A stretch of 64,000 nucleotides of DNA from contig NZ_JARUBH010000009.1 of the NCBI RefSeq assembly GCF_029626105.1, forward strand, positions 4,774,001 to 4,838,000, written 5' to 3'. Below are positions 1-64,000 of the stretch, in pieces. The notes under the pieces were generated by a model that did not search any database, was not told the origin of the DNA, and saw only the letters and a list, made by a program, of their open reading frames with translations. A program made the translations under genes and the position numbers. Position 1 is the stretch's first letter. Each line of letters begins with the position of its first letter. This DNA comes from Solwaraspora sp. WMMD792 (GTDB taxonomy: Bacteria; Actinomycetota; Actinomycetes; Mycobacteriales; Micromonosporaceae).

Positions 1-2
1 GT

Positions 3-3000
3 GGCGGGTACGTCGGAATCCACGCCGCCTCCGACACCGAGTACAGCTGGCCCTGGTACGGCGAACTGGTCGGTGCCTACTTCTCCGGCCACCCCGCCAA
101 CCAGAACGCCACGGTCAAGGTCGAGGACCCGGCCCACCCGTCCACCGACGGGCTGCCCGCCGAGTGGGTCCGCTACGACGAGTGGTACAACTTCCAGACC
201 AACCCGCGCGGCGACGTGCACGTGCTGGCCAGCCTGGACGAAACCACCTACACCGCCGGGGCCGGCGCGATGGGTGCCGACCACCCGATCGCCTGGTGCA
301 GCGACTACGACGGCGGCCGGGCCTGGTACACCGGCGGCGGCCACACCGACGAGTCGTTCGCCGAGCCGGAGTTCCTCGACCACCTGCTCGGCGGCATCCA
401 GTCCGCCGCCGGGGCCGTCGACTCCGACTGCGGTGCCTCGCTCACCGAGAGCTTCGAGAAGATCACGCTGGACAGCAACACCAGCAACCCGATGGAGCTG
501 GACATCGCCCCGGACGGGCGGGTCTTCTACATCGAGCGGGACGGCCGGGTGCAGATCGTCAAGCCGGACACCGGCAACACGGTCACCGCGATCGACCTCG
601 ACGTGTTCACCGGCAACGAGGACGGCCTGATCGGTATCCGGCTCGACCCGGACTTCGCCGACAACGGCTGGGTGTACCTCTACTACGCCCCTAACGACGG
701 CGTGGCCCGCAACCTGCTGTCCCGGTTCACCGTCACCGGCGACAGCATCGACCCGGCCAGCGAGAAGGCCGTGCTGCAGGTCGACACGCAGCGCAACACC
801 TGCTGCCACGCTGGCGGCACCATGACCTTCGACAGCCAGGGCAACCTTTACCTGGCCACCGGGGACAACACCAACCCGTTCGAGTCGAGCGCCTACAGCC
901 CGCTCGACGAGCGGGCCGGGCGGCAGGACTACGACGCGCAGCGTACCTCCGGCAACACCAACGACCTGCGCGGCAAGGTGATCCGGATCCACCCGGAGGA
1001 CGACGGGACGTACACCATCCCGGACGGCAACCTCTTCGCACCGGGCACCGCGCAGACCCGCCCGGAGATCTACGCGATGGGCTTCCGCAACCCGTTCCGG
1101 ATCGGCATGGACCTGGCCACCGACACGCTCTACGTGGCGGACTACGGCCCGGACGCCAACTCGGACAACCCCGACCGTGGTCCCCGGGGCCTGGTCGAAT
1201 GGAACATCGTCGACACTCCCGGCAACTACGGCTGGCCGTACTGCACCGGGACGAACGAGGCGTACAACGACTACCAGTTCCCGTCCGGCCCCAGCGGTGC
1301 GAAGTTCGACTGCTCGGCGCCGGTGAACGACTCCCCCAACAACACCGGCCTGACCGAGTTGCCGCCGGCGATCCCCGCCACCGTGGACTACGGCTACAGC
1401 GGTGACCCGCGCTACCCCGAAATCGGTGGCGGCGGCGCTCCGATGGGCGGGCCGGTCTACCGCTACGACGCCGAGCTGGCCTCGGACCGCAAGTGGCCGG
1501 CGTACTACGACGGCAAGGCGCTGCTGGGCGAGTGGAACCAGTCGAAGATGTACACCATGCAGGTGTCCAGCGACGCCACCGAACTGGTGGACATCAACCA
1601 GTTGCTGACCGGGATGAGCTTCGTCCGCCCGATGGACTTCGAGTTCGGCCCCGACGGCGCCCTGTACCTGATCGAATGGGGCAGCGGCTTCGGCGGCAAC
1701 AACGACGACTCGGGGGTCTACCGGATCGACTACATCGCCGGTAGCCGGGCACCGATCGCGGAGGCCAGCGCCACCCCGACCTCCGGCCAGGCACCGCTGA
1801 CCGTGCAGTTCTCCAGCGCGGGCTCGCGCGACCCGGACGGCGGCACGCTGACCTACGCCTGGGCGTTCGGTGACGGCGGGACCTCCACCGAGGCCAACCC
1901 GACCCACACCTACACCGAGGCCGGCAACTACACCGCGCAGTTGACCGTGACCAACCCCAACGAGCGCACGGCGGTTGCCAACGTACCGGTGACAGTCGGT
2001 AACACCGCACCGACGGTGACCATCGACTTCCCGCCGGCCGGCGGCTTCTTCGACTGGGGCGACCAGGTCGAGTACACGATCACCGTGACCGACCCGGAGG
2101 ACGGCGAGATCGACTGTGACCGGGTGGAGCTGCAGGTGCTGCTCGGCCACGACGAGCACGCCCACCCGTTGGAGCAGCACACCGGCTGCTCCGGCACGGT
2201 GCAGACCCAGCTCGCCGCCGGCCACGGCGCCGAGGCGAACGTCTTCGGCGTGTTCGAGGCCACCTACACCGACGACGGCGGTGTCGGCGGTGCCGCGCCG
2301 CTGACCGGCCGGGCGATCGAGCTGCTGCAGCCCAAGCGCAAGCAGGCCGAGTACTTCAGCTCGACCGGACGGGTGGACGGCGCCACCGGCGACGACGACC
2401 CGGGCGTACAGATTGAGACCACCAGCGACCCGGCCGGTGGCGGCGAGAACATCGGCTTCATCGAGGACGGCGACTGGTGGTCGGTCGACCCGGCCAACCT
2501 GACCAACGTCGACTCGATCCGGTTCCGGGTCGCGTCGGCGACGGCCGGCGGCCGGATCGAGGTCCGCGCCGACGCCGTCGACGGTCCGGTGGTCGCCTCC
2601 GCTGACATCGCGGGTACCGGCGACTGGCAGACCTGGACCGACGTGACCGCGCCGGTCACCGGCGGTGCCGACGCGGCGGTGCTGTACTTCGTCGCCCGGG
2701 ATCCGGGTGGCGGCGCCGATTCGCTGTTCAACGTCAACTGGATGGACTTCCTCGGCCGAGGCGTCACCGAGAACGCGCCGCCGCAGGTCAGCGTCACCGC
2801 GACGCCGACGTCCGGCACCGCGCCGCTCACCGTGGCGTTCGACGGCACGGCCACCGACGCCGAGGGCGACACCCCGTTGACGTACGCCTGGGACTTCGGT
2901 GACGGCGGTACCGCCGACACCCTGGACGCCAGCCACACCTACACCGCACCGGGCACCTTCGTCGCCACCCTGGTGGTGACCGACGCCCGGGGCGCGACGG

Positions 3001-5435
3001 CATCGGCGTACGCGTCGGTGCGGGTCGAGGCGCCGAACACGTCCTGCTTCGGGGCGCGGTCGGACGACTTCCTCGGCAACGAACTGGACCGCGACCGGTG
3101 GACGGTGGTCCGGGAGAGCCAGGTGTACTCGGTGGCCGACGGCACGCTGCTGCTGCCGACCGGCGTCGGTGACCTGTACGGCGACCGTAACGACGCCACC
3201 AACCTGGTCCTGCAGCCCGCGCCGGATGGCGCCTGGCAGGCCACCACCAAGGTCACGTTGCCGGTGACCGCCAACTACCAGCAGGCTGGTCTGCTGGTCT
3301 ACGGCGACGACGACAACTACGCCAAGGTGGACCTGCTGTACAACGGCAGTCGCCGGGTGGAGTTCATCCGGGAGACCGCCGGCACCCCGCGCAACGAGGG
3401 TGCCGACGCCACCGACGCGCCCACAGGTGACACCATCTACCTGCGGGTGACCAGCGACGGGACGAACCTGACCGCGGCCATGTCGGCCGACGGGCAGACC
3501 TTCACCCCGGTCGGCCGCGAGGCTGCGCTGGCTGGCATCGAGAACCCGCAGATCGGCGTGTTCGCGCTCAACGGCGGGACCGAGGCTCCGGTGGTCGACG
3601 CGGCCTTCGACTGGTTCCAGGTTACGCCGGATGAGCCGGCCGGGCCGGTCGAGCCGTCCGACGAGTTCGACGGCGACGCGCTGGACAAGTGCCGGTGGGA
3701 CGCCATCGTGCGGGAGGACGCGGCCGCCTACCGGGTCGTCGACGGGTCGTTGTTCATCGACGTGCCCAACGGCGACATCTACACCGGTGACAACACCGGG
3801 CCGACGAACTTCATCCTGCAGACCGCGCCCGAGGGCGACTGGACGATCGAGACGAAGATCGACGGTAGCCTGCTGAACGAGCAGTACCAGCAGGCCGGTC
3901 TGCTCGTCTACGCCGACGACGACAACTACCTCAAGTTGGACTTCGTCACCGACAACTCGCCCGGTTCGGCAGTCAGTCGGCGGATCGAGTTCCGTAGCGA
4001 GATCGACGCGGTGATCCAGAACCCGCAGCCGGGGGCCACCGGTTTGACCTCGGGTGTGTGGTACCTGCGGGTGTCCCGTGCCGGTGACGTCTTCACCGCC
4101 GCGTACTCGGCGGACGGCACCGACTGGACAGAGTTCGAGTCGCTGACCAGCGCGGTCGTCGGGGCCACCCCGAAGATCGGTGTGTTCACCCTCAGCGGCA
4201 ACCAGACGGAGTCGAAGACCGCGTCGTTCGACTACTTCCGGTTGACCACGGAGGTGTCGGAGGAGGACACCACGGCGCCGGTGACCGAGGCCGAGGTCGT
4301 CGGGACCGGCGAGCCGGCCGGTCCGGTCGAGGGCTGGTACCCCGGGCCGGTCGCGGTCACCCTGACCGCCACCGACGAAGACGGTGGCAGCGGGGTGGCG
4401 GGTACCGAGTACTCGCTCGACGACGAGACCGGGTGGACGGCGTACACCGAGCCGGTAGCGGTGAGTGGGGACGGCAGCCACGAGCTGCGGTTCCGGTCCA
4501 CCGACGCCGCCGGCAACGTGGAGCAGACCCAGTCGGTCACCTTCCAGATCGACGCCACGGCGCCGGTCAGCTCGGCGGAGTTCGCCCCGGCGAACGACAA
4601 CGGCTGGCACGACGGCACCATCCCGGTGGTGCTCTCCTCCACCGACGATGGTTCCGGGGTCGAGCTGCTGGAGTGGTCGCTCGACGGCGGTGCCTGGACG
4701 CCGTACGACGAGCCGGTCGAGGTGACCGGCGACGGTGACCACGAGCTGCTCTACCGGGCCACCGACCTCGCCGGCAACGTCGAGGCGCTGAAGTCGGCCG
4801 TGGTGAAGATCGACGGCAGCAAGCCGACCCTGCTGATCTCCGGGCTGGCCGACGGCCAGCTGTACGGCGACAGCCAGGACGTACGGGTGTCGTGGCAGGC
4901 GGTCGACCCGACCTCCGGCATCGACACCGTCGTCGGCACGCTGGACGGGCAGCCGTACGCGAACGACACCCTCCAGGTGATGTACGACCTGCCGCTCGGC
5001 CTGCACGAGCTGACCGTGACCGCGACCGACAAGGCGGGTAACGACACCACCTCGACGGTCCGGTTCTTCGTCACCACGTCGTTCCGGGACATGCAGAACC
5101 TGATCGACAGGTTCAACGCGACCGGACGGTTGTCCAACAAGGCGGACCGCAAGCTGTCCAACAAGCTGGACGCGGCGCGGCTGTCGGAAGCACAGGGCAA
5201 GGACAAGCGGGCGATTCAGCAGCTGACCGCGTTCAAGGCCCTCGCCGCCGACCCGGAGCTGGTCACCGACACCGACGTGCGGGACACCCTGATCCGCGAC
5301 GCCGACGCCATGATTGAACGGCTCGGTGGTACGGCGAGCGCGGCCGGGGTGAAGGCGAACGGCGGCAAGCCGGTCACCGGTGCCGGTCGGCTGGCGGAGG
5401 ACCCCACCCGGATCGATCCCGACAAGCAACTCTGA
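3..5435 (+). CDS. Large secreted ThuA / glucose-sorbosone dehydrogenase / PKD / CBM6 protein (5' end outside window)
   Basis: The frame is open from the first bases, so the start lies upstream. Order, with residue numbers counted from the first visible codon: a ThuA (trehalose-utilisation-like) domain to about 140; a glucose/sorbosone dehydrogenase beta-propeller about 150-575 (motifs such as YAMGFRNPFR and YGWPYC); a PKD repeat (FGDGGTSTEANPTHTYT); a CBM6-like module about 780-920 (EDGDWWSV); a second PKD; two related laminin-G/DUF1349-like modules (both contain QQAGLLVY followed by DDDNY); Ig-like OmpL47-type repeats; and a C-terminal charged helical FIVAR-like tail. This architecture is known in secreted actinobacterial proteins thought to oxidise sugars while bound to polysaccharide. 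No LPXTG or C-terminal membrane anchor is seen. The next gene follows after about 95 bases and may be cotranscribed. The substrate cannot be read from sequence. Confidence 0.85.
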   Translation, partial: GGYVGIHAASDTEYSWPWYGELVGAYFSGHPANQNATVKVEDPAHPSTDGLPAEWVRYDEWYNFQTNPRGDVHVLASLDETTYTAGAGAMGADHPIAWCSDYDGGRAWYTGGGHTDESFAEPEFLDHLLGGIQSAAGAVDSDCGASLTESFEKITLDSNTSNPMELDIAPDGRVFYIERDGRVQIVKPDTGNTVTAIDLDVFTGNEDGLIGIRLDPDFADNGWVYLYYAPNDGVARNLLSRFTVTGDSIDPASEKAVLQVDTQRNTCCHAGGTMTFDSQGNLYLATGDNTNPFESSAYSPLDERAGRQDYDAQRTSGNTNDLRGKVIRIHPEDDGTYTIPDGNLFAPGTAQTRPEIYAMGFRNPFRIGMDLATDTLYVADYGPDANSDNPDRGPRGLVEWNIVDTPGNYGWPYCTGTNEAYNDYQFPSGPSGAKFDCSAPVNDSPNNTGLTELPPAIPATVDYGYSGDPRYPEIGGGGAPMGGPVYRYDAELASDRKWPAYYDGKALLGEWNQSKMYTMQVSSDATELVDINQLLTGMSFVRPMDFEFGPDGALYLIEWGSGFGGNNDDSGVYRIDYIAGSRAPIAEASATPTSGQAPLTVQFSSAGSRDPDGGTLTYAWAFGDGGTSTEANPTHTYTEAGNYTAQLTVTNPNERTAVANVPVTVGNTAPTVTIDFPPAGGFFDWGDQVEYTITVTDPEDGEIDCDRVELQVLLGHDEHAHPLEQHTGCSGTVQTQLAAGHGAEANVFGVFEATYTDDGGVGGAAPLTGRAIELLQPKRKQAEYFSSTGRVDGATGDDDPGVQIETTSDPAGGGENIGFIEDGDWWSVDPANLTNVDSIRFRVASATAGGRIEVRADAVDGPVVASADIAGTGDWQTWTDVTAPVTGGADAAVLYFVARDPGGGADSLFNVNWMDFLGRGVTENAPPQVSVTATPTSGTAPLTVAFDGTATDAEGDTPLTYAWDFGDGGTADTLDASHTYTAPGTFVATLVVTDARGATASAYASVRVEAPNTSCFGARSDDFLGNELDRDRWTVVRESQVYSVADGTLLLPTGVGDLYGDRNDATNLVLQPAPDGAWQATTKVTLPVTANYQQAGLLVYGDDDNYAKVDLLYNGSRRVEFIRETAGTPRNEGADATDAPTGDTIYLRVTSDGTNLTAAMSADGQTFTPVGREAALAGIENPQIGVFALNGGTEAPVVDAAFDWFQVTPDEPAGPVEPSDEFDGDALDKCRWDAIVREDAAAYRVVDGSLFIDVPNGDIYTGDNTGPTNFILQTAPEGDWTIETKIDGSLLNEQYQQAGLLVYADDDNYLKLDFVTDNSPGSAVSRRIEFRSEIDAVIQNPQPGATGLTSGVWYLRVSRAGDVFTAAYSADGTDWTEFESLTSAVVGATPKIGVFTLSGNQTESKTASFDYFRLTTEVSEEDTTAPVTEAEVVGTGEPAGPVEGWYPGPVAVTLTATDEDGGSGVAGTEYSLDDETGWTAYTEPVAVSGDGSHELRFRSTDAAGNVEQTQSVTFQIDATAPVSSAEFAPANDNGWHDGTIPVVLSSTDDGSGVELLEWSLDGGAWTPYDEPVEVTGDGDHELLYRATDLAGNVEALKSAVVKIDGSKPTLLISGLADGQLYGDSQDVRVSWQAVDPTSGIDTVVGTLDGQPYANDTLQVMYDLPLGLHELTVTATDKAGNDTTSTVRFFVTTSFRDMQNLIDRFNATGRLSNKADRKLSNKLDAARLSEAQGKDKRAIQQLTAFKALAADPELVTDTDVRDTLIRDADAMIERLGGTASAAGVKANGGKPVTGAGRLAEDPTRIDPDKQL

Positions 5436-5530
5436 TCCGCGGTGGCCTCGCCCGGTCCTCGGTGCCGGGCGGGGCCACCGTCCTATCAACGGGTCACCGA
5501 CCCGTCGACGAGACAGGAAAGGAAGACACC

Positions 5531-6064
5531 ATGCGTCGTACGCGTGGATCGGCCGCCGTTCTGTTCGGCCTGTTGCTGGCGGTGCTGCCGGCGGCCGGTC
5601 CCGCGCAGGCGCACAACGGCAAACTCGATCTGGAGGTGGCCGGCGACGGCGCCACCGGGGTGACCGTGCAGGCCTTCCATGACGATGGGCACCGGCTGGA
5701 CCTTCCGGTCCGGCTGGTGCTGACCGCCACCGCCGACGGTGGGCGGACGGTCGGCCCGCTGCAGCTCGAACCGGCCGGTGAAGGGCAGGGTTTCTACGCC
5801 AGCGGCCCGGTGCTCAGCCCGGGTGACTGGCAGGTGACGGTAAGCGCTCCAGCGCCGTACGACAGTACGGCGACGGTCGATGTACAGGCGGTGGAGGGTC
5901 AGGCGCCGCCGGTCGCCGATCTGGCCGCCGCAGCGGCCGAGGACGAATCCGGCGGTACGGCCGGAGCCGGTTGGTGGCGTTGGGCGTGGCCGATCGGCCT
6001 CGCCGCCCTGGCGGTGGCCGCTCTGGCGGTGGCCGTACGCCGGCCACGATCCAGACAGCCCTGA
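5531..6064 (+). CDS. Small secreted protein with C-terminal membrane anchor
   Basis: Predicted 177 residues from an ATG preceded by GAAAGGAAGA. Residues 1-28 are a clear signal peptide (MRRTR, hydrophobic core, then AQA before HNG). A beta-rich region of about 100 residues follows, with text such as GDWQVTVSAP that recalls FixH/CopC-like Ig-fold proteins, then an Ala/Glu-rich linker. A single membrane helix near residues 150-168 is followed by a basic tail RRPRSRQP. It sits downstream of the giant secreted protein and ahead of a strong terminator, so it is probably the last gene of that transcript. I do not recognise a specific function. A role as an envelope-anchored partner of the upstream enzyme is only positional inference. 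Confidence 0.75.
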   Translation: MRRTRGSAAVLFGLLLAVLPAAGPAQAHNGKLDLEVAGDGATGVTVQAFHDDGHRLDLPVRLVLTATADGGRTVGPLQLEPAGEGQGFYASGPVLSPGDWQVTVSAPAPYDSTATVDVQAVEGQAPPVADLAAAAAEDESGGTAGAGWWRWAWPIGLAALAVAALAVAVRRPRSRQP

Positions 6065-6085
6065 TCACGACGGGGCCAGGGCACT

Positions 6086-6129
6086 GACAGCGACGGGGCC
6101 AGCCGGGTTCGGCTGGCCCCGTCGCTGTC
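6086..6129 (+). terminator. Strong hairpin terminator
   Basis: A 19-bp perfect inverted repeat (arms 6086-6104 and 6111-6129) closes a 6-base loop just after the stop of the small secreted protein. There is no T-tract, as is common in high-GC actinobacteria. Confidence 0.85.
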
Positions 6130-6228
6130 TGGTCAGGTGCCGGGTTCTTCGCTCGACTCTGGACATTGCTACACTGTGGAGATTACGGTCTGGATTGGAC
6201 GACTCGACCAACTCAGGCTGGAGGGCCG

Positions 6229-7161
6229 GTGCGCCAACCCACGGTTCGGTACCACAATGCGATCATGGACAGCGCCCGATGGGAGGGGTTCCCCTTCCGC
6301 GACGGCGACATCGTGATCTCGACACCCGCCAAGTGCGGCACGACGTGGACCCAGACGATCTGCGCTCTGTTGATCTTTCAGACGCCGGAGCTGCCCCGCC
6401 CGCTGGACGACATCACCGTCTGGCCCGACATGAAGACGCGCAGCCAGGCCGACGTGTTCGCGTTCTACGAGGCACAGCAGCACCGGCGCGTCATCAAGAC
6501 CCACACCCCGTTCGACGGTCTGCCGATCCACGACGGGGTCACCTACATCGCGGTCGGCCGGGACCCGCGTGACGTCGCCCTGTCCTGGGACGCCCACTTC
6601 CAGAACACCGACTACGACGTGGTCCTGAAGCTGCGCGACGAAGCGGTCGGCAACGACGACCTGACCGGTGAGCTCACCGACGACGCGCCACCGCAGCTGG
6701 AATCCGCCTACGACCGGTTCTGGGCCTGGATGGAACACCCCGACGTGCAGATCGGCCTGCCGTCGATGCTGCACCACATGTCGGGTTTCTGGGCGGAGCG
6801 TGACCGGTCCAACGTCCTGCTGCTGCACTACGACGAGCTGAAGGCCGACCTGGCGGGCCAGATGCGGGCGCTCGCCAAACAGCTCGACATCGAGGTGCCC
6901 GAACAGCGCTGGCCGGAGCTGGTGCAGGCGGCCACCTTCGATTCCATGCGCAACCGCGCCAAGGAGTTTGCCCCCGTCCTGGCGATGTGGCGGGACCCGA
7001 AGCAGTTCTTCAACCGGGGTGCCACCGGCCAGTGGCGCGACCTGCTCGACGACGACGACCTGCGGCGGTACGAGGAGCAGGTCGCCAAGCTCGCCGTACC
7101 GGAGCTGGTCGACTGGCTGCACCGCGGCCCGATCACCACCGCGACGACGGTGGGCCGCTGA
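6229..7161 (+). CDS. PAPS-dependent sulfotransferase
   Basis: Cytosolic sulfotransferase family (Sulfotransfer_1): transfers sulfate from PAPS to a small-molecule hydroxyl or amine. The 5'-phosphosulfate loop is TPAKCGTTW near residue 31 and the 3'-phosphate loop is GRDPRDVALSW near residue 106. The C-terminal region has GATGQWRD, matching the family's RKGxxGDW block in degraded form. I chose GTG at 6229 because GGAGGG lies just upstream; a TTG at 6166 would add 21 residues of non-family sequence. The product is then 310 residues, normal for the family. It is monocistronic, between the strong terminator and a convergent lipoprotein gene. Acceptor unknown. Confidence 0.88.
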   Translation: MRQPTVRYHNAIMDSARWEGFPFRDGDIVISTPAKCGTTWTQTICALLIFQTPELPRPLDDITVWPDMKTRSQADVFAFYEAQQHRRVIKTHTPFDGLPIHDGVTYIAVGRDPRDVALSWDAHFQNTDYDVVLKLRDEAVGNDDLTGELTDDAPPQLESAYDRFWAWMEHPDVQIGLPSMLHHMSGFWAERDRSNVLLLHYDELKADLAGQMRALAKQLDIEVPEQRWPELVQAATFDSMRNRAKEFAPVLAMWRDPKQFFNRGATGQWRDLLDDDDLRRYEEQVAKLAVPELVDWLHRGPITTATTVGR

Positions 7162-7164
7162 GCG

Positions 7165-7191
7165 GCCCGGCACCTGGTGCCTCGGCCGGGC
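7165..7191. terminator. Hairpin between convergent genes
   Basis: GCCCGGC (7165-7171) pairs with GCCGGGC (7185-7191) between the convergent sulfotransferase and lipoprotein stops. An inner GGCACC/GGTGCC pairing competes with it. A bidirectional terminator is likely but not certain. Confidence 0.45.
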
Positions 7192-7197
7192 AGCTGG

Positions 7198-7827
7198 TCA
7201 CGACGTCGCGTCGGCGGCGGCGAGGGCTGCCCGGCCGAGCGCGGTGAGCTGCGCGTCGGTCGGGGTGACGGTGCCGGCGATCGCCACGTCGACCGCCCAG
7301 CCGTGCGGGCCGGCCATGATGACGCCCTGGTAGACGTTGCGGTGCGCCTCGACACCGAGCCCGGGGAACTCGCCTGCGCCGTACTCGTCGAGCAGGTCGT
7401 TGTCGACGGCGTCGCGAAAGTCCGGCGTGGTCCCGAAGCGGATCGTGACGCTGCGGGTGCCGCTGTCGTTCTCCCAGGTGCAGGAGACGTTCACCGCGCT
7501 ACCGAACGGCGGGTTGAACGCGCGGACCGCCACCGGGCCACCCAGCACGTCGACCACCGGAGCCTCGTCGACCGCGCCGCACAGGGTCTGCTCGTCCGGC
7601 AACTCTCCCGAGGAGGCGGCGCCAGCGGGCGGGGGCGGGCCGGAACCGGATGGCGTCGCCGCGTCACCGGCGGCCGGTGGGGTGGCCGCATCACCGGCAG
7701 CCGGTGGGGTGGCCGCGTCGCCGCTGTCGTCGGAGCCGCAACCGGCCAGCATCAGCAGCAGCGTCCCCACCACCACGCCGGCCCGGCGCCTCCCCATCAG
7801 CACGCCGGACCGCAATGTCCCTGACAC
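7198..7827 (-). CDS. Lipoprotein, DUF3558-like
   Basis: Predicted 209 residues from GTG at 7827, which has GGAGG seven bases upstream; internal starts nearer the hydrophobic core lack such a site. The N-terminus is a lipoprotein signal with lipobox LAGC followed by GSDDSG. A low-complexity Ala/Pro/Gly linker contains a repeated AAGDAATPP unit. The folded part has two cysteines (TLCGAV, SCTWEN) in the arrangement seen in DUF3558-type actinobacterial lipoproteins, whose role is poorly known. It is downstream of, and on the same strand as, the VWD lipoprotein gene with a 29-base gap, so the two probably form an operon. Function is not assigned. Confidence 0.75.
   Translation of the reverse strand: MSGTLRSGVLMGRRRAGVVVGTLLLMLAGCGSDDSGDAATPPAAGDAATPPAAGDAATPSGSGPPPPAGAASSGELPDEQTLCGAVDEAPVVDVLGGPVAVRAFNPPFGSAVNVSCTWENDSGTRSVTIRFGTTPDFRDAVDNDLLDEYGAGEFPGLGVEAHRNVYQGVIMAGPHGWAVDVAIAGTVTPTDAQLTALGRAALAAADATS
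7661..7714. repeat. 27-bp tandem repeat in lipoprotein linker
   Basis: Two adjacent 27-bp units (7661-7687 and 7688-7714) differ at two bases and encode the repeated AAGDAATPP linker of the lipoprotein. In-frame expansion or contraction would only change linker length. Confidence 0.9.
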
Positions 7828-7856
7828 CTGACTGCCTCCTGACCTGTCGACCCCGT

Positions 7857-10472
7857 TCACCGGGGCACCGCCACCGCGTCGGTGATGCCCAACGCGGCCA
7901 CCGCGTCGATCGCCGGACCGAGCGGAGAGCGACCTCGCCTGGGCCCGTCGACATCGGCCGGCGGGTCGCACAGCCGGATCCGGTCCGCCTGTTCACCGGG
8001 GCCGAGCACGCCGGCGAGGTCGAACACGGTCGGGCCGTCGCCGGAGCCGGCCCACCGCCACCGGTCGGTGCCGGCGGCGGCCACCCACACCTGGTATCGG
8101 GCGTCGCCCGCGCCGATCTGCACCACACCGAGATCCGGCCCCGGGCCGTCGACCAGCGGCGTCGCAGACAGCCGCAGTTGCATCGGGAACTCGCACTCCG
8201 TGTCGCCTTCGCCGAGCTGCACGTTGCGGACGTCGCGCGGGCCGAGCGCGTCCGCCGGATCCTTGCCGACCACGCCGGCTTCGACAGCGGCTGCCCGGTC
8301 GATCCCGTCCGCCCAGCCACGCACCGGGTAGCGGCGGTCCCCGACCTCCAGCAGGTGGTCGTCGTCGGTACGCCCGACGATCCGTTGCGCCCCGGCCGCG
8401 CCGGCGGTGAACGCCGGCTCGCCGGTGGCGGCGACGTCCAGCACGCAGCCGGCGAGCAGCGCCGGATCGGCGACGCCGAGGTGGCGGCAGAGCGCCGTCG
8501 CCGCTGCCCGCTGGCGGGCCGGTAGCCCCGCGAGCGTCGTCGGTGCAGCGGGAAAGTCCCGGTCGGTGAAGTCGTCGGTGCCGGTCCCGTCCGGGTACGG
8601 CAGCACCGACGTCGCGTCGGTGAGCCGCCAACTGTCGGCGTACCCGCCGTAGATGTCGCCTGCGGACGGTGCCGCCGGGTCGACGACCTGCCCGACGGCG
8701 GTCCGCAGGTCGTTGCCGCGGTCGCCGTCGGCGTCGCCGAGCAGGCCCGTCACCGGCCGCCCGGCCGGCACCACGGTGACGTCGAGCAGCGCTGGGCGTA
8801 CCACCACGAACACCCGGCCGCCGCCGGGCAGCCCGACCTGCACGGTGCGGCCGGAGCGGATCACCTGCTGGTCGCCGACGGTCCGACGGCCGGCCGGGTC
8901 GAGCAGGTCGCCGGCCGACGACGTTCCGGCCGGCGGCCCGGCGGCGACCGTGACGGTGACCGAGCCCGCGCCGCTCCCGGGGTGCTCGACCCGGACGACT
9001 CCGCCCGGTAGCTGGATCCCGACCGCGCCGGTCGTCGACAGCCGGTCGGAGTCCCGGTACGGCCGGTACCGCACCTGCACCTCGGCGTCGTCGTCGGCGA
9101 ACCGGGCCAGAACGAACTCGCCGACGGCCTGGAAGTCGTAGTCAAGGCCGTCGAAGGTACGCAGGTGCGGATCGCCCCACGACTGGCCGACGCCGTCCTG
9201 CCCGTCGTAGCAGGCACCGGTCTGCGCGTCGCGCAGCTCGCACCCGCCGGCGGCTGCGTCGTCGCCGTCGCCGTCGGGTGTCGCCGGGTCGTCGCCGCCG
9301 AGCAGCAGGATCTCGATCCGGGCCAGGTCGAGCAGGTCGTCGGTGGATCGGGACAGCAGGCGTCCGGCGGCGCCGGCGTCAACCCCGGCACCGGTCTGGT
9401 CGCCGACCCAGGCAAGCACCTCCGGCAGCCAGGACGGCATCGAGTCGGAGAGCAGGTCGTTGAGCACAGCGCCAGCGACCACGGCGCCGCCGTACCGCTC
9501 CAAATCCTGGGCGAGCTGGGCTGCGTCGGCGATGTCGTCGGCGGTCGGCGGCTGACCGGCTCCGGTCACGGCCGCCGCCGCCTCCTCGGCGGTGACCACC
9601 ACGTCGACCGCGTCACTACCGGGCTGGGCGTAGCCGACCGGCACGACCGCCGGCACAGGCGACGGCCCGACCGCCGGCCGGACCGCAGCGGCCGGTCCAC
9701 CGGTGCAGTCGAGGACCAGCCGTACGGGTGGGTCCCAGCCGGCCGGGCCGGCACCGGTGCAGTCGGCCGTGCCGTCGATCAACGCGGCCTGGTACGCCTC
9801 GCCGGCCGCGTTGAGCGCCACCAGCCGACCGGGCGGGTCCACGGTGATCACGTCCAGCACGTCGACGGTGTCGTCGCCGTCGATGTCGAGCACGCTGCCG
9901 TAGCGCCCCGGCGACGCGACCAGCGCGCCGATCCGCCGCCCGGCCCGGTCGGTGAGCACCTTCGCGGTGCCGGCGTCGGCGTGGCTGTCGCCGTCGAGCT
10001 TGAGTACGTGCACCGCCGGCTGCGGCAGCGGCATACTGCCGGCGGAGCTCACCTGGTACGCGGTGGGCCGGGTCGCCGGCCCGGGAAGGGCCAGCCGCAG
10101 GGTGCCCGGCCAGGCGACTCCGTCGCCCCACGGGCCGGAGAAACTGTCCCAGGCGCGTACCCGGTAACCGCTGGCCGGTCCGGTCGGCGCGTCGGCCGGG
10201 GCGGGCTCGACCGTCGGAGCGGCGGGCTCGTTGGTCGGGCCGGGCTGGACGGTCACCCCGGCGGGCAGGAAGTCGCTCACCGGTCGGCTGCTGTAGCCGG
10301 CCACCTGCCCGGCGGCCGGATCGCCGGCCCGGTCGAGCTCGTCGTTCCGGTCGAACCAACCGCAGCCGGCGACGAGCAGGACGCCGACCAGCGCCGGGAC
10401 GCCACTGACCGGAGCTGCCCATCGGCCGGCTCCCGGCCTGCGCCGACAGGGTGAGGTGACCGGTTCTGACAC
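7857..10472 (-). CDS. Large VWD-domain lipoprotein
   Basis: Predicted 871 residues. The start is set at GTG 10472 because the divergent LuxR gene begins at 10543; the frame stays open further but would overlap it. Residues about 1-38 are a basic then hydrophobic lipoprotein signal ending LVAGC. An Ala/Pro-rich N-terminal half follows. A von Willebrand factor type D domain begins near residue 430 (SWGDPHLRTFDG, then FQAVGEFVLAR), and the C-terminal region is of no family I recognise. VWD lipoproteins in actinobacteria are cell-surface proteins of uncertain role, probably adhesive or matrix-forming. It is probably cotranscribed with the smaller lipoprotein downstream. Confidence 0.78.
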   Translation of the reverse strand: MSEPVTSPCRRRPGAGRWAAPVSGVPALVGVLLVAGCGWFDRNDELDRAGDPAAGQVAGYSSRPVSDFLPAGVTVQPGPTNEPAAPTVEPAPADAPTGPASGYRVRAWDSFSGPWGDGVAWPGTLRLALPGPATRPTAYQVSSAGSMPLPQPAVHVLKLDGDSHADAGTAKVLTDRAGRRIGALVASPGRYGSVLDIDGDDTVDVLDVITVDPPGRLVALNAAGEAYQAALIDGTADCTGAGPAGWDPPVRLVLDCTGGPAAAVRPAVGPSPVPAVVPVGYAQPGSDAVDVVVTAEEAAAAVTGAGQPPTADDIADAAQLAQDLERYGGAVVAGAVLNDLLSDSMPSWLPEVLAWVGDQTGAGVDAGAAGRLLSRSTDDLLDLARIEILLLGGDDPATPDGDGDDAAAGGCELRDAQTGACYDGQDGVGQSWGDPHLRTFDGLDYDFQAVGEFVLARFADDDAEVQVRYRPYRDSDRLSTTGAVGIQLPGGVVRVEHPGSGAGSVTVTVAAGPPAGTSSAGDLLDPAGRRTVGDQQVIRSGRTVQVGLPGGGRVFVVVRPALLDVTVVPAGRPVTGLLGDADGDRGNDLRTAVGQVVDPAAPSAGDIYGGYADSWRLTDATSVLPYPDGTGTDDFTDRDFPAAPTTLAGLPARQRAAATALCRHLGVADPALLAGCVLDVAATGEPAFTAGAAGAQRIVGRTDDDHLLEVGDRRYPVRGWADGIDRAAAVEAGVVGKDPADALGPRDVRNVQLGEGDTECEFPMQLRLSATPLVDGPGPDLGVVQIGAGDARYQVWVAAAGTDRWRWAGSGDGPTVFDLAGVLGPGEQADRIRLCDPPADVDGPRRGRSPLGPAIDAVAALGITDAVAVPR

Positions 10473-10523
10473 CCGCTCAGCGTCGTTGGGCCGATCATGG
10501 CCGGGCAATACGGCGTTTGACGT

Positions 10524-10536
10524 ACCGTCGTACGGT
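10524..10536. promoter_or_regulatory. Inverted repeat in the lipoprotein/LuxR divergent region
   Basis: ACCGT-cgt-ACGGT lies in the 70-base gap between the divergent VWD lipoprotein and LuxR-family genes, just upstream of the LuxR GTG start. It is a candidate operator; no binding protein is shown. Confidence 0.35.
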
Positions 10537-10542
10537 CTACTG

Positions 10543-11625
10543 GTGACCACCGCCGCGACTCCGCCGGTGCCGGACGCGGAGATCCTGCTGGACCTGGTCG
10601 ACCGGATGATCGGTGCCGCCGACCTGGACAGCTACGCGCGGATCGCCTGCGCCGGCATCCGCGAGCTGGTCCCGGCCCTGAGCGTGTCGTACAACGAACT
10701 CAATCCGCTCGCCGGCCGGGCGTTCGCGTTGATCGATCCGGATCCCGGTCCGGGCTGGTTCCGCCGCTACCAGCCGCCGTTCGAGCAGCACATGATGGAC
10801 AACCCGTTGATCCGGCACGCGCTTGCCACCGGTGACACCCGGGTGCTCGGGTGGGGCGACGACGGTCTCGGCACCGTCCACGGCACCACCCTGGACCGAG
10901 AGTTCTACCTGCCGAACGGAATCCGCAGCCAGTTGGCCGTGGTGCTGCCGGCCCCACCGGGGGTGCTGGTCGCCATCGGCGTCAACCGCGGCGGCGAGGG
11001 CTTCGGCCCGACCGACCGTCGGGTGTTCGCGTTGCTGCGGCCGCATCTGGTCCACGCGTACCGGGCGGTGCAGTTGCGGGCCGATCAGGCAATGCTCGGC
11101 TCGACGTTGGGCGCGCACGGCTGGGCGGTGGTGCTGGTCGACGACGATGGGCGGGTCATCGCCAGTTCGCCGGGTACGGTGCAGGCCGCCGCCCGGTACG
11201 GACTGGACGTCGCCGACGGGACGCTGCTGCCGGCGGGACCGCTGGCCGGGGTCCGGGCGGTGCTCGCCGACTACGATCCGGCGACACCGGCGACCAGGTC
11301 CGCGCCGCATCCGGTCGCCGGGCCGGCCGGCACCCTGGAGGCGGTGGTGGTGCCGAGCGCGGTCGGCCCGCACGTGGTCCTGCTGCGGCCCTGCCCGGGT
11401 GGCCCGCAGCGATTGGCCGCGCTCGGTCTGACTCCCCGGCAGTGCCAGGTGGCCGCCGAGTTGGCCGCTGGAGCCACCGGCGAACAGATCGCCCGCCAGC
11501 TCGGCATCGCCCCGGCGACGGTGCGCAAGCACCTGGAAGCGGTGTTCGCCCGGCTGGGCGTCACGCACCGGGCGGCGGCCGTCGCCCGGATTCGGTCCCT
11601 CCTCGACGGCGGGCCGACCGGCTGA
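10543..11625 (+). CDS. LuxR-family transcriptional regulator
   Basis: Predicted 360 residues from GTG 10543, the first start that leaves room for the divergent gene. The C-terminal 60 residues are a LuxR/GerE helix-turn-helix (LTPRQCQVAAELAAG, then ATVRKHLEAVF, RLGVTHRAAAV). The N-terminal 290 residues look like a GAF/PAS-type sensor, with no Walker motifs and no receiver domain, so it is neither a LAL-type ATPase regulator nor a two-component response regulator. Divergence from the VWD lipoprotein suggests local control of that operon, which is inference. A ligand cannot be deduced. Confidence 0.82.
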   Translation: MTTAATPPVPDAEILLDLVDRMIGAADLDSYARIACAGIRELVPALSVSYNELNPLAGRAFALIDPDPGPGWFRRYQPPFEQHMMDNPLIRHALATGDTRVLGWGDDGLGTVHGTTLDREFYLPNGIRSQLAVVLPAPPGVLVAIGVNRGGEGFGPTDRRVFALLRPHLVHAYRAVQLRADQAMLGSTLGAHGWAVVLVDDDGRVIASSPGTVQAAARYGLDVADGTLLPAGPLAGVRAVLADYDPATPATRSAPHPVAGPAGTLEAVVVPSAVGPHVVLLRPCPGGPQRLAALGLTPRQCQVAAELAAGATGEQIARQLGIAPATVRKHLEAVFARLGVTHRAAAVARIRSLLDGGPTG

Positions 11626-11682
11626 GTCGTCGGCGTTTCGCGGGACGCCGGGCCGCCGCATGTTACGGCTTGACGAACGACA

Positions 11683-11696
11683 TGTTATCGCTCACA
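11683..11696. promoter_or_regulatory. Possible LacI-type operator upstream of GH62 gene
   Basis: The imperfect palindrome TGTTATCGCTCACA lies about 190 bases upstream of the GH62 gene in a 262-base gap; a second TGTTACGG half-site is at 11661. The pattern resembles operators of LacI-type regulators of plant-polysaccharide hydrolases. It is the only clear motif I see in this gap. Confidence 0.35.
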
Positions 11697-11887
11697 GTCT
11701 ATATCCAAGGACGACGACGCCTGCGGCTCACCGGGCGAGCCCGCCTCGTCGGACCGTGAATCAGGCGTACCGCCAGGGCAAGCGGTGGCCCTGTTAACGC
11801 TGACATCTTCCGGCGGACGCCGGTGGATGCGACCCGGTGCGCCGCTTTCAGCTGAACCCAGTCAGCTCTGGCCCCTGAAGGAGGATC

Positions 11888-13423
11888 ATGTTTGCTCTTG
11901 GCAGATCAGCATCGACCGCGTCGCCGGCCCGGCGGCGCGGTTGGCTGCCGCGCGTCGCCATGGCCAGCGCGACCGCGCTGGTGGTCGGCGGCGCCGCCGT
12001 CGCGGTGGCGCAGCCACCCGCAGCCGCGGCGACGGTCGACACCAGCGCGTGGTACGTGCTGCTCAACCGCAACAGCGGCAAAGCCCTCGACGTGTACAAC
12101 CTCGCCACCAACGACGGCGCCCGGATCACCCAGTGGTCCCGCAACAACGGCAACCAGCAGCAGTGGCAGTTCGTCGACTCCGGCGGCGGCTACTACCGGC
12201 TGAAGTCCCGCCTGTCCGGCAAGGTCCTCGACGTCTACGAGTGGTCCACCGCCAACGGCGCGGCCATCGTCCAATGGAGCGACCACAACGGCAACAACCA
12301 GCAGTGGCGCCTCGCCGACTCCGACGGCGGTCACGTCCGGCTGATCAGCCGACACAGCAACAAGGCCCTCGAAGTCCAGGGCGCCTCGACCGCCGACGGC
12401 GGCAACATCGTCCAGTACGACGACTGGGGCGGCGCCAACCAGCAGTGGCAACTCGTCCGCGTCGACGGCGGCGGCAACCCGACCCCCAACCCCACGACAC
12501 CGCCGCCGGGTGGCACCTGCAATCTGCCGTCGACGTACCGCTGGACCTCCACCGGCGCACTCGCCCAACCCCGCTCCGGCTGGGTGTCGTTGAAGGACTT
12601 CACCCACGCCCCCTACAACGGCCAACACCTCGTCTACGCCACCAACCACGACTACGGCACCAGCTGGGGCTCCATGAACTTCGGCCTCTTCTCCAACTGG
12701 AACCAGATGGGCTCCGCCAGCCAGAACGCCATGCCCTTCTCCGCCGTCGCACCCAGCCTGTTCTACTTCGCCCCCCGCAACATCTGGGTCCTCGCCTACC
12801 AGTGGGGCGGCCCCGCCTTCTCCTACCGCACCTCCACCAACCCCACCAACGTCAACAGCTGGTCCGCCCACCAAACCCTCTTCACCGGCAGCATCAGCAA
12901 CTCCGGCACCGGACCCATCGACCAAGCACTCATCGGCGACGACCAGAACATGTACCTCTTCTTCGCCGGCGACAACGGCCGCATCTACCGCGCCAGCATG
13001 CCCATCGGCAACTTCCCCGGCAGCTTCGGCTCCAACTACACCACCATCATGACCGACACCACCAACAACCTCTTCGAAGGCGTCCAGGTCTACAAACTCC
13101 AAGGCCAACAGCGCTACCTCATGATCGTCGAAGCCATCGGCTCCCAGGGCCGCTACTTCCGCTCCTTCACCGCCACCAACCTCGGCGGCACCTGGACCCC
13201 GAACGCCACCAGCGAAAACAACCCCTTCGCAGGAAAAGCCAACAGCGGCGCCACCTGGACCAACGACATCAGCCACGGCGAACTCATCCGCACCAACGCC
13301 GACCAGACCATGACCATCGACCCCTGCAACCTCCAATTCCTCTACCAAGGCCGCTCCCCCAACTCCGGCGGCGACTACGGCCTCCTCCCCTACCGGCCGG
13401 GCGTCCTCACCCTGCAACGCTGA
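11888..13423 (+). CDS. Secreted GH62 alpha-L-arabinofuranosidase with ricin-type lectin domain
   Basis: 511 residues from an ATG with an AAGGAGG site. A long signal peptide (about 1-48) is followed by a ricin B-type beta-trefoil lectin with three QQW repeats (about 50-185), a PT/P linker, and a GH62 five-bladed propeller (about 205-511). GH62 enzymes remove arabinofuranose from arabinoxylan. The expected catalytic positions are visible: Asp in SLKDFTH and Glu in LFEGVQV. Here the CBM13-like domain precedes the catalytic domain. The second half uses almost only C-ending codons, which leaves long spurious frames open on both strands. It is monocistronic with its own terminator. Confidence 0.93.
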
Positions 13424-13442
13424 CCGAACCCCACACCACACC

Positions 13443-13485
13443 ATGACAAGGCGGGCCCGGCATTCACGCCGGGCCCGCCCGTCAT
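13443..13485 (+). terminator. Hairpin terminator after GH62 gene
   Basis: A 12-bp perfect stem (13450-13461 with 13468-13479, loop ATTCAC) is extended by an outer ATGAC/GTCAT pair. It lies 20 bases after the GH62 stop. Confidence 0.8.
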
Positions 13486-13590
13486 GCCGCACGGTGAGGC
13501 GTGATCGGATGCGGCCCAGCTGACTCAGTATCGGCGTGTCGAGTCGATAGGGCGTAGTGGATCAACCCCGGACGACAGCCGTCCCCGGAA

Positions 13591-13998
13591 TCAGCCGCCA
13601 GGGCAGCTACGGCCACCGCTGGTCGGGATGCACTGCGTGACTTGCGGCGCTGGCTCGTTGTCGGTCGGCGTCCAACCGATCAGCGGCGTCGTGGCCGCCT
13701 GCCCGGCTATCGCGACAGCACAGTAGATCAGCGCCGCCCCCACCAGAGCCCCGACGAAGTGGCGAATCCAGTACCGGTCGCGGATGAGCCAGGCGAGCAA
13801 CATCCCCGCCGCCGGGAGAGCCAGGTTGAGCACCAGGGCCGTGGTCAGGATGGTGTCGGTGGTCGCGCCGAACGCCTGCGCCTGTGCGCGGGTGTCGAGG
13901 TAGGGCGACGACGTACGTCGGATCAACCCGACGATGAGCAGGAACGGCACGCCGTAGAGCCAACCGAGGAGCAACATGCCGAGTCCGATGCGCTTCAC
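13591..13998 (-). CDS. Small membrane protein (three predicted TM helices)
   Basis: 135 residues with hydrophobic stretches near residues 5-24, 50-72 and 80-100 and a Cys-containing polar tail. The start is a GTG that overlaps the stop of the upstream gene (GTGA), so the two are translationally coupled. I recognise no family. The pair is probably a two-component membrane unit of unknown role. Confidence 0.7.
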   Translation of the reverse strand: MKRIGLGMLLLGWLYGVPFLLIVGLIRRTSSPYLDTRAQAQAFGATTDTILTTALVLNLALPAAGMLLAWLIRDRYWIRHFVGALVGAALIYCAVAIAGQAATTPLIGWTPTDNEPAPQVTQCIPTSGGRSCPGG

Positions 13999-14345
13999 CG
14001 GGCACCCTGCCAGACCGCGACGACCACCGCCACGACAGCGACGCTGCCCAGCACCGACAGGGTGCCGACGACGATCGGCGAGGGAATCAGGCGGGCCAGC
14101 AGACCGGTGACCACCAGTGTGCAGACCAGCAGGCCGAGGAGGACCGGACTGCCGACGAGCAGCAGCAGACCGATCTCCTCCTGCGGTGTCAGGCAGCTGA
14201 ACATCACCGAGCAGTCGGTGCGCGGCGCAGCCGGTATCCCTGACTGCCCGACGAGAACCGCAGTGATCACCGTGGCGTACCAGCCGAGCGCGACCAGCAG
14301 GCTGCGTCCGTACGGTGCCCGGCGCGGGGCGTCAACGACATCCAT
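13995..14345 (-). CDS. Small membrane protein, upstream partner
   Basis: 116 residues from ATG 14345; a TTG three codons upstream is an alternative. Three hydrophobic segments: about 18-36, 58-80 and 88-112. Two cysteines lie in the loop SVMFSCLTP. It shares general layout with the protein it overlaps, which suggests paired membrane subunits. No family or function is recognised. Confidence 0.68.
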   Translation of the reverse strand: MDVVDAPRRAPYGRSLLVALGWYATVITAVLVGQSGIPAAPRTDCSVMFSCLTPQEEIGLLLLVGSPVLLGLLVCTLVVTGLLARLIPSPIVVGTLSVLGSVAVVAVVVAVWQGAR

Positions 14346-14452
14346 GTACGGCAATCTGCCACGAGCCTCACGGCGGGTACATCCGTCGCCGTACTCATTC
14401 GGCGGGTCGGCACCTCATGCCTGACCGCCACCGCCACCGCGACAATGACCCG

Positions 14453-15301
14453 ATGAGCCTGGATGCCCGCACCGACGACGGCTGCCGGCTGTGGGTCGAG
14501 CAGTCCGGCACCGGACCGCCGCTGGTGCTCTGTCACGGCGGTCCGGGTCTGTGGGACTACTTCGACCCGCTCGCCCGGCTCCTCGACGAGCATGCCTGCA
14601 CCATCCGGTGGGACCAGCGCGGCTGCGGACGATCGCAGCGGCGCGGGCCGTACCGAATCGCCCGCTTCGTCGCCGACCTCGACGCGGTACGCGACCAGCT
14701 GGCTGGGCCGCGCATGGCTCTGCTCGGCCACTCGTGGGGTGCCCACCTGGCGTTGCGGTACGCCGTCGAACATCCCGATCGGGTCAGCCAGCTGATCTAC
14801 GTGTCCGGGACCGGCATCGACGCCGGGCGTGCCTGGCATCCGCACTACGAGCGGAATCTGCGGTTACGGCTCGGGGATCGTCTGGGCCGGTGGGAGACTC
14901 TGGGCGCCCGCTCCCGTACCCCCGCCGAGGAACGTGAGTGGGCGGTCCTGCAGTGGTCGGCCGACTTCGCCGACCAGGACACCGCGCTCAGTCACGCCGA
15001 ACGCATGGCCGAACCGTGGTTGGGCATCAGCTACGACTGCAGCCGGGCCATCAACGCCGAGGTCAAGCGGGAACTCGCCAGGACCGAGATAGCCGTACGC
15101 TGCCGAGCGCTCGACCTGCCAGTGTTGATCATCGACGGCACCGAGGACATCCGCCCTCGCTGGGCCGTGGACTCGCTGCACCGGGCGTTGCCTAACAGTC
15201 AGCGCGTGATCCTGGCCGGGTCCGGCCACCTACCGTGGGTCGAGAACCCTGCCGACTTCCGCCGAGCGGTGACCACCTTCCTGATCCAGCCCAGCCGGTA
15301 G
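14453..15301 (+). CDS. Alpha/beta hydrolase, proline-iminopeptidase-like
   Basis: 282 residues from ATG 14453; an in-frame ATG at 14417 is an alternative. Alpha/beta-hydrolase fold: oxyanion HGGPG near residue 25, strand motif DQRGCGRS, nucleophile GHSWGAH, and C-terminal acid and His in DGTEDIRP and GSGHLPW. HGGPG with GxSWG is typical of the S33 proline iminopeptidase group, which removes N-terminal proline or hydrolyses small amides and esters. No secretion signal is seen. It stands alone, convergent with the amidohydrolase gene. Substrate unresolved. Confidence 0.85.
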   Translation: MSLDARTDDGCRLWVEQSGTGPPLVLCHGGPGLWDYFDPLARLLDEHACTIRWDQRGCGRSQRRGPYRIARFVADLDAVRDQLAGPRMALLGHSWGAHLALRYAVEHPDRVSQLIYVSGTGIDAGRAWHPHYERNLRLRLGDRLGRWETLGARSRTPAEEREWAVLQWSADFADQDTALSHAERMAEPWLGISYDCSRAINAEVKRELARTEIAVRCRALDLPVLIIDGTEDIRPRWAVDSLHRALPNSQRVILAGSGHLPWVENPADFRRAVTTFLIQPSR

Positions 15302-15330
15302 GCCCTGGATCATCACCACATCCGGCAGCG

Positions 15331-16866
15331 TCACGACTCCTTTCCCGCCAGCCTGGTGTTGATGCGGGTGGTGATCTGCTCCCGGGTGAGGTGGTGGCCG
15401 GCGCGGACCACGGCCGTCACGTCCGACAGGTTGGCGACGTCACGCAGCGGGTCCGCGCCCAGGAGCAGAAAGTCGGCGTCCATGCCGACCGCCACCCGAC
15501 CGGCCCGCGACGTGCGGCCGAGGAACTCGGCGGGTGCCGTGGTGGCCGCCCGGAGGATGTCCAGCGCGGACAGGCCGGCGGCCGCCATCTCCTGGAACTC
15601 CAGCCGCATGGACTGCCCCGGGGTGGCGCCGGACGAGTCGGTGCCGGTCAAAATCCGTACGCCCGCGTCGTGGCAGATCTTCGTCAGCCGCAGGGTCGTC
15701 GCATAGGCGAGGCGGTAGGTCTCCTTCATCTGCGCCGGCAGCGCCGTGAACGTGCCGAGCACCTCGTGCCAGTCCTCGGACTCCTGCGGTGTCATGAGCC
15801 GGTGCGCGGGATCCTGCCGGTACTGCGGGTCGTCGGCCAGGAACTGGGTCCGCAGGCGCACCAGCGTGGGCACCTGCCAGGTGCTGCTGCCGACCCAGGT
15901 ACCGGCGAGTTCGGTGGCCCGGTTCTCGTCGAACGTGTCGAGTGCCCGACGCAGCAGCGCGACCGTTTCGGGGTCGTCGAAAGCGGCGGGGTTAACGAGC
16001 CGTTTGCGCATCTGGCCCATGACGATCTTCTCAACGAACGGCAGGCCGAGGACCCAGTTTGGGACCGGCAGGCGGGTGTCGTCCCGGCCCAGTAGGGCGT
16101 CGCGATCGGTGGAGCAGGAGATCCAGACGGGCGTACCCGTACCGAAATGTTCCAGGCAGCTGAAGCCGGCGGCGGCGGCTTCCTCGGGGGTGACCTGCGC
16201 CGGCAGGTGACCGGCGGTGGGGAGCCCGACCGCGTGGGCCTCGTCAACCGCGGCCAGGAACACCTCCCGGTCGAACAGCACGGTCTTGATGAAGTCGGCG
16301 CCCTGGTCGCGCTGGCGCCGTACCTCCTCGCGGGCCTGCTCGGCCGATCCCGCCCGGAACGGCAGGAGCAGGTCGCCCGGCACGGCGAGCAGCGCGGGAG
16401 CGTACTCGGTGAGCGGCAGCCTGCCCTGCGCGCGGTAGCGCAGCAGCTGCGCGCTGCCCGCCATCTGCCGCATCCCGGTCACCCCTTCGGCGAGCATGGT
16501 CGCGAGATGCGCCTCGGGTCGGTCGACCTGCAGCACGTGGGTGTGCATGTTGACGTAGCCGGGGACGACGAAGCGGCCATCGCCATCCACGGTGGATGCT
16601 GCTGAATACGCCGGGAGATCGCGACCCACGGCGGTGATGCGCCCGCCCCGCACGACGACGGAGACGCCCTCCTGCCGGGAGCCGTCCAGCGGGTCGATCA
16701 CCGTCACGTGGTCGATCCGCAGCGGCTCGGCGCGGGGAAGCGCGACCTTCGCCGGGTCGCCCTCGCCCCGCAGAAGCGGGATCCCCACGGCTGCGGCGAC
16801 GGATCCCACGCCGACAGCCGCGCCGGCCGCCAAGACCCGGCGCCGGGGGATCTTGGGCTCACGCAC
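15331..16866 (-). CDS. Tat-exported amidohydrolase (imidazolonepropionase-like)
   Basis: 511 residues from a GTG start. The N-terminus has a twin-arginine signal (PRRRVLAAG followed by a hydrophobic stretch), so it is probably exported folded with its metal. The amidohydrolase TIM-barrel metal site is visible: NMHTHV near residue 105, later GHLPAQ, and the Asp of GTDSSG near residue 405. The C-terminal RAGRVAVGMDADFLLL block is typical of dipeptidase/imidazolonepropionase-like members. It is divergent from a TetR gene across a gap rich in palindromes and is probably repressed by it. Substrate unknown; a cyclic imide or dipeptide is plausible. Confidence 0.87.
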   Translation of the reverse strand: MREPKIPRRRVLAAGAAVGVGSVAAAVGIPLLRGEGDPAKVALPRAEPLRIDHVTVIDPLDGSRQEGVSVVVRGGRITAVGRDLPAYSAASTVDGDGRFVVPGYVNMHTHVLQVDRPEAHLATMLAEGVTGMRQMAGSAQLLRYRAQGRLPLTEYAPALLAVPGDLLLPFRAGSAEQAREEVRRQRDQGADFIKTVLFDREVFLAAVDEAHAVGLPTAGHLPAQVTPEEAAAAGFSCLEHFGTGTPVWISCSTDRDALLGRDDTRLPVPNWVLGLPFVEKIVMGQMRKRLVNPAAFDDPETVALLRRALDTFDENRATELAGTWVGSSTWQVPTLVRLRTQFLADDPQYRQDPAHRLMTPQESEDWHEVLGTFTALPAQMKETYRLAYATTLRLTKICHDAGVRILTGTDSSGATPGQSMRLEFQEMAAAGLSALDILRAATTAPAEFLGRTSRAGRVAVGMDADFLLLGADPLRDVANLSDVTAVVRAGHHLTREQITTRINTRLAGKES

Positions 16867-16891
16867 CGCGCCTCCAATAGATTGATCGACC

Positions 16892-16920
16892 CATCATATT
16901 TGATGAAGCTATCAGATAGC
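16892..16920. promoter_or_regulatory. TetR operator candidates between divergent genes
   Basis: Two inverted repeats: CATCA-tatt-TGATG (16892-16905) and the perfect 13-bp palindrome GCTATCAGATAGC (16908-16920). They sit in the 73-base gap between the amidohydrolase and TetR starts, where either site could block both promoters. Confidence 0.7.
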
Positions 16921-16939
16921 GTCCCGGTAGCATCAGGGC

Positions 16940-17587
16940 GTGGTGGAGGTCGCGGACGGATCGGCGGGTCGCAACACGCGGCGCAGGAGCAGGACCCGCG
17001 CGGCCCTCGTCCGGGCGGCGCAGGAGATCCTGGCCGAGGGGGGCGGCGACGGCGTCAGCATCCAGGCCATCGCGGAACGCGCCGACGTCGGCTTCGGCTC
17101 CTTCTACAACCACTTCCAGAGCAAGCCGGAGCTCTTCGCGACGGCGTACGCCGAAGCGTTCCAGGCGTACGTGGCGTGGCGCGACGACCAGATCCCGGCC
17201 GGCACGGATCCGGTCGCCCGGTTCGTGATGAGCGTGCGGCTCACCGGACGGCTCGGGCTGCTGCACCCGGAACTTGCCAGGGTCCTCACCAGTCGGATCA
17301 CGCAGGCTGCCCCCGGCGACCCCGGACCGGCCGGCCCTGGCCTGCGCACAGCCCTCCTCGACGCCCTCGCCGCGCTGAACCCCGGCCGCACCGACCCCGC
17401 CGATACCGAGGGCACGGTCATCGCCGCCGCCGGAGCCATCGACGCGATCCTGCGGGCGACGGCCCACCGACCGGCCCACGAGCACGCCCGCCTGGCCGAC
17501 GGCCTTGCCCGCGACCTGTTACGCATGCTCGGCGCGGACGACGACCGCATCGCCGCCCTGCTCGCCGAGCCGTGCGAAGCACGTTGA
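16940..17587 (+). CDS. TetR-family regulator
   Basis: 215 residues. N-terminal TetR helix-turn-helix: ALVRAAQEILAEGG, then IAERADVGFGSFYNHFQSK. The C-terminal ligand-binding domain is unassigned. Its divergent position and adjacent palindromes make it the likely repressor of the amidohydrolase gene and of itself. The GTG start at 16940 leaves a short leader; no better start is seen. Confidence 0.88.
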   Translation: MVEVADGSAGRNTRRRSRTRAALVRAAQEILAEGGGDGVSIQAIAERADVGFGSFYNHFQSKPELFATAYAEAFQAYVAWRDDQIPAGTDPVARFVMSVRLTGRLGLLHPELARVLTSRITQAAPGDPGPAGPGLRTALLDALAALNPGRTDPADTEGTVIAAAGAIDAILRATAHRPAHEHARLADGLARDLLRMLGADDDRIAALLAEPCEAR

Positions 17588-17615
17588 CACCCTCGTGTCC
17601 GCGCCGGCTGGAGCC

Positions 17616-18503
17616 TCAGACCGCCGTGGTGGAGATGATCTCGGCGGCGACCCAGTGGGCGACGTCGGGTGGGTAGGGAGTCGACAGGCCGAGGACGATG
17701 TGCCGGAAGCCGGCGTCGACCGCCGCGCTGATGGCGGCCCGGGTGGCGCCGGGCTGGTCGTAGGAGACCGGCAGGTGAATGGAGCGGGTGATGGCTGCCG
17801 GATCGCGGCCGATCTCGGCGCAGTAGCGGTCCAGCAGCGCGCTGCGGCTGGCCACGTCGGCGATGTCGCCACCGGGGATGTTCCACAGGTCGGCGTGTTC
17901 GGCGACCACCCGCAGCAGGGCCGCCGACCGTCCACCGATCAGGATCGGCGGGTACGGGCGTTGCACCGGCTTCGGGTTGCCGAAGGCTCCGACGAGCTGG
18001 TGATGGGTGCCGTGGAAGTCGAACGGTTCGGCCTCGGTCCACAACCGGCGGATGATGGTGCACGCCTCGGCGAGGCTGCCTACCGAGTCGGTGAAGTCGT
18101 GATAGGGCAGGCCGTGGGCGTCGTACTCGCGGCGGGCCAGCGGATGGCTGGGCCGCGAGCCGGCACCGATGCCGAAGTCGAGCCGGCCGCCGGAGACGAC
18201 GTCGACGGTCGCGGCCATCTTGGCCAGCATCGCCGGTGGCCGGAAGCGGTTGCTGGTCACCAACAGGCCGAGACGCAGCCGCCGGGTCTGCGCGGCGAGC
18301 GCGGCGAGCAGCGTCCAGCCTTCGTACGTCGGCCCACCCGGGTCGCCGAAGATCGGCATGAGGTGGTCGTACAGCCAGGCGTGTTCGATCGCCGGGATCG
18401 TGTCCGCCTCGCGCCAGACCCGCAGTACGTCGTGATAGTCGACCTGGGACGGGGCGGTCATGATCCCGAAGCTGGGCCGGATCGTTTGCGGCATTGGATC
18501 CAT
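17616..18503 (-). CDS. LLM-class F420-dependent oxidoreductase
   Basis: 295 residues; an ATG three codons in is an equal alternative start. Luciferase-like TIM-barrel family with N-terminal IMTAPSQVDYHD, the IGAGSRPSHP loop and GGRSAALLRVVAEHAD, consistent with actinobacterial F420-binding members. The reaction would be a hydride transfer to or from a small substrate. It starts 12 bases after the aldo/keto reductase stop on the same strand, so the pair forms an operon under the neighbouring TetR. It is not part of the biosynthetic cluster at 25-53 kb. Confidence 0.83.
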   Translation of the reverse strand: MDPMPQTIRPSFGIMTAPSQVDYHDVLRVWREADTIPAIEHAWLYDHLMPIFGDPGGPTYEGWTLLAALAAQTRRLRLGLLVTSNRFRPPAMLAKMAATVDVVSGGRLDFGIGAGSRPSHPLARREYDAHGLPYHDFTDSVGSLAEACTIIRRLWTEAEPFDFHGTHHQLVGAFGNPKPVQRPYPPILIGGRSAALLRVVAEHADLWNIPGGDIADVASRSALLDRYCAEIGRDPAAITRSIHLPVSYDQPGATRAAISAAVDAGFRHIVLGLSTPYPPDVAHWVAAEIISTTAV

Positions 18504-18515
18504 CCAGTACGCGGG

Positions 18516-19535
18516 TCAGCGGCGGCGTAGCGCCGGGTCGAGCAGGGCAGGCGGAGTGTCGTGCTTCTCGTGTGGGGCGAGGTCGACGCCGGGGGCGACG
18601 ATCGCGTCGACGGCGTCGAGCACGTCGGCGGTCAGTACGGTGTCCGCGGCGGCCAGCTGTGAACGCAGGTGGTCGATCGTGCGCGGGCCGATGATCGCGC
18701 TGGTCACCCCGGGGTGCGCGGTGACGAAGCCGAGCGCGAGTTGGATCATTGTCAGGCCGGCGGCGTCAGCGACGGTGGCCAGTTGCTCGACCGCGTCGAG
18801 CTTGGCCCGGTTGGTGGGGATGTCCAGGTCGTACCGCTGGGGCATCTTGCCGGACCGGCTGGTGCTGATCTCCCGGTCGGCGCGGATCGCGCCGGACAGC
18901 CAGCCGGAGGCGAGCGGGCTCCAGGCGAGCACCCCCATGCCGTACTGCTGGGTCACCGGTAGGACGTGGGCCTCGATGCCGCGTTGCAGGATCGAGTACG
19001 CGGGCTGCTCGGTCACGTACCGGCTGGTCCTGTTCTCCCGGGCGGCCCACTGGGCCTGGACGATCCGGTAGGCGGGGAAGGTTGACGAGCCGAAGTAGCG
19101 GATCTTGCCGGCCCGTTGCAGATCGGTCAGCGCGGACAGGGTCTCCTCGTCGCTGGTCGCCGGGTCCCAGCGGTGGATCTGGTAGAGGTCGACGTGGTCG
19201 ACGCCGAGCCGGCGCAGGCTGTCGTCCAGGGCGGTGACCAGCCAGCGGCGGGAGCTGCCCTGGTGGTTGCGCTCGTCGCTCATCGGCATGTTGGCCTTGG
19301 TGGCGAGCACGATGTCGTCGCGGCGGCCGGCGACGGCCTTGCCGATCATCTCCTCCGACTGGCCCTGGCTGTACCAGTCGGCGGTGTCGATGAGGTTGAT
19401 CCCGGCGTCGAGGGCGGCGTCGACGATGGCGGTGGCCTCGTCCTGGCTGGTGTCGCCGATCGCGCCGAAGTTCATCGCGCCGAGGGCGAGGGTGCTGGCC
19501 TGCACGCCGGTGCGGCCGAGGGTGCGGTACTGCAT
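18516..19535 (-). CDS. Aldo/keto reductase
   Basis: 339 residues from ATG 19535, which has AAGGAGA upstream; the frame is open further but lacks a site. AKR fold: GAMNFG near residue 20, catalytic Asp and Tyr in NLIDTADWYSQG near residue 50, Lys in LATKANMP and His in YQIHRWDP, so the Asp-Tyr-Lys-His tetrad is complete. NADPH-binding text GVTSAIIGPRT is at the C-terminus. It reduces carbonyl compounds; physiological substrate unknown. It heads an operon with the LLM oxidoreductase and is divergent from a TetR gene with strong palindromes between them, suggesting a response to a reactive or xenobiotic carbonyl. Confidence 0.92.
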   Translation of the reverse strand: MQYRTLGRTGVQASTLALGAMNFGAIGDTSQDEATAIVDAALDAGINLIDTADWYSQGQSEEMIGKAVAGRRDDIVLATKANMPMSDERNHQGSSRRWLVTALDDSLRRLGVDHVDLYQIHRWDPATSDEETLSALTDLQRAGKIRYFGSSTFPAYRIVQAQWAARENRTSRYVTEQPAYSILQRGIEAHVLPVTQQYGMGVLAWSPLASGWLSGAIRADREISTSRSGKMPQRYDLDIPTNRAKLDAVEQLATVADAAGLTMIQLALGFVTAHPGVTSAIIGPRTIDHLRSQLAAADTVLTADVLDAVDAIVAPGVDLAPHEKHDTPPALLDPALRRR

Positions 19536-19588
19536 GGCTGTGCTTCTCCTTGAGCGGGGTCGCCTGGTCTGGCACGCTGACACCGAAG

Positions 19589-19629
19589 CGGAGCAGCGTT
19601 CCGCTAAGACGATACGGAACACTGTTCCG
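19589..19629. promoter_or_regulatory. Two TetR operator candidates
   Basis: A perfect 15-bp palindrome CGGAACACTGTTCCG (19615-19629) and a related weaker repeat GCGGA...TCCGC (19589-19605) lie between the aldo/keto reductase and TetR starts. Confidence 0.8.
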
Positions 19630-19660
19630 GTTAGCAAGTGAGCAACGGAGGGAACCGCAG

Positions 19661-20290
19661 ATGCTCGACACCGGCGGCGACAGCAGCAGGTCGGAGGGAC
19701 CGGAGGGAACGAAGGCGGGACCGGCCCGGCCGCGCCGGCAGCGGGCCGACGCCCGGCGCAACGAGCAGGCCCTGCTGGACGCGGCGGCGGCGGCGTTCGT
19801 CGCATCCGGCGTCGACGTCCCGGTACGCGACATCGCCACCCGGGCCGGCGTCGGTGTCGGCACGATCTACCGCCACTTCCCCACCCGGTCCGATCTGATC
19901 GTCGCGGTCTTCCGGCACCAGGTCGAAGCCTGCGCCGATGCCGGCCCGACCCTGCTGGCAGAGAGCGCCACCGCGCACGCCGCCCTGACCCGGTGGGTCG
20001 ACCTGTTCGTCGACTTCCTGGTCACCAAGCACGGTCTCGCCGGGGCGCTACAGTCCGACGCCACCGCCTTCCAGACGCTGCACGACTACTTCCTCGGCCG
20101 ACTGGTGCCGGTCTGCACCGAACTGCTCGACGCCGCCGTCGCCGCTGGCGAGATCCGTTCGGAAATCGACGCCTACCAACTAATGCGCGGCGTCGGAAAC
20201 CTCTGCGTCGGCGCCGACACCGACCCCCGCTACGACGCCCGCCGCCTGGTCGGTCTGCTCGTCGCCGGCCTGCGCCGCAGCGACACCTGA
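19661..20290 (+). CDS. TetR-family regulator
   Basis: 209 residues from ATG 19661 with GGAGGG upstream. The first 25 residues are a disordered basic leader. The TetR helix-turn-helix follows (ALLDAAAAAFVASG, IATRAGVGVGTIYRHFPTR). The C-terminal domain resembles the SbtR/TetR_C type. It is probably the autorepressor and the repressor of the divergent aldo/keto reductase-LLM operon through the palindromes in the gap. Confidence 0.92.
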   Translation: MLDTGGDSSRSEGPEGTKAGPARPRRQRADARRNEQALLDAAAAAFVASGVDVPVRDIATRAGVGVGTIYRHFPTRSDLIVAVFRHQVEACADAGPTLLAESATAHAALTRWVDLFVDFLVTKHGLAGALQSDATAFQTLHDYFLGRLVPVCTELLDAAVAAGEIRSEIDAYQLMRGVGNLCVGADTDPRYDARRLVGLLVAGLRRSDT

Positions 20291-20310
20291 CGCCGTCAGC
20301 GCAGGCGTCA
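20288..20310. terminator. Hairpin between convergent genes
   Basis: TGACGCC (20288-20294) pairs with GGCGTCA (20304-20310) across the TetR stop. A direct repeat of GCCGTCARCGCAGGCG (20292 and 20317) overlaps the same spot and runs into the end of the convergent gene. Confidence 0.45.
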
Positions 20311-20320
20311 GGTCCAGCCG

Positions 20321-22141
20321 TCAACGCAGGCGGAAGACCGGTCCGCGCGGGGTGAAGGGTAGCCGGGCAGCGTCCGGGACGAGAAAGGCATGCTCCCGGC
20401 GGATACGCACCACGTCGCAGTACCCGTCGGTGATGACCAGGATCGGCGCGTCGGTGGGAAAGTCGGTGGCGGACTCCAGCAGCCGGATACCGGGCTGCAG
20501 TACCGTGCCGCCCCGGCCCCGCACCCGTACCCGGCCGGCGATCTGCTCCACCGGCAGATACCCGGCGTCGTACGGGTGGGCGTCGCAGAACACCACCCGG
20601 GCGGCCGGCACGTCTCGTGCGGTGGCGTACGAGGCGATGGCGCCGAGCGCCTTGCCGAGCAGTTCGTGATTCATCGAGCCGGAGGTGTCCAGCACCACAC
20701 CGAATGTGCACCGGGACACCGACTCGTCCGGCCACCGCCAGCCCGGTCGTGGAATGCCCGGGGTGCTGGCCTGTCGCCGCGACGGGCGGGCGTAGGAGCG
20801 AACCCGTCGCGGCGACGGGACGTACTCGTCGAACCAGTGGGCCAGCCGGGCGTCCCACGGCAGCGGCGGCTGCTGCAGGACCTGGATCTCGGCGACCAGC
20901 CCGGCCGGCAGATGACCCCGGCCCTCCCGCTGGTGGTAGGCGTAGCCGTCGAGCAGCGCCCGCCGGTAGAAGTCGTCCAGGTCGACGCCCTGGCCAGGGC
21001 GGCCCGCATACGGCAACGGTTCGCCGAGTACGTCACCGAGCCCGGTGCCGCGCAGGGTGGCCAGCTTGCGCAGCCGGCGCAGGTCCTTGGCGATCTGGTC
21101 GTAGACCGCCTCGGCGGACAGGCCGGCCAACTGCGGGTCGTGCAGCAGTCCGTCCGGCGGCTCGCCCACGCCCATCTCGATCAACCAGCCGTTGATGACG
21201 TAGTCGGCGGCCACGTTCCACAGGTACGGGTCACGCCCGCCGACCCGGTCACCGTGCCGCAGCGCCGCGTGCAGCATCTCGTGGGCCAACACGAACCGCC
21301 ATTGCGTGCTCGACAACTTCCGCAGCGGGTTGAGGTAGATCTCCCCGGCGGACGGCGACACCGCTGCGATCGTGATGTGCCAGCTGCGGGCCAGGTCGGC
21401 GTCGGCGACCAGGGTGAACCGCGACGCCAGCGCACCGAGCAGCGGGTACGACGAGAGAAACCAGCTCATCGCCAGTTGCCACGGCTGCCGGCGGACGGCC
21501 GGGTCGGTCAGTGAACGGCGTGCCCCGCCGGCCACGTCGACCGCGGCCATCGCGGCCGCGGACAGGCCGACCGCGAACTGGGCCGGCCAGTCCCAGCCGA
21601 CCGCCATCATCCCGACCGGCGACGCGGCCAGGTCCGAAGCGTTGCCGCCGGTGCCACAGCCGACATACTCGGCCGGTACGCCGGCCTGCCGCCACTGCCG
21701 CAGCAGCACCTGCTCGTCGGTGTTGGGCAACTCGGCCGGCAGCAGCAGCGGCTCGGTGCCGAGCTTGACCGCCCGCTGGAACCGGGTGACCGCCAGACAG
21801 GCCACATTGGCGTACGCCGGATCAATGGCGTAGCGGTCGGCGCTGAGGTGGCCAAGGCCCAGGTGCAGCAGGCAGTGCGCCAACACCCACAACCACTGTT
21901 CCTCGTCGAGCCGGTGCGCCATGCTGGCCCGGATCTGGCCGCGCGCGTCGACCACGGCGATCGCCTTGGCCGCCGTCAGCTGGCCGTCGTCGACCAGCGC
22001 CGCCTGCGCGCCGGCGGTCTGCCACGGCCCGACCGGGAAGCTGCGCATGGGGGCGAACATCGGGTGGCTGGCCAGCCGCCGCCAAGCTGCCGCGAACGCG
22101 GCGGCGTTCGGGTCGACCTGCTCCTTCTTCTTCCTAGCCAT
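20321..22141 (-). CDS. VWA-like metallopeptidase-domain protein (DUF2201 type)
   Basis: 606 residues from ATG 22141 (MARKKKEQ). The frame stays open upstream through the MoxR gene, but that part is a shadow. The N-terminal half is a putative metallopeptidase domain with HEMLHAALRHGD (HExxH) near residue 290 and an earlier ALAHCLLHLGLGH block. The C-terminal 130 residues are VWA-like with a metal-site motif DTSGSMN near residue 485 and ITDGYCD. Such proteins pair with MoxR AAA+ ATPases, as here: the ATPase gene ends nine bases upstream. MoxR/VWA systems are thought to be chaperone or metal-insertion machines; the client is unknown. Confidence 0.87.
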   Translation of the reverse strand: MARKKKEQVDPNAAAFAAAWRRLASHPMFAPMRSFPVGPWQTAGAQAALVDDGQLTAAKAIAVVDARGQIRASMAHRLDEEQWLWVLAHCLLHLGLGHLSADRYAIDPAYANVACLAVTRFQRAVKLGTEPLLLPAELPNTDEQVLLRQWRQAGVPAEYVGCGTGGNASDLAASPVGMMAVGWDWPAQFAVGLSAAAMAAVDVAGGARRSLTDPAVRRQPWQLAMSWFLSSYPLLGALASRFTLVADADLARSWHITIAAVSPSAGEIYLNPLRKLSSTQWRFVLAHEMLHAALRHGDRVGGRDPYLWNVAADYVINGWLIEMGVGEPPDGLLHDPQLAGLSAEAVYDQIAKDLRRLRKLATLRGTGLGDVLGEPLPYAGRPGQGVDLDDFYRRALLDGYAYHQREGRGHLPAGLVAEIQVLQQPPLPWDARLAHWFDEYVPSPRRVRSYARPSRRQASTPGIPRPGWRWPDESVSRCTFGVVLDTSGSMNHELLGKALGAIASYATARDVPAARVVFCDAHPYDAGYLPVEQIAGRVRVRGRGGTVLQPGIRLLESATDFPTDAPILVITDGYCDVVRIRREHAFLVPDAARLPFTPRGPVFRLR

Positions 22142-22149
22142 CGTCGGTG

Positions 22150-23217
22150 TCAGGTGCGGGCGGCGACCAGCCGGGGCAGGTCCCGGCTCACCTCGACCAG
22201 GAACCAGGCGGGCAGCACCGGTGCGCCGTCGTCGGTGGCGATGACCAGCTGGGCGCATTCGAGGGAGATCTCCGCCAGCTCGACCAGCAGCGCCTTGGCC
22301 CGGTGGGCGAACTGGCGCATCGCTGGCGAAGCGTGTTCCTTGCTGGCCGGCAGCTCCTTGACCAGCCTGGCCCGGAACGCCTCCGCCAGGAAGTACAGCA
22401 GGTCGCGGTCGGCGGCGGCAGCCGGCCAGCCAACGTCGCCACGAACGACGGCGTCGAGCCCGTACCGGTGCCGCACGATTTTCACGTACCCGCAGAACCC
22501 GGCGGCGTGGGCCGGGCTCAGCGTGCCGGTGGCCAGCAGCCGCAGCGTCTGGTCGGCGATCTCGTCGCCGTAGGAGCGCAGCGCGTCGGAAAGCATGTGC
22601 CAACTGCGCGGAGTCGAAAACGTCTCCTCCACTTTGGGCGGATTCACCCACAGCTGGTCGGGGCGCTCCGACAGGTAGTCGACTACCCACTGGTGGATGC
22701 CGGCTCCCTGCGCCCAGGCCAGCCAGTCGTCGACGCTGGCCCGCAGGTGGACATGGACCAGCCGGTTGACCAGTGCGGAGGCCATCGGCCGAGCGAGCGC
22801 GTTGTCGGTGGCCCGGTTGCCCGCGCCGATCACGATCGACCCGGCCGGCAGCTCGTACGCACCGATGCGGCGGTCCAGGATCAGCGAGTAGAACGCCTTC
22901 TGCACCTCCGGGGTGGAGGCGTTCAGCTCGTCGAGGAACAGGCAGTACGGCTCGTCGCGGGCGATCGACTCGGGCGGGGCGAACCGGCTGCGGCCATCGC
23001 GCAGCTCCGGCACCCCGATCAGGTCCTCGGCGGCGAGCTGGGTGCCGACCAGGGTCACGCAGTCCAGGCCGAGCGAAGCGGCGAACTGGCGCACCAGCGA
23101 GCTCTTGCCGATGCCCGGGGCACCCCAGACGAACACCGGCCGGACCACCGCCACGTGCAGCAGCAGGTCCGGCAGTTCGGCTGGGGTCACGGTGGACGCG
23201 GAATGCACGCCGTCCAT
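22150..23217 (-). CDS. MoxR-family AAA+ ATPase
   Basis: 355 residues. Walker A GAPGIGKSS near residue 33, Walker B CLFLDELN near residue 93, sensor-1 region VIGAGNRATDN and a downstream arginine-rich lid. It is the first gene of a two-gene operon with the VWA/metallopeptidase protein, the usual MoxR arrangement. No membrane segment is seen; it acts in the cytoplasm. Confidence 0.9.
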   Translation of the reverse strand: MDGVHSASTVTPAELPDLLLHVAVVRPVFVWGAPGIGKSSLVRQFAASLGLDCVTLVGTQLAAEDLIGVPELRDGRSRFAPPESIARDEPYCLFLDELNASTPEVQKAFYSLILDRRIGAYELPAGSIVIGAGNRATDNALARPMASALVNRLVHVHLRASVDDWLAWAQGAGIHQWVVDYLSERPDQLWVNPPKVEETFSTPRSWHMLSDALRSYGDEIADQTLRLLATGTLSPAHAAGFCGYVKIVRHRYGLDAVVRGDVGWPAAAADRDLLYFLAEAFRARLVKELPASKEHASPAMRQFAHRAKALLVELAEISLECAQLVIATDDGAPVLPAWFLVEVSRDLPRLVAART

Positions 23218-23377
23218 CCTGCCGGGCGGCGGTGCCGCTGTTCATCCCGATTTCGGGTCAGCCGGGCGAGTGGCTCAGCGACATGCGTTTCATCCTGGCT
23301 GGTTGGTCCGGAGACTACGGTCCAGCGCCGCCTGGCTACGAGGACGCGATACTCGTCGTCACGCGGAGGCCGCGTCG

Positions 23378-24169
23378 TCAGGACGGCGTGGACTCCCGAC
23401 GGTACGCGCTCGGGGTGTAGCCGAGCACCGTCCGGAACTCGTTGGCCAGGTGGGCCTGGTCGGCGTACCCGAGTTGGACCGCCAGACCCGCCAGGTCGGT
23501 GGCCGGATCGGCCCGCAGCAGCTGCGCCGCCTCCTGCAACCGCCGTCGGCGGATCATCATCGAGGGCGGCAGGCCGACGTGGCGGCGGGCCAGCCGCTGC
23601 ACCGTACGGGCCGACACGTGCAGCCGGGCGGCGACGTCCTCGACCCGCAGCACCGTGTGGTCGGTGTCGACGAGCTCCGCAAGAGTGTTGGCCAGCAGCG
23701 CCTCCGGACCGGGCGGCCCGACCGTGGCGCTCAGCCAGTCGGCGAACGCCGCCACCGCACCGGCGTGCCGCTGCGGCGCGTCAACGGCACCAGTCATCGC
23801 GTCGACCACCGGCGACCGCAGATCGGGCAGGTCCAGCCGGCGGGAGGCGTCCCGCAGCACCGCCGGCTCCGGGGTGAAGTGCGGCACCGCCGCCGGGCGC
23901 AGTAGCGCCCCGACCGCCCAGCCGGTGCCGGTCAGGTCCCGGTACGAGACCCGGGTCGTCGGACCGGCCAGCTCCACGCCGTCCGGGCCGACCACCAGGT
24001 TGCAGGCCGGGAACGACAGGATCTGCTGCCGGGAGGTACGGCCCGGCGCGATCCGCCACTCGGGGATCCAGAACCAGCGGACCAGCGACGCGACCTGCTC
24101 CGGCGGCGGCAGCCGGGCGAAGGTCGGCAGCCGGGACGGGTACAGGATGCCGCGCTGCGCCGGGTCCAC
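23378..24169 (-). CDS. AraC-family transcriptional regulator
   Basis: 263 residues. N-terminal half of the DUF6597 type (VRWFWIPEW, QQILSFPACNLVVG); C-terminal AraC double helix-turn-helix (VEDVAARLHVSARTVQRLAR and LAVQLGYADQAHLANEFRTVLGYTPS in separate helices). It is divergent from the VOC-domain gene with about 90 bases between them and probably regulates it, as in other AraC/VOC pairs. Confidence 0.87.
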   Translation of the reverse strand: MDPAQRGILYPSRLPTFARLPPPEQVASLVRWFWIPEWRIAPGRTSRQQILSFPACNLVVGPDGVELAGPTTRVSYRDLTGTGWAVGALLRPAAVPHFTPEPAVLRDASRRLDLPDLRSPVVDAMTGAVDAPQRHAGAVAAFADWLSATVGPPGPEALLANTLAELVDTDHTVLRVEDVAARLHVSARTVQRLARRHVGLPPSMMIRRRRLQEAAQLLRADPATDLAGLAVQLGYADQAHLANEFRTVLGYTPSAYRRESTPS

Positions 24170-24259
24170 GGCAGCCAGGCTACGGCCTGCGGCACCGACG
24201 GCCGGCGGCTGTCGCGAATCTTCAAGTCAGCACACCGGTACGCTGCCTAGGGTCGGGAC

Positions 24260-24757
24260 ATGTCCGACACTTTCCCGGCCGCCGACGGCCGATACACCAC
24301 CAACGGTACGCCGCACGGCGTCACCAGCCTCACCCCGTTCCTGGCCATTCCGGATGCGCGCGGCGCCATCGCCTTCTACCGGGACGTGTTCGGCGCCCGG
24401 GTGGTGGACGTGACCGAGATGGGCGGCGCCGTCGTGCACGCGGTGCTCGACTTCGGCAACGGCCAACTGCAGCTCGGCGAGCCGTCCCCGGCGTACGGCC
24501 TGGTTGCCCCGCCGGCTGGCGACGAGGACTGCTACTCGATCGGCCTGTACTGCCCGGACGTCGACGCCACGCTCACCCGCGCGGTCGCGGCCGGCGCAAC
24601 GGTGCGGGAGCCGGCGACGACCTTCGTCTCCGGTGACCGGTTCGCCAGCATCCGCGACCCGTACGGGGTGCGCTGGTCGATCATGACCCGGGTCGAGGAC
24701 CTCTCCGAGTCCGAAAGCGCCCGCCGGGTCGCCGAATGGGCGGCCCAGCAGGGCTGA
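24260..24757 (+). CDS. VOC-superfamily (PhnB/glyoxalase-like) protein
   Basis: 165 residues. Single VOC-type beta-alpha-beta-beta-beta repeat pair: LTPFLAIPDARGAIAFYRDV near residue 30, then FGNGQLQLGEPSP, and C-terminal DPYGVRWSIMTRVEDLS, typical of PhnB-like proteins that bind or detoxify small molecules. Divergent from the AraC gene. It is the last recognisable gene before the non-coding gap that precedes the cluster. Confidence 0.87.
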   Translation: MSDTFPAADGRYTTNGTPHGVTSLTPFLAIPDARGAIAFYRDVFGARVVDVTEMGGAVVHAVLDFGNGQLQLGEPSPAYGLVAPPAGDEDCYSIGLYCPDVDATLTRAVAAGATVREPATTFVSGDRFASIRDPYGVRWSIMTRVEDLSESESARRVAEWAAQQG

Positions 24758-25509
24758 CATCTGCCTGCGGAAGAGCTGAGGAGTGCCCCCCTCGCACCGA
24801 CGGTCGCCGCCGCCCAGGGGTATTCGGGGGTAATGGGGCCTCGCGGCACCCAGTGCCATCCGGCGGGCGGGCGGGCGGCGGCGGCGGCGGCGGCGGCCAA
24901 CTATCGCAGGTTGACACCCCACCAGGGCATAGTCGACACACCATAACGAGCGGGACCAGATCGCCTCAACCCGCACGAACAGCGATGACGTGACACCCCT
25001 TCAAAGAAGTCCTTCTATACCAAAAGCGCCCATCGATAGCTCCCCGCATTTTTCCTCCGCCGTCCGGACCATCGCCCTTTGTCCGTGTCGCGTCGATCAT
25101 GACTTATGTATTGCTGAGATCAGATTGGTTCGTAAACCCGCAGGTAATGGCACCCTCGCTTACCTTCGACCCATAGTTTCGAAAGTTTGATCTTGAGCTT
25201 ATGATCTTGCGAAAGTGGGCTAGAGCTCGCGCAATGTCGATCGAACGAGCCTGCGCAGCCACAACAGCATCGCCCCGGCCTGAGTGAGCTTGTGGCTCGT
25301 AGCACATTGCCAGCCGTAGATAAAGGGTTGCCATGCGTAAGGATTCTCAGGTACGTTGCTTCCTGTTCGAGGGAACCGTCTTGATCAGCGCACCGATGCC
25401 GTGATCGCACGCCGCGTCGCCGGCCAAGATGGTCGCTTAACCATTGATCGAGCCGACTCGCCTGCCGTCCTGCATGGCCGATGTCGCGAATCGCAATGAG
25501 GGGATATTT
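24758..25509. other. Non-coding, AT-richer gap before the biosynthetic cluster
   Basis: About 750 bases without a convincing gene. The first part has a G-rich simple repeat on the plus strand (24861-24899, GGGC then GGC units). From about 24990 to 25440 base composition drops well below the surrounding DNA and codon structure disappears. Short frames on both strands here show neither family resemblance nor ribosome sites. The region must hold the promoter for the cluster's first operon, but I cannot place it firmly. Confidence 0.7.
25188..25209 (+). promoter_or_regulatory. Direct repeat TGATCTTG x2 in cluster leader
   Basis: TGATCTTG occurs at 25188-25195 and 25202-25209, a 14-base period, with TATGAT at 25200-25205 between the copies. 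It could be an activator site and -10 element for the operon beginning at 25510, though 300 bases is a long leader. Low confidence. Confidence 0.25.
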
Positions 25510-26667
25510 GTGACTCTCAAATCAGTGCTCGACACCACGCTTCGGGATGGCGAACAGGCACCAGGCAATGAGATGACCATCGAAGACAAGACGCGTCTCC
25601 TCGAGCTGATCGACGCCGCCGGCCCAGACTACATCGAGGTGGGATTTCCAGCCTCGTCGCCTGCGACCTTCGAATTCGTGCGCGAGATTTCGCGCAAATC
25701 GCGCAATGCAGCACTCACTGTGTTCGCTCGTGCGACACCTAAGGACATCGACACCGCACTCGACGCCGTCCGGGACGCCGATCGCTTCCAGCTCCAGCTG
25801 CTCATCACCGGGTCAGAAATCCACGCCGAGCATAAGCGCGGACAGACCTGGGAGCAAGCCCGGACAGAATTGGTAGAGGCATGTAACTACAGCCTGAAGG
25901 CAGGAGTGCGCGACCTTTCCATCGGGTTGGAGGATTCACTTCGGGCGTCGCCCGAGTACCTGCGTCCCATGATGCAGGCCGGACTGGATTCCGGCGCGAA
26001 CCTGTTTGTCCTGGCCGACACCGTGGGATCCTGTGTGCCACAGGAAGTCGAGGCCAAGGTACGCGCGGCCCTGCACTGGGTCAACGGGGCGGCCGATGTG
26101 ACGCTGCACTGCCACAACGACCTGGGACTGAGTCTCGCGAACGCCGTGGCCGGCATGCAGGCCGGTGCCGCCGGTGTGCAGGGCACGCTGGCCGGTATCG
26201 GCGAACGAACCGGCAACACTCCGCTGGAGGAACTTGCCGTCCTCACCCATTACCGCGGTGAGTCGCTAGGATTCCGAACGGCACTTAACCCCCGCAAGTG
26301 CGTCGAGGCGGCCAATGCCGTCCTCGAAGCAATCGGTGAACGACCCTGGAAGCACAAGCCGCTGCTCGGCGACCTGGCCTTCTCGACGGCTGCCGGCATA
26401 CACGCCGCAGGGATGATGAACAATCCGATCTGCTATGAGTTTGTCGAGCCCGAACTGGTCGGTAGGGAACGTCGCATTCTCCTGGGCGGGGCCTCCGGTC
26501 GTGCCAACATCCGGCATTTCGCGGCGACCCTCGGTATGTCGATCCCAGAAGACGTGCTCGATCAGATGTACCAGCGATTTGTGTTGGACCCCAGCCCGGC
26601 CCGGTACAACTCGCTGGAGGCTTTTGAGGGACTCTACCGGGACGCGCTGGATGGGACCGCGCAGTGA
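25510..26667 (+). CDS. Alkylmalate synthase (LeuA/homocitrate synthase family), catalytic core only
   Basis: 385 residues from GTG 25510 with GAGGGG upstream; the frame is open 22 codons earlier without a site. HMG-CoA-lyase-like barrel: DTTLRDGEQAPG near residue 8 and LHCHNDLGLSLANA near residue 197 give the family signatures and metal ligands. It is the length of NifV/homocitrate-type enzymes and lacks the C-terminal allosteric domain of housekeeping LeuA, so leucine feedback is unlikely. The known reaction is condensation of acetyl-CoA with a 2-oxo acid to a 2-alkylmalate. GTGA overlap with the next gene and linked LeuC- and LeuD-like genes suggest it starts synthesis of the alkyl-dicarboxylate warhead. 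The oxo-acid substrate is unknown. Confidence 0.9.
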   Translation: MTLKSVLDTTLRDGEQAPGNEMTIEDKTRLLELIDAAGPDYIEVGFPASSPATFEFVREISRKSRNAALTVFARATPKDIDTALDAVRDADRFQLQLLITGSEIHAEHKRGQTWEQARTELVEACNYSLKAGVRDLSIGLEDSLRASPEYLRPMMQAGLDSGANLFVLADTVGSCVPQEVEAKVRAALHWVNGAADVTLHCHNDLGLSLANAVAGMQAGAAGVQGTLAGIGERTGNTPLEELAVLTHYRGESLGFRTALNPRKCVEAANAVLEAIGERPWKHKPLLGDLAFSTAAGIHAAGMMNNPICYEFVEPELVGRERRILLGGASGRANIRHFAATLGMSIPEDVLDQMYQRFVLDPSPARYNSLEAFEGLYRDALDGTAQ

Positions 26668-27644
26668 TCGATGACACGGCCGACTTAACGATCGGCCTGC
26701 ACCTGCCGTTATTCGACTTCGGATTTGGCCATCCGACGCTCACGGGACAGGATCTGCACAACCTGCTGGAGGTCGCCGAGCGGCTGAATATTCAGGAGGT
26801 GGCGGCAAGCGACCACGTCGCCTTCCCCGTTCCCTGGCTGGACGGTCTAGCGGCACTCGCGTTCGTGGCCGCCCGCCTTCCGGGTCGGCGGCTGGTGACG
26901 GCAGCATGTCTCCCGACAGTCCGCGGTCCGGCGGTAACCGCCAAGGCATTGGCTGGGATCAGCCGTTTGGCGGGGGCCCCGGTGCGGGCCGGGGTGGCAG
27001 CGGGCTCCTCGCTGCGAGACCTCGATCTCGCAGGCGTGCCCGCAAGTGAGCGCTGGGCACGTTTCGATGACGCGTTAGGACTCCTGAGAGCGAGCCTGTG
27101 CGGTGATGAACCTACGGCCTATCACGGAAAACACTATCGGCTGGATGACCCGCTGACACCCGGCCCGGTGCCCGGAACGAAACTGTGGATTGCATCGTGG
27201 GGTTCCCCGGCCGGTGTCCGGCGCGCGGCGGAGCGTGGCGACGGACTTCTCTTCTCGGCGTACATGGCCGACTCGGATGCGATGGGTCGTGCGGTGCGGC
27301 TGGCCCGGCAGCTTCGAGCGGAACTTACCGACCCCGCACCGAACACCGACTTCGAATTTGCCGCATCGACGTGCTTCGTGCACGTCACCGAGGACGCTCC
27401 CGTCGCTGAGCTGTTGACGGGTACCATCCTCGCGGATTTCCTCAAGGTGTCGCCCGACGACCTGCGCCGACGCACACTGGTGGGCTCGCCCGCGCACTGC
27501 GCTGAGCGGCTCGCAGCGTTCGCTCGGGCCGGCGTGCAGCGACTGTACGTGCTCCCGGTCGGTGATCCGGATGAGCAGCTCACCCGCCTTCAGGAATCGG
27601 TCTTCCCGCTGGCTGCCGCGTACGGCTCGAAGGTGCGATGGTGA
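26664..27644 (+). CDS. LLM-class flavin/F420 oxidoreductase in the warhead operon
   Basis: 326 residues from a GTG overlapping the previous stop. Luciferase-like monooxygenase fold: GLHLPLFDFG at the N-terminus, ASDHVAFPVP near residue 48, IASWGSPAGVRRAAERGDGL near residue 175, and VGSPAHCAERLAAFARAG at the end. Members use F420 or FMN for reductions or oxygenations. In this operon it could reduce the alkylmaleate intermediate made by the LeuC/D-like pair to an alkylsuccinate, or hydroxylate the chain. Both roles are inference. It is distinct from the LLM protein at 17.6-18.5 kb. Confidence 0.85.
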   Translation: MIDDTADLTIGLHLPLFDFGFGHPTLTGQDLHNLLEVAERLNIQEVAASDHVAFPVPWLDGLAALAFVAARLPGRRLVTAACLPTVRGPAVTAKALAGISRLAGAPVRAGVAAGSSLRDLDLAGVPASERWARFDDALGLLRASLCGDEPTAYHGKHYRLDDPLTPGPVPGTKLWIASWGSPAGVRRAAERGDGLLFSAYMADSDAMGRAVRLARQLRAELTDPAPNTDFEFAASTCFVHVTEDAPVAELLTGTILADFLKVSPDDLRRRTLVGSPAHCAERLAAFARAGVQRLYVLPVGDPDEQLTRLQESVFPLAAAYGSKVRW

Positions 27645-28792
27645 GCGGCACGTCGTGCGGAGCCCTGGCGGGACTTTTTGTTCTTGACCTGTCCGCAATC
27701 CTCGCCGGCCCCACCGTGGGCCGCATCTTCGCCGATCTGGGCGCCCGGGTGGTGAAGGTCGAGCGGCCCGGGCCTGGCGATCCGGTGCGATCCATGGGTC
27801 GGTCCGTCGGTGGCGGCGAAGGGGCCTGGTGGGCTTTTGTCGGGCGGAACAAGGAGACGGTCAGCCTGGATCTCGAAGATTCGGCCGAACGCGCGCACCT
27901 CATGCGGATGGTCTGCCGCGCCGACGTACTGGTCGAGAGCTTCCGGCCGGGGACGATGGCGCGGTGGGGCCTGGATTACGAAGCCCTCGCCGCGGTCAAT
28001 CCCCGCCTGGTAGTCCTGCGCATCTCCGGCTTCGGTGCGGGCGGTCCGCGCGAGAATTGGTTGGGATTCGGCACGCTGGCAGAGGCGTTCAGCGGTTTCG
28101 CCGCGTTGAACGGCGACGCCGACGGGCCGCGCCTGCCGCCCACGGGGCTGGCCGACTCGATCGCCGGCCTGCAGGGCACCGTGGCGGTACTGGCGGCCCT
28201 GCACGAGCGGCAGCGCAGCGGGCGAGGACAGCTGGTCGAGGTCAACCTGTACGAGCCGCTACTCAGCGTCCTTGGTGGACATGTCGTGCGCGACGCCGCC
28301 CACGAGGAGGACCCGGGCGTGTCCGCCAGCAGCCATATCCGCGGGCTCTTCGCCACCGCGGACGGTGACTGGATCGCCTTGTCCGCCCACAGCGCCGCGA
28401 CCGGCAGCGCGATTGCCGGACTGCTGGGGGTGGCAGGCTCCGAGGGACTCGATCGCGGCGCAGTTCACGATCCGGATGACGTGCATCGCCGACTGGTGGC
28501 GTGGATCGGCGGAAAATCGCGAGACGACGCGCTCACACATCTGCTGGCGGCCGGCATTCCAGCGGTCCCCGTACTGACTCCCGGGCAGCTCAGCCACGAT
28601 CCACACGTCATCGCACGCGAGTCTTTACCAGCCGTCACACAGGGAAATGATGCCGTACGCATGCCCGGCATCGCCATGGACTTCTCCCGCAGCGAGCACA
28701 CGATTCGTCATATCGGCAAACCGCAAGACGACGATCGGGAGCATGTCATGGCCGAGTTCGCCCCAGATCACAGTTCGGAGGTGCCGGGATGA
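27638..28792 (+). CDS. CaiB/BaiF-type (class III) CoA-transferase
   Basis: 384 residues, start overlapping the previous stop by seven bases. Class III CoA-transferase family: LSAILAGPTVGRIFADLGARV at the N-terminus (split by a turn), KETVSLDL, ESFRPGTM, and the catalytic Asp in GLADSIAG near residue 173. It moves CoA between carboxylic acids. In this operon the likely acceptor is the alkyl dicarboxylic acid or its amide/hydroxamate, giving an acyl-CoA that a starter-type condensation domain could use. No adenylation domain in the cluster is otherwise free for the warhead, which supports this role by elimination. Confidence 0.88.
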   Translation: MVSGTSCGALAGLFVLDLSAILAGPTVGRIFADLGARVVKVERPGPGDPVRSMGRSVGGGEGAWWAFVGRNKETVSLDLEDSAERAHLMRMVCRADVLVESFRPGTMARWGLDYEALAAVNPRLVVLRISGFGAGGPRENWLGFGTLAEAFSGFAALNGDADGPRLPPTGLADSIAGLQGTVAVLAALHERQRSGRGQLVEVNLYEPLLSVLGGHVVRDAAHEEDPGVSASSHIRGLFATADGDWIALSAHSAATGSAIAGLLGVAGSEGLDRGAVHDPDDVHRRLVAWIGGKSRDDALTHLLAAGIPAVPVLTPGQLSHDPHVIARESLPAVTQGNDAVRMPGIAMDFSRSEHTIRHIGKPQDDDREHVMAEFAPDHSSEVPG

Positions 28793-30171
28793 CATCGACG
28801 ACGTATACGGACGCCCTCCTGGAATCGGCGGAACTTCACCGGGACGGATCGCGGATCCTCTTGGCGGTCGACCTCCACGTACTGCACGAAGTCTCCTCGC
28901 CCCAGGCATTCACCATGCTTGCCAACCGGGGACTGCAGGTGCGGGACCCGTCCCGTACGGTCGGCATCCCCGACCACGTCGTCTCCACCGCGCCCGGACG
29001 CATCGGCAGCGATGATCCGCGGGCCCAGCACATGCTCGACGTCTTCTCCGCGAACCTGGACACCGCAGGCATCGAGCAGGTGGCGCTGGACAGCAGTGAT
29101 CACGGCATCGTGCACGTGTCGGTCAGTGAGTCGGGCCGCGTGTTGCCAGGGCAGGTCGTCGTCTGTGGCGACAGCCATACCACCACCCTCGGCGCGCTGG
29201 GCGCGCTCGCCTGGGGAATCGGTACGTCAGAGGTGGCACACGTGCTGGCCACCCAGGCCGCCTGGACGTCGGTGCAACCGGTCGTCGGTCTGCGGGTGAC
29301 GGGCGTGCCAGGACCGGGCGCAGGAGCGAAGGACGTGGTACTGCGGGTGTGTGGCGAGCTGTCGCCGCGCTGGGGGGTTGGCCGACGGATCGAGTGGAGC
29401 GGGCCGTACATCGACGCGACCACGATGGCCGAGCGGTTCACCTTGTGCAACATGTCGGCCGAGTTGGGCGCCCGTTCGGCACTGATCCCGCCTGACGAGG
29501 TCACCTGGAGCTACCTGGCCGAACGGCTGTCGCCGCAACGCCTGGCTGCGGCGCGCCGCCGCAGTGCTGACCTCCTGCACCGTGCCGCGGAAGCGCCCCG
29601 CGAAGCTACTGTGGACATTGACAGCATCGCCCCGCAGGTGACCTGGGGCACGAACTTGTCACACGTGGCGGCCGTGGACGGACGAGTTCCGACCAGCGTT
29701 CAGGACAACCAGCGGTCTGCCTTCGAGGCGGCACTGGCGTACGCGAATCTCGTGCCGGGGCAGGAGCTACGGACGGTGCAGGTGCAGCATGCGTTCCTCG
29801 GATCCTGCACCAACGGCAGGATCGAGGATCTGCGGGCCGCCGCGATGGTCGTGGCCGGACACCGCGTGGCCCCAGGGGTACGGGCGGTGGTGGTGCCAGG
29901 TTCGCGGCGGGTCGCCGAGTTGGCAGAGCGCGAGGGCGTCCGGGCGGCACTGACCGACGCGGGCTTCCTGTGGCGTGAACCCGGCTGCTCCTCCTGCGTT
30001 GCCATCAACGGTGACACAGTTCCCCGCGGTGAGCGGTGCGTCTCCAGCTCCAACCGCAACTTCGAAGGCCGGCAGGGTGCGGGCGCGATCACCCACGTAG
30101 CCAGCCCCGCCACCGTGGCGGCCTCGGCCGTCACGGGACGACTGACGCATCCTGTCGAGGTGACCGGATGA
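28789..30171 (+). CDS. LeuC-like (homo)aconitase large subunit
   Basis: 460 residues, ATGA-overlapped with the CoA-transferase. Aconitase/isopropylmalate-isomerase large-subunit fold: VVCGDSHTTTLGALGA near residue 122, and all three [4Fe-4S] cysteines, C340 in GSCTNGR and C399/C402 in PGCSSCVA. SSSNRNFEGRQG near the C-terminus is the substrate-binding signature. With the LeuD-like half of the next protein it would dehydrate a 2-alkylmalate and rehydrate it to a 3-alkylmalate. It is divergent enough from housekeeping LeuC in its middle part to look specialised, but no key residue is missing. Confidence 0.9.
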   Translation: MTSTTYTDALLESAELHRDGSRILLAVDLHVLHEVSSPQAFTMLANRGLQVRDPSRTVGIPDHVVSTAPGRIGSDDPRAQHMLDVFSANLDTAGIEQVALDSSDHGIVHVSVSESGRVLPGQVVVCGDSHTTTLGALGALAWGIGTSEVAHVLATQAAWTSVQPVVGLRVTGVPGPGAGAKDVVLRVCGELSPRWGVGRRIEWSGPYIDATTMAERFTLCNMSAELGARSALIPPDEVTWSYLAERLSPQRLAAARRRSADLLHRAAEAPREATVDIDSIAPQVTWGTNLSHVAAVDGRVPTSVQDNQRSAFEAALAYANLVPGQELRTVQVQHAFLGSCTNGRIEDLRAAAMVVAGHRVAPGVRAVVVPGSRRVAELAEREGVRAALTDAGFLWREPGCSSCVAINGDTVPRGERCVSSSNRNFEGRQGAGAITHVASPATVAASAVTGRLTHPVEVTG

Positions 30172-31739
30172 ACAACCTCCAAGGGCGCGCTCTTCCGCTG
30201 GGACGCGACTCCGTCGACACCGACGTGATCGCGCCACAGTCCGAACTGCTCGTCGTGGACAACGCCGGCCTGGCCGATGCCGCATTCCTGACCTGGCGCC
30301 GGCATCCGGACGGCACGCTCACGGATTCTGTGCTCAACGACACGCGGTACCAGGGTGCCCGGATTCTGCTCACCGGCGACTCCTTCGGGTGCGGCTCAAG
30401 CCGGGAGCATGCGGTCTGGGCGTTGCAGGGACTCGGGTACGAGGCCGTGCTGGCGGTGGGGTTCGGCGAGATCTTCGAGCGGAACGCGGCGCGTAACGGC
30501 CTCGCCCCGATCGTCGTGTCGAGAGAGTCGCTCGACCAACTCCTCGACGTGGTACGGAGCAGGCCCGACGAAGTGCTCACCATCGACTTCGCCGAGGAGA
30601 CCGTGTCGGCGGCCGGGGTCCTCCACAAGGGCACGTTGTCCAAGGACGCACGCCGTTTCATCGTGGACGGCCACGATGAGATCTACGAAACCCTGGGCAT
30701 CCTGGCTGCTTCGACGGGCGGGCCGTCGGCGGCCGACGACGGCGAGCCACCAGCGCCGGCCGGCCGGGCGGGTGCCGGGACGGCGCTCGCTGGCGACTGG
30801 CAGGCAACACCGTCGAAGGGCCTGGCCTCGTGGCACGAGCGGGCCGGGGTCCGGTCGACCGAGCGGCGACTGCTTGGTGAGCTCGACCGAGGGTTGACGC
30901 TGTTTCCGCGCAAGCTCATGCCCTACCTTGATCACCCGCTGGTCACTGGGCTCGGCCCCGAGCAGCAGAGGGTGCTGATCGCTCGCCGCCTCTACGACTA
31001 CCTGTCCTTCGTGGTGCACCTCGAGGCAAAGGTCGTCAACCGGGGCACCCGCATCGTCGCCCTCGACGAGCTCGGGCTCGGCCTGCCATCGCATCTGCGC
31101 ACCGACGGCTGGAAAATCTACTGCGACGAGGCATACCACGCCCTGTCTGGCATGGACCTGCTCCAGCAGGTGGAGCGCGCGAGTGGTATCACTGCCTTGC
31201 CGTATGACTTCACGCCGGTCATGGAAACGTTACGGGACGCCGGCCGTGAGGTCGGTGCGGTCATGCCAGGGCTCGACCATCTGCTCGAGGTCATCGTCTT
31301 CGAGACCGTGGTCACCGAGCTGCTGAAGGATATTCCGAATGACGAAACAGTGGTCCCGGTTATCCGACAGGTCGTCGCCGACCACGCCGCGGACGAGCGC
31401 GTGCACCACGCCTTCTACACGGTCTTCTATACCGAATTATGGGGCAAGTTGGACCGTATGCAGCGCGAGCTTGTCGCACGCAGCCTGCCGAATATCGTCA
31501 CGGCCTGCCTGAGCCCGGACATCAGCGCTGTACGGCGCAGCTTGTCAGCCGCAGGACTGACCGACTCCGACGCGACGCAGGTCATTCAACAGACCTACCC
31601 GCAGGAGCGAGTTCGGGAGGACATCCGCCGGTCGGCCCGCAAGACCATTCGGATGTTCCAGGCACACGAGGTCTTCGATTTTCCAGGTGCCGCAGAGGCG
31701 TTCGAATCCGCCGGGCTGCTACTGCCCGACGACCGCTGA
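30168..31739 (+). CDS. Fusion: LeuD-like isomerase small subunit + AurF/CmlI-type diiron N-oxygenase
   Basis: 523 residues from ATG 30168, which overlaps the LeuC-like stop; an earlier in-frame start at 30036 lies inside that gene. Residues 1-185 are a LeuD/aconitase swivel domain (SVDTDVIAP, GDSFGCGSSREHAVWAL, GFGEIFERNAARNG). An Ala/Pro/Gly linker of about 35 residues follows. Residues 220-523 resemble the p-aminobenzoate N-oxygenase family: helices with a carboxylate/His pattern SFVVHLEAKVVNRG, CDEAYHAL and ADERVHHAFY supply a diiron-site set of Glu, Asp and His. AurF and CmlI oxidise arylamines. Here N-hydroxylation of a carboxamide or its precursor to a hydroxamate is inferred. I know of no described LeuD-AurF fusion. 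A 78-base gap with a weak CCACCC/GGGTGG hairpin separates it from the next gene. Confidence 0.85.
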   Translation: MNNLQGRALPLGRDSVDTDVIAPQSELLVVDNAGLADAAFLTWRRHPDGTLTDSVLNDTRYQGARILLTGDSFGCGSSREHAVWALQGLGYEAVLAVGFGEIFERNAARNGLAPIVVSRESLDQLLDVVRSRPDEVLTIDFAEETVSAAGVLHKGTLSKDARRFIVDGHDEIYETLGILAASTGGPSAADDGEPPAPAGRAGAGTALAGDWQATPSKGLASWHERAGVRSTERRLLGELDRGLTLFPRKLMPYLDHPLVTGLGPEQQRVLIARRLYDYLSFVVHLEAKVVNRGTRIVALDELGLGLPSHLRTDGWKIYCDEAYHALSGMDLLQQVERASGITALPYDFTPVMETLRDAGREVGAVMPGLDHLLEVIVFETVVTELLKDIPNDETVVPVIRQVVADHAADERVHHAFYTVFYTELWGKLDRMQRELVARSLPNIVTACLSPDISAVRRSLSAAGLTDSDATQVIQQTYPQERVREDIRRSARKTIRMFQAHEVFDFPGAAEAFESAGLLLPDDR

Positions 31740-31817
31740 AAACACATATTTTTTGCAGCCGGCCCTTGCCACCCACCAGGGGTGGTTCATACAGGATTAC
31801 AGAATGGAGAGCCATCG

Positions 31818-33677
31818 ATGTGCGGCATCGCCGGAATGGTCGACTTCCGACAGCAGCGGCCCGATATCGAGGATGTTCTTGACCGGATGTGCTCCGCCCT
31901 GCATCGCCGCGGACCCGACGAACAGGGCAGCTGGGTCGGTTCCGGCGTCGGCATGGGTGTTCGCCGGCTGTCCGTCATCGACCTCGCCGGTGGTCGGCAG
32001 CCGATGGTGCACACGGCTGCCGACGGGAGCGCCGTCGCCCTGGCCTATACCGGCGAGGTCTTCAACTACGCCGCACTCAGGAACGAACTGACCGGGCACG
32101 GACACACGTTCGAAACCTCCAGCGACACCGAGGTTGTACTGCGTTCGTACCTGCAATGGGGAGCTGCCTGCGCTGAGCGGCTGGTGGGGATGTTCGCCTT
32201 TGCAGTATGGGACGGACGCACTGAGGAACTCGTCCTCATTCGGGATCGATTCGGGATCTACCCGCTCTATTACGCGGAGGTCGACGGCGGCGTTGTCTTC
32301 GGCTCGGAGCTCAAGGCGATCCTGGAGCACCCCGGAGTCGTGCCGGAAGTCGACATGGAGGGCTTCCGTGCGGTCATCACGTTCGTCAAGCGTCCCGAAA
32401 ACGGCATCTTCAGGGGCGTCCACGAGATGGTGCCGGGCACGGTGCGCCGAATCGGCCGGAGAGGCTCCCGGCAGAGCACGTACTGGACTCTGACTGCGCG
32501 GGAGCACACCGACGACCTCGACACCACGGTGGCGACGGTGCGCGAGCTACTCGAGCAGAGTGTGCGAAGCCAGCTCGTATCGGATGTGCCGCTGGGCGTG
32601 TTCCTTTCGGGCGGTCTGGACTCCAGCGCGATCGCCGCCTTGTCGGCGAAGGTCATGCGTGAAAAGGACGCCGGTTCGTTGCGGACGTTCTCGGTGGACT
32701 ACGCCGGTCACTCGGAGAACTTCACGCCCGACGAAGTCCGCGCCACTCCGGACCACCCGTTCGTGGCACGTATGGTGGAGCACCTGGGTGCCGACCACAC
32801 GCGCGTGGTGGTGGGGACGGATGAGTTGATGGACCCGGCCACCCGCTCCGAGGTGCTCATCGCACGGGACTACCCGACGTCCCTCGGTGACCTCGACACC
32901 TCACTGCTCTTGCTGTGCCGGGAATTCCGGCGTTCCTGCAAGGTGTCGTTGACCGGTGACGCGGCAGATGAGCTGTTCGGCGGGTACGCCTGGTTCCTGG
33001 ACCGGCACTACTACGACGCGGGAACGTTGCCGTGGCTGGAGTTCGCCCGCCGTATGGTCGGGCGTAACCAGCTGCGCAACACCGCGCTGTTGCGCGAGGA
33101 CCTGGTCAAGGACCTGGACAGTGAGACGTTCGAGCGGGATCTGTATTCCGACATGGTCGCCCAGGTACCTGTCCTCGCGGGAGAGAGCGAGCAGGACCGC
33201 GCCGCCAGGGTGATGACCCACCTCAACTTGACAGGCTATCTACGGATCATCCTTGACCGCAAGGATCGCGTCGGAATGGCGGCCGCGCTGGAGGGGCGCG
33301 TGCCGTTCCTCGACCATCGTCTGGTGGACTACGTTTTCAATGTCCCTTGGGCGATGAAGTCCTTCGACGGCCGGGAGAAGAGTCTGCTTCGTGCGGCGGT
33401 ACGTGACCTTCTGCCGCCGTCGGTGCTCTTCCGCCAGAAGGCCGGATACCCGCCTACCACCGATCCGCGGTACAACGACGTCCTGCGTCAGCGCGTATCC
33501 GAGATGCTCAGCGATAGCTCGGCACCCGTGCGCGAACTGCTCGATCTCGATGTCGTCCGGGCCTACCTCCAGGATCCGGACGGTCCGGCCGCAGCGGTCG
33601 TCAACCGTTTCAGCATGGAGATGGCCCTATACCTCAATGACTGGTTGGGGCGGTACCACATTCGACTCGCTTTCTGA
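31818..33677 (+). CDS. Asparagine-synthetase-type glutamine amidotransferase
   Basis: 619 residues from ATG 31818 (MCGIAGM), preceded by GGAGAG; Cys2 becomes the glutaminase nucleophile after Met removal. N-terminal Ntn glutaminase domain to about residue 205 (RRGPDEQG, LSVIDLAGG). C-terminal ATP pyrophosphatase domain with P-loop SGGLDSSAI near residue 267, then SLTGDAADELFGGY and DRKDRVGMAAALEGRVPF. The reaction type is ATP-dependent amidation of a carboxylate. In context it most likely turns the distal carboxylate of the alkyl dicarboxylic acid into an amide before N-oxidation. A housekeeping asparagine role is unlikely inside the cluster but not excluded. Confidence 0.92.
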   Translation: MCGIAGMVDFRQQRPDIEDVLDRMCSALHRRGPDEQGSWVGSGVGMGVRRLSVIDLAGGRQPMVHTAADGSAVALAYTGEVFNYAALRNELTGHGHTFETSSDTEVVLRSYLQWGAACAERLVGMFAFAVWDGRTEELVLIRDRFGIYPLYYAEVDGGVVFGSELKAILEHPGVVPEVDMEGFRAVITFVKRPENGIFRGVHEMVPGTVRRIGRRGSRQSTYWTLTAREHTDDLDTTVATVRELLEQSVRSQLVSDVPLGVFLSGGLDSSAIAALSAKVMREKDAGSLRTFSVDYAGHSENFTPDEVRATPDHPFVARMVEHLGADHTRVVVGTDELMDPATRSEVLIARDYPTSLGDLDTSLLLLCREFRRSCKVSLTGDAADELFGGYAWFLDRHYYDAGTLPWLEFARRMVGRNQLRNTALLREDLVKDLDSETFERDLYSDMVAQVPVLAGESEQDRAARVMTHLNLTGYLRIILDRKDRVGMAAALEGRVPFLDHRLVDYVFNVPWAMKSFDGREKSLLRAAVRDLLPPSVLFRQKAGYPPTTDPRYNDVLRQRVSEMLSDSSAPVRELLDLDVVRAYLQDPDGPAAAVVNRFSMEMALYLNDWLGRYHIRLAF

Positions 33678-33718
33678 GCGGCGTCTTCGCAAAGAGCAGC
33701 ATTGACGGGAGTTTAGCA

Positions 33719-35050
33719 TTGAGCAGCAACGCGGACTATGACGATGCACCAGTGGACGTGCTCGGCATCGGGTTCGGGCCGTCGAACCTCGCACTAGCCA
33801 TCGCGCTTCAGGAGCAGGGCTTGCTTGGCTCCGCAGCCGGCGGAGGCGGCCGGCTGCGGTTTATGGAGCGGCAGAACCAGTTCGGCTGGCACCAGGGAAT
33901 GCTGCTCGACGGGGCGCGGATGCAGATCTCGTTCCTCAAGGATCTCGCCACCATGCGAAGCCCGAGCAGCCCTTACACTTTCCTCCATTATTTGCAGGAT
34001 CGAGGGCGACTCGTCGACTTCATCAACGGAAAGACGTTCTTCCCCAGCCGGATCGAGTTCCACGATTATCTCGAATGGGCGGCGGCGCGATTCTCGAGGG
34101 TTGTTGAATACGGCTCCGAGGTCATTGGCATCGAGCCGGTGTACACGGGGGACGTCGTCCAGGAGGTTGACGTCGTGGTGCAGCGGGCGGACGGCATCCG
34201 CCGGCACCGTGCCCGCAACATCGTTTTCGCCGCCGGCCTGCAGCCGTGGATACCGGAGGGCATTACGTTGTCGGACCGGATCTGGCACAGCTCCGAACTT
34301 CTGCACCGGCTCCGCGAGATCAATGTGGCAGGGATTCGTAAGGCCCTCGTCATCGGGGCCGGGCAGAGTGCCGCCGAGGTGACCAGCCATTTGCACCAGG
34401 TGTGCCCCAACGCGCAGGTCCACTCGGTCTTCGCCCGATTCGGTTACTCGGTCGCCGACGACAGCCCTTTTGCCAACCGGATCTTTGATCCCGAGGCGGT
34501 GGACGTGCATTTTCGTGCGGCGCCCGATATCCGCCAGATGTTGCGGCGGTACCACGACGGCACGAACTACTCCGTGGTTGATCTCGACCTCATTTCTGAT
34601 TTGTTCGAGCGCAGTTACCAGGAGAAGGTAGTCCACGACCAGCGGTTGCACTTTCACAACCTATCGCGCGTCACGCGCTGCGTGCAGACACCGGCGGGCG
34701 CCGACGTCACTGTGCACGACCTGGTCGAAGGCCATGTCGAGTCGATGACTTGCGATCTCGTGGTCTTCGCCACCGGGTACCGGCCGGTGGACCCGCGTTG
34801 CTTCCTCGGCCCCCTGCTCGAGCACTGCCAGCTTGATGCCGGCGGTCGCGTCGCACTGGCCAGGGACTACCGGGTGCTCACTTCGCCACGGATACGTTCC
34901 AGGATCTTCGTGCAGGGTGCCACCGAGGACAGCCATGGGCTGTCCTCGGGGCTGCTGTCCAACGTGGCAGTTCGGGCGGGAGAGATCGCCGAGTCTCTCG
35001 CAGAGGCGCTGCGCGAGCAGGGCGAGCCCCTGACTGCCGCAGCGAGATGA
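33719..35050 (+). CDS. L-ornithine N5-monooxygenase (KtzI/PvdA/SidA family)
   Basis: 443 residues from TTG 33719 with GGGAG seven bases upstream. Class B flavin N-hydroxylating monooxygenase: FAD loop GIGFGPSNLALAIA near residue 16, FLKDLATMRSP, NADPH loop VIGAGQSAAEV near residue 211, and C-terminal FATGYRPVDPR near residue 351. Lysine hydroxylases of this family exist, but the next gene, a piperazate-synthase homologue, points to ornithine as substrate. N5-hydroxy-ornithine is the known precursor of piperazate in kutzneride-type clusters. No siderophore genes are nearby. Confidence 0.92.
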   Translation: MSSNADYDDAPVDVLGIGFGPSNLALAIALQEQGLLGSAAGGGGRLRFMERQNQFGWHQGMLLDGARMQISFLKDLATMRSPSSPYTFLHYLQDRGRLVDFINGKTFFPSRIEFHDYLEWAAARFSRVVEYGSEVIGIEPVYTGDVVQEVDVVVQRADGIRRHRARNIVFAAGLQPWIPEGITLSDRIWHSSELLHRLREINVAGIRKALVIGAGQSAAEVTSHLHQVCPNAQVHSVFARFGYSVADDSPFANRIFDPEAVDVHFRAAPDIRQMLRRYHDGTNYSVVDLDLISDLFERSYQEKVVHDQRLHFHNLSRVTRCVQTPAGADVTVHDLVEGHVESMTCDLVVFATGYRPVDPRCFLGPLLEHCQLDAGGRVALARDYRVLTSPRIRSRIFVQGATEDSHGLSSGLLSNVAVRAGEIAESLAEALREQGEPLTAAAR

Positions 35051-35160
35051 TCGACGACCGACACACTCCGCCACCTGTCCGCTCCGGACTGCCACCGGGA
35101 GTTCGTCGAGATCGTGACCGCGATCCCGCGCCGCACCCGTCGAATCACTTGGAGACCCGA

Positions 35161-35829
35161 ATGTTCGTACCTGGCGTCTACCAGAACCACGACCCTGCGC
35201 AGCTGCGTGACGAGATGCGCCGCAATCCGCTGGCGGTTCTCGCCAGCAATGGCGAGCCCGCGCCGATGCTGACCCATCTGCCGGTCATCCCGCACCCCGA
35301 CGAGGGTGGCGCCGCCGACGCGCCGCTGCCCGGCTCGGTACTGCTCGGACACATGAACCGGGCCAACCCGCACTGGGCCGGGCTGACCGCCGGGTCGCCC
35401 GCGACGCTGGTCTTCCTCGGCCCGCACGGCTATGTCACACCGGTCCTCTATAACGCCACCCCGGCCGCGCCGACCTGGAACTTCGTCACCATCCACGTAC
35501 ACGGCACGGTGCACCCCATCCCCGCCGGGGACGAAACGCTCGACGTGGTGCGCTGGACCGTGGAGGCATTCGAACGCTCGTTCGGCTCCGGCTGGGACCC
35601 ACAACCGTCGCTGGGCTACTTCAGATCCATCGTCGGCGGCGTCGGCGCCTTCCGGTTCGAGATCACCGGCGTCGATGCCATGTACAAGCTGAGCCAGGAA
35701 CAGAGTGCCGAGCGGCAGGACCGGGTCGCCGCGAGCTTTGCCGCCTCCGAGGGGGGCTGCACGCGTGAACTCGCCGAGCTGATGAGGGTGGTGCGCCACA
35801 ATGCCGATCCGGCGGGCCTGACCCGATGA
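35161..35829 (+). CDS. Piperazate synthase (KtzT/PaiB-fold heme protein)
   Basis: 222 residues from ATG 35161 (MFVPGVYQNHDP) with GGAGA upstream. The fold is that of PaiB 'FMN-binding negative transcriptional regulators': HMNRANPHW near residue 63, APTWNFVTIHVHG near residue 104, and KLSQEQSAERQ near residue 180. KtzT, which forms the N-N bond of piperazate from N5-hydroxy-ornithine using heme, belongs to this fold, and its genes usually neighbour an ornithine hydroxylase as here. I therefore prefer piperazate synthase over the regulator name. ATGA overlap links it to the next gene. A 110-base gap upstream shows no other gene. Confidence 0.88.
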   Translation: MFVPGVYQNHDPAQLRDEMRRNPLAVLASNGEPAPMLTHLPVIPHPDEGGAADAPLPGSVLLGHMNRANPHWAGLTAGSPATLVFLGPHGYVTPVLYNATPAAPTWNFVTIHVHGTVHPIPAGDETLDVVRWTVEAFERSFGSGWDPQPSLGYFRSIVGGVGAFRFEITGVDAMYKLSQEQSAERQDRVAASFAASEGGCTRELAELMRVVRHNADPAGLTR

Positions 35830-37577
35830 AGCGCAACATGCTCAGCGTCCCCGGCGCGGTCAGCCTGCTCGAGGAGATATGCGCCGGGCGGCTGCCCTGG
35901 CAGGCGATCCATCCGTTCCCCCGGCAGCGCGGCGACGACCGGGCCGTCGGCGACCGGGCCGTTGAGGACATCCAGCAGATCCTCGAACGCACCGTCGACC
36001 CGGAGGCCGTGGACACCAACCGGCAGCTGCCGCCGGACCTGCCCGCGGCGATGCACGCCGAGAACTGTCTGCACCTGTTGGCCGGCGCCGAACAGGGCGG
36101 CCGTGCTCTGTCGCCGTTCAACGCGTTCCGGGTGGTTGAGGCCGCTGCCCGCTGGTCCGTTCCTGCCGGCATGCTGCTCGGCATCCACAACGGCATCGGC
36201 GCCGCGGCGTACCTGCCGGTGCTGCCCGACGGCCCGCTACGCGAACACATTTCCCGCCGGATGGCGGCCGGCGCGGTCACCGCCATGGCCGACACCGAGC
36301 CGACCGGCGCCGCGAACCGCGCCCGGGGCACTACCGCCGTGCCGGTCCATGACGGCACCGGATATCTGCTCAACGGCGACAAGCTCTACATCGGCAACGG
36401 CCCCATCGCCGACCTCGTCGCGGTCACCGCAACCCTTCGCGGACAAGACGGTGACCGTACCCGGGTGTTTTTCGTGGACACCGACACGCCCGGCTTCTCG
36501 GTCAGCGCACGCCTGCGCTTCATGGGGTTCCGGGGCTTCCCCAACGGCGCGCTGTCACTGCGCGACGTCCACGTCCCGGCGCACCATCTGCTCGACGAAC
36601 GCGAAGGCGAGTGGCTCACCGCGGAACGCGCCACGGTGCTGTCCCGCGGCCGGCTCTACATCGTGGCCGCGCCAGCGTTGGCGATCGCCCGCGCCTGCCT
36701 GGACCACTCTCGCGCGTACGCCCGCCGCCGCACCGTCGACGGGCGGGTACTCGCCGACTATCCCGAGATCCGCCGGATGACCGCAGAGTCACAGGCGGAT
36801 ACGTATGCGCTGGAGACCGTGGCGCGGTGGACGATGCTCGACGGGCGCGGCGACGGCCCGACCGTCAACCTCATGCCGGATCAGGTCGCCGCGAAGGACA
36901 TCACGTCGTTGCTCTGCTGGCGGGTCGCGGAACGCACGATGACGCTGCTCGCCGGTGAGGGCTTCGAGACGGCCCGGGGCAAGGGCGACCGGGGTGCCCC
37001 CGCGATCCCACTGGAGCGGCTCTTCCGCGACGCCCGGGGCACCCGCATCGCCGGTGGAACCGAGGTGCTGTTGCAGATGCGTCTTGCCAGCAACCTCGTC
37101 TTCTCCTACTTCTACCCACCCCCGGACAACGCCGACGAGCTGACCGGCCCCGCGACCGTGCCGGCGGACCTGCCGGCGGGCGCACTGTCGGACCGCAACC
37201 GCGACCACCGCCGCGCCCTCGCGGCGGGTATCCACGAGTACGCACGGACCTGCCTGGCCACGGCCCGCCGGTTTCCCGACCGGGCCGAGCTGCTGACCCG
37301 TAGCCGTGCGCTGGTGCTGTTCGGCCAGCTCGCCGAGGAACTGGTCACGGTGTCGCTGGTGCTCGCCCGGGCCGCGACCGACGGCATGGATCCCGGCGAG
37401 CAGGACCTGGCCGACATCTATTGCACCGGCGCGCTCGGCCGCATCGCGGTCTGGCGGCAGGAACTGGCGGACGCTCTCGCCGACGACATGCCGGCGTACG
37501 GGCGGGCCGCCGGGCGACTGCTGGACGACATCGAGCCCAGCCACACCGGCACCGACGTGCTCGCCGGGGCGTCATGA
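35826..37577 (+). CDS. Large acyl-CoA-dehydrogenase homologue (candidate decarboxylase-dehydrogenase)
   Basis: 583 residues, about 200 longer than usual short-chain acyl-CoA dehydrogenases. Central ACAD features: AMADTEPTGAANRARGT near residue 155, FRGFPNGALSL, and a C-terminal signature RIAGGTEVLLQMRLA near residue 408, where the Glu of the common YEGT motif is Gly. A helical extension follows (about 450-583). In matlystatin and epoxyketone proteasome-inhibitor pathways an ACAD homologue decarboxylates and oxidises the PKS-derived beta-keto acid to an enone. A KS-AT-ACP module in this cluster makes that role attractive, but it is inference. ACAD chemistry on the warhead is an alternative. 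Confidence 0.82.
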   Translation: MKRNMLSVPGAVSLLEEICAGRLPWQAIHPFPRQRGDDRAVGDRAVEDIQQILERTVDPEAVDTNRQLPPDLPAAMHAENCLHLLAGAEQGGRALSPFNAFRVVEAAARWSVPAGMLLGIHNGIGAAAYLPVLPDGPLREHISRRMAAGAVTAMADTEPTGAANRARGTTAVPVHDGTGYLLNGDKLYIGNGPIADLVAVTATLRGQDGDRTRVFFVDTDTPGFSVSARLRFMGFRGFPNGALSLRDVHVPAHHLLDEREGEWLTAERATVLSRGRLYIVAAPALAIARACLDHSRAYARRRTVDGRVLADYPEIRRMTAESQADTYALETVARWTMLDGRGDGPTVNLMPDQVAAKDITSLLCWRVAERTMTLLAGEGFETARGKGDRGAPAIPLERLFRDARGTRIAGGTEVLLQMRLASNLVFSYFYPPPDNADELTGPATVPADLPAGALSDRNRDHRRALAAGIHEYARTCLATARRFPDRAELLTRSRALVLFGQLAEELVTVSLVLARAATDGMDPGEQDLADIYCTGALGRIAVWRQELADALADDMPAYGRAAGRLLDDIEPSHTGTDVLAGAS

Positions 37578-38920
37578 CCGGGCCGTCGCACCGTGCCCCG
37601 CTCTCCGCCGGGCAGAGCCGGTTGTTCTTCAGTGAGCTGCTGCGACCGGACAGCGGCGGATACGTCATCCAGCGGGCCGTCCGGCTCATCGGCGACCTCG
37701 ACGTACCCGCCCTGCAGACCTCGATGCAGCTGCTCGTCGGCCGGCACGAGATCCTGCGCACCATCTACAGCGACGACGGGCCGTACCCCGAACAGATCGT
37801 CGGGCCCGCGTCACTCGGCAATGAGTTCGCTCTGGAGCTCACGGACCTGGGCGACCGGGCAGACGACAGCGCCGAGGCGGTGAACAGCTGGATCGCCGCC
37901 GCCCGGGGGCGCTCCTTCGACCTGCGGGCCGAGCCGCCGCTGCGGACCGGTCTCGCGCGCCTCGGCGCCGACGACCACGTCCTGCTGATCACCGTGCACC
38001 ACATCGCGATGGACGGCTGGTCGATGTCCGTGCTGCTCGGTGAGCTGGCCACCGCCTATGCCGCGCTGATCCGCGGCGAGGAACCGGCCCTGCCGCCCGC
38101 GCGGGCGTACCGGGACTACGTGCACGCTGAGCAGGCCCGTGCCGACGAGATGGCCGAGCACGAGCGGTTCTGGCGCACCCAACTTGCCGGAGCCGGCGTG
38201 CCCGGCCCCGGTCTGCTCGAATACCCGGCCGAATGGCGGCGCACCGATGAGGCTCTCTGCGCAGCGTTCAACCTACCCGCCGAGCTGCCCGCACGAATCG
38301 CCGAGCTGAGCCGGCGGCAGCGCTGTACGCCGTTCATGACCGTGCTGGCGGTCTGGAGCGGACTGCTGACCACGGACAGCGGAGCCGCCGAGATCACCGT
38401 CGCGACCGCCTCGTCCGGGCGGTGGCGACCAGAGGACCACGGGCTGGTCGGATTCCTGGTCAACGTGGTCCCGATCCGCATCGCCTGCACCTCGGAACTG
38501 TCGCTGACACAGCTGCTGGCCAGGGTGCGTGACGCCTGTCTGACCGCGTCGGAGCACAACGAACTGCCGTACGAGCGGATCGTTGCCGCCAGTCGGGCAC
38601 CCCGCCTGCCGAACCGGCCCGCGCTCGCGCAGGTCCTGTTCGACCTGCACCCCAGAGCTGCGGTGCCGACGCTGCCGGGGTTGCGTTGCAGCGAGTGGCC
38701 CATTATGCCCCGCACCCTGCGGTTCGAGTTGGAGCTGCATGTCACGTACGACCGGAGCGCCGCCGACGGGATCCTGCTGGCCGCAGCGGACCTGTTCGAG
38801 CCGGACACCGTCCAGCGCCACCGGGACGCCTTCGTCGACCTGCTCAACCGGTGGACCGCCGAGCCCGAGCGGGCGCTGGCTGACCTGATCCCGATCCGCT
38901 CTGTTTCGGAAGGAACGTAA
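37574..38920 (+). CDS. Free-standing NRPS condensation domain (C1)
   Basis: 448 residues, ATGA-overlapped with the ACAD homologue. It contains only a C domain: LSAGQSRLFF near the N-terminus, intact HHIAMDGWS (HHxxxDG) near residue 141, GFLVNVVPIR and NELPYERIV later. No PCP or A domain is attached. By gene order it should join the warhead acyl group, probably as a CoA thioester, to the amino acid loaded on the next protein's carrier. That would make it a starter-type C domain; phylogeny would decide. Confidence 0.88.
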   Translation: MTGPSHRAPLSAGQSRLFFSELLRPDSGGYVIQRAVRLIGDLDVPALQTSMQLLVGRHEILRTIYSDDGPYPEQIVGPASLGNEFALELTDLGDRADDSAEAVNSWIAAARGRSFDLRAEPPLRTGLARLGADDHVLLITVHHIAMDGWSMSVLLGELATAYAALIRGEEPALPPARAYRDYVHAEQARADEMAEHERFWRTQLAGAGVPGPGLLEYPAEWRRTDEALCAAFNLPAELPARIAELSRRQRCTPFMTVLAVWSGLLTTDSGAAEITVATASSGRWRPEDHGLVGFLVNVVPIRIACTSELSLTQLLARVRDACLTASEHNELPYERIVAASRAPRLPNRPALAQVLFDLHPRAAVPTLPGLRCSEWPIMPRTLRFELELHVTYDRSAADGILLAAADLFEPDTVQRHRDAFVDLLNRWTAEPERALADLIPIRSVSEGT

Positions 38921-39195
38921 TGACAAGCGACGGCACCCTCACCGCCCGGCTGACCCGGATCTGGGAGTCGGCCCTGGGGCTCGACGACATCGAGCCCGCG
39001 GAGAACTTCCTCGACCTCGGCGGCGACTCGATGACCGCCACGACGGTGATCGCGGGGATCCGCGGTGAGTTCGGCGTCGCGCTGCCACTGCGTGCCCTGT
39101 TCGACCATCCAACCGTCGCTGAACTGGCCGAGGTGGTGGCGGCCGCCCGCCACTCCGCCGTGGCCGCCGGGTCTGCGCTGAAGGAGGTCCGATGA
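38920..39195 (+). CDS. Free-standing peptidyl carrier protein (PCP1)
   Basis: 91 residues; the ATG shares one base with the C1 stop (TAATG). Single carrier domain with phosphopantetheine Ser in FLDLGGDSMTA near residue 39, followed by LPLRALFDHPTVAELAEV. It probably carries piperazate activated by the next protein. The A1 start overlaps its stop. Confidence 0.92.
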   Translation: MTSDGTLTARLTRIWESALGLDDIEPAENFLDLGGDSMTATTVIAGIRGEFGVALPLRALFDHPTVAELAEVVAAARHSAVAAGSALKEVR

Positions 39196-40823
39196 AGAAC
39201 GGCAGTGCAATCGTCGGCTACCCCTATCTCTCGATGTGGGGCGGCGAGGCCGATCCGCCGTGTCTGCTCGACTCTCTCCATCGCTCGGTCGAGCGATACC
39301 CGGACCGCGCCGCAGTCATCGACGGCGACCGGCGCTTCTCGTACGCCGAGCTGGCGGCGTGGACCTGGGAGGTACAGGAACTGCTGCGGGCCAGAGGCGT
39401 GGTGCCCGGGGACCGGGTGGCGGTAGCCTGCCCCCGCAGCGCCGAGGCGGTCGTTGCGCTGCTCGCCGTCGCCGGGTGCGGAGCTGCCTACGTACCCCTT
39501 GACATCGAGTACCCCCACGCCCGGTTGGAGCACATGCTCCGGGACAGCGAGCCCGCAGTGCTGCTGCATCTCGGCGACCGGCCGGAGCTAGGGCCCGCGG
39601 AGATCGCCCAGCGCATCCCGCAGCCCGGTGCCTCCCCCGCCGGCGCCACCCCACCGGCCCGCAGCGTGGCGCACGACCCCGACCGGGACGTCTACCTCAT
39701 CTACACCTCGGGCTCCACCGGCTGGCCGAAGGGTGTCGCGATTCCGCACAGCTGTCTGGACAACATGGTCGCCTGGCAGTCCGCCCACTCGCCAGCCCCC
39801 GACCTGCGCACGGCGCAGTTCGCGCCGCTCAACTTCGACGTGTCGTTCCAGGAGATCCTCGGCACCCTCTGTGGTGGCGGCACCCTGCACATCGTGCCGG
39901 AAAGCCTGCGCCGGGAGCCGGGGCAGCTGCTGGCCTGGCTGGCCGAACACCGGGTGCAACGGCTCTTCATGCCCTACGTCGCCCTGCAGATGCTCGCCGT
40001 GGCCGCCGACGCGGACGCCGACGCGGCGGCCCGGCTGGAGCTGGTGGAGGTCAACACAGCGGGAGAGCAGGTGGTGTGTACCGACGAGATCCGGCGCATG
40101 TTCGCCCGTCTGCCCGGCGCCCGCCTGGTCAACCATTACGGCCAGAGCGAGTCGGCGATGGTCACCTCGCACATACTGACCGGCCCGAGCGCCGACTGGC
40201 CCGGCCTGCCGCCGATCGGGGTCCCGTTGCCGAACTGCGAGGTGCTGATCGATCCGGTTTCCGTGGACCAGCCCGAGGTGGGCGAGCTCCTGGTGGCCGG
40301 CCTGCCGATGTCTCGTGGATACCGCAACCAGCCCGAACTGACAGCCGAACGCTACATCGACATCCCGCTGTCGCCACACGGGCACACCCGTGCCTTTCGG
40401 ACCGGTGATCTGGTGGAGCTGGTCAACGGCGAGCTGCGCTTCCTCACCCGGGTGGACGACGAGGTCAAACTTCGCGGCGTACGGGTGAATCTGCTCGAAG
40501 TCGACGCGCAACTGCTCGCCCATCCGATGGTCCAGGCCGCCGCCACCGTCGTCGTGCGTACCCGCTCGGGGAACCGCAGTCTGCGATCCGCCGTCGTGTT
40601 GGCCGGTACCGCCGGCCCCACGACGGCCGACGACTTGATCAGCGCGCTGCGCCGGGTGCTGCCCGCAGTCTTTGTGCCGGTCTCCGTCCTGGTTGTGCCG
40701 GCCCTGCCCCGGACGCCGAGCGGCAAGATCGACCGGGATGCGGTCGCCACCCTCATCTCCGAGGAGCTGGCCGGCGGCCGCCGGGCCCGCGGAACGAGCC
40801 CGTCGCGGGCCACGGCGCCATGA
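39192..40823 (+). CDS. Free-standing adenylation domain (A1), proline-like pocket, probably piperazate
   Basis: 543 residues with AAGGAGG upstream. Complete AMP-binding set: A3 YTSGSTGWPKG near residue 173, A5 NHYGQSES, A7 RTGDL, A10 lysine in PSGKIDRD near residue 510. Aligning the pocket by eye to PheA gives D-V-Q-F-N-A-H-M-V-K, close to the proline code D-V-Q-L-I-A-H-V-V-K. Piperazate is a six-membered cyclic imino acid, and its two biosynthetic genes lie just upstream, so piperazate is the best guess; proline or pipecolate are alternatives. It would load PCP1 in trans. Confidence 0.9.
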   Translation: MKNGSAIVGYPYLSMWGGEADPPCLLDSLHRSVERYPDRAAVIDGDRRFSYAELAAWTWEVQELLRARGVVPGDRVAVACPRSAEAVVALLAVAGCGAAYVPLDIEYPHARLEHMLRDSEPAVLLHLGDRPELGPAEIAQRIPQPGASPAGATPPARSVAHDPDRDVYLIYTSGSTGWPKGVAIPHSCLDNMVAWQSAHSPAPDLRTAQFAPLNFDVSFQEILGTLCGGGTLHIVPESLRREPGQLLAWLAEHRVQRLFMPYVALQMLAVAADADADAAARLELVEVNTAGEQVVCTDEIRRMFARLPGARLVNHYGQSESAMVTSHILTGPSADWPGLPPIGVPLPNCEVLIDPVSVDQPEVGELLVAGLPMSRGYRNQPELTAERYIDIPLSPHGHTRAFRTGDLVELVNGELRFLTRVDDEVKLRGVRVNLLEVDAQLLAHPMVQAAATVVVRTRSGNRSLRSAVVLAGTAGPTTADDLISALRRVLPAVFVPVSVLVVPALPRTPSGKIDRDAVATLISEELAGGRRARGTSPSRATAP

Positions 40824-43060
40824 GCGTCACGACGTCGGCACCGCCGGTGGCGAGCCTGCCGGTCTCGCAGGCCCAGCTTGCGCTCTGGGCCGAGGAGCAG
40901 GTCGATGCGAACCTGAGCAGCACCGGGTACTTCGCGGTGACGCTCACCACGCACGGCGCGGGTGCCGGGCTCACCGGCCGGCGACTGCGCGCGGCCGCCC
41001 AGGCGGTCCTGCACCGGCACCCGCCGTTGCGCTCGGTGCTGCGGCACGACGACGGCGCGCTGCGACAGGTCGTCCATGTCGCCGCCGACGCCCTGCGCTT
41101 CACCACCACCGATGTCGCGTGCGAGCCCGGGGCGGAACGCGCCGCCGCGCGGGAGTGGGCCGCCCGCCACGAAAGCCGGCGCAGGTGGGACCTGTCGGTG
41201 GAACCTCCGATCCGGTTCCACGAGCTACGGCACGGGCCCGGCCGCAGGACGATCGTCTTCGCCGTGCACCACGCCGGCTTCGACGGGCGCAGCAAGTTCC
41301 TCGTCGCCCGGGATTTCACCGAGTACCTGACCGGACTCGTCACCGGCGTTCCGGTCGACGTCGAGCCCTTGCCCCACGTCATGATCCCGGAGGCGGAGCC
41401 GGCGCTGACCGACGAGGCGGTCCGCTACTGGGCCGGGGAACTGAGCGATGATCGGGAGCCGATGCCGCTGCCGTCGGGGCGTACCCCGGGTGTGCGCGGG
41501 ATCCGGACCACCCGCACCGTGGAGCTGGACATCGCCCACGTGACGGCGCTGCGCGATCTCGCCAACCGCCACGAGGTCAGCACGTTCACCTGCCTGGTCG
41601 CCACGTTTGCCCAGCAGCTCGCCTGGTACGGCGAGCCAGCGCCGATTCTCGCCGTCGCCGCTGACATCAGCGATGAGCGGACCCGGGCGGTCGCGGGTGT
41701 CCAGGTCAACGTCGTACCGATGCTGGTGCGCGCCGGGGATTCCGCTACGCCGGCCGCCGCGGTGCGCGAGGCGCGGGCCGCGCTGGGCCGGATGCGCCGG
41801 TACCGCCGGGTGCCGTTCCGGAGCCTGCTGCGTGGTCTGCCGGACGACAGCGCCTCCCGGCTGATGACCCAGTGCGGGATGTCCTTCCCACGGCCCCCGG
41901 CCGGGCTGGCGCTGGACGTGCCGGGAATGACCGCCCGGTGGGACTTCTTCACGCCCAACACGTCCTCGACCTTCGAGCGGACCCTGCACATCCGCGCCGA
42001 CTGGCCGGTCTGCCGGATCCGGCTGGATTACCGGGCGGAGAACCTGGACGGGGCGGGCGCCGACGCGATGCTCCAGGACTTCACTGCGGCCGTGGCGTCG
42101 CTAGCCACCGCTGACGCGACCCGGTTCCGTCCGGCGGCCGCCGTGGCCGTGCCGCCGGACCGTACCGATGCACGGCTGGGGCAGGACCCGGACAGCGAGT
42201 TGGCGGTGGCCGCCGCCGTTGTCGCCGGCCGGTCGCACGCCGGCCCGGACAACGACGTGGTGGTGCTCGGTCCTGTAGCGGATGAGATCCTCGCAGTCGA
42301 GACCAGCGCCGCGCGGATGCGTGCCGCGAAGCTCCTGTTCGCCGCCGACCCCGGCGAGATACCCGATACGGCCCGCCGCCTGGTGGGGCCGGCCGACGTC
42401 GTACGGGCGACGGCTCGGCTCCGACGTGGTCGGGCACTGGACCTCGTCGTGCCGGGTGACCAGTTGCCTGCTCTGGCGCACCTGGCGCAGGACGCCGGCT
42501 CGGCGTTCACGATCAGCGCCTACCACCAGTGGGGCGGTCGGGTGGCCGGGATCCTGACGCCGGCTCCGGATCCGCTGGAACCGCCGGAACTGGAGTTGTT
42601 CGGGTCGTACCCCGCGTCGGTGTGCGACGACGCAGGGGCCGCCCTGCCCGCGAACGTGCCCGGCACGCTGGTGGTCACCACACCCGACGGCCGGTCGGAG
42701 TCCACGTGCGACTGCGCGATGGTGAGCGCCACGGGCGTGCTGCGCTACCTTGGCCCGCGCCGGGAACGGTTGCTGCGCCACCGCGGATTCATCGACGTGG
42801 CCCTCGTCGACCGGGTTCTGCACACGTGCCCGCAAGTGCTCGACGCGGCGGTGGTGCGACGTCGGACCCGCCGTGGGTTCACAGTCGTGGCGGTCGTCAC
42901 CGGGCACCCTGGCGAGCGCGCGCCCGGCGTGGCCGAGGTGCGGGCCTTCCTGCACGACCGGCTCGCGGGACTCGACCTGCCCGGACGGATCGAGGTCCGG
43001 GCCACCATGCCCCGCGACCGGTACGGCTCGATCGACAGACCGGCGATGGACTCCCGTTGA
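40820..43060 (+). CDS. Condensation domain (C2) fused to a degenerate adenylation domain
   Basis: 746 residues, ATGA-overlapped with A1. Residues 1-430 are a C domain with intact HHAGFDGRS near residue 149. Residues 430-746 still follow the tail half of an A domain (LRYLGPRRERLLRHRGFID at A8, VLDAAVV, then YGSIDRPAM at A10). They lack recognisable A3-A5 core motifs, and the A10 lysine is replaced by Ser, so it cannot adenylate. The C domain should condense the warhead-piperazate chain with the amino acid on the A2-PCP protein. The stop codon touches the end of an insertion element, so the native C-terminus may have been altered. Confidence 0.85.
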   Translation: MSVTTSAPPVASLPVSQAQLALWAEEQVDANLSSTGYFAVTLTTHGAGAGLTGRRLRAAAQAVLHRHPPLRSVLRHDDGALRQVVHVAADALRFTTTDVACEPGAERAAAREWAARHESRRRWDLSVEPPIRFHELRHGPGRRTIVFAVHHAGFDGRSKFLVARDFTEYLTGLVTGVPVDVEPLPHVMIPEAEPALTDEAVRYWAGELSDDREPMPLPSGRTPGVRGIRTTRTVELDIAHVTALRDLANRHEVSTFTCLVATFAQQLAWYGEPAPILAVAADISDERTRAVAGVQVNVVPMLVRAGDSATPAAAVREARAALGRMRRYRRVPFRSLLRGLPDDSASRLMTQCGMSFPRPPAGLALDVPGMTARWDFFTPNTSSTFERTLHIRADWPVCRIRLDYRAENLDGAGADAMLQDFTAAVASLATADATRFRPAAAVAVPPDRTDARLGQDPDSELAVAAAVVAGRSHAGPDNDVVVLGPVADEILAVETSAARMRAAKLLFAADPGEIPDTARRLVGPADVVRATARLRRGRALDLVVPGDQLPALAHLAQDAGSAFTISAYHQWGGRVAGILTPAPDPLEPPELELFGSYPASVCDDAGAALPANVPGTLVVTTPDGRSESTCDCAMVSATGVLRYLGPRRERLLRHRGFIDVALVDRVLHTCPQVLDAAVVRRRTRRGFTVVAVVTGHPGERAPGVAEVRAFLHDRLAGLDLPGRIEVRATMPRDRYGSIDRPAMDSR

Positions 43061-43061
43061 C

Positions 43062-43200
43062 AATCCTCCCCGCCCTAAAGGACTGGGATTCCCTGGGTCG
43101 CCCCAGGGGGTTCCTGCTTCACCGACGACCGCCCCGTCCGAGAGGAGGACTCCCGGTGAGGTCTTACACCGCCTCCACAGGCAATCACGGAGAGCCCCTC
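43062..43200 (-). ncRNA. Possible omega-RNA at tnpB 3' end / right end
   Basis: In tnpB elements the guide RNA comes from the 3' end of tnpB and the right end, with the guide read from flanking DNA. The tnpB 3' tail and structured end here match that position. The guide would then come from the end of the C2 gene. Inference from family knowledge only. Confidence 0.35.
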
Positions 43201-44286
43201 CGCGAGAATGTTGCGGGCCGCGTTGACATCCCGGTCATGGGCCTGCCCGCACCGGCAGGTCCACGACCGCACCTGCAACGGCAGGTGTTCAGCCAGTACG
43301 CCACAGCCCGAGCACAGTCGGGTCGACGGGAACCAGCGGTCCACGACCACCAGATCGCGGCCGTACCAGTCCGTTTTGTACCCCAGCATGGTGCGGAACC
43401 GCCGCCAGCCCGCGTCCGAGATGGCGCGGGCCAGACTGTGGTTGGCCATCATGGTGCGGACGGTCAGGTCCTCGATCACGATCGTTTGGGTTTCACGAAC
43501 GAGCCGAGTGGTCAACTTGTGCAGGTGGTCACGGCGGCGGTCGGCGATCCGGGCATGAACCCGGGCCACCGCCAACCGGGCCTTCGCCCGGTTCGCCGAA
43601 CCTCTGGCCTTGCGTGCGAGGTTCCGCTGGGCGCGGGCCAGCCGATCGCGGTCGCGGCGTTCATGTCTCGGGTTGGGGATCTTCTCCCCGGTGGACAGGG
43701 TGAACAGGCTGTCGAGGCCGGCGTCGACCCCCACCACGGCACCCGACGCCGGGGCCGGCTCGATCCGGTCGTCGCAGAGCAGGGACACGAACCAGCGGCC
43801 CGCCGGATCCTGCGACACCGTCACCGTCGACGGCGCCGCACCCTCCGGCAACGGCCGGGACCACACGATGTCCAACGGATCAGACATCTTCGCCAGGGTC
43901 AGCCGGCCGTCACGCCACCGGAACGCGCTGGCGGTGTACTCCGCCGACCGCCGCGACCGCTTCCTCGACTTGAACGACGGATACCGGGCCCGTTTCGCCC
44001 AGAAGTTGGCGAACGCGGCCTGCAGGTGCCGCAACGCCTGCTGCAGAGGGACGCAGGAGACGTCGTTGAGGAACGCCAGGTCGTCGGTCTTCTTCCACCC
44101 GGTCAGCATCGCCGACGTCGCGTTGTAGGTGACCCGCTCCCGACGCAGGGTCCACGCCTCGCTGCGGGCGGCCAGGGCCATGTTGTAGACCAGCCGGACA
44201 CAACCGAACGTCCGGGCGAGCTCGGCCGCCTGCTCCGGGGTGGGGTAGAAGCGGTACTTGAACGCCCGCTTCACGGTCCTGGACAC
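43075..44286 (-). CDS. tnpB: TnpB RNA-guided endonuclease (IS605 OrfB family)
   Basis: 403 residues from GTG 44286 (VSRTVKRAFKYRFYP); a longer open frame upstream reads into the element's end. N-terminal helix-turn-helix OrfB domain (FGCVRLVYNMAL). RuvC catalytic residues appear intact: Asp in GVDAGLDS, Glu in IVIEDLTV and Asp in HDRDVNAARNI. The zinc ribbon has CSGCG and CRCG pairs. The C-terminal SSVKQEPPGATQ tail is the usual one where coding sequence and right end overlap. It appears functional. It lies antisense to the cluster between C2 and the deformylase gene. Confidence 0.9.
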   Translation of the reverse strand: MSRTVKRAFKYRFYPTPEQAAELARTFGCVRLVYNMALAARSEAWTLRRERVTYNATSAMLTGWKKTDDLAFLNDVSCVPLQQALRHLQAAFANFWAKRARYPSFKSRKRSRRSAEYTASAFRWRDGRLTLAKMSDPLDIVWSRPLPEGAAPSTVTVSQDPAGRWFVSLLCDDRIEPAPASGAVVGVDAGLDSLFTLSTGEKIPNPRHERRDRDRLARAQRNLARKARGSANRAKARLAVARVHARIADRRRDHLHKLTTRLVRETQTIVIEDLTVRTMMANHSLARAISDAGWRRFRTMLGYKTDWYGRDLVVVDRWFPSTRLCSGCGVLAEHLPLQVRSWTCRCGQAHDRDVNAARNILAEGLSVIACGGGVRPHRESSSRTGRSSVKQEPPGATQGIPVL

Positions 44287-44498
44287 AGTCCACAGTCTAA
44301 CGATTCGGCCGTGAGCCGTGGGGTCGCGTGTGGGGTGGACGCCGATCCGCCCGGGCGGCGGATCGGCTTTCCCTGCCCTGCTCAGCAGGAGTTCCGTTTC
44401 CTCCCCGGCCTGAAGGCCGGAGTATCCACGGAAGGAATCCGATGACGACCGAATGGCGTGCCCCGGTGCGGCCGCGGGCCTGCTGCCGGGCCGGGGGG

Positions 44499-45047
44499 TC
44501 AGCCCAGCCGGCCGAAGACAGCGTGCGGGCTGATCTTGACGCGGAGGTCCGTACCGGTGTTCCACTCGGCGCGCCGGATTTCCCTCATCGCCGCCTTGCG
44601 GCGCTCGCTGTCCATCCGGTCGATGAACAGTACGCCGTCGAGGTGGTCGGTCTCGTGCTGCAGGCAGCGGGCCAGATAGCCGGAGCCGACGATCTGCAGC
44701 GGGTCGCCGTGCTGGTTGAAGCCCTTGGCCACGACGTTCTGCCGGCGTTTGGTGTCGAAGTACAACCCTGGCATCGACAAGCAGCCCTCTGGGCCGTCCT
44801 GCTCCTCCTCGTCGGGGAAGCTCAGCACCGGATTGACCAGGTGTCCGTGCAAATCTTCGACGTGAAACGCGAAGACGCGCAGGCTGATGCCGAGTTGCGG
44901 GGCGGCGAGCCCGGCGCCGCGTTCATCAGTCAGCGTGTCGTCCAGATCCCTGACGAGCCGGCGCAGCTCCGCGTCGAACGCGGTCACCTCATGCGCCGGC
45001 GTGGTGAGCACTGGGTCTCCGAAGAGCCGGACGGGCAGTACGGACAT
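44499..45047 (-). CDS. def: Peptide deformylase, probable self-resistance copy
   Basis: 182 residues from ATG 45047 with GAGAGGA upstream; the frame is open further without a site. All three PDF motifs are intact: GAGLAAPQLG near residue 45, EGCLSMPG near residue 87, and the metal site QHETDHLDG near residue 130. It removes formyl groups from nascent proteins. PDF is the target of actinonin-type hydroxamates, and this cluster appears to make a hydroxamate, so a resistant second copy is the natural reading. Whether the genome has another def cannot be seen here. It is divergent from the winged-helix regulator, whose operator could also control it. Confidence 0.93.
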   Translation of the reverse strand: MSVLPVRLFGDPVLTTPAHEVTAFDAELRRLVRDLDDTLTDERGAGLAAPQLGISLRVFAFHVEDLHGHLVNPVLSFPDEEEQDGPEGCLSMPGLYFDTKRRQNVVAKGFNQHGDPLQIVGSGYLARCLQHETDHLDGVLFIDRMDSERRKAAMREIRRAEWNTGTDLRVKISPHAVFGRLG

Positions 45048-45210
45048 AACTGGTTCCTCTCCAAGTCGGACGGCGCACGCCGACGCCGGTGGCTGCCTCC
45101 CGGCAGGGTCCGTCGCGTTCACCGGTGCCCGGGTGTGTGGTGTGGCGTACCTGCGATACCGCCATCGTTTTCGGACGGTGGCGACGAGCGAATGGTCGGG
45201 CGAGCCCGGC

Positions 45211-45248
45211 TTGACATCCACTTTGCAGAGAAGAATACTTTGCAAAGT
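45211..45248 (+). promoter_or_regulatory. Promoter with palindromic operator for the cluster regulator
   Basis: TTGACA (45211-45216), 17 bases, then AATACT (45234-45239). A perfect 12-bp palindrome ACTTTGCAAAGT (45237-45248) overlaps the -10, and a half-site ACTTTGCA (45220-45227) lies 17 bases upstream in the spacer. A repressor bound here would block the promoter. The predicted transcript start falls near the GTG at 45247, which suggests a leaderless mRNA. Confidence 0.75.
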
Positions 45249-45915
45249 GACGGATGGACAAGCCCACGACAAACCCGACCCATCCGATCGGGTGGCCGAC
45301 GACGACGGCCCTGGGGCGATGGCGAATCAGCTTCACGAGAGCTCGCCGACAGAAGGCGACGTCGCGGCCGGCGGATCCAACCCGGCTCACCCGATCCGCG
45401 ACGGCGTGGTGGTCACCGTGCTGCAGCACCCGGTCCGGGCCGCTCTCATGGAGCTGCTGCGCACCCGGGAGACGCTCACTGCCACGGAGGCCGCCCGGGA
45501 ACTGGGTGGCAACACGGGGACCTATTCGTTCCACCTGCGTCAACTGGCGCGGTACCGGCTGATCGAACCGGTGCCCACGACGCGGGGACGGATCCGGCCC
45601 TGGCGGCTGATCCGTCCGGGCGTGGCGCAGGTGGCCGACGAGCCGATGAGCTGCCTCGCCCGTGGGCTCGAGGACGAAAGCTACCGACGTTGGCTGGCGC
45701 TACGCGAGCAGGCACCGCCGCGCTGGCGCAACGACCAGGCATTCAGCGAGGTCATCTACCTCACGCCGAAGGAACTCACCGCTCTCGGCGCGAAGATCCG
45801 CGATCTCCTGGCCGAGTATCGCCACCGCGAGACCCGGCCCGAGACCCGTCCACAGGGGTCCGCGCCGGTCGCGGCGATCGCCCGCCTGTTCCCACTGCTC
45901 GACCCGGATCACTGA
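45247..45915 (+). CDS. ArsR-like winged-helix transcriptional regulator
   Basis: 222 residues if the leaderless GTG at 45247 is used; ATG 45319 is the alternative and gives 198. After a disordered acidic leader, the winged helix runs about residues 50-120: VVTVLQHPVRAALMELL, TATEAARELGGNTGTYSFHLRQL in helix order, then a basic wing GRIRPWRL. No ArsR metal site (CxC) is visible. The C-terminal third is helical and unassigned. It probably binds the palindrome over its own promoter and may sense the product or an intermediate. Divergent from def and upstream of the exporter gene. Confidence 0.85.
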   Translation: MTDGQAHDKPDPSDRVADDDGPGAMANQLHESSPTEGDVAAGGSNPAHPIRDGVVVTVLQHPVRAALMELLRTRETLTATEAARELGGNTGTYSFHLRQLARYRLIEPVPTTRGRIRPWRLIRPGVAQVADEPMSCLARGLEDESYRRWLALREQAPPRWRNDQAFSEVIYLTPKELTALGAKIRDLLAEYRHRETRPETRPQGSAPVAAIARLFPLLDPDH

Positions 45916-46012
45916 TCCGGTCCACGCCCGATCCACCTTCGGTACCTCGCCGCCCTCCGCGTCGACGTACCGCCATGTTCCGTGCCCGAGAACGAACCTC
46001 TAGAGGACACCA

Positions 46013-47581
46013 ATGACTGCCTCCGCGCCTGGGCGGCCTAAACACGGCCTGCTATCCACCATCGCCGTCTTCGCCGCCGCCTTCCTGGCGATGCTGGACC
46101 TGTCGATCAGCGCCGTCGCGATGCCGGCCATCCGCGAGGACCTGAACGCGTCGCTCGCCGGGCTGCAATGGATCTTCGACGCCTACGCGATCTCCTTCGC
46201 CAGCCTGCTGCTGGTCGGCGGGCTCATCAGCGACCGGCTCGGGCACCGTACCGGGCTGATCATCAGCCTCGGCCTGTTCGTCGCCGGATCGGCGTTGTGT
46301 GCCTTCGCCCCCAGCGTCGGCGCGCTGATCGCCGGCCGCGCGCTGCAGGGCGCGGCCGCGGCGATGCTGGTGCCGGGCAGCTTGGCGATGATCGCGCAGA
46401 TCTCCAGGGACGCGGCCCACCGGGCCCGCCTGGTGGGCATCTGGAGCGGCCTGACGGGCGCGGCGATCGCGCTCGGACCGGTCGTCGGTGGCTGGCTTGT
46501 GGAGACCCTTGGCTGGCGCAGCATCTTCGGAATCAACCTGCCGGTCGGGGTCGCCGTCATAGTGCTGCTCGTCACGGTGGTGCCGGCGGCGGCCCGCAAC
46601 CGGCAGGGCCGGATCGACGTGCCGGGCCTGGTGCTGGGCGCGCTGTGGTCGGCCGCCCTCGCCTACGCCGTGATCGAGGGGAACGTCCAGGGCTGGACCT
46701 CGCCGGTGATCGTGGGTGCCTTCGTGGTCGCGGCGGTGGCACTGGTCGCGTTCCTGGTCGTGGAGTTGCGGCAGACGCACCCGATGATGCCGGTACGGCT
46801 GCTCGGGCAACGCGCGTTCGCCGCAGCGAGCGTCATCTCGTTCGTCATGGGTTTCGCACTCTCCTCGTCGTTCTACTTCCTCTCACTTCTCCTGCAGGAG
46901 GTGCTCGGGTACGGCCCGCTCGGCGCCGGCCTCGGTTTCCTTCCCGCGGCCATCGCGCTCACCGTGATGGCGCCCCTCGCCGGGTGGCTGTTCGCCCGGC
47001 TCGGTGCCGCCCTGCTCGTCACCGGCGGGCTGCTGCTGGGCGCTGTCGGTCTGTTCGGCCTCACCCTCGGCGGCGTGGACACCCCCTACCTGCATCTTTC
47101 CTGGGCAGTGGCGCTGATCGGGGTCGGCTGGGGGCTGGCGCTGCCGCCCACCAACGCGGTGGCCCTGGGATCCGTGCCGCCACAGCAGGCCGGTGCCGCG
47201 TCCGGCACGGTGGAGACCGCGCTGCAGTTCGGCACGGTCGTCGGCATCGCTGTGCTCGGCACCGTGCAGGCGATCGGGCTGACCTCCGATCTGCGGGGCC
47301 GGCTCGCCGACGCTGGGCTCCCCGAGCAACTGAGCGGCGACGCCGCCGACCAGATCGCCGCCGGCCAGTCACCGGACCTGTCCAACTTCACCGGCGACCT
47401 GGAACGCGTCACCGCCGAGGCGTTCGCCCATGGGCTGCACCTGGCCTTCGTGATCGGCGCGGTCGTCGTCGGCCTGTCCGCCCTGGTCGCCCTGGTGGGT
47501 CTGCCCCGGCGCACCCGGCCCGCTCCCGACGGCGGCGAATCCTCGCCCGCGGAGCTTTCGACAGTTTCCACCACACCGTGA
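46013..47581 (+). CDS. MFS drug exporter, 14-TM DHA2 (EmrB/QacA) type
   Basis: 522 residues from ATG 46013 with AGAGGA upstream. DHA2-family features: helix 1 motif AMLDLSISAVAMPAI, motif A GGLISDRLGHRTG, motif C region GAAIALGPVVGGWL, and enough hydrophobic segments for 14 helices. Proton-driven export of the cluster product is the likely job. It sits between the regulator and the second NRPS operon. About 97 bases upstream separate it from the regulator stop. Confidence 0.9.
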   Translation: MTASAPGRPKHGLLSTIAVFAAAFLAMLDLSISAVAMPAIREDLNASLAGLQWIFDAYAISFASLLLVGGLISDRLGHRTGLIISLGLFVAGSALCAFAPSVGALIAGRALQGAAAAMLVPGSLAMIAQISRDAAHRARLVGIWSGLTGAAIALGPVVGGWLVETLGWRSIFGINLPVGVAVIVLLVTVVPAAARNRQGRIDVPGLVLGALWSAALAYAVIEGNVQGWTSPVIVGAFVVAAVALVAFLVVELRQTHPMMPVRLLGQRAFAAASVISFVMGFALSSSFYFLSLLLQEVLGYGPLGAGLGFLPAAIALTVMAPLAGWLFARLGAALLVTGGLLLGAVGLFGLTLGGVDTPYLHLSWAVALIGVGWGLALPPTNAVALGSVPPQQAGAASGTVETALQFGTVVGIAVLGTVQAIGLTSDLRGRLADAGLPEQLSGDAADQIAAGQSPDLSNFTGDLERVTAEAFAHGLHLAFVIGAVVVGLSALVALVGLPRRTRPAPDGGESSPAELSTVSTTP

Positions 47582-47620
47582 ACACAGGACTGACGCCCTG
47601 ACCCTCGACCGGAGGCCGCT

Positions 47621-49576
47621 GTGAGCGATCACGACCCGCCGTCACCCTTGGCCCATCACCTCTTCGAGAAGCAGGCAGCCGCCGTCGCTGAGCGTCCGGC
47701 GATCCGCGACGGCGGCCGTACCCTGTCCTACGGCACGCTCAACGAGTACGGTGACCGGCTCGCGGCGCTGTTGCGGGCGTACGGCGCGAAGCCGGAGGCC
47801 CTGGTCGGCATCTGCCTGCCACGCGGTATCGACCAGGTGGTCGCGGCCGTCGCGGCGCTGAAGTCCGGCGCCGGCTATCTTCCGGTCGATCCACAGCAGC
47901 CGGCGCTGCGGATCCGTCAGACCCTCTCGATGGCCGGTCCGGTAGCGGTCGTCACCAGCAAGCACCACGCCGGTGACCTGGACTGCCCCGAGCTGGCGGG
48001 CGTCCCGATCGTCGAACTCGACGGCGGGGTCGGCACCGACGAGCTGACGCCGACGCCGGTGCCGGCCGTCGACGCCGGCCCGGAGAACCTCGCGTACGTC
48101 GTCTTCACCTCCGGCTCCACCGGCACCCCTAAAGGCGTGCAGATCGAACACGGCTCGCTCGCGAGTTTCATCCGATGCGACATCGAAGAGTTCGAACTTA
48201 CCGCGTCCGACACGGTGGCGCTGGTGGCGTCACCCGGCTTCGACGCCTCGGTGTGGGACATCTGGCCCACCCTGGCGGTCGGTGCCTGCCTGCAGACCGT
48301 GGAACCGGCGACCGTGCTGTCGCCGGAGACGTTGCGTGACTTCATCGTGGACACCGGCATCACCGTCGGATTCTTCACCACGGCGATCGCAGAGCGACTG
48401 CTCCGGCTCTCCTGGCCGGCGTCGTGCCGGCTTCGGCTACTACTCACCGGTGGCGAACAGTTGCACGTCCGGCCCGCGCCCGGCCTGCCGTTCCGTCTGG
48501 TCAACAACTACGGTCCGACCGAGACCACGGTGATCGTCACCTCCGGTCCGGTCCGCCCGGCCGGAGAAGGCGTTCCCCGGTTACCGTCCATCGGCCGTCC
48601 GTTGCCGGACGCTCACGTGTACCTGCTCGCCGAGGGTCTGCGGCCGGTCGCCGAAGACGAGGCGGGTGAGATCTTCATCGGTGGTCCCGGCGTCGCACGT
48701 GGGTATCTGAACCGCCCCGACCTGACCGAGGAGCGGTTCCTGCCCGACCCCTTCGCGGACCTGTCCGGTGCTCGGATGTACCGGACCGGTGACCTCGCCC
48801 GCCGCCGCGCCGACGGCAGTCTCGACTTCCTCGGCCGAGCCGACGACCAGGTCAAGATCCGCGGGAACCGGGTGGAGCCCGGCGAGGTGGCAGCGGTCCT
48901 GCAGGAACATCCAGCGCTGGGATCCGCGCACGTGATCGCGCAGTCGGGGGACGCGGCCGGCGACGCGTTCCTGATCGCTTACGTGACGGCCGCCGACCCG
49001 GCCGATCCCCCGCGAACAAGAGAACTGCACCGGTACCTCGCCGAGCGGCTGCCGGCGGCCCTCGTACCCCGGCATTTCGTGGCGCTCGACTCGCTGCCGA
49101 TCACCGCGAACGGCAAGGTTGACCGGGCGGCCCTGCCGCCGGTCACCGCCACACGGACGGACCTGCCGAATCCGCAGGCGGCACCCAGTACCGCACTGCA
49201 GCGTCGGCTGGCGGAGATCTGGCGGGAAGTCCTCGGGGTCGCGGAGGTCGGCACCACGGACAGTTTCTTCGATCTGGGCGGGCACTCGCTGCAACTGGCC
49301 GACGTGCACCGCCGGATCACCCGCGAGCTGGCGCACGAGCTGCCCCTGATGGCCCTGTTCGAGCATCACACGATCCAGGCCCTCGCGGATCATCTCACCC
49401 GTTCCAGCGAGCAGCCGGCGGCGGCGAAACTGCGCGAGGAAACCCGGCGCGTCCGCAATTCCCCGCGCCAGAGAGCGCTGCGGCGTACGGCGGCGCAAGC
49501 GATGGAGACGCCGGCCCGGCCGTCCGCGCCGGTCGACGGGACCGGGGACGGAGACGGAGGCCGTGATGGACGCTGA
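47621..49576 (+). CDS. NRPS A-PCP didomain (A2), leucine-like pocket
   Basis: 651 residues from GTG 47621 with GGAGG upstream. A domain about 1-505: A3 FTSGSTGTPKG, NNYGPTETT, A10 ANGKVDRAAL near residue 494. PCP about 525-605 with phosphopantetheine Ser in LGGHSLQL near residue 556. By-eye pocket D-A-W-F-L-T-N-V-I-K is close to the known leucine code D-A-W-F-L-G-N-V-V-K, so leucine or another branched aliphatic amino acid is expected. The disordered, basic then Gly/Asp tail could be a docking region for the next protein, whose gene overlaps it by 11 bases. It lacks its own C domain; C2 probably serves it. Confidence 0.92.
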   Translation: MSDHDPPSPLAHHLFEKQAAAVAERPAIRDGGRTLSYGTLNEYGDRLAALLRAYGAKPEALVGICLPRGIDQVVAAVAALKSGAGYLPVDPQQPALRIRQTLSMAGPVAVVTSKHHAGDLDCPELAGVPIVELDGGVGTDELTPTPVPAVDAGPENLAYVVFTSGSTGTPKGVQIEHGSLASFIRCDIEEFELTASDTVALVASPGFDASVWDIWPTLAVGACLQTVEPATVLSPETLRDFIVDTGITVGFFTTAIAERLLRLSWPASCRLRLLLTGGEQLHVRPAPGLPFRLVNNYGPTETTVIVTSGPVRPAGEGVPRLPSIGRPLPDAHVYLLAEGLRPVAEDEAGEIFIGGPGVARGYLNRPDLTEERFLPDPFADLSGARMYRTGDLARRRADGSLDFLGRADDQVKIRGNRVEPGEVAAVLQEHPALGSAHVIAQSGDAAGDAFLIAYVTAADPADPPRTRELHRYLAERLPAALVPRHFVALDSLPITANGKVDRAALPPVTATRTDLPNPQAAPSTALQRRLAEIWREVLGVAEVGTTDSFFDLGGHSLQLADVHRRITRELAHELPLMALFEHHTIQALADHLTRSSEQPAAAKLREETRRVRNSPRQRALRRTAAQAMETPARPSAPVDGTGDGDGGRDGR

Positions 49577-52529
49577 CATCGATGCCCTGGTAGCTGTCGT
49601 CGGCTTGGCGGGACGCTTTCCCGGGGCGCCCGACGTCGACTGGTTCTGGCGCAACGTCTGCGACGGCGTCGAGTCGGTACAGATCCACACCGCGACAACG
49701 GCCGACGGGACCGGCGAGCACTACTCCGGGTACGGCGTGCTCGACGACGGCGAGATGTTCGACGCCGCGTTCTTCGGGTATCCGCCAGGGGAAGCCCTGG
49801 TCATCGATCCCCAGCAGCGGGTCTTCCTGGAATGCGCCTATCACGCCCTGGAAGACGCGGCCTGCGACCCGGCCACCTATGACGGGCTCATCGGCGTGTA
49901 CGCCGGCGGTAGCACCACCGGATACGCCGCAGCCCTGCATGCGGCCCGGAGCCGGCTGCCGTTCCTCGACGACTGGCAGATCCGCATCGCCACCGGCCCG
50001 GACTTCCTGGCCACCCGGACCGCTCACAAACTCGGCCTGCGCGGTCCCGCGATGACGGTGCAGACGGCCTGCTCGACCTCGCTGGTGGCCATCCACCTCG
50101 CGGCTCAGGCGCTCCTGGCGGGCGAGTGCGACATCGCGCTCGCTGGCGGCGCCACGGTGCACGTGCCCCGGCCGTCGAGCGGTTACACCGAGGGCGGCAT
50201 CCTGGCAGCCGACGGGCACTGCCGAGCCTTCGACGCCAAGGCCACGGGTGCCGTCGGCGGCAGCGCCGTGGGCCTGGTGGTGCTGCGCCCGCTCGGCGAC
50301 GCGCTTCGCGCCGGCAATCACATCCACGCGGTTCTGCGCGGCACCGCCGTCAACAACGACGGGGGTGGGAAGGTCGGCTTCACCGCGCCGAGCATCGACG
50401 GGCAAGCCCAGGTGATCCGCACCGCCCAGCTGGTCGCCGGGGTGAACGCGCGCGACGTCACCTACGTCGAGACGCACGGCACCGGGACGCCGCTGGGTGA
50501 TCCGATCGAGGTCGCCGCGCTGACCCGGGCGTTCCGGGCCGATACCGACGACAGTGGCTTCTGCCGTATCGGCTCCGTCAAGACCAACGTCGGGCACACC
50601 GACGCGGCGGCCGGCGTCACCAGCTTCATCAAGGCGGTCTTCGCCGTCGAGCACGGGCTCATCCCGCCCAGCCTGCACTTCGAGGAAGCCAATCCGGAGA
50701 TCGACTTCGCGACCAGCCCGTTCTCCGTCGCCACTGCCCTCGTTCCGTGGCAGCCTGACGGGCGTCCCCGACTGGCCGGAGTCAACGCCCTCGGCATCGG
50801 TGGCACCAACGCCCACGTCATCCTGGAGCAGCCGCCGGTTCCCGCACCTACGGCCGGCCGGACCGGCACACCGCAGCTCGTCGTCCTCTCCGCCCGCACT
50901 CCTGCGGCGCTGGACACCCTGAGCCGGACCCTCGCCGCACGGTTACGCGAGGACCCGGCGCTCGACCTGGCCGATGTGGCGAGGACGTTGCAGGTGGGCC
51001 GGCCCGCGCAGCCGTTCCGCCGGTTCGCGGTGTGCGACGGCGCTGCCGACGCCGCAGGAGTGTTCGCCGGCGAGGATCCCGAACGCCTGATCACCAACGA
51101 CGGAAGGCCAGCCGCCCGGCCCGTCGTGTTCATGTACCCCGGGCAGGGCGGCCAGCACGTCGGCATGACCCGGGAGCTCTACGAACGCGAACCCGTGTAC
51201 CGGGAGGCGATCGATGCCGCCTGCGACTACGCTGCGCCGCTTCTCGGCACTGACCTGCGCACGATCCTGTTCCCCGAGGCCGGTGACGTCGAGAAGGCCA
51301 CCGAGCAGATGGCGACGATTGGTGTCGGGCAGCCGGCGGTCTTCGTCGTCGAGTACGCCTTGACCCGGCTCTGGCAGTCCTGGGGTGTCACCCCCTCGGC
51401 GGTCGTCGGCCACAGCCTCGGGGCGTACGCGGCGGCGTGCGCGGCCGCGATCCTGCCGTTGGCCGAGGCGATCAGTCTGGTCGTCACCCGGGGCCGGCTG
51501 TTGCAGGGACTGCCGGCCGGCCGGATGGCCGCAGTGCCGCTCCACGAAGAGGAGCTGATGGCGCTGCTTCCGGACGACCTCTCCGTGGGATCGGTCAACG
51601 GACCCGGTCAGTGCACGGTCACCGGCCCCGCCGCCTCGGTAGAGGCATTCACCGCCGAGCTGCGTGACCGCGGCGTCGACGCGCGCCTCCTGCGGATCTC
51701 GACCGCAGGCCATTCCGCGCTGGTGGAGCCGATAATGGCCGAGTTCGAGGCTGCGGTCAGCGCCGTTAAACCACAACCGCCGCAGGTGCGTTTCCTTTCC
51801 GACACTCTCGGCCGATGGGCGACCGGTGACGAGGCCGCCGCTGCGGCGTACTGGTCGTCACACCTGCGCCGCCCGGTGCGCTTCGATGCCGCGCTGCAGC
51901 ATCTGCTCGACGATCCCAGCCAGATACTCGTCGAGGTCGGACCCGGCCGGGTGCTGAGCAGCCTCGCGCGTCAGCATCCGGCCGCCAACGGGGCCCACAC
52001 GATTCTCAGCTCGCTGCCGCACCCCGCCGACCGGACTGCCGACACCCATAGCCTGCTGCACGCCGCAGGCCGGCTCTGGGCAGCCGGGGTCACCCTGGAC
52101 TGGCCGAGCCTGCATCAGGATCGGACGCCTCGACTGGTCCGACTGCCGCTCTATCCGTTCGACCGCCGGCCGTACCTGGTGGAGCCGCCTGCCGCGGCCC
52201 AGCAGGCCGACGCGGGGCAGGTCATCGTCACCCCAGACGAGCCGGCTACCGAAACGTCTGCCGGCGACCCCCTGTCCGAGGAGAGCGTGGCCGGGCGAGT
52301 GAGCCAGGCAATCGGCGACGTCCTGGGCATCAACGACGTGGGCGAGCACGAGAGTTTCTTCGATCTGGGCGGAGATTCCCTGATCGCGACACGTCTGGCG
52401 GCCTGGACCAGGACGGCGTTCGGCGTGGAGTTCTCCGCCAAGGAGGTCCTGACGAACCCCACCGCCGCCCGGATCGCAGATTTGGTGGAGGAACGGATGA
52501 GCGCGATCGGAGAGGTGAGCTCTCGATGA
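49566..52529 (+). CDS. Type I PKS module KS-AT-ACP
   Basis: 987 residues from ATG 49566 (GGAGG five bases upstream; the GTG one codon earlier is too close). KS about 1-425 with nucleophile in QTACSTSL near residue 168 and His in ETHGTGTPLGD and NVGHTDAAAG. AT about 520-815 with GHSLGAY near residue 616; the specificity loop reads TAGHS, neither the HAFH malonyl nor the YASH methylmalonyl signature. ACP Ser in DLGGDSLIA near residue 937. No KR, DH, ER or methyltransferase, so one extension gives a beta-keto thioester on the aminoacyl chain. An enone product through the ACAD homologue would need a methylmalonyl unit; malonyl would give a methyl ketone. Confidence 0.93.
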   Translation: MDADIDALVAVVGLAGRFPGAPDVDWFWRNVCDGVESVQIHTATTADGTGEHYSGYGVLDDGEMFDAAFFGYPPGEALVIDPQQRVFLECAYHALEDAACDPATYDGLIGVYAGGSTTGYAAALHAARSRLPFLDDWQIRIATGPDFLATRTAHKLGLRGPAMTVQTACSTSLVAIHLAAQALLAGECDIALAGGATVHVPRPSSGYTEGGILAADGHCRAFDAKATGAVGGSAVGLVVLRPLGDALRAGNHIHAVLRGTAVNNDGGGKVGFTAPSIDGQAQVIRTAQLVAGVNARDVTYVETHGTGTPLGDPIEVAALTRAFRADTDDSGFCRIGSVKTNVGHTDAAAGVTSFIKAVFAVEHGLIPPSLHFEEANPEIDFATSPFSVATALVPWQPDGRPRLAGVNALGIGGTNAHVILEQPPVPAPTAGRTGTPQLVVLSARTPAALDTLSRTLAARLREDPALDLADVARTLQVGRPAQPFRRFAVCDGAADAAGVFAGEDPERLITNDGRPAARPVVFMYPGQGGQHVGMTRELYEREPVYREAIDAACDYAAPLLGTDLRTILFPEAGDVEKATEQMATIGVGQPAVFVVEYALTRLWQSWGVTPSAVVGHSLGAYAAACAAAILPLAEAISLVVTRGRLLQGLPAGRMAAVPLHEEELMALLPDDLSVGSVNGPGQCTVTGPAASVEAFTAELRDRGVDARLLRISTAGHSALVEPIMAEFEAAVSAVKPQPPQVRFLSDTLGRWATGDEAAAAAYWSSHLRRPVRFDAALQHLLDDPSQILVEVGPGRVLSSLARQHPAANGAHTILSSLPHPADRTADTHSLLHAAGRLWAAGVTLDWPSLHQDRTPRLVRLPLYPFDRRPYLVEPPAAAQQADAGQVIVTPDEPATETSAGDPLSEESVAGRVSQAIGDVLGINDVGEHESFFDLGGDSLIATRLAAWTRTAFGVEFSAKEVLTNPTAARIADLVEERMSAIGEVSSR

Positions 52530-53275
52530 CCGGCACGACATCACCGTGGGCGCTGCTCCGGGCCCGACGCCCGGATGCCCCGACACGCCTGTACTGCTTC
52601 CCACACAGCGGAGGATCGCCTGGCGAGTACATCCGCTGGGCACAGCGGTTGCCGAGCACGGAGGTTCTGGGCATCCAGTTGCCCGGCCGCGGTTCCCGGC
52701 TGACCGAGAAGCTCTTCACCGCCGTGCCCGACCTGGTCAGTGCGCTGGTCAGCGAATTCACCTTCGCTGAGCCCTTCGTGTTCTTCGGGCACAGCCTCGG
52801 CGCGCTGGTAGCGTTCGACACCGCCCGGGAGCTGCGGGCCCGTGGCCTTCCCGGCCCGCGCCGGCTGGTGCTGTCGGCGTGCACCCCGCCGCACCACGGC
52901 CTGCAACGTGCCCCACTGCACGTGCTGCCGGACGAGGAGTTCATCGACGCGTTGAGCGAGCAGTTCGGTGGGTTGCCCCCGGCTATCCGGTCCGAACCGG
53001 AGCTGCTCGGGCTGGTGCTGCCCGCGTACCGCGCCGATCTGGAAATGTTCGAGCGTTACGAGTATGTGCCGGGCGAGCCGTTGCCGTGCCCGATAACGGT
53101 GGTCGGCGGCGCCGACGACTACATCCCGTCTGCCCTGCTGGCCGATTGGCAGCAGTACACCACCGGCGGCTTCGACCTGTACACCCTTCCCGGCGGACAC
53201 TTCTACCTGCGGGATGAGCCGGCGCAGGAACAGTTGCTGCGGGTCTTGGCCCGTCACCTGGAAAAGGCGAGGTGA
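52526..53275 (+). CDS. Thioesterase (type II/external, alpha/beta hydrolase)
   Basis: 249 residues, ATGA-overlapped with the PKS gene. GrsT-type thioesterase: CFPHSGGSPGEY near residue 20, nucleophile FFGHSLGAL near residue 90, Asp in GGADDYIP near residue 196, and His in PGGHFYL near residue 225. It is the only thioesterase in the cluster and the PKS has no TE domain, so besides editing it may release the beta-keto acid. It is the last gene of the second NRPS-PKS operon. Confidence 0.92.
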   Translation: MTGTTSPWALLRARRPDAPTRLYCFPHSGGSPGEYIRWAQRLPSTEVLGIQLPGRGSRLTEKLFTAVPDLVSALVSEFTFAEPFVFFGHSLGALVAFDTARELRARGLPGPRRLVLSACTPPHHGLQRAPLHVLPDEEFIDALSEQFGGLPPAIRSEPELLGLVLPAYRADLEMFERYEYVPGEPLPCPITVVGGADDYIPSALLADWQQYTTGGFDLYTLPGGHFYLRDEPAQEQLLRVLARHLEKAR

Positions 53276-53334
53276 GAACGCGGCCGGGCGAACGGCCACC
53301 CATCACCCGAGCAGGTCCGCTAGGTTCCACAGGC

Positions 53335-54192
53335 ATGAGCCACGATGGTCAGGTGGGCAGGGTTCGGCAGCTGTCGCGCTACCCGGTCAAGTCGATGCTG
53401 GGAGAGGATCTGGACCAGGCGTACGTGGACGAGGCTGGCATCGCCGGCGACCGGGCCTTCGCCGTGCTCGACTGTCTCACCGGCAAGGTGGCCAGCGCGA
53501 AGAACCCGCGCCTGTGGCGGGACATGCTGACGGTACGGTCCACGCTGACGCCCCCCGGCTCCACCGGCGCCCCGGCGGTCCGGTTGACCATGGCGGACGG
53601 TACGACCGAGACCGTGACGGTGACCGGCCACCGCGATCCGGCGCTGTCCAAGCTGCTGGGCCGGGATGTGCGCCTGCTCGACCGGGCCGCGCCGGGCGCG
53701 TGCATCGAGCGGATGGACCCGACCCAGGTGCGCACCGAGGACGATCTGCGCAGCGCGGAGACCGGCAGCTCTGGTCTGGCTGCCGGCGCTCCACCGGGCA
53801 CGTTCTTCGACTTCGCACCCCTGCACCTGATAACGACCGCGACGCTGGCCGGCCTCGCGGCCCACTCGGGTCGGCCCGTTCACGGCCAGCGCTTCCGACC
53901 CAACATCGTCGTCGAGGTGCCCGACCCGAACGCCGGCTTCGTCGAGAACCTCTGGCCGGGCCGTCGGCTGCGGATCGGCCCCGACGTGGTCGCGGAGGTC
54001 GTCATCCCGACCCCACGGTGCGTGGTTCCGGCGCTGCGGCACGGTGAAGACGAGCCGGACATCGCGCTGCTGCAGGTGCTGAGCCGGCACAACCGCCTGC
54101 AGGCCGTCGGATCCCTGCCGTGCGCCGGGGTGTACGCGCGCCCGCTGGAGTTCGGCGTCATCAGCGCCGGCGACCCGGTCGAATTCTGCTGA
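53335..54192 (+). CDS. MOSC-domain protein (mARC/YcbX-like)
   Basis: 285 residues from ATG 53335; the frame is open 21 codons earlier. N-terminal MOSC beta-barrel text LSRYPVKSMLGE near residue 13; C-terminal MOSC domain with the conserved molybdenum-ligand-type cysteine in TPRCVVP near residue 230. MOSC proteins of the mARC/YcbX group hold molybdenum cofactor and reduce N-hydroxylated compounds. No 2Fe-2S domain is attached. It lies 59 bases after the cluster's thioesterase on the same strand. It may be a core gene at the border, or a detoxifier of hydroxamates; position alone cannot decide. Confidence 0.85.
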   Translation: MSHDGQVGRVRQLSRYPVKSMLGEDLDQAYVDEAGIAGDRAFAVLDCLTGKVASAKNPRLWRDMLTVRSTLTPPGSTGAPAVRLTMADGTTETVTVTGHRDPALSKLLGRDVRLLDRAAPGACIERMDPTQVRTEDDLRSAETGSSGLAAGAPPGTFFDFAPLHLITTATLAGLAAHSGRPVHGQRFRPNIVVEVPDPNAGFVENLWPGRRLRIGPDVVAEVVIPTPRCVVPALRHGEDEPDIALLQVLSRHNRLQAVGSLPCAGVYARPLEFGVISAGDPVEFC

Positions 54193-54206
54193 CCTTACAC
54201 GTACGG

Positions 54207-54283
<77 letters not shown>

Positions 54284-54425
54284 AGAATCGGGTGACCCGC
54301 TGCCAGACCAGCAGTGGACCGGCGACAAGGCTAACAGGTCGGGCACCCGACGCGCGAATCGATCCCGCCCGGCCGCGCTGGCCGGCCCGGCACGCATCCC
54401 GGCTCCCACCACGCCTCGACGCCGG

Positions 54426-55253
54426 TCAGGACCGGCCGTCGTAGCTGCGGCCGGCCTCGTAGGCGCGGCCGCGCAGGCCGCCCGTGCGGCGGTAGGAGAC
54501 CGACCCGCCGACCCCACCGCTGGCCGCCGCCGGCAGGTCACGCGGCCGGTCCAGGCCCATCGCGGCGCGACGCATCACCTCCCGCTGGGCGGCGAGCCGG
54601 CGCTGCTGCTCCCGGCGGGCAGCGGCCCGTCGGGCCTGCTCACGGCGCACCTCGGCCTGCCGGGCGGCCAGCCAGGCCGCTTCCCGGGCGCGGTGCCGGC
54701 GGCGACGGCGGTCGGCGATCGCCCGGTTGCGCAGATGCACCAGGTACACGGCGAGCAGCACCGCAGTGACCGCGAAGCTGATCCAGAAGCCAGGGCCGAC
54801 CACCAGCACCCCGATCAGCTCGACCAGGTTGAGCAGCAGCAAGGCGGCGAAGACCCGCCGGCGGCGAACCACCGCCGGGGTGTGCCGACGGGCTGGGGCA
54901 CGGCGCGGTCGGACGCCGGCAGTCGGGACGAGCCGCAGCCGGCCGCCCCGTCGACCGGCGCCTGGTCGACCGCCGGCCGGCAGCGGAGCGGACGGATCGT
55001 TGAACGACCCGGCGTCGGACGCCGTACCACCTTCCGGACCGGCCGCGCGGCGCACGGTAAGCCGGCGGGGCGGGTTGACCGGCCGTTTCCCGGGCACGGT
55101 GCGACGACGGCGGCGGCGTTGCAGCACCCGCGCCGTCGACTGCGCCCGCTCCGCCACCAGGCGCTCGGTAGCGTCGTACCGGCGGACCAGCGCCGGTGCG
55201 AGGGCGAGCAGCCCGGCGGCGGCGAGGACGGCGAGGAGCACCGAGGTCGGCAC
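54426..55253 (-). CDS. SepX/GlpR-like membrane protein
   Basis: 275 residues from GTG 55253, which has GGGAGG seven bases upstream. One membrane helix at residues 3-22, a long basic and Ala/Pro/Gly-rich cytoplasmic linker, two more hydrophobic segments near 135-180, then a charged helical region rich in Arg/Ala/Gln (RRREQQRRLAAQREV). This layout and its place downstream of rimJ-moeA-galU match the conserved actinobacterial protein called GlpR, studied in Streptomyces as the cell-division protein SepX. Assignment rests on synteny and layout rather than a strong motif. It is probably the last gene of the galU operon. Confidence 0.62.
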   Translation of the reverse strand: MPTSVLLAVLAAAGLLALAPALVRRYDATERLVAERAQSTARVLQRRRRRRTVPGKRPVNPPRRLTVRRAAGPEGGTASDAGSFNDPSAPLPAGGRPGAGRRGGRLRLVPTAGVRPRRAPARRHTPAVVRRRRVFAALLLLNLVELIGVLVVGPGFWISFAVTAVLLAVYLVHLRNRAIADRRRRRHRAREAAWLAARQAEVRREQARRAAARREQQRRLAAQREVMRRAAMGLDRPRDLPAAASGGVGGSVSYRRTGGLRGRAYEAGRSYDGRS

Positions 55254-55402
55254 CCTCACCCCTCCCGTCACCCCGAGGCAACCCGCCACCCATGCACGGA
55301 CATGAAAGGCTTGATAGGTTGCCGTACCTTCTCGTTACTTGAGGTTACGGGCGTCCGACCAGGAATTTTGTACGCCGCGCCGACCATGGCCGGCGGTTGT
55401 GT

Positions 55403-56044
55403 TCAGTGGGCACTGGCCTGCAGCCGCCGCCAACGGGCCAGCAGTCCCCCTTCGACCAGCACATCCTCGCTGGTCAGGGCGTATCCGATGTGGTCACGCC
55501 AGGCACCGTCGATGTGCATGTAACGATGGTGGTAGGACTCCTCACGGAAACCCAGCTTTTCAACTACACGCCGTGACGGAATGTTCTCCGGTCGGACGTT
55601 GACCTCGATCCGGTGCAGTCCGCCAGCGGCGAAGGCATGGTCCACCGCCAGGGCCAACGCGGTCGGGATCACCCCCCGCCCGGCGACCGCCGCGTCCACC
55701 CAGTAGCCGGCGTAGCCGGAGCAGAACGCCCGCCGCACGATGTTGCCGATGTTCAGGTGACCCACCAGCCGTTCGGCACCCGCCTCGACCAGACAGACCG
55801 CGAACGGCATACTCTCACCGCGCCGCGACTGTCGACGCTGGTCACGGTAGAGGTAGCGGAACGCGTCCGGCGAGTTCAGCTCGTGCCACGGCCCCGGCGG
55901 CGCCGGCTCCCACGGGGCCAGCCAGGGCTGGTTACGCCGCCGGACCGCCGACCAGTCAGCGGCGTCACTGCGACGGTACGGGCGCAGCAGCACCGGACCG
56001 TCGGTGAGCACCACCGGCCAGCCCGGAGCCTCGTCCCCGATCAC
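55403..56044 (-). CDS. rimJ: GNAT N-acetyltransferase (RimJ-like)
   Basis: 213 residues, GTGA-overlapped with the moeA stop. GNAT fold with the RimJ/RimL layout: GPVLLRPYRRSDAADW at the N-terminus, GYWVDAAVAGRGVIPTALALAVDHAF with the acetyl-CoA loop near residue 120, and RPENIPSRRVVEKLGFREE near residue 155. It acetylates protein N-termini or small amines. Translational coupling with moeA in a conserved actinobacterial gene order suggests a core gene, not an antibiotic-resistance acetyltransferase. Confidence 0.88.
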   Translation of the reverse strand: MIGDEAPGWPVVLTDGPVLLRPYRRSDAADWSAVRRRNQPWLAPWEPAPPGPWHELNSPDAFRYLYRDQRRQSRRGESMPFAVCLVEAGAERLVGHLNIGNIVRRAFCSGYAGYWVDAAVAGRGVIPTALALAVDHAFAAGGLHRIEVNVRPENIPSRRVVEKLGFREESYHHRYMHIDGAWRDHIGYALTSEDVLVEGGLLARWRRLQASAH

Positions 56045-57360
56045 CGCTGCCGGTCCAGCAGCAACACGTCGACGGTGGACCCGGCGGCGGCGGTGGTCAC
56101 CCGCTCACCGAGCACCAGCAGGCCGTTCGCCTCGGCCAGCCCGGACAGGGTGAACGGCCCGCCGGGCAGCGGCTGCACGGTGTAGCCGCCGCCGCGCCGC
56201 TCCGCGACGTTGGCCGGACGGAACTCCCGCAGGCCGACCGGCGACGACACGGTCTCCAGCAGATGGGCACGCACACTCGGCCGGAACACCGGCTCGGCAC
56301 CGGCCAGCAACTGGATCACCGGCCGGGCCAGCACCTCGAACCCGACCAGTGCGGAGCCGGGCTCCCCGGGCAGGCAGACCACGGGCACCTCCTCGGCTCC
56401 GACCGTACCGAATCCGAGGGCTGTTCCGGGATAGAGCGCGACCTCGGTGAAGGTGACCGGCCCCGCGCGGCCCCCTTCCCGTCGGGAAAAGATCCGCCGG
56501 ACCATGTCGCCGGGCCCGGTGCCGGTGCCGCCGGTGGTGATGATCAGATCGGCCCGCATCGCCTGATCCTCGAGCAGCCCCCGCAGCCCCTCCGGATCGT
56601 CGTCGCAGATACCCACCCGGTACGCCAGCGCGCCCACCTCGGCGACAGCGGCGGTGAGCGCGTGCGAGTTGGCATCCACCACCTGCCCTGGCTGGCTGCT
56701 GCGGCCCACGTCGACCAACTCGTCGCCGGTTGCCACGATCACCACCCGTGGGCTGGGCCGGACCACCACGTGCCCGATCCCGGTGGCGGCGAAGACCGCC
56801 ACCATCGCCGGCGTCACGTAGGAGCCGGCGCGGGCCAGGACCGCCCCGGCCGGCAGTTCGTCGCCGGCCCGCCGCAGCCCTGACCCGCGCCGGGGCACCT
56901 GGAAGATCTCCACCGCGGCCATGCCCTGATCGGTCCAGTCGATCGGCACCACCACGTCGGCGGCGATCGGCAACGGCGCCCCGGCCGCCACCGAGAAGCA
57001 GGTGCCCGGGGTCAGCCGGACCGGCCGCCAGCTCGCCGCGCCCAGGTCGCCCACCACGTTGAGGCGCACCGAGCGGGGTACGCCCGGGGTCGCCGACCGG
57101 CTGGCCGGGATCACCTTGCTCCCCCGGCCGGCCGAGGCGATGTCCTCCCAGCGTGCCGCGTAGCCGTCGATGACGGCCTGGTCGAACGCGGGAAAGGCAT
57201 GCGGTGCCACGACATCCTCAGCGAGGAGGTTGCCGTGCGCCTGGGTCAGGTCGAGGTCGAGCGGCGGCAGCGGCCGAATCCTGCGCAGCACACTGCCCAG
57301 GTATTCGGCGAGCGGCGTCAGCTCGTTGAAGGCCGCCTCGGCACCGGCCGTCGCGGTCAT
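56041..57360 (-). CDS. moeA: Molybdopterin molybdenumtransferase
   Basis: 439 residues from ATG 57360, overlapping the galU stop (ATGA). MoeA/gephyrin-E family: LAEDVVAPHAFPAFDQAVIDGYA near residue 55 (split domain I), PVRLTPGTCFSVAAGAPLP, the MoCF_biosynth domain with IVATGDELVDVGR and TTGGTGTGPGDMV near residue 285, and C-terminal domain IV. It inserts molybdate into adenylylated molybdopterin in the cytoplasm. Cofactor made here would serve Moco enzymes; the nearby MOSC protein is one possible user. Confidence 0.93.
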   Translation of the reverse strand: MTATAGAEAAFNELTPLAEYLGSVLRRIRPLPPLDLDLTQAHGNLLAEDVVAPHAFPAFDQAVIDGYAARWEDIASAGRGSKVIPASRSATPGVPRSVRLNVVGDLGAASWRPVRLTPGTCFSVAAGAPLPIAADVVVPIDWTDQGMAAVEIFQVPRRGSGLRRAGDELPAGAVLARAGSYVTPAMVAVFAATGIGHVVVRPSPRVVIVATGDELVDVGRSSQPGQVVDANSHALTAAVAEVGALAYRVGICDDDPEGLRGLLEDQAMRADLIITTGGTGTGPGDMVRRIFSRREGGRAGPVTFTEVALYPGTALGFGTVGAEEVPVVCLPGEPGSALVGFEVLARPVIQLLAGAEPVFRPSVRAHLLETVSSPVGLREFRPANVAERRGGGYTVQPLPGGPFTLSGLAEANGLLVLGERVTTAAAGSTVDVLLLDRQR

Positions 57361-58316
57361 GTAGAGGGCACCCCTGGCGTGTCGGCCACGAACTCCTTCA
57401 GCCACGCCCGGAACTCGTCACCAAGCCCTTCCCGCTGACAGGCGATCTGCACCACGGCCTGCAGGTAGCCCAGCGGTGCCCCGGTGTCGTAGCGGGTGCC
57501 CCGGTAGACGATGCCGTGCACCGGTGTCCCCTCGGCCAGCAGCATCGCCATCGCGTCGGTCAGCTGAATCTCGCCGCCGCTGCCCGGCTTGGTCCGCTTG
57601 ATCGCCTCGAAGATGCTCGGTGGCAGCACGTAGCGGCCCAGCACCGCGAGGTTGCTCGGCGCATCCTCGGCCGACGGCTTCTCCACCAGCCCGGTCACCC
57701 GGACGATGTCGGCACCGTTCTGCACCGACTCGGCGGCCGGTTCGACCGACGCGATGCCGTACCGCTTGGTTTCGGCCGGCGGCACCTCCATGAAGGCCAG
57801 CACGATCCCGCCGGCTCGGGCCTGCAGGTCGATCATGGCCGGCAGCAGCGGGTCGTTCTCGTCGACGAACTCGTCGCCGAGCAGCACCGCGAACGGTTCG
57901 TTGCCGACGTGGCTCTGCGCGCAGCCCACCGCGTGGCCCAGTCCGAGCGGCTCGTGCTGGCGGCAGGTGTAGATCTCGGCCAGCTCGCTCGGCCGCCGGA
58001 TCGCGGCCAGCCGCTCCTGGTCGCCCTTGTCGGCGAGCCGGCCTTCCAGGTAGGGCTGCCGGTCGAAGTGGTCGACCATGGAGGTCTTGCCCCGGCCGGT
58101 GATCAGCAGTACGTCGTTGATCCCGGCGGCGGTGGCCTCCTCGACGATGTACTGCAGGACCGGCCGGTCGACCAGTGGGAGAAGTTCCTTCGGCACGGCC
58201 TTGGTGGCCGGCAGGAACCGGGTGGCGAGCCCGGCGGCGGGGATGACCGCCTTCACCGCCCGCTGATCCGCGTTGGCGGTGGGGGTCGTTGCTGGGGTGG
58301 CTGCATGCTCCGACAT
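57357..58316 (-). CDS. galU: UTP-glucose-1-phosphate uridylyltransferase
   Basis: 319 residues. Nucleotidyltransferase motif AVIPAAGLATRFLPATKAVPKE (split by turns) near residue 25, LPLVDRPVLQYIVEEA, and VGNEPFAVLLGDEF near residue 128. It forms UDP-glucose from UTP and glucose-1-phosphate for cell-wall and glycan synthesis. It follows the GGDEF gene by nine bases and is coupled to moeA. Confidence 0.95.
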   Translation of the reverse strand: MSEHAATPATTPTANADQRAVKAVIPAAGLATRFLPATKAVPKELLPLVDRPVLQYIVEEATAAGINDVLLITGRGKTSMVDHFDRQPYLEGRLADKGDQERLAAIRRPSELAEIYTCRQHEPLGLGHAVGCAQSHVGNEPFAVLLGDEFVDENDPLLPAMIDLQARAGGIVLAFMEVPPAETKRYGIASVEPAAESVQNGADIVRVTGLVEKPSAEDAPSNLAVLGRYVLPPSIFEAIKRTKPGSGGEIQLTDAMAMLLAEGTPVHGIVYRGTRYDTGAPLGYLQAVVQIACQREGLGDEFRAWLKEFVADTPGVPST

Positions 58317-58325
58317 GCCGCGAGA

Positions 58326-60740
58326 CTATCGGCCACGGGTCTGTCGCGGCGGGTGTGGCCCGAAAGACGCGCCGCCACCGCGCGGCGGTCCGCCCTCTTG
58401 GGTGGCCGCGCCGCCGCCCGCCGGTACCCGGGTCGACCGGGCCGGCGCCCGGTCAGCGACGTGGAAAGTGTCCCGGCCAGCCGCTTTCGCGGCATACAGC
58501 GCGTCGTCGGCGGCGTCGAGGACCTCCTCGCCGTCGCCGGCGTGGTCCGGGTAGACGGCAATGCCGATCGATACCGTTACCGACACGGTGGCGTGTGCCC
58601 GCCGGCCGGCCCCAGCGTACGGCTCGACCCGGATCGGGCGGTCGCGGATCGCGGCACAGAGCCGCTCCGCGACGGTGGCCGCGCCACGGACGTCGGTCTC
58701 CGGCAACAGCACCACGAACTCCTCGCCGCCCTGCCGGAAGGCCAGGTCCACCTCACGGATCTCGGCGCGGATCCGGCGGGCGAACTCGACCAGGACGCTG
58801 TCCCCGGCCGCGTGCCCGTACGTGTCGTTGATGTCCTTGAACCGGTCCAGGTCGAGCACGAGTACGGCGAGCATCCGACCGAACCGGTTGGCCCGTTCGA
58901 TCTCCCGGTGGATCGACTCTCGCAGGTGCCGGTAGTTCCACAGCCCGGTCAGCGGGTCGGTCACCGACAGCCGCTCGGCCTCCTTGTGCATCCGTACGTT
59001 GTTGACCGCCACCGCCGCATGCCCGGCGAAGGTCCGCAGCGTCATCAGATCGGCGTCGTCGAACTCGTCGCCGCCGAGCCGGTCGTAGACGGCCAGCACC
59101 CCGAACGCGGCGGGCGCGCCCGGACCATGCCGGCCGGGGGCGCGCTGCCCACCCGCCCCGGGCACCCCCACGCCGAGCTCATCGGTCCAGTTCGGCACCG
59201 AGAAGGGCACCGCGACATAGGTCCGGCAGGCCGGCTCGTACGCCGACAGGGCAGGACCGTCGCGTTCGATCCGTCCCCGTTTCGGCTGACCACTGACGGC
59301 CACCGTGCCGAGCAGTCCACTGCCGAGCGGTACGTGCAGCGTCCCGTCCGGGCTCACCTGGCTGGCGGCCGCGGCCGGTCCCGCCAGCTGGTCGGCCGCC
59401 GGGCCGGTGCCGGCCGTGGTCGCCGCCGGGCCGGTGCCGGACGACGTGGCCGCCGGGCCGGTGCCGGACGGGGTCGTCCGGTTGGACGACTGGCCGACCA
59501 GTACCCCGGCCGCCGGGTCTAGCACCAGTACGGCACCGTCCCGCGCCCCGGTCGCGGCCAGCGCGGTCTGCAGAATCACCCGCAGGATGCGCTGCAGATC
59601 GTGGGTGCTCGACAGGGTGTCGCCCAGGATCGTCAGCTGGCCGCGCAGCTGGTCCCGGCTCGCGGTCAGGGCCTGCACGTACGCCTGCGCCTCGCGGGTC
59701 ATCCGGTTGAAGATGGTGGCGAGCTCGCTCACCTCGTCCGAGCCGCGTACCGGGACCCGGGCGGCCAGGTCACCGTCGACCACCCGGCTCGCGGCGTCGG
59801 CGAGCTCGGCCAGTGGCTGCGTGGTGGACCGGGCCAGCCACCAGGCGGCGACCACCGCGAGCAGTCCTGCCAGGACGACCGTCGCCACCAGCACCGCGTA
59901 CAGACCGGACAGCTGGTCCCGGGGGGTGGACAGCACCATCGGCAACAGCTGGCCGTCGTCCGGGCCGAGCCGGCGCACCTGCCGGCCGCCGTCGGTCCAG
60001 CTGGTCCCGCCGTCGGCGAGCCGGCCGGCGGTGGCCACCACGTTGCCCCGCACCTCGGACGGCTCGGTGCTGTGCACCACCGTGGCCCGGTCGGTGTCGG
60101 CGAGCAGGGTGATGCCCACGCCGGTCGACGCGGCGAGCCGGGCGACGAGGTCGGCGTCCAGCAGCTTGACCGCTGACACCTGACCGACCAGGGCACCGTT
60201 CTCGTCCCGGACCTCGGCGAACGCCGCGAGGGTCGGCATCGCCCCGCTGCCACCGGTGCCGTCCGGCGCGGGTACCGTCGCCGACCCGGTGCCGTCCGGC
60301 GACCCGGTGCCGGTGTCCGCCGATGGCGCCTGCCCCGACTGTCCACTACCGGTGCTGCCACTTCCACCGTTGTCGTCCCGCCCGCTCGCACAGTCGACCC
60401 AGGGCGCCGACGGCGGGTCGGCGGTGGCCACGATCGACGCACCGTCCGGGCCGATCACCTGGACCGCGGAGGCGAGGCCACGGGCCACCGCCTGGTCTGC
60501 GGCAACGGCCAGTCGGGCCGGATCGGGCAGCAGCAGAGCCACCGCGCCCGCAGCAGCCTCCAGCTGGCTGCACAGCGCGTTGACCGAAGTGCCGACGCTG
60601 GCGGTGGCCAGGTCGAGGCGTTCGGTGGAACGGCTCTGCCCGACCGCCGCGACGGTCGCGCCGACGAAGAACGCCCCGAGCAGGACCGGCCCGAGCACGA
60701 CCGTGAGGAAAGCGGTGGTCAACCGTCCGCGCAGGGTCAC
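58326..60740 (-). CDS. Membrane diguanylate cyclase (sensor-HAMP-GAF-GGDEF)
   Basis: 804 residues from GTG 60740 (VTLRGRLTTAF) with GGGGGAAG upstream; the frame stays open further into the divergent gene. Helix 1 near 8-30, an extracytoplasmic sensor with a Gly/Ser/Thr low-complexity insertion, helix 2 near 265-290, HAMP (SRVVDGDLAARVPVRGSDEVSELA), a coiled coil, a GAF-like domain carrying repeated GTGPAA units, and a C-terminal GGDEF domain. The active-site motif is GGEEF, and an RxxD inhibitory site (REVD) sits five residues before it, so feedback-regulated synthesis of cyclic di-GMP is expected. It heads the galU-moeA-rimJ operon. Confidence 0.92.
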   Translation of the reverse strand: MTLRGRLTTAFLTVVLGPVLLGAFFVGATVAAVGQSRSTERLDLATASVGTSVNALCSQLEAAAGAVALLLPDPARLAVAADQAVARGLASAVQVIGPDGASIVATADPPSAPWVDCASGRDDNGGSGSTGSGQSGQAPSADTGTGSPDGTGSATVPAPDGTGGSGAMPTLAAFAEVRDENGALVGQVSAVKLLDADLVARLAASTGVGITLLADTDRATVVHSTEPSEVRGNVVATAGRLADGGTSWTDGGRQVRRLGPDDGQLLPMVLSTPRDQLSGLYAVLVATVVLAGLLAVVAAWWLARSTTQPLAELADAASRVVDGDLAARVPVRGSDEVSELATIFNRMTREAQAYVQALTASRDQLRGQLTILGDTLSSTHDLQRILRVILQTALAATGARDGAVLVLDPAAGVLVGQSSNRTTPSGTGPAATSSGTGPAATTAGTGPAADQLAGPAAAASQVSPDGTLHVPLGSGLLGTVAVSGQPKRGRIERDGPALSAYEPACRTYVAVPFSVPNWTDELGVGVPGAGGQRAPGRHGPGAPAAFGVLAVYDRLGGDEFDDADLMTLRTFAGHAAVAVNNVRMHKEAERLSVTDPLTGLWNYRHLRESIHREIERANRFGRMLAVLVLDLDRFKDINDTYGHAAGDSVLVEFARRIRAEIREVDLAFRQGGEEFVVLLPETDVRGAATVAERLCAAIRDRPIRVEPYAGAGRRAHATVSVTVSIGIAVYPDHAGDGEEVLDAADDALYAAKAAGRDTFHVADRAPARSTRVPAGGGAATQEGGPPRGGGASFGPHPPRQTRGR

Positions 60741-60824
60741 GCTTCCCCCAGAGGATTCTGCACCTGATGGTGCGATGCTGACACAAGCCAGATATTCCGC
60801 AGCGGTTGCCACCAGGAGTGTTGA

Positions 60825-61511
60825 GTGTCGGATTTTCCCGATGGAGCGAACGCCTGTCCATCGATCAAGGACAGACTCCGTTCTGACATTCTCGCCCAGC
60901 GGCGCAAGCTGACGTCCGATCAGCTCACCCTGGCCGGTAGCCGGGTCAGGGCCACCGTACGTCAGCTGATCGATCTGGTCAGGCCGGCGCAGGTCGCCGG
61001 GTACCTGCCGATCGGCAGCGAACCCGGTGGTCCGGGGCTCGCCGGCCTGCTCGCCGAGGCGGTCGGCGGACCAGACCGGGTGCTGCTGCCGGTCCTGCTG
61101 CCCGACCGGGACCTCGACTGGGCCCGGTTCGACGGGCCGGATCCGACCGGTACGTCGGGCCAGGACGGCACCTCCGGCCAGGCCGGCGCGTCCGGCCGGA
61201 CAGGCACCTCCGACCGGACAGGCACCGTTGGACTGCGGCAACCGGCCGGTCCCCGGCTGGGCCGCGCGGCGGTGGCCGACGTCGAGCTCGTCGTGGTGCC
61301 GGCCCTCGCCGTCGACCACCACGGCGTACGGCTGGGTCGTGGTGGCGGCTCCTACGACCGGGCGCTCGCCCGGGTGCCCGGTGGCGTACCGGTGGTCGCC
61401 CTGCTGCACGACGGCGAGCTGCTGCCGCAGGTCCCGGCCGAGCCGCACGACCGACCGGTGTCAGCGGTGATCACACCGTCGGAGGTGCGCTGGTTCACTC
61501 CCGCACGGTGA
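60825..61511 (+). CDS. 5-formyltetrahydrofolate cyclo-ligase
   Basis: 228 residues from GTG 60825 with AGGAG upstream. Family motifs: KDRLRSDILAQRRKL near the N-terminus, GYLPIGSEPG near residue 58, and the ATP/folate signature LGRGGGSYDRAL near residue 168. It converts 5-formyl-THF to 5,10-methenyl-THF using ATP. Residues about 107-135 are a low-complexity Gly/Ser/Thr/Asp/Gln/Arg insertion not needed by the family. Divergent from the GGDEF operon. Confidence 0.92.
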   Translation: MSDFPDGANACPSIKDRLRSDILAQRRKLTSDQLTLAGSRVRATVRQLIDLVRPAQVAGYLPIGSEPGGPGLAGLLAEAVGGPDRVLLPVLLPDRDLDWARFDGPDPTGTSGQDGTSGQAGASGRTGTSDRTGTVGLRQPAGPRLGRAAVADVELVVVPALAVDHHGVRLGRGGGSYDRALARVPGGVPVVALLHDGELLPQVPAEPHDRPVSAVITPSEVRWFTPAR

Positions 61512-61611
61512 GCTCTGCCGCTTCCCGCTGGACGTAGTGGGGTCCGATGGCGGATCATTGGCACTCGAATGGGTTGAGTGCCAGATGGCCTAGCCAGTGT
61601 CGGAGGAGACC

Positions 61612-61998
61612 GTGCCTACGTACCAGTACGCCTGCACCGCGTGCGGACACCAGCTCGAGGCGGTGCAGTCGTTCACCGACGAACCACTGCGCGACTGCCC
61701 GTCGTGCACCGGGCGACTTCGCAAGGTGTTCAACTCGGTGGGCATCGTCTTCAAGGGCTCCGGCTTCTACCGGACCGACTCGCGCAGCGGCCAGGGCGGC
61801 GGCTCGACCAACGGTTCCTCGGCGCCGTCGTCGGACAAGCCCGCGGAGAAGAAGGACGCCGCGGCGTCCTCCGGCGGCAAGACCGACAGCGGCAGCAAGA
61901 CCGACAGCGGTGGCAGCTCGTCGAACAGTTCCGGCGGCACCTCGACGTCCGGCGGCTCGACCAAGGCACCTGCCGCAGCGGGATCGACGAACAGCTGA
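61612..61998 (+). CDS. FmdB-family zinc-ribbon protein
   Basis: 128 residues from GTG 61612 with GGAGGAG upstream. The first 40 residues are the FmdB zinc ribbon (MPTYQYACTACGHQLE, then CPSCTGRLRKVF), with two CxxC pairs. The remainder is a disordered Ser/Gly/Thr/Lys tail. FmdB proteins are proposed regulators of formamide/formate-type enzymes, with real function unclear. It follows the cyclo-ligase, the common actinobacterial order. Confidence 0.88.
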   Translation: MPTYQYACTACGHQLEAVQSFTDEPLRDCPSCTGRLRKVFNSVGIVFKGSGFYRTDSRSGQGGGSTNGSSAPSSDKPAEKKDAAASSGGKTDSGSKTDSGGSSSNSSGGTSTSGGSTKAPAAAGSTNS

Positions 61999-62027
61999 CC
62001 CGGACCGACGGCGGGCAGAGCGACTCG

Positions 62028-62210
62028 TCAGCTCCAGTGCGGTGGACGCTCGGCCAACAACCAGGCGTCGTCCGAGCTGGTGGTCCGCTCGCCCCAGCCC
62101 AGGTCGGTGTCGTCGCTGGTCTGCTCGGGCAGCAGCGGCGCGTCGTCGTCGCTCAGGTCGACGAGACGATCGTCGTCACCACGGCCGTCCGGCACGGTGA
62201 GGCCGGTCAC
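62028..62210 (-). CDS. Small acidic conserved-type protein
   Basis: 60 residues, rich in Asp, with the text DDTDLGWGERTT and a C-terminal AERPPHW. Short acidic proteins with a DDTDxGWGE stretch and a terminal PPHW are familiar to me from many actinobacteria, without known function. GTG start. No operon partner is evident. Confidence 0.6.
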   Translation of the reverse strand: MTGLTVPDGRGDDDRLVDLSDDDAPLLPEQTSDDTDLGWGERTTSSDDAWLLAERPPHWS

Positions 62211-62328
62211 CGCTCATCCGTTGTTCGCACCCCACCAGGTTACCGTCCCGGCCGGTGAGCCGTTGGAGCCCGGCACCGCGCTGGCCGAGCCATCGGAGCG
62301 GGCCGGTGAATTGATAGCGTCGTCTGTC

Positions 62329-62700
62329 GTGACCACAGATGACGGCGCGGGCGACGACGCGTACTGGCGGCGCCCGGACCCGGACGCCCCCGGCGGTGTC
62401 TCCGGGCCGCCACGGGCGAGCGGTCCGGGGATCCCAGGTGAGTCGGCCGGACCGGACGGGTCGGCCGGTGCCGGGCCGGTCGGCTACAGCGGGCCACCGG
62501 TCGGCAGTCCGCCGCCGCCCGGCTGGCGTCCGCCGGTGGTGGTCAATCCGGCTCCGCCCGGCACGCTGCCGCCGCAGGACCTGGCGGCGCTCGACGGTGC
62601 GGAGCGCAACGCCCGTACGGTCACCTACGGCGTCGGCATGATCGCTGCCGCTGTCATGATCATCCTGACTTGTCTGCTCTGCTCCCGGCTGGTGTTCTGA
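62329..62700 (+). CDS. Proline/glycine-rich single-pass membrane protein
   Basis: 123 residues from GTG 62329. About 90 residues of Pro/Gly/Asp-rich disordered sequence precede one C-terminal membrane helix (about 100-120) ending CSRLVF, so it is a tail-anchored or Nout-type protein. There is no ribosome site. A TAGCGT at 62315-62320 would place the transcript start next to the GTG, suggesting a leaderless mRNA. Function unknown. Confidence 0.6.
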   Translation: MTTDDGAGDDAYWRRPDPDAPGGVSGPPRASGPGIPGESAGPDGSAGAGPVGYSGPPVGSPPPPGWRPPVVVNPAPPGTLPPQDLAALDGAERNARTVTYGVGMIAAAVMIILTCLLCSRLVF

Positions 62701-62729
62701 CCGTCTGCTCCCGGCTGGTGTTCCGACCG
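62678..62729. repeat. 26-bp tandem duplication across a stop codon
   Basis: Two adjacent 26-bp copies (62678-62703 and 62704-62729) differ by one base. The first contains the last codons and stop of the small membrane protein gene; in the second the T-to-C change removes the TGA. Confidence 0.92.
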
Positions 62730-62842
62730 GCGAACCTGGCACAGGCGCACCGCGCGGCAACCACCCGAACCCGCTGTGGCCACCGCCACGATGCCCATGG
62801 TTCTATCTTGTACCGCGCCCACCTGCGTGTTTCGATGGACAG

Positions 62843-63262
62843 ATGCCGGCCGAGGAGGAGTTGCGCAGCCGGGGTCTGCGGGTCACCCGGCCACGGCTCG
62901 CCGTCCTCGACGTGCTCGCGCAAGGCGGGCATCTCGGCGTGGACGACATCGCCCGCCAGGTGCGCAGCCGCATCGACTCGGTCTCCACCCAGGCGGTCTA
63001 CGACGTGCTGAACGTCTTCGCCGAAGCCGGTCTGGCCCGGCGAATCGAGCCGGCCGGTGGCGCGGCCCGCTACGAGCGACGCACTGGGGACAACCACCAT
63101 CACGTGGTCTGCCGCGAGTGCGGCGTGGTCGGGGACGTCGACTGCGCGGTCGGCGCCGCGCCATGCCTGGAGCCGACCGCCGACCACGGATTCGTGATCG
63201 ACGAGGCGGAAGTCACCTTCTGGGGGTTGTGTCCCGACTGTCAGGCGAGGGCGGCCCGGTGA
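62843..63262 (+). CDS. Fur-family metalloregulator
   Basis: 139 residues. N-terminal winged helix (LRVTRPRLAVLDVLAQ, QAVYDVLNVFAEAGL) and C-terminal dimerisation domain with HHHVVCRECG and LCPDCQ, giving two CxxC pairs for structural zinc. The regulatory His-rich site is GDNHHH. This is the FurA/CatR-like actinobacterial type, usually next to a catalase gene, but here it overlaps by four bases a DUF2236 gene, so the metal or oxidative signal it senses is open. Confidence 0.9.
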   Translation: MPAEEELRSRGLRVTRPRLAVLDVLAQGGHLGVDDIARQVRSRIDSVSTQAVYDVLNVFAEAGLARRIEPAGGAARYERRTGDNHHHVVCRECGVVGDVDCAVGAAPCLEPTADHGFVIDEAEVTFWGLCPDCQARAAR

Positions 63263-64000
63263 CTGCCGACGACGACCTCGGGCTGTTCGGGCCCGGATCG
63301 GTCACCTGGCGGGTGCACGACGAGCCGATTCTCGTCGTCGCCGGGCTACGCAGCCTGTACCTGCAGGCGCTGCACCCGAGGGCGATCGCCGGGGTGGTGC
63401 AGAACTCGAGCTACCGAAGCGACCCGTTCGGCCGGCTGGTGCGCACGTCCACCTACGTTGCGACCACGGTCTGGGGCACCACCGCCGAGGCGGACGCCGC
63501 CGCCGCCCGGATCCGCCGGCTGCACGCCCGGCTGCGGGCCACCGACCCGTCCACCGGCACCGAGTTCCGCGTCGACGAGCCCGATCTGCTGCGCTGGGTC
63601 CACGTCGCCGAGGTCGAGTCGTTCCTGGACACCGCCACCCGCGCCGGCCTGCGGCTGACCCCGGCCGAGGTGGACCGCTACTACGCCGAGCAACGGCGCA
63701 GCGCGGCACTGGTCGGTCTCGACCCGGACAGCGTCCCCGGCAGCGCGGCCGATGTCGACGCGTACTACCGAGCGGTCCGACCGGACCTGCGGATGACCCG
63801 CGAGGCGGCCGACACCGCGCTGTTCCTCACCGCCCCGCCGGTACCCGGTCAGCTCAGTCTGCCGTGGCGGCTCGGGTTGGGTTTCGGCCCGCCCCGGCTG
63901 GCGTACCTGGGTGTAGCGGCCACCGCGATCGGCCTGCTGCCGGCCTGGGCCCGGCGCATGTACGGCGGCCTTGGCCTGCCGACCACCGACCTCTGCGCGG
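63259..64000 (+). CDS. DUF2236 (MpaB-like oxygenase) protein, 3' end outside window
   Basis: GTG 63259 overlaps the Fur stop (GTGA); 247 codons are visible and the frame is open at the window end. ER/DUF2236-type text: FGPGSVTWRVHDEPI at the N-terminus, LRSLYLQALHPRAIAGVVQ near residue 35 with the conserved heme-ligand-type His, and SYRSDPFGRLVRT. Members include latex-clearing-protein relatives and bacterial MpaB-like oxidoreductases. Coupling to Fur suggests it is regulated with it. Confidence 0.85.
   Translation, partial: MTADDDLGLFGPGSVTWRVHDEPILVVAGLRSLYLQALHPRAIAGVVQNSSYRSDPFGRLVRTSTYVATTVWGTTAEADAAAARIRRLHARLRATDPSTGTEFRVDEPDLLRWVHVAEVESFLDTATRAGLRLTPAEVDRYYAEQRRSAALVGLDPDSVPGSAADVDAYYRAVRPDLRMTREAADTALFLTAPPVPGQLSLPWRLGLGFGPPRLAYLGVAATAIGLLPAWARRMYGGLGLPTTDLCA

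Follow-up and report, generated by a model that had tools for sequence, protein, structure and literature searches.

The DNA analysed here, a window of 64,000 nucleotides from Solwaraspora sp. WMMD792, raises the question of how a cluster of the matlystatin type would make its warhead when the genes of the expected route are not found in it. In the sections of the sources cited here, actinonin, matlystatin and lydiamycin are all described as obtaining the alkylsuccinyl unit by a single carboxylase-mutase route (PMC5719088; PMC12130866). As far as can be judged from sequence, the ethylmalonyl-CoA-type route of a matlystatin-type cluster has probably, though by no means certainly, been replaced in the window by a leucine-pathway-like route. 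This would be a non-homologous exchange of a pharmacophore pathway, and suggests that nature has another way of arriving at a drug-like group of this kind.

The assembly line and its likeness to the mat cluster

Sequence comparison confirms the gene set at 25510-53275 as a matlystatin-type NRPS/PKS cluster. All the genes named in the preliminary description were located there by Pfam, on the plus strand except for the deformylase (minus strand), and the gene-by-gene comparison with the matlystatin cluster that it had proposed gave matches in the same order. When 20 window proteins were searched by tblastn against the 40 kb mat region of Actinomadura atramentaria (E<=1e-5), 13 gave a match, namely twelve proteins and, of a fusion protein, the N-oxygenase domain only, with best identities of 44-67%; given this number and the conserved order, the likeness is more than chance. 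LeuA, the luciferase-like oxidoreductase (LLM), CaiB, LeuC, TnpB, the deformylase and the MOSC protein had no match in the same search.

Homologues of MatA, C, D, F, G, H, I, J, K, O and P are all present in the mat order. Downstream of the N-oxygenase, and all on the plus strand, Pfam and the mat matches identify an AsnB-like amidotransferase (asparagine synthase; 31818..33677, MatC-like, 65%), the piperazate pair of ornithine N5-hydroxylase (33719..35050, KtzI/MatD-like, 52%) and piperazate synthase (FMN_bind_2; 35047..35829, KtzT/MatF-like, 53%), an ACAD decarboxylase-dehydrogenase (35826..37577, MatG-like, 57%), a free C domain (37574..38920, MatH-like, 44%), a PCP (38920..39195, MatI-like, 67% over 60 aa), an A domain for piperazate (39192..40823, MatJ-like, 63%) and a C domain with an A C-terminal subdomain (40820..43060, MatK-like, 58% and 41%). 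These are followed by an MFS exporter (46013..47581, 55% to the mat one), an A-PCP (47621..49576) and a KS-AT-ACP (49563..52529) resembling the N-terminal (55%) and C-terminal (58%) parts of MatO, which is here split in two, and a thioesterase (52526..53275, MatP-like, 57%).

The specificity signatures agree with this picture. The piperazate A-domain code, DVQFNAHMVK, is identical to that of mat at 10 of 10 positions, the code of the A-PCP (DAWFLGNVIK vs DAWFLGNIIK) at 9 of 10, and the AT motif of the KS-AT-ACP is the same as in MatO, which is described as taking a propionate-derived unit (PMC5719088). The predicted hydroxamate-piperazate-Leu/Ile-ketide scaffold, proposed in similar form in the preliminary description, is thus well supported by the protein-by-protein match, the piperazate code and the AT motif, while the accompanying view of a hybrid between actinonin and matlystatin was imprecise: the assembly line belongs to matlystatin, and the difference lies in how the warhead carbon skeleton would be built and in the deformylase. 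The LeuD-AurF fusion, TnpB, the HTH regulator and the missing carboxylase, mutase and epimerase genes were absent from that description.

An ArsR-like HTH_20 regulator (45319..45915, plus strand; Pfam), 53% identical to the mat one, is preceded by an operator-like site, CTTTGCA-N11-TTTGCAAAG (45221..45247), identified by pattern search and also seen in the mat cluster with a spacer of N10 instead of N11. The pattern, defined after the site was seen, had 0 matches in 100 shuffles. A related regulator and a putative operator are common to the two clusters.

The warhead genes and what stands in their place

No Pfam family corresponding to the ethylmalonyl-CoA-type warhead genes matB, matE, matL and matQ was found among the 20 cluster proteins scanned; compared with mat, the window cluster is without carboxylase-reductase, mutase and epimerase, and a LeuA-LLM-CaiB-LeuC-LeuD cassette stands where the mat warhead genes would be. 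Genome-wide searches, which covered MatL and MatB, gave no relative of the carboxylase-reductase MatL at E<=1e-20, and mutases of at most 41-42% identity to MatB; ActD and MatB are reported to share 70% (PMC5719088). As a control, the MatL query retrieved its own sequence from the mat genome and gave a relative in four of four genomes with related clusters; in all five a carboxylase-reductase lies near the cluster. A VOC/glyoxalase protein at 24260-24757 was considered as MatE and rejected (31% over 130 aa, no tblastn match in the mat region at E<=1e-5). In the AsnB tree the window and mat proteins group together (99/99), and the five other members of the set around them all come from genomes in which a carboxylase-reductase is encoded close to the cluster; in the N-oxygenase tree the window-mat grouping is weakly supported (89/90).

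The cassette, assigned by Pfam and NCBIfam and lying on the plus strand, consists of a LeuA-like alkylmalate synthase (HMGL + HCS_D2, 385 aa from a GTG start; 25510..26667), the LLM enzyme, a proposed alkylmaleate ene-reductase (26664..27644) whose gene start overlaps the LeuA stop, a class III CoA-transferase (CaiB) that may activate an alkylsuccinate (27638..28792), a LeuC-like dehydratase large subunit (aconitase large subunit; 28789..30171) and a LeuD (aconitase small subunit) fused in frame to an AurF-type N-oxygenase (30168..31739). LeuA, LeuC and LeuD carry the motifs of the leucine-type alkylmalate pathway, and the LeuD loop differs from that of two same-genus LeuD copies. The best NCBIfam models for LeuA are 2-isopropylmalate synthases, all below cut-off. 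For the LLM enzyme the best model is TIGR03619 (F420-dependent LLM; 99 bits vs a cut-off of 167), all its hits being below cut-off; single-sequence structure prediction reached a pLDDT of 40, and plasmid records gave no match at E<=1e-20. Natural-product pathways in which F420-dependent LLM enzymes carry out C=C reduction are on record (PMC8498797). The best model for CaiB, below cut-off, is succinyl-CoA:mesaconate CoA-transferase, and its solved relatives include benzylsuccinate CoA-transferase subunits, which are not the closest. A mesaconate CoA-transferase is reported to accept methylsuccinate well and, with mesaconate, to give the C1 ester only (PMC5592240).

Within the fusion protein the mat match (MatA-like, 54%) is limited to the N-oxygenase part, residues 216-519, and the residues that we take to be the AurF-type di-iron ligands are the same in all 4 sequences of the alignment. 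The window thus holds AsnB together with an AurF-type N-oxygenase bearing the di-iron ligand pattern, the pairing that marks the actinonin class. Among the matches listed, no second LeuD-AurF fusion was found in 300 family genomes; in 394 class genomes none was found besides that in the own genome at E<=1e-74, with few first-look candidates scored per genome, and 0 of 181 plasmid records covered 80% of the query. The 42 loci from a scan of genome contigs, which extend at most 10 kb to each side and come from a scan that missed the mat N-oxygenase itself, showed no match to the LeuD part, nor to LeuA, LLM, CaiB or LeuC (E<=1e-5). A matlystatin-type cluster with this cassette was found once, and no LeuA-type hydroxamate route was found among the matches listed in open-licence PMC.

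Other known systems share parts of this arrangement. By description, the actinonin act cluster of Streptomyces sp. ATCC 14903 has the same AsnB and AurF-type N-oxygenase hydroxamate chemistry but, in the sections cited, NRPS only and a carboxylase-mutase route (PMC5719088); the lydiamycin lyd cluster shares piperazate genes and an in-cluster deformylase, but is described with carboxylase and mutase and without AsnB and N-oxygenase (PMC12130866). Epoxyketone clusters (epnF/epxF type) likewise have an ACAD family member adjoining a PKS module, which there, as described, contains a methyltransferase domain (PMC5719088), whereas the window has hydroxamate genes.

A proposed route and its alternatives

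The LeuA-like synthase would convert a 2-oxo acid and acetyl-CoA into a 2-alkylmalate, which LeuC and the LeuD part of the fusion would dehydrate to an alkylmaleate; the LLM enzyme, perhaps with F420H2, would reduce the C=C bond to give a 2-alkylsuccinate, replacing the LeuB reaction, the CoA-transferase would activate the carboxyl adjoining the branch, and the distal (ex-acetate) carboxyl would become the hydroxamate by the action of AsnB and the fusion's N-oxygenase part. We infer these five steps, their order and the side chain, for which isobutyl from 4-methyl-2-oxopentanoate is a first guess. By analogy with the characterised mat cluster, the MatHIJK/O/P-like line would then add piperazate, Leu or Ile and one methylmalonyl unit, and the MatG-like ACAD would, by decarboxylation and dehydrogenation, give a vinyl ketone able to take up nucleophiles. 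The mat match, the codes and AT motif, the lack of a MatL relative, the distant mutases and the AsnB tree argue for this reading, as do the lack of LeuB and aminotransferase in the cluster, the changed LeuD loop and the LLM and CoA-transferase precedents. It is weakened by the loose LLM assignment, the weak N-oxygenase tree, the single cluster, the two neighbourhoods of LeuA relatives in which no LeuC or LeuD was seen and the fact that a complete LeuCD normally yields 3-alkylmalate.

This last point leads to the strongest alternative, itself unlikely, in which LeuA, LeuC and LeuD, the latter two both present with their motifs, would isomerise to their usual product and keep the hydroxyl, so that the warhead would be an alpha-hydroxy hydroxamate (3-alkyl-2-hydroxysuccinyl) and the LLM enzyme would act otherwise. 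The LLM gene, however, lies within the cassette, overlaps the LeuA stop and needs a role, and the characterised relatives are described, in the sections cited, without such a hydroxyl (PMC5719088; PMC12130866). A shade less likely still is natural production by this strain of an alpha-hydroxy hydroxamate on a matlystatin backbone. The synthetic drug marimastat has such a warhead pattern. Mass alone does not separate the alpha-hydroxy amide from the plain hydroxamate, as the two are isomers. Pentyl amide fragments computed for matlystatin B, 282.1812 and 170.1176, agree with the published values of 282.18 and 170.12; calculated on the same template, an isobutyl analogue would have [M+H]+ 427.2915 as hydroxamate and 411.2966 as amide, with an acyl-Pip fragment of 268.1656 and an acyl fragment of 156.1019 in the amide series, and for an isopropyl analogue the corresponding values would be 413.2758, 397.2809, 254.1499 and 142.0863.

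That the cluster is a decayed, non-producing remnant, after gene losses and the insertion of TnpB (43075-44565, minus strand) between the C-A protein and the deformylase, is improbable: the TnpB element is intergenic, the core reading frames are open, the third-codon GC bias is strong, and the catalytic and carrier motifs are intact (HHxxxDG in both C domains, KS Cys, carrier Ser, TE Ser, AsnB Cys, LeuC cysteines, deformylase motifs), which we take to have their usual functional meaning.

Slightly more improbable again is the extension of a branched amino acid, for example to homoleucine, for the peptide, with a warhead from elsewhere. LeuA relatives of 44-47% identity occur in 3 of 393 other class genomes and on three Streptomyces plasmids, and often in NRPS clusters with elongation cassettes: three of the six neighbourhoods (L137, L142, L143) have LeuC, LeuD, aminotransferase and LeuB beside NRPS genes, and a fourth LeuC, LeuD and aminotransferase. 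Since no LeuC or LeuD was seen in the other two (L136, L141), the group is tied to no single role. The window shares with L137, L142 and L143 a related LeuA (44%), LeuC (43-44%) and LeuD but has LLM and CoA-transferase, which amino acid extension would leave unexplained; LeuB (Iso_dh) and aminotransferase were not found among the 20 cluster proteins scanned by Pfam, and because several of the neighbourhoods of its relatives have them the cassette looks diverted from amino acid extension. The A-domain codes, moreover, match matlystatin, and no other warhead source was seen in the cluster.

Finally, an ethylmalonyl-CoA-type route encoded elsewhere in the genome is very improbable, since other mutases of the family are present but the genome-wide MatL search was negative at E<=1e-20 while the same query was positive in five of five control genomes, one being its source.

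Possible self-protection and significance

The peptide deformylase (44499..45047, minus strand; Pfam), which has canonical motifs and is divergent from the shared operator, gave no tblastn hit against the 40 kb mat region at E<=1e-5; the genome holds five deformylases, the cluster copy being 71% identical to the nearest. It is likely an immunity gene, presumably as a resistant copy of the target, and the lyd deformylase is reported to give immunity (PMC12130866). At the cluster edge, beside the thioesterase gene, a native gene for a MOSC_N+MOSC protein (53335..54192, plus strand; Pfam, no NCBIfam match), a possible accessory gene, was moved or copied from elsewhere in the genome; its product could reduce the hydroxamate to an inactive amide, as an off-switch or for self-protection, but this is doubtful. 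The search for RNA families found only a tRNA, and no convincing integrated-element repeats were seen beside tRNA-Ala.

Published mining for further clusters of this kind used the mutase as probe (PMC12130866), which a cluster keeping the assembly line with an unrelated warhead route would escape. If the leucine-pathway-like route is true, the pathway to a drug pharmacophore would have undergone non-homologous replacement, and the side chain would depend on which 2-oxo acid is used and hence be easily varied. BE16627B is described with an isobutyl warhead (PMC5719088), and the cassette would offer one candidate explanation of how branched warheads of this sort are made.

Correspondence with the matlystatin cluster

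The cluster at 25510-53275 contains, by Pfam, every feature named in the preliminary description, from the alkylmalate-type carbon-chain enzymes to the peptide deformylase, and, as the single cluster of its kind found, it is the basis of all conclusions drawn here. Sequences were compared with the matlystatin (mat) cluster of Actinomadura atramentaria, while the actinonin (act) and lydiamycin clusters were set beside the window by their published descriptions. Best identities to the mat proteins are 67% for the PCP, 65% for AsnB, 63% for the A protein, 58% for KS-AT-ACP, 57% for both the thioesterase and the ACAD homologue, 55% for A-PCP and the exporter, 54% for the N-oxygenase domain, 53% for the piperazate synthase, 52% for the ornithine hydroxylase and 44% for the C protein; the C-A protein reaches 58% in its C part and 41% at the A C-terminus. 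The piperazate A-domain code is DVQFNAHMVK in both clusters and the second code is DAWFLGNVIK in the window and DAWFLGNIIK in mat (code positions were set by alignment to a GrsA fragment). The AT motif, TAGHS, is also common to both, and in mat this step is reported to use a propionate-derived unit (PMC5719088).

The HTH regulator upstream of the exporter is 53% identical to the mat one over 185 aligned positions, and both clusters have a split TTTGCA operator, from which the window deformylase is divergent, with a half-spacing of 11 bases (window) or 10 (mat); the window pattern, composed after the site was seen, had 0 matches in 100 shuffles. A matlystatin-type assembly in the window is highly probable. 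No match at E≤1e-5 was found in the mat region for LeuA, the luciferase-like oxidoreductase (LLM), CaiB, LeuC, TnpB, the deformylase or MOSC, nor for the LeuD part of the LeuD-N-oxygenase fusion.

Deformylase, MOSC gene and cluster edge

The deformylase gene (44499-45047, minus strand) likely starts at the ATG at 45047, after GGAGAGG. Between it and the C-A protein lies an IS605-type TnpB gene (43075-44565, minus strand), absent from the preliminary description, in the interval that corresponds to the position of the carboxylase-reductase in mat. The genome (7.4 Mb in 10 contigs, estimated completeness 100 and contamination 1.2) has five peptide deformylase matches, the window copy and those at loci L002-L005. 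In the lydiamycin cluster a deformylase is reported to confer immunity (PMC12130866); the window copy is a candidate self-protection gene. Its protein has canonical motifs and shares 71% identity with its closest counterpart among the other four copies, so that resistance is not readable from sequence alone.

The MOSC gene (53335-54192, plus strand) follows the thioesterase and precedes a tRNA-Ala (CGC) gene (54207-54283, minus strand) directly at the right edge, for which no convincing matching repeat was found left of the cluster. In the genus sample (seven genomes including this one) the MOSC gene is native: three relatives have copies at 85-88%, two more have partial ones and the sixth a distant one. 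A 5' remnant of about 222 bp persists, at 92% identity, where the relatives keep the gene (own-genome site L138, 10023-10244), surrounded by genes conserved with respect to the relatives, and the DNA shared at the new site extends barely beyond the gene; the gene was moved or copied to the cluster edge. It is not essential, since its copies are incomplete in genomes G060 and G093, both of which lack an AsnB of the act/mat kind. The protein consists of MOSC_N and MOSC domains only, with no ferredoxin domain found by Pfam and no model matched in an NCBIfam scan. Hydroxamate drugs are reported to be converted to inactive amides by mARC (PMC10637980), and the MOSC protein, linked to the cluster only by its position, is a candidate hydroxamate reductase.

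A leucine-like cassette and the proposed warhead route

In mat, deletion of matB, matE, matL or matQ is reported to abolish production, and octanoate labelling to favour a carboxylase-mutase route to the warhead (PMC5719088). None of the families of this route was found among the 20 window proteins scanned, and MatL, the carboxylase-reductase, retrieved nothing from the genome at E≤1e-20. As a positive control, the same query matched itself in the mat genome and a relative in all four related-cluster genomes (best E 1.2e-174 or lower, with the AsnB gene about 3-10 kb away in each of the five); among the N-oxygenase loci this control covered mat and the four distinct ones that combine an AsnB of at least 48% identity with an N-oxygenase and parts of an NRPS. 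The mutases found with MatB in the window's own genome are 41-42% identical at best; among the four warhead genes, genome-wide searches covered these two queries. Besides mat, four clusters of AsnB, N-oxygenase and NRPS genes with a carboxylase-reductase nearby were seen, in a family member (L019), S. cacaoi (L034/L088), Rhizocola hellebori (L044/L090) and S. spiralis (L047/L089), which are candidate actinonin-class producers.

The window operon opens with five genes with overlapping ends, encoding LeuA-like, LLM, CaiB-like and LeuC proteins and a LeuD-N-oxygenase fusion, whose frame is open across a Pro/Ala-rich linker and thus reads as one protein. A second LLM gene (17616-18503, minus strand) lies outside the cluster. 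The homologue searches drew on a sample of 300 genomes of the family and 394 of the class, with few candidates scored per genome. LeuA relatives at 44-47% turned up in 3 of the 393 class genomes other than this one (E≤1e-85), and three Streptomyces plasmids also carry them (among 14 plasmid records at E≤1e-50). Six neighbourhoods were compared, the gene tables of the plasmid loci being incomplete. In three (L137, L142, L143) LeuC, LeuD, an aminotransferase and LeuB accompany the LeuA relative and adjoin NRPS genes, as do LeuC, LeuD and an aminotransferase in L135, near a contig end and with one frame unscanned; two of these four cassettes sit on Streptomyces plasmids. Around the relatives (47%) in L136 and L141 neither LeuC nor LeuD was seen; both lie next to an acyl-CoA dehydrogenase and a gene of the gamma-butyrolactone type (AfsA/ScbA), and in L141 a distant LLM protein is encoded at a distance of 8 kb. 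By its gene content, and given the LeuC, LeuD, aminotransferase and LeuB neighbours of several of its relatives, the window cassette looks like an elongation cassette stripped of LeuB and aminotransferase and expanded by a CoA-transferase and a reductase-like protein.

One position, which in LeuA enzymes bears on side-chain size, is Gly in the window, in 6e1j and in two of the relatives, whereas 3rmj has Ser, 3eeg Phe and the homocitrate synthase 6ktq Thr; given Phe in one 2-isopropylmalate synthase, the Gly may be a weak hint to side-chain size. A LeuD loop reads ELLVVDNAGLA in the window versus YLKRVTRTGFA in two same-genus copies. Both features would allow a non-standard side chain, whose identity neither specifies.

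On the best explanation, a 2-oxo acid and acetyl-CoA would yield an alkylsuccinyl-CoA warhead, LLM reducing the C=C bond and the CaiB-like protein transferring CoA; acetate would supply the hydroxamate carbonyl, and the 2-oxo acid the one linked to piperazate. In the pathways to 4-alkylproline and lexapeptide, F420-dependent LLM enzymes are reported to reduce C=C bonds (PMC8498797). Among NCBIfam models the CaiB protein scores best, though far below cut-off, with mesaconate CoA-transferase, and the solved relatives of the CaiB protein include benzylsuccinate CoA-transferase subunits, though others are closer. Mesaconate CoA-transferase is reported to have a higher kcat/Km with methylsuccinate than with mesaconate, to yield only the C1 ester of mesaconate, and to be inactive with citraconate and citramalate (PMC5592240), which argues that reduction precedes CoA transfer. 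The full alkylsuccinate mechanism is moderately likely.

History of the cluster

G+C content is 0.65-0.67 over 24-36 kb versus 0.70-0.73 over 36-60 kb, and at third codon positions it rises from 0.73-0.82 in the genes between LeuA and the piperazate synthase, both included, to 0.85-0.90 in those from ACAD to the thioesterase, leaving out the inserted minus-strand genes. The difference fits a patchwork origin of the cluster, although the step is located behind the piperazate genes and away from the edge of the new cassette. In the AsnB tree the window and mat pair (99/99) with S. cacaoi next (91/92), all three nested in a carboxylase-bearing set (100/100), and the N-oxygenase tree agrees weakly (89/90). 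On the simplest reading, an ancestral carboxylase-mutase route was lost in the window lineage, where the leucine-like cassette probably replaced it.
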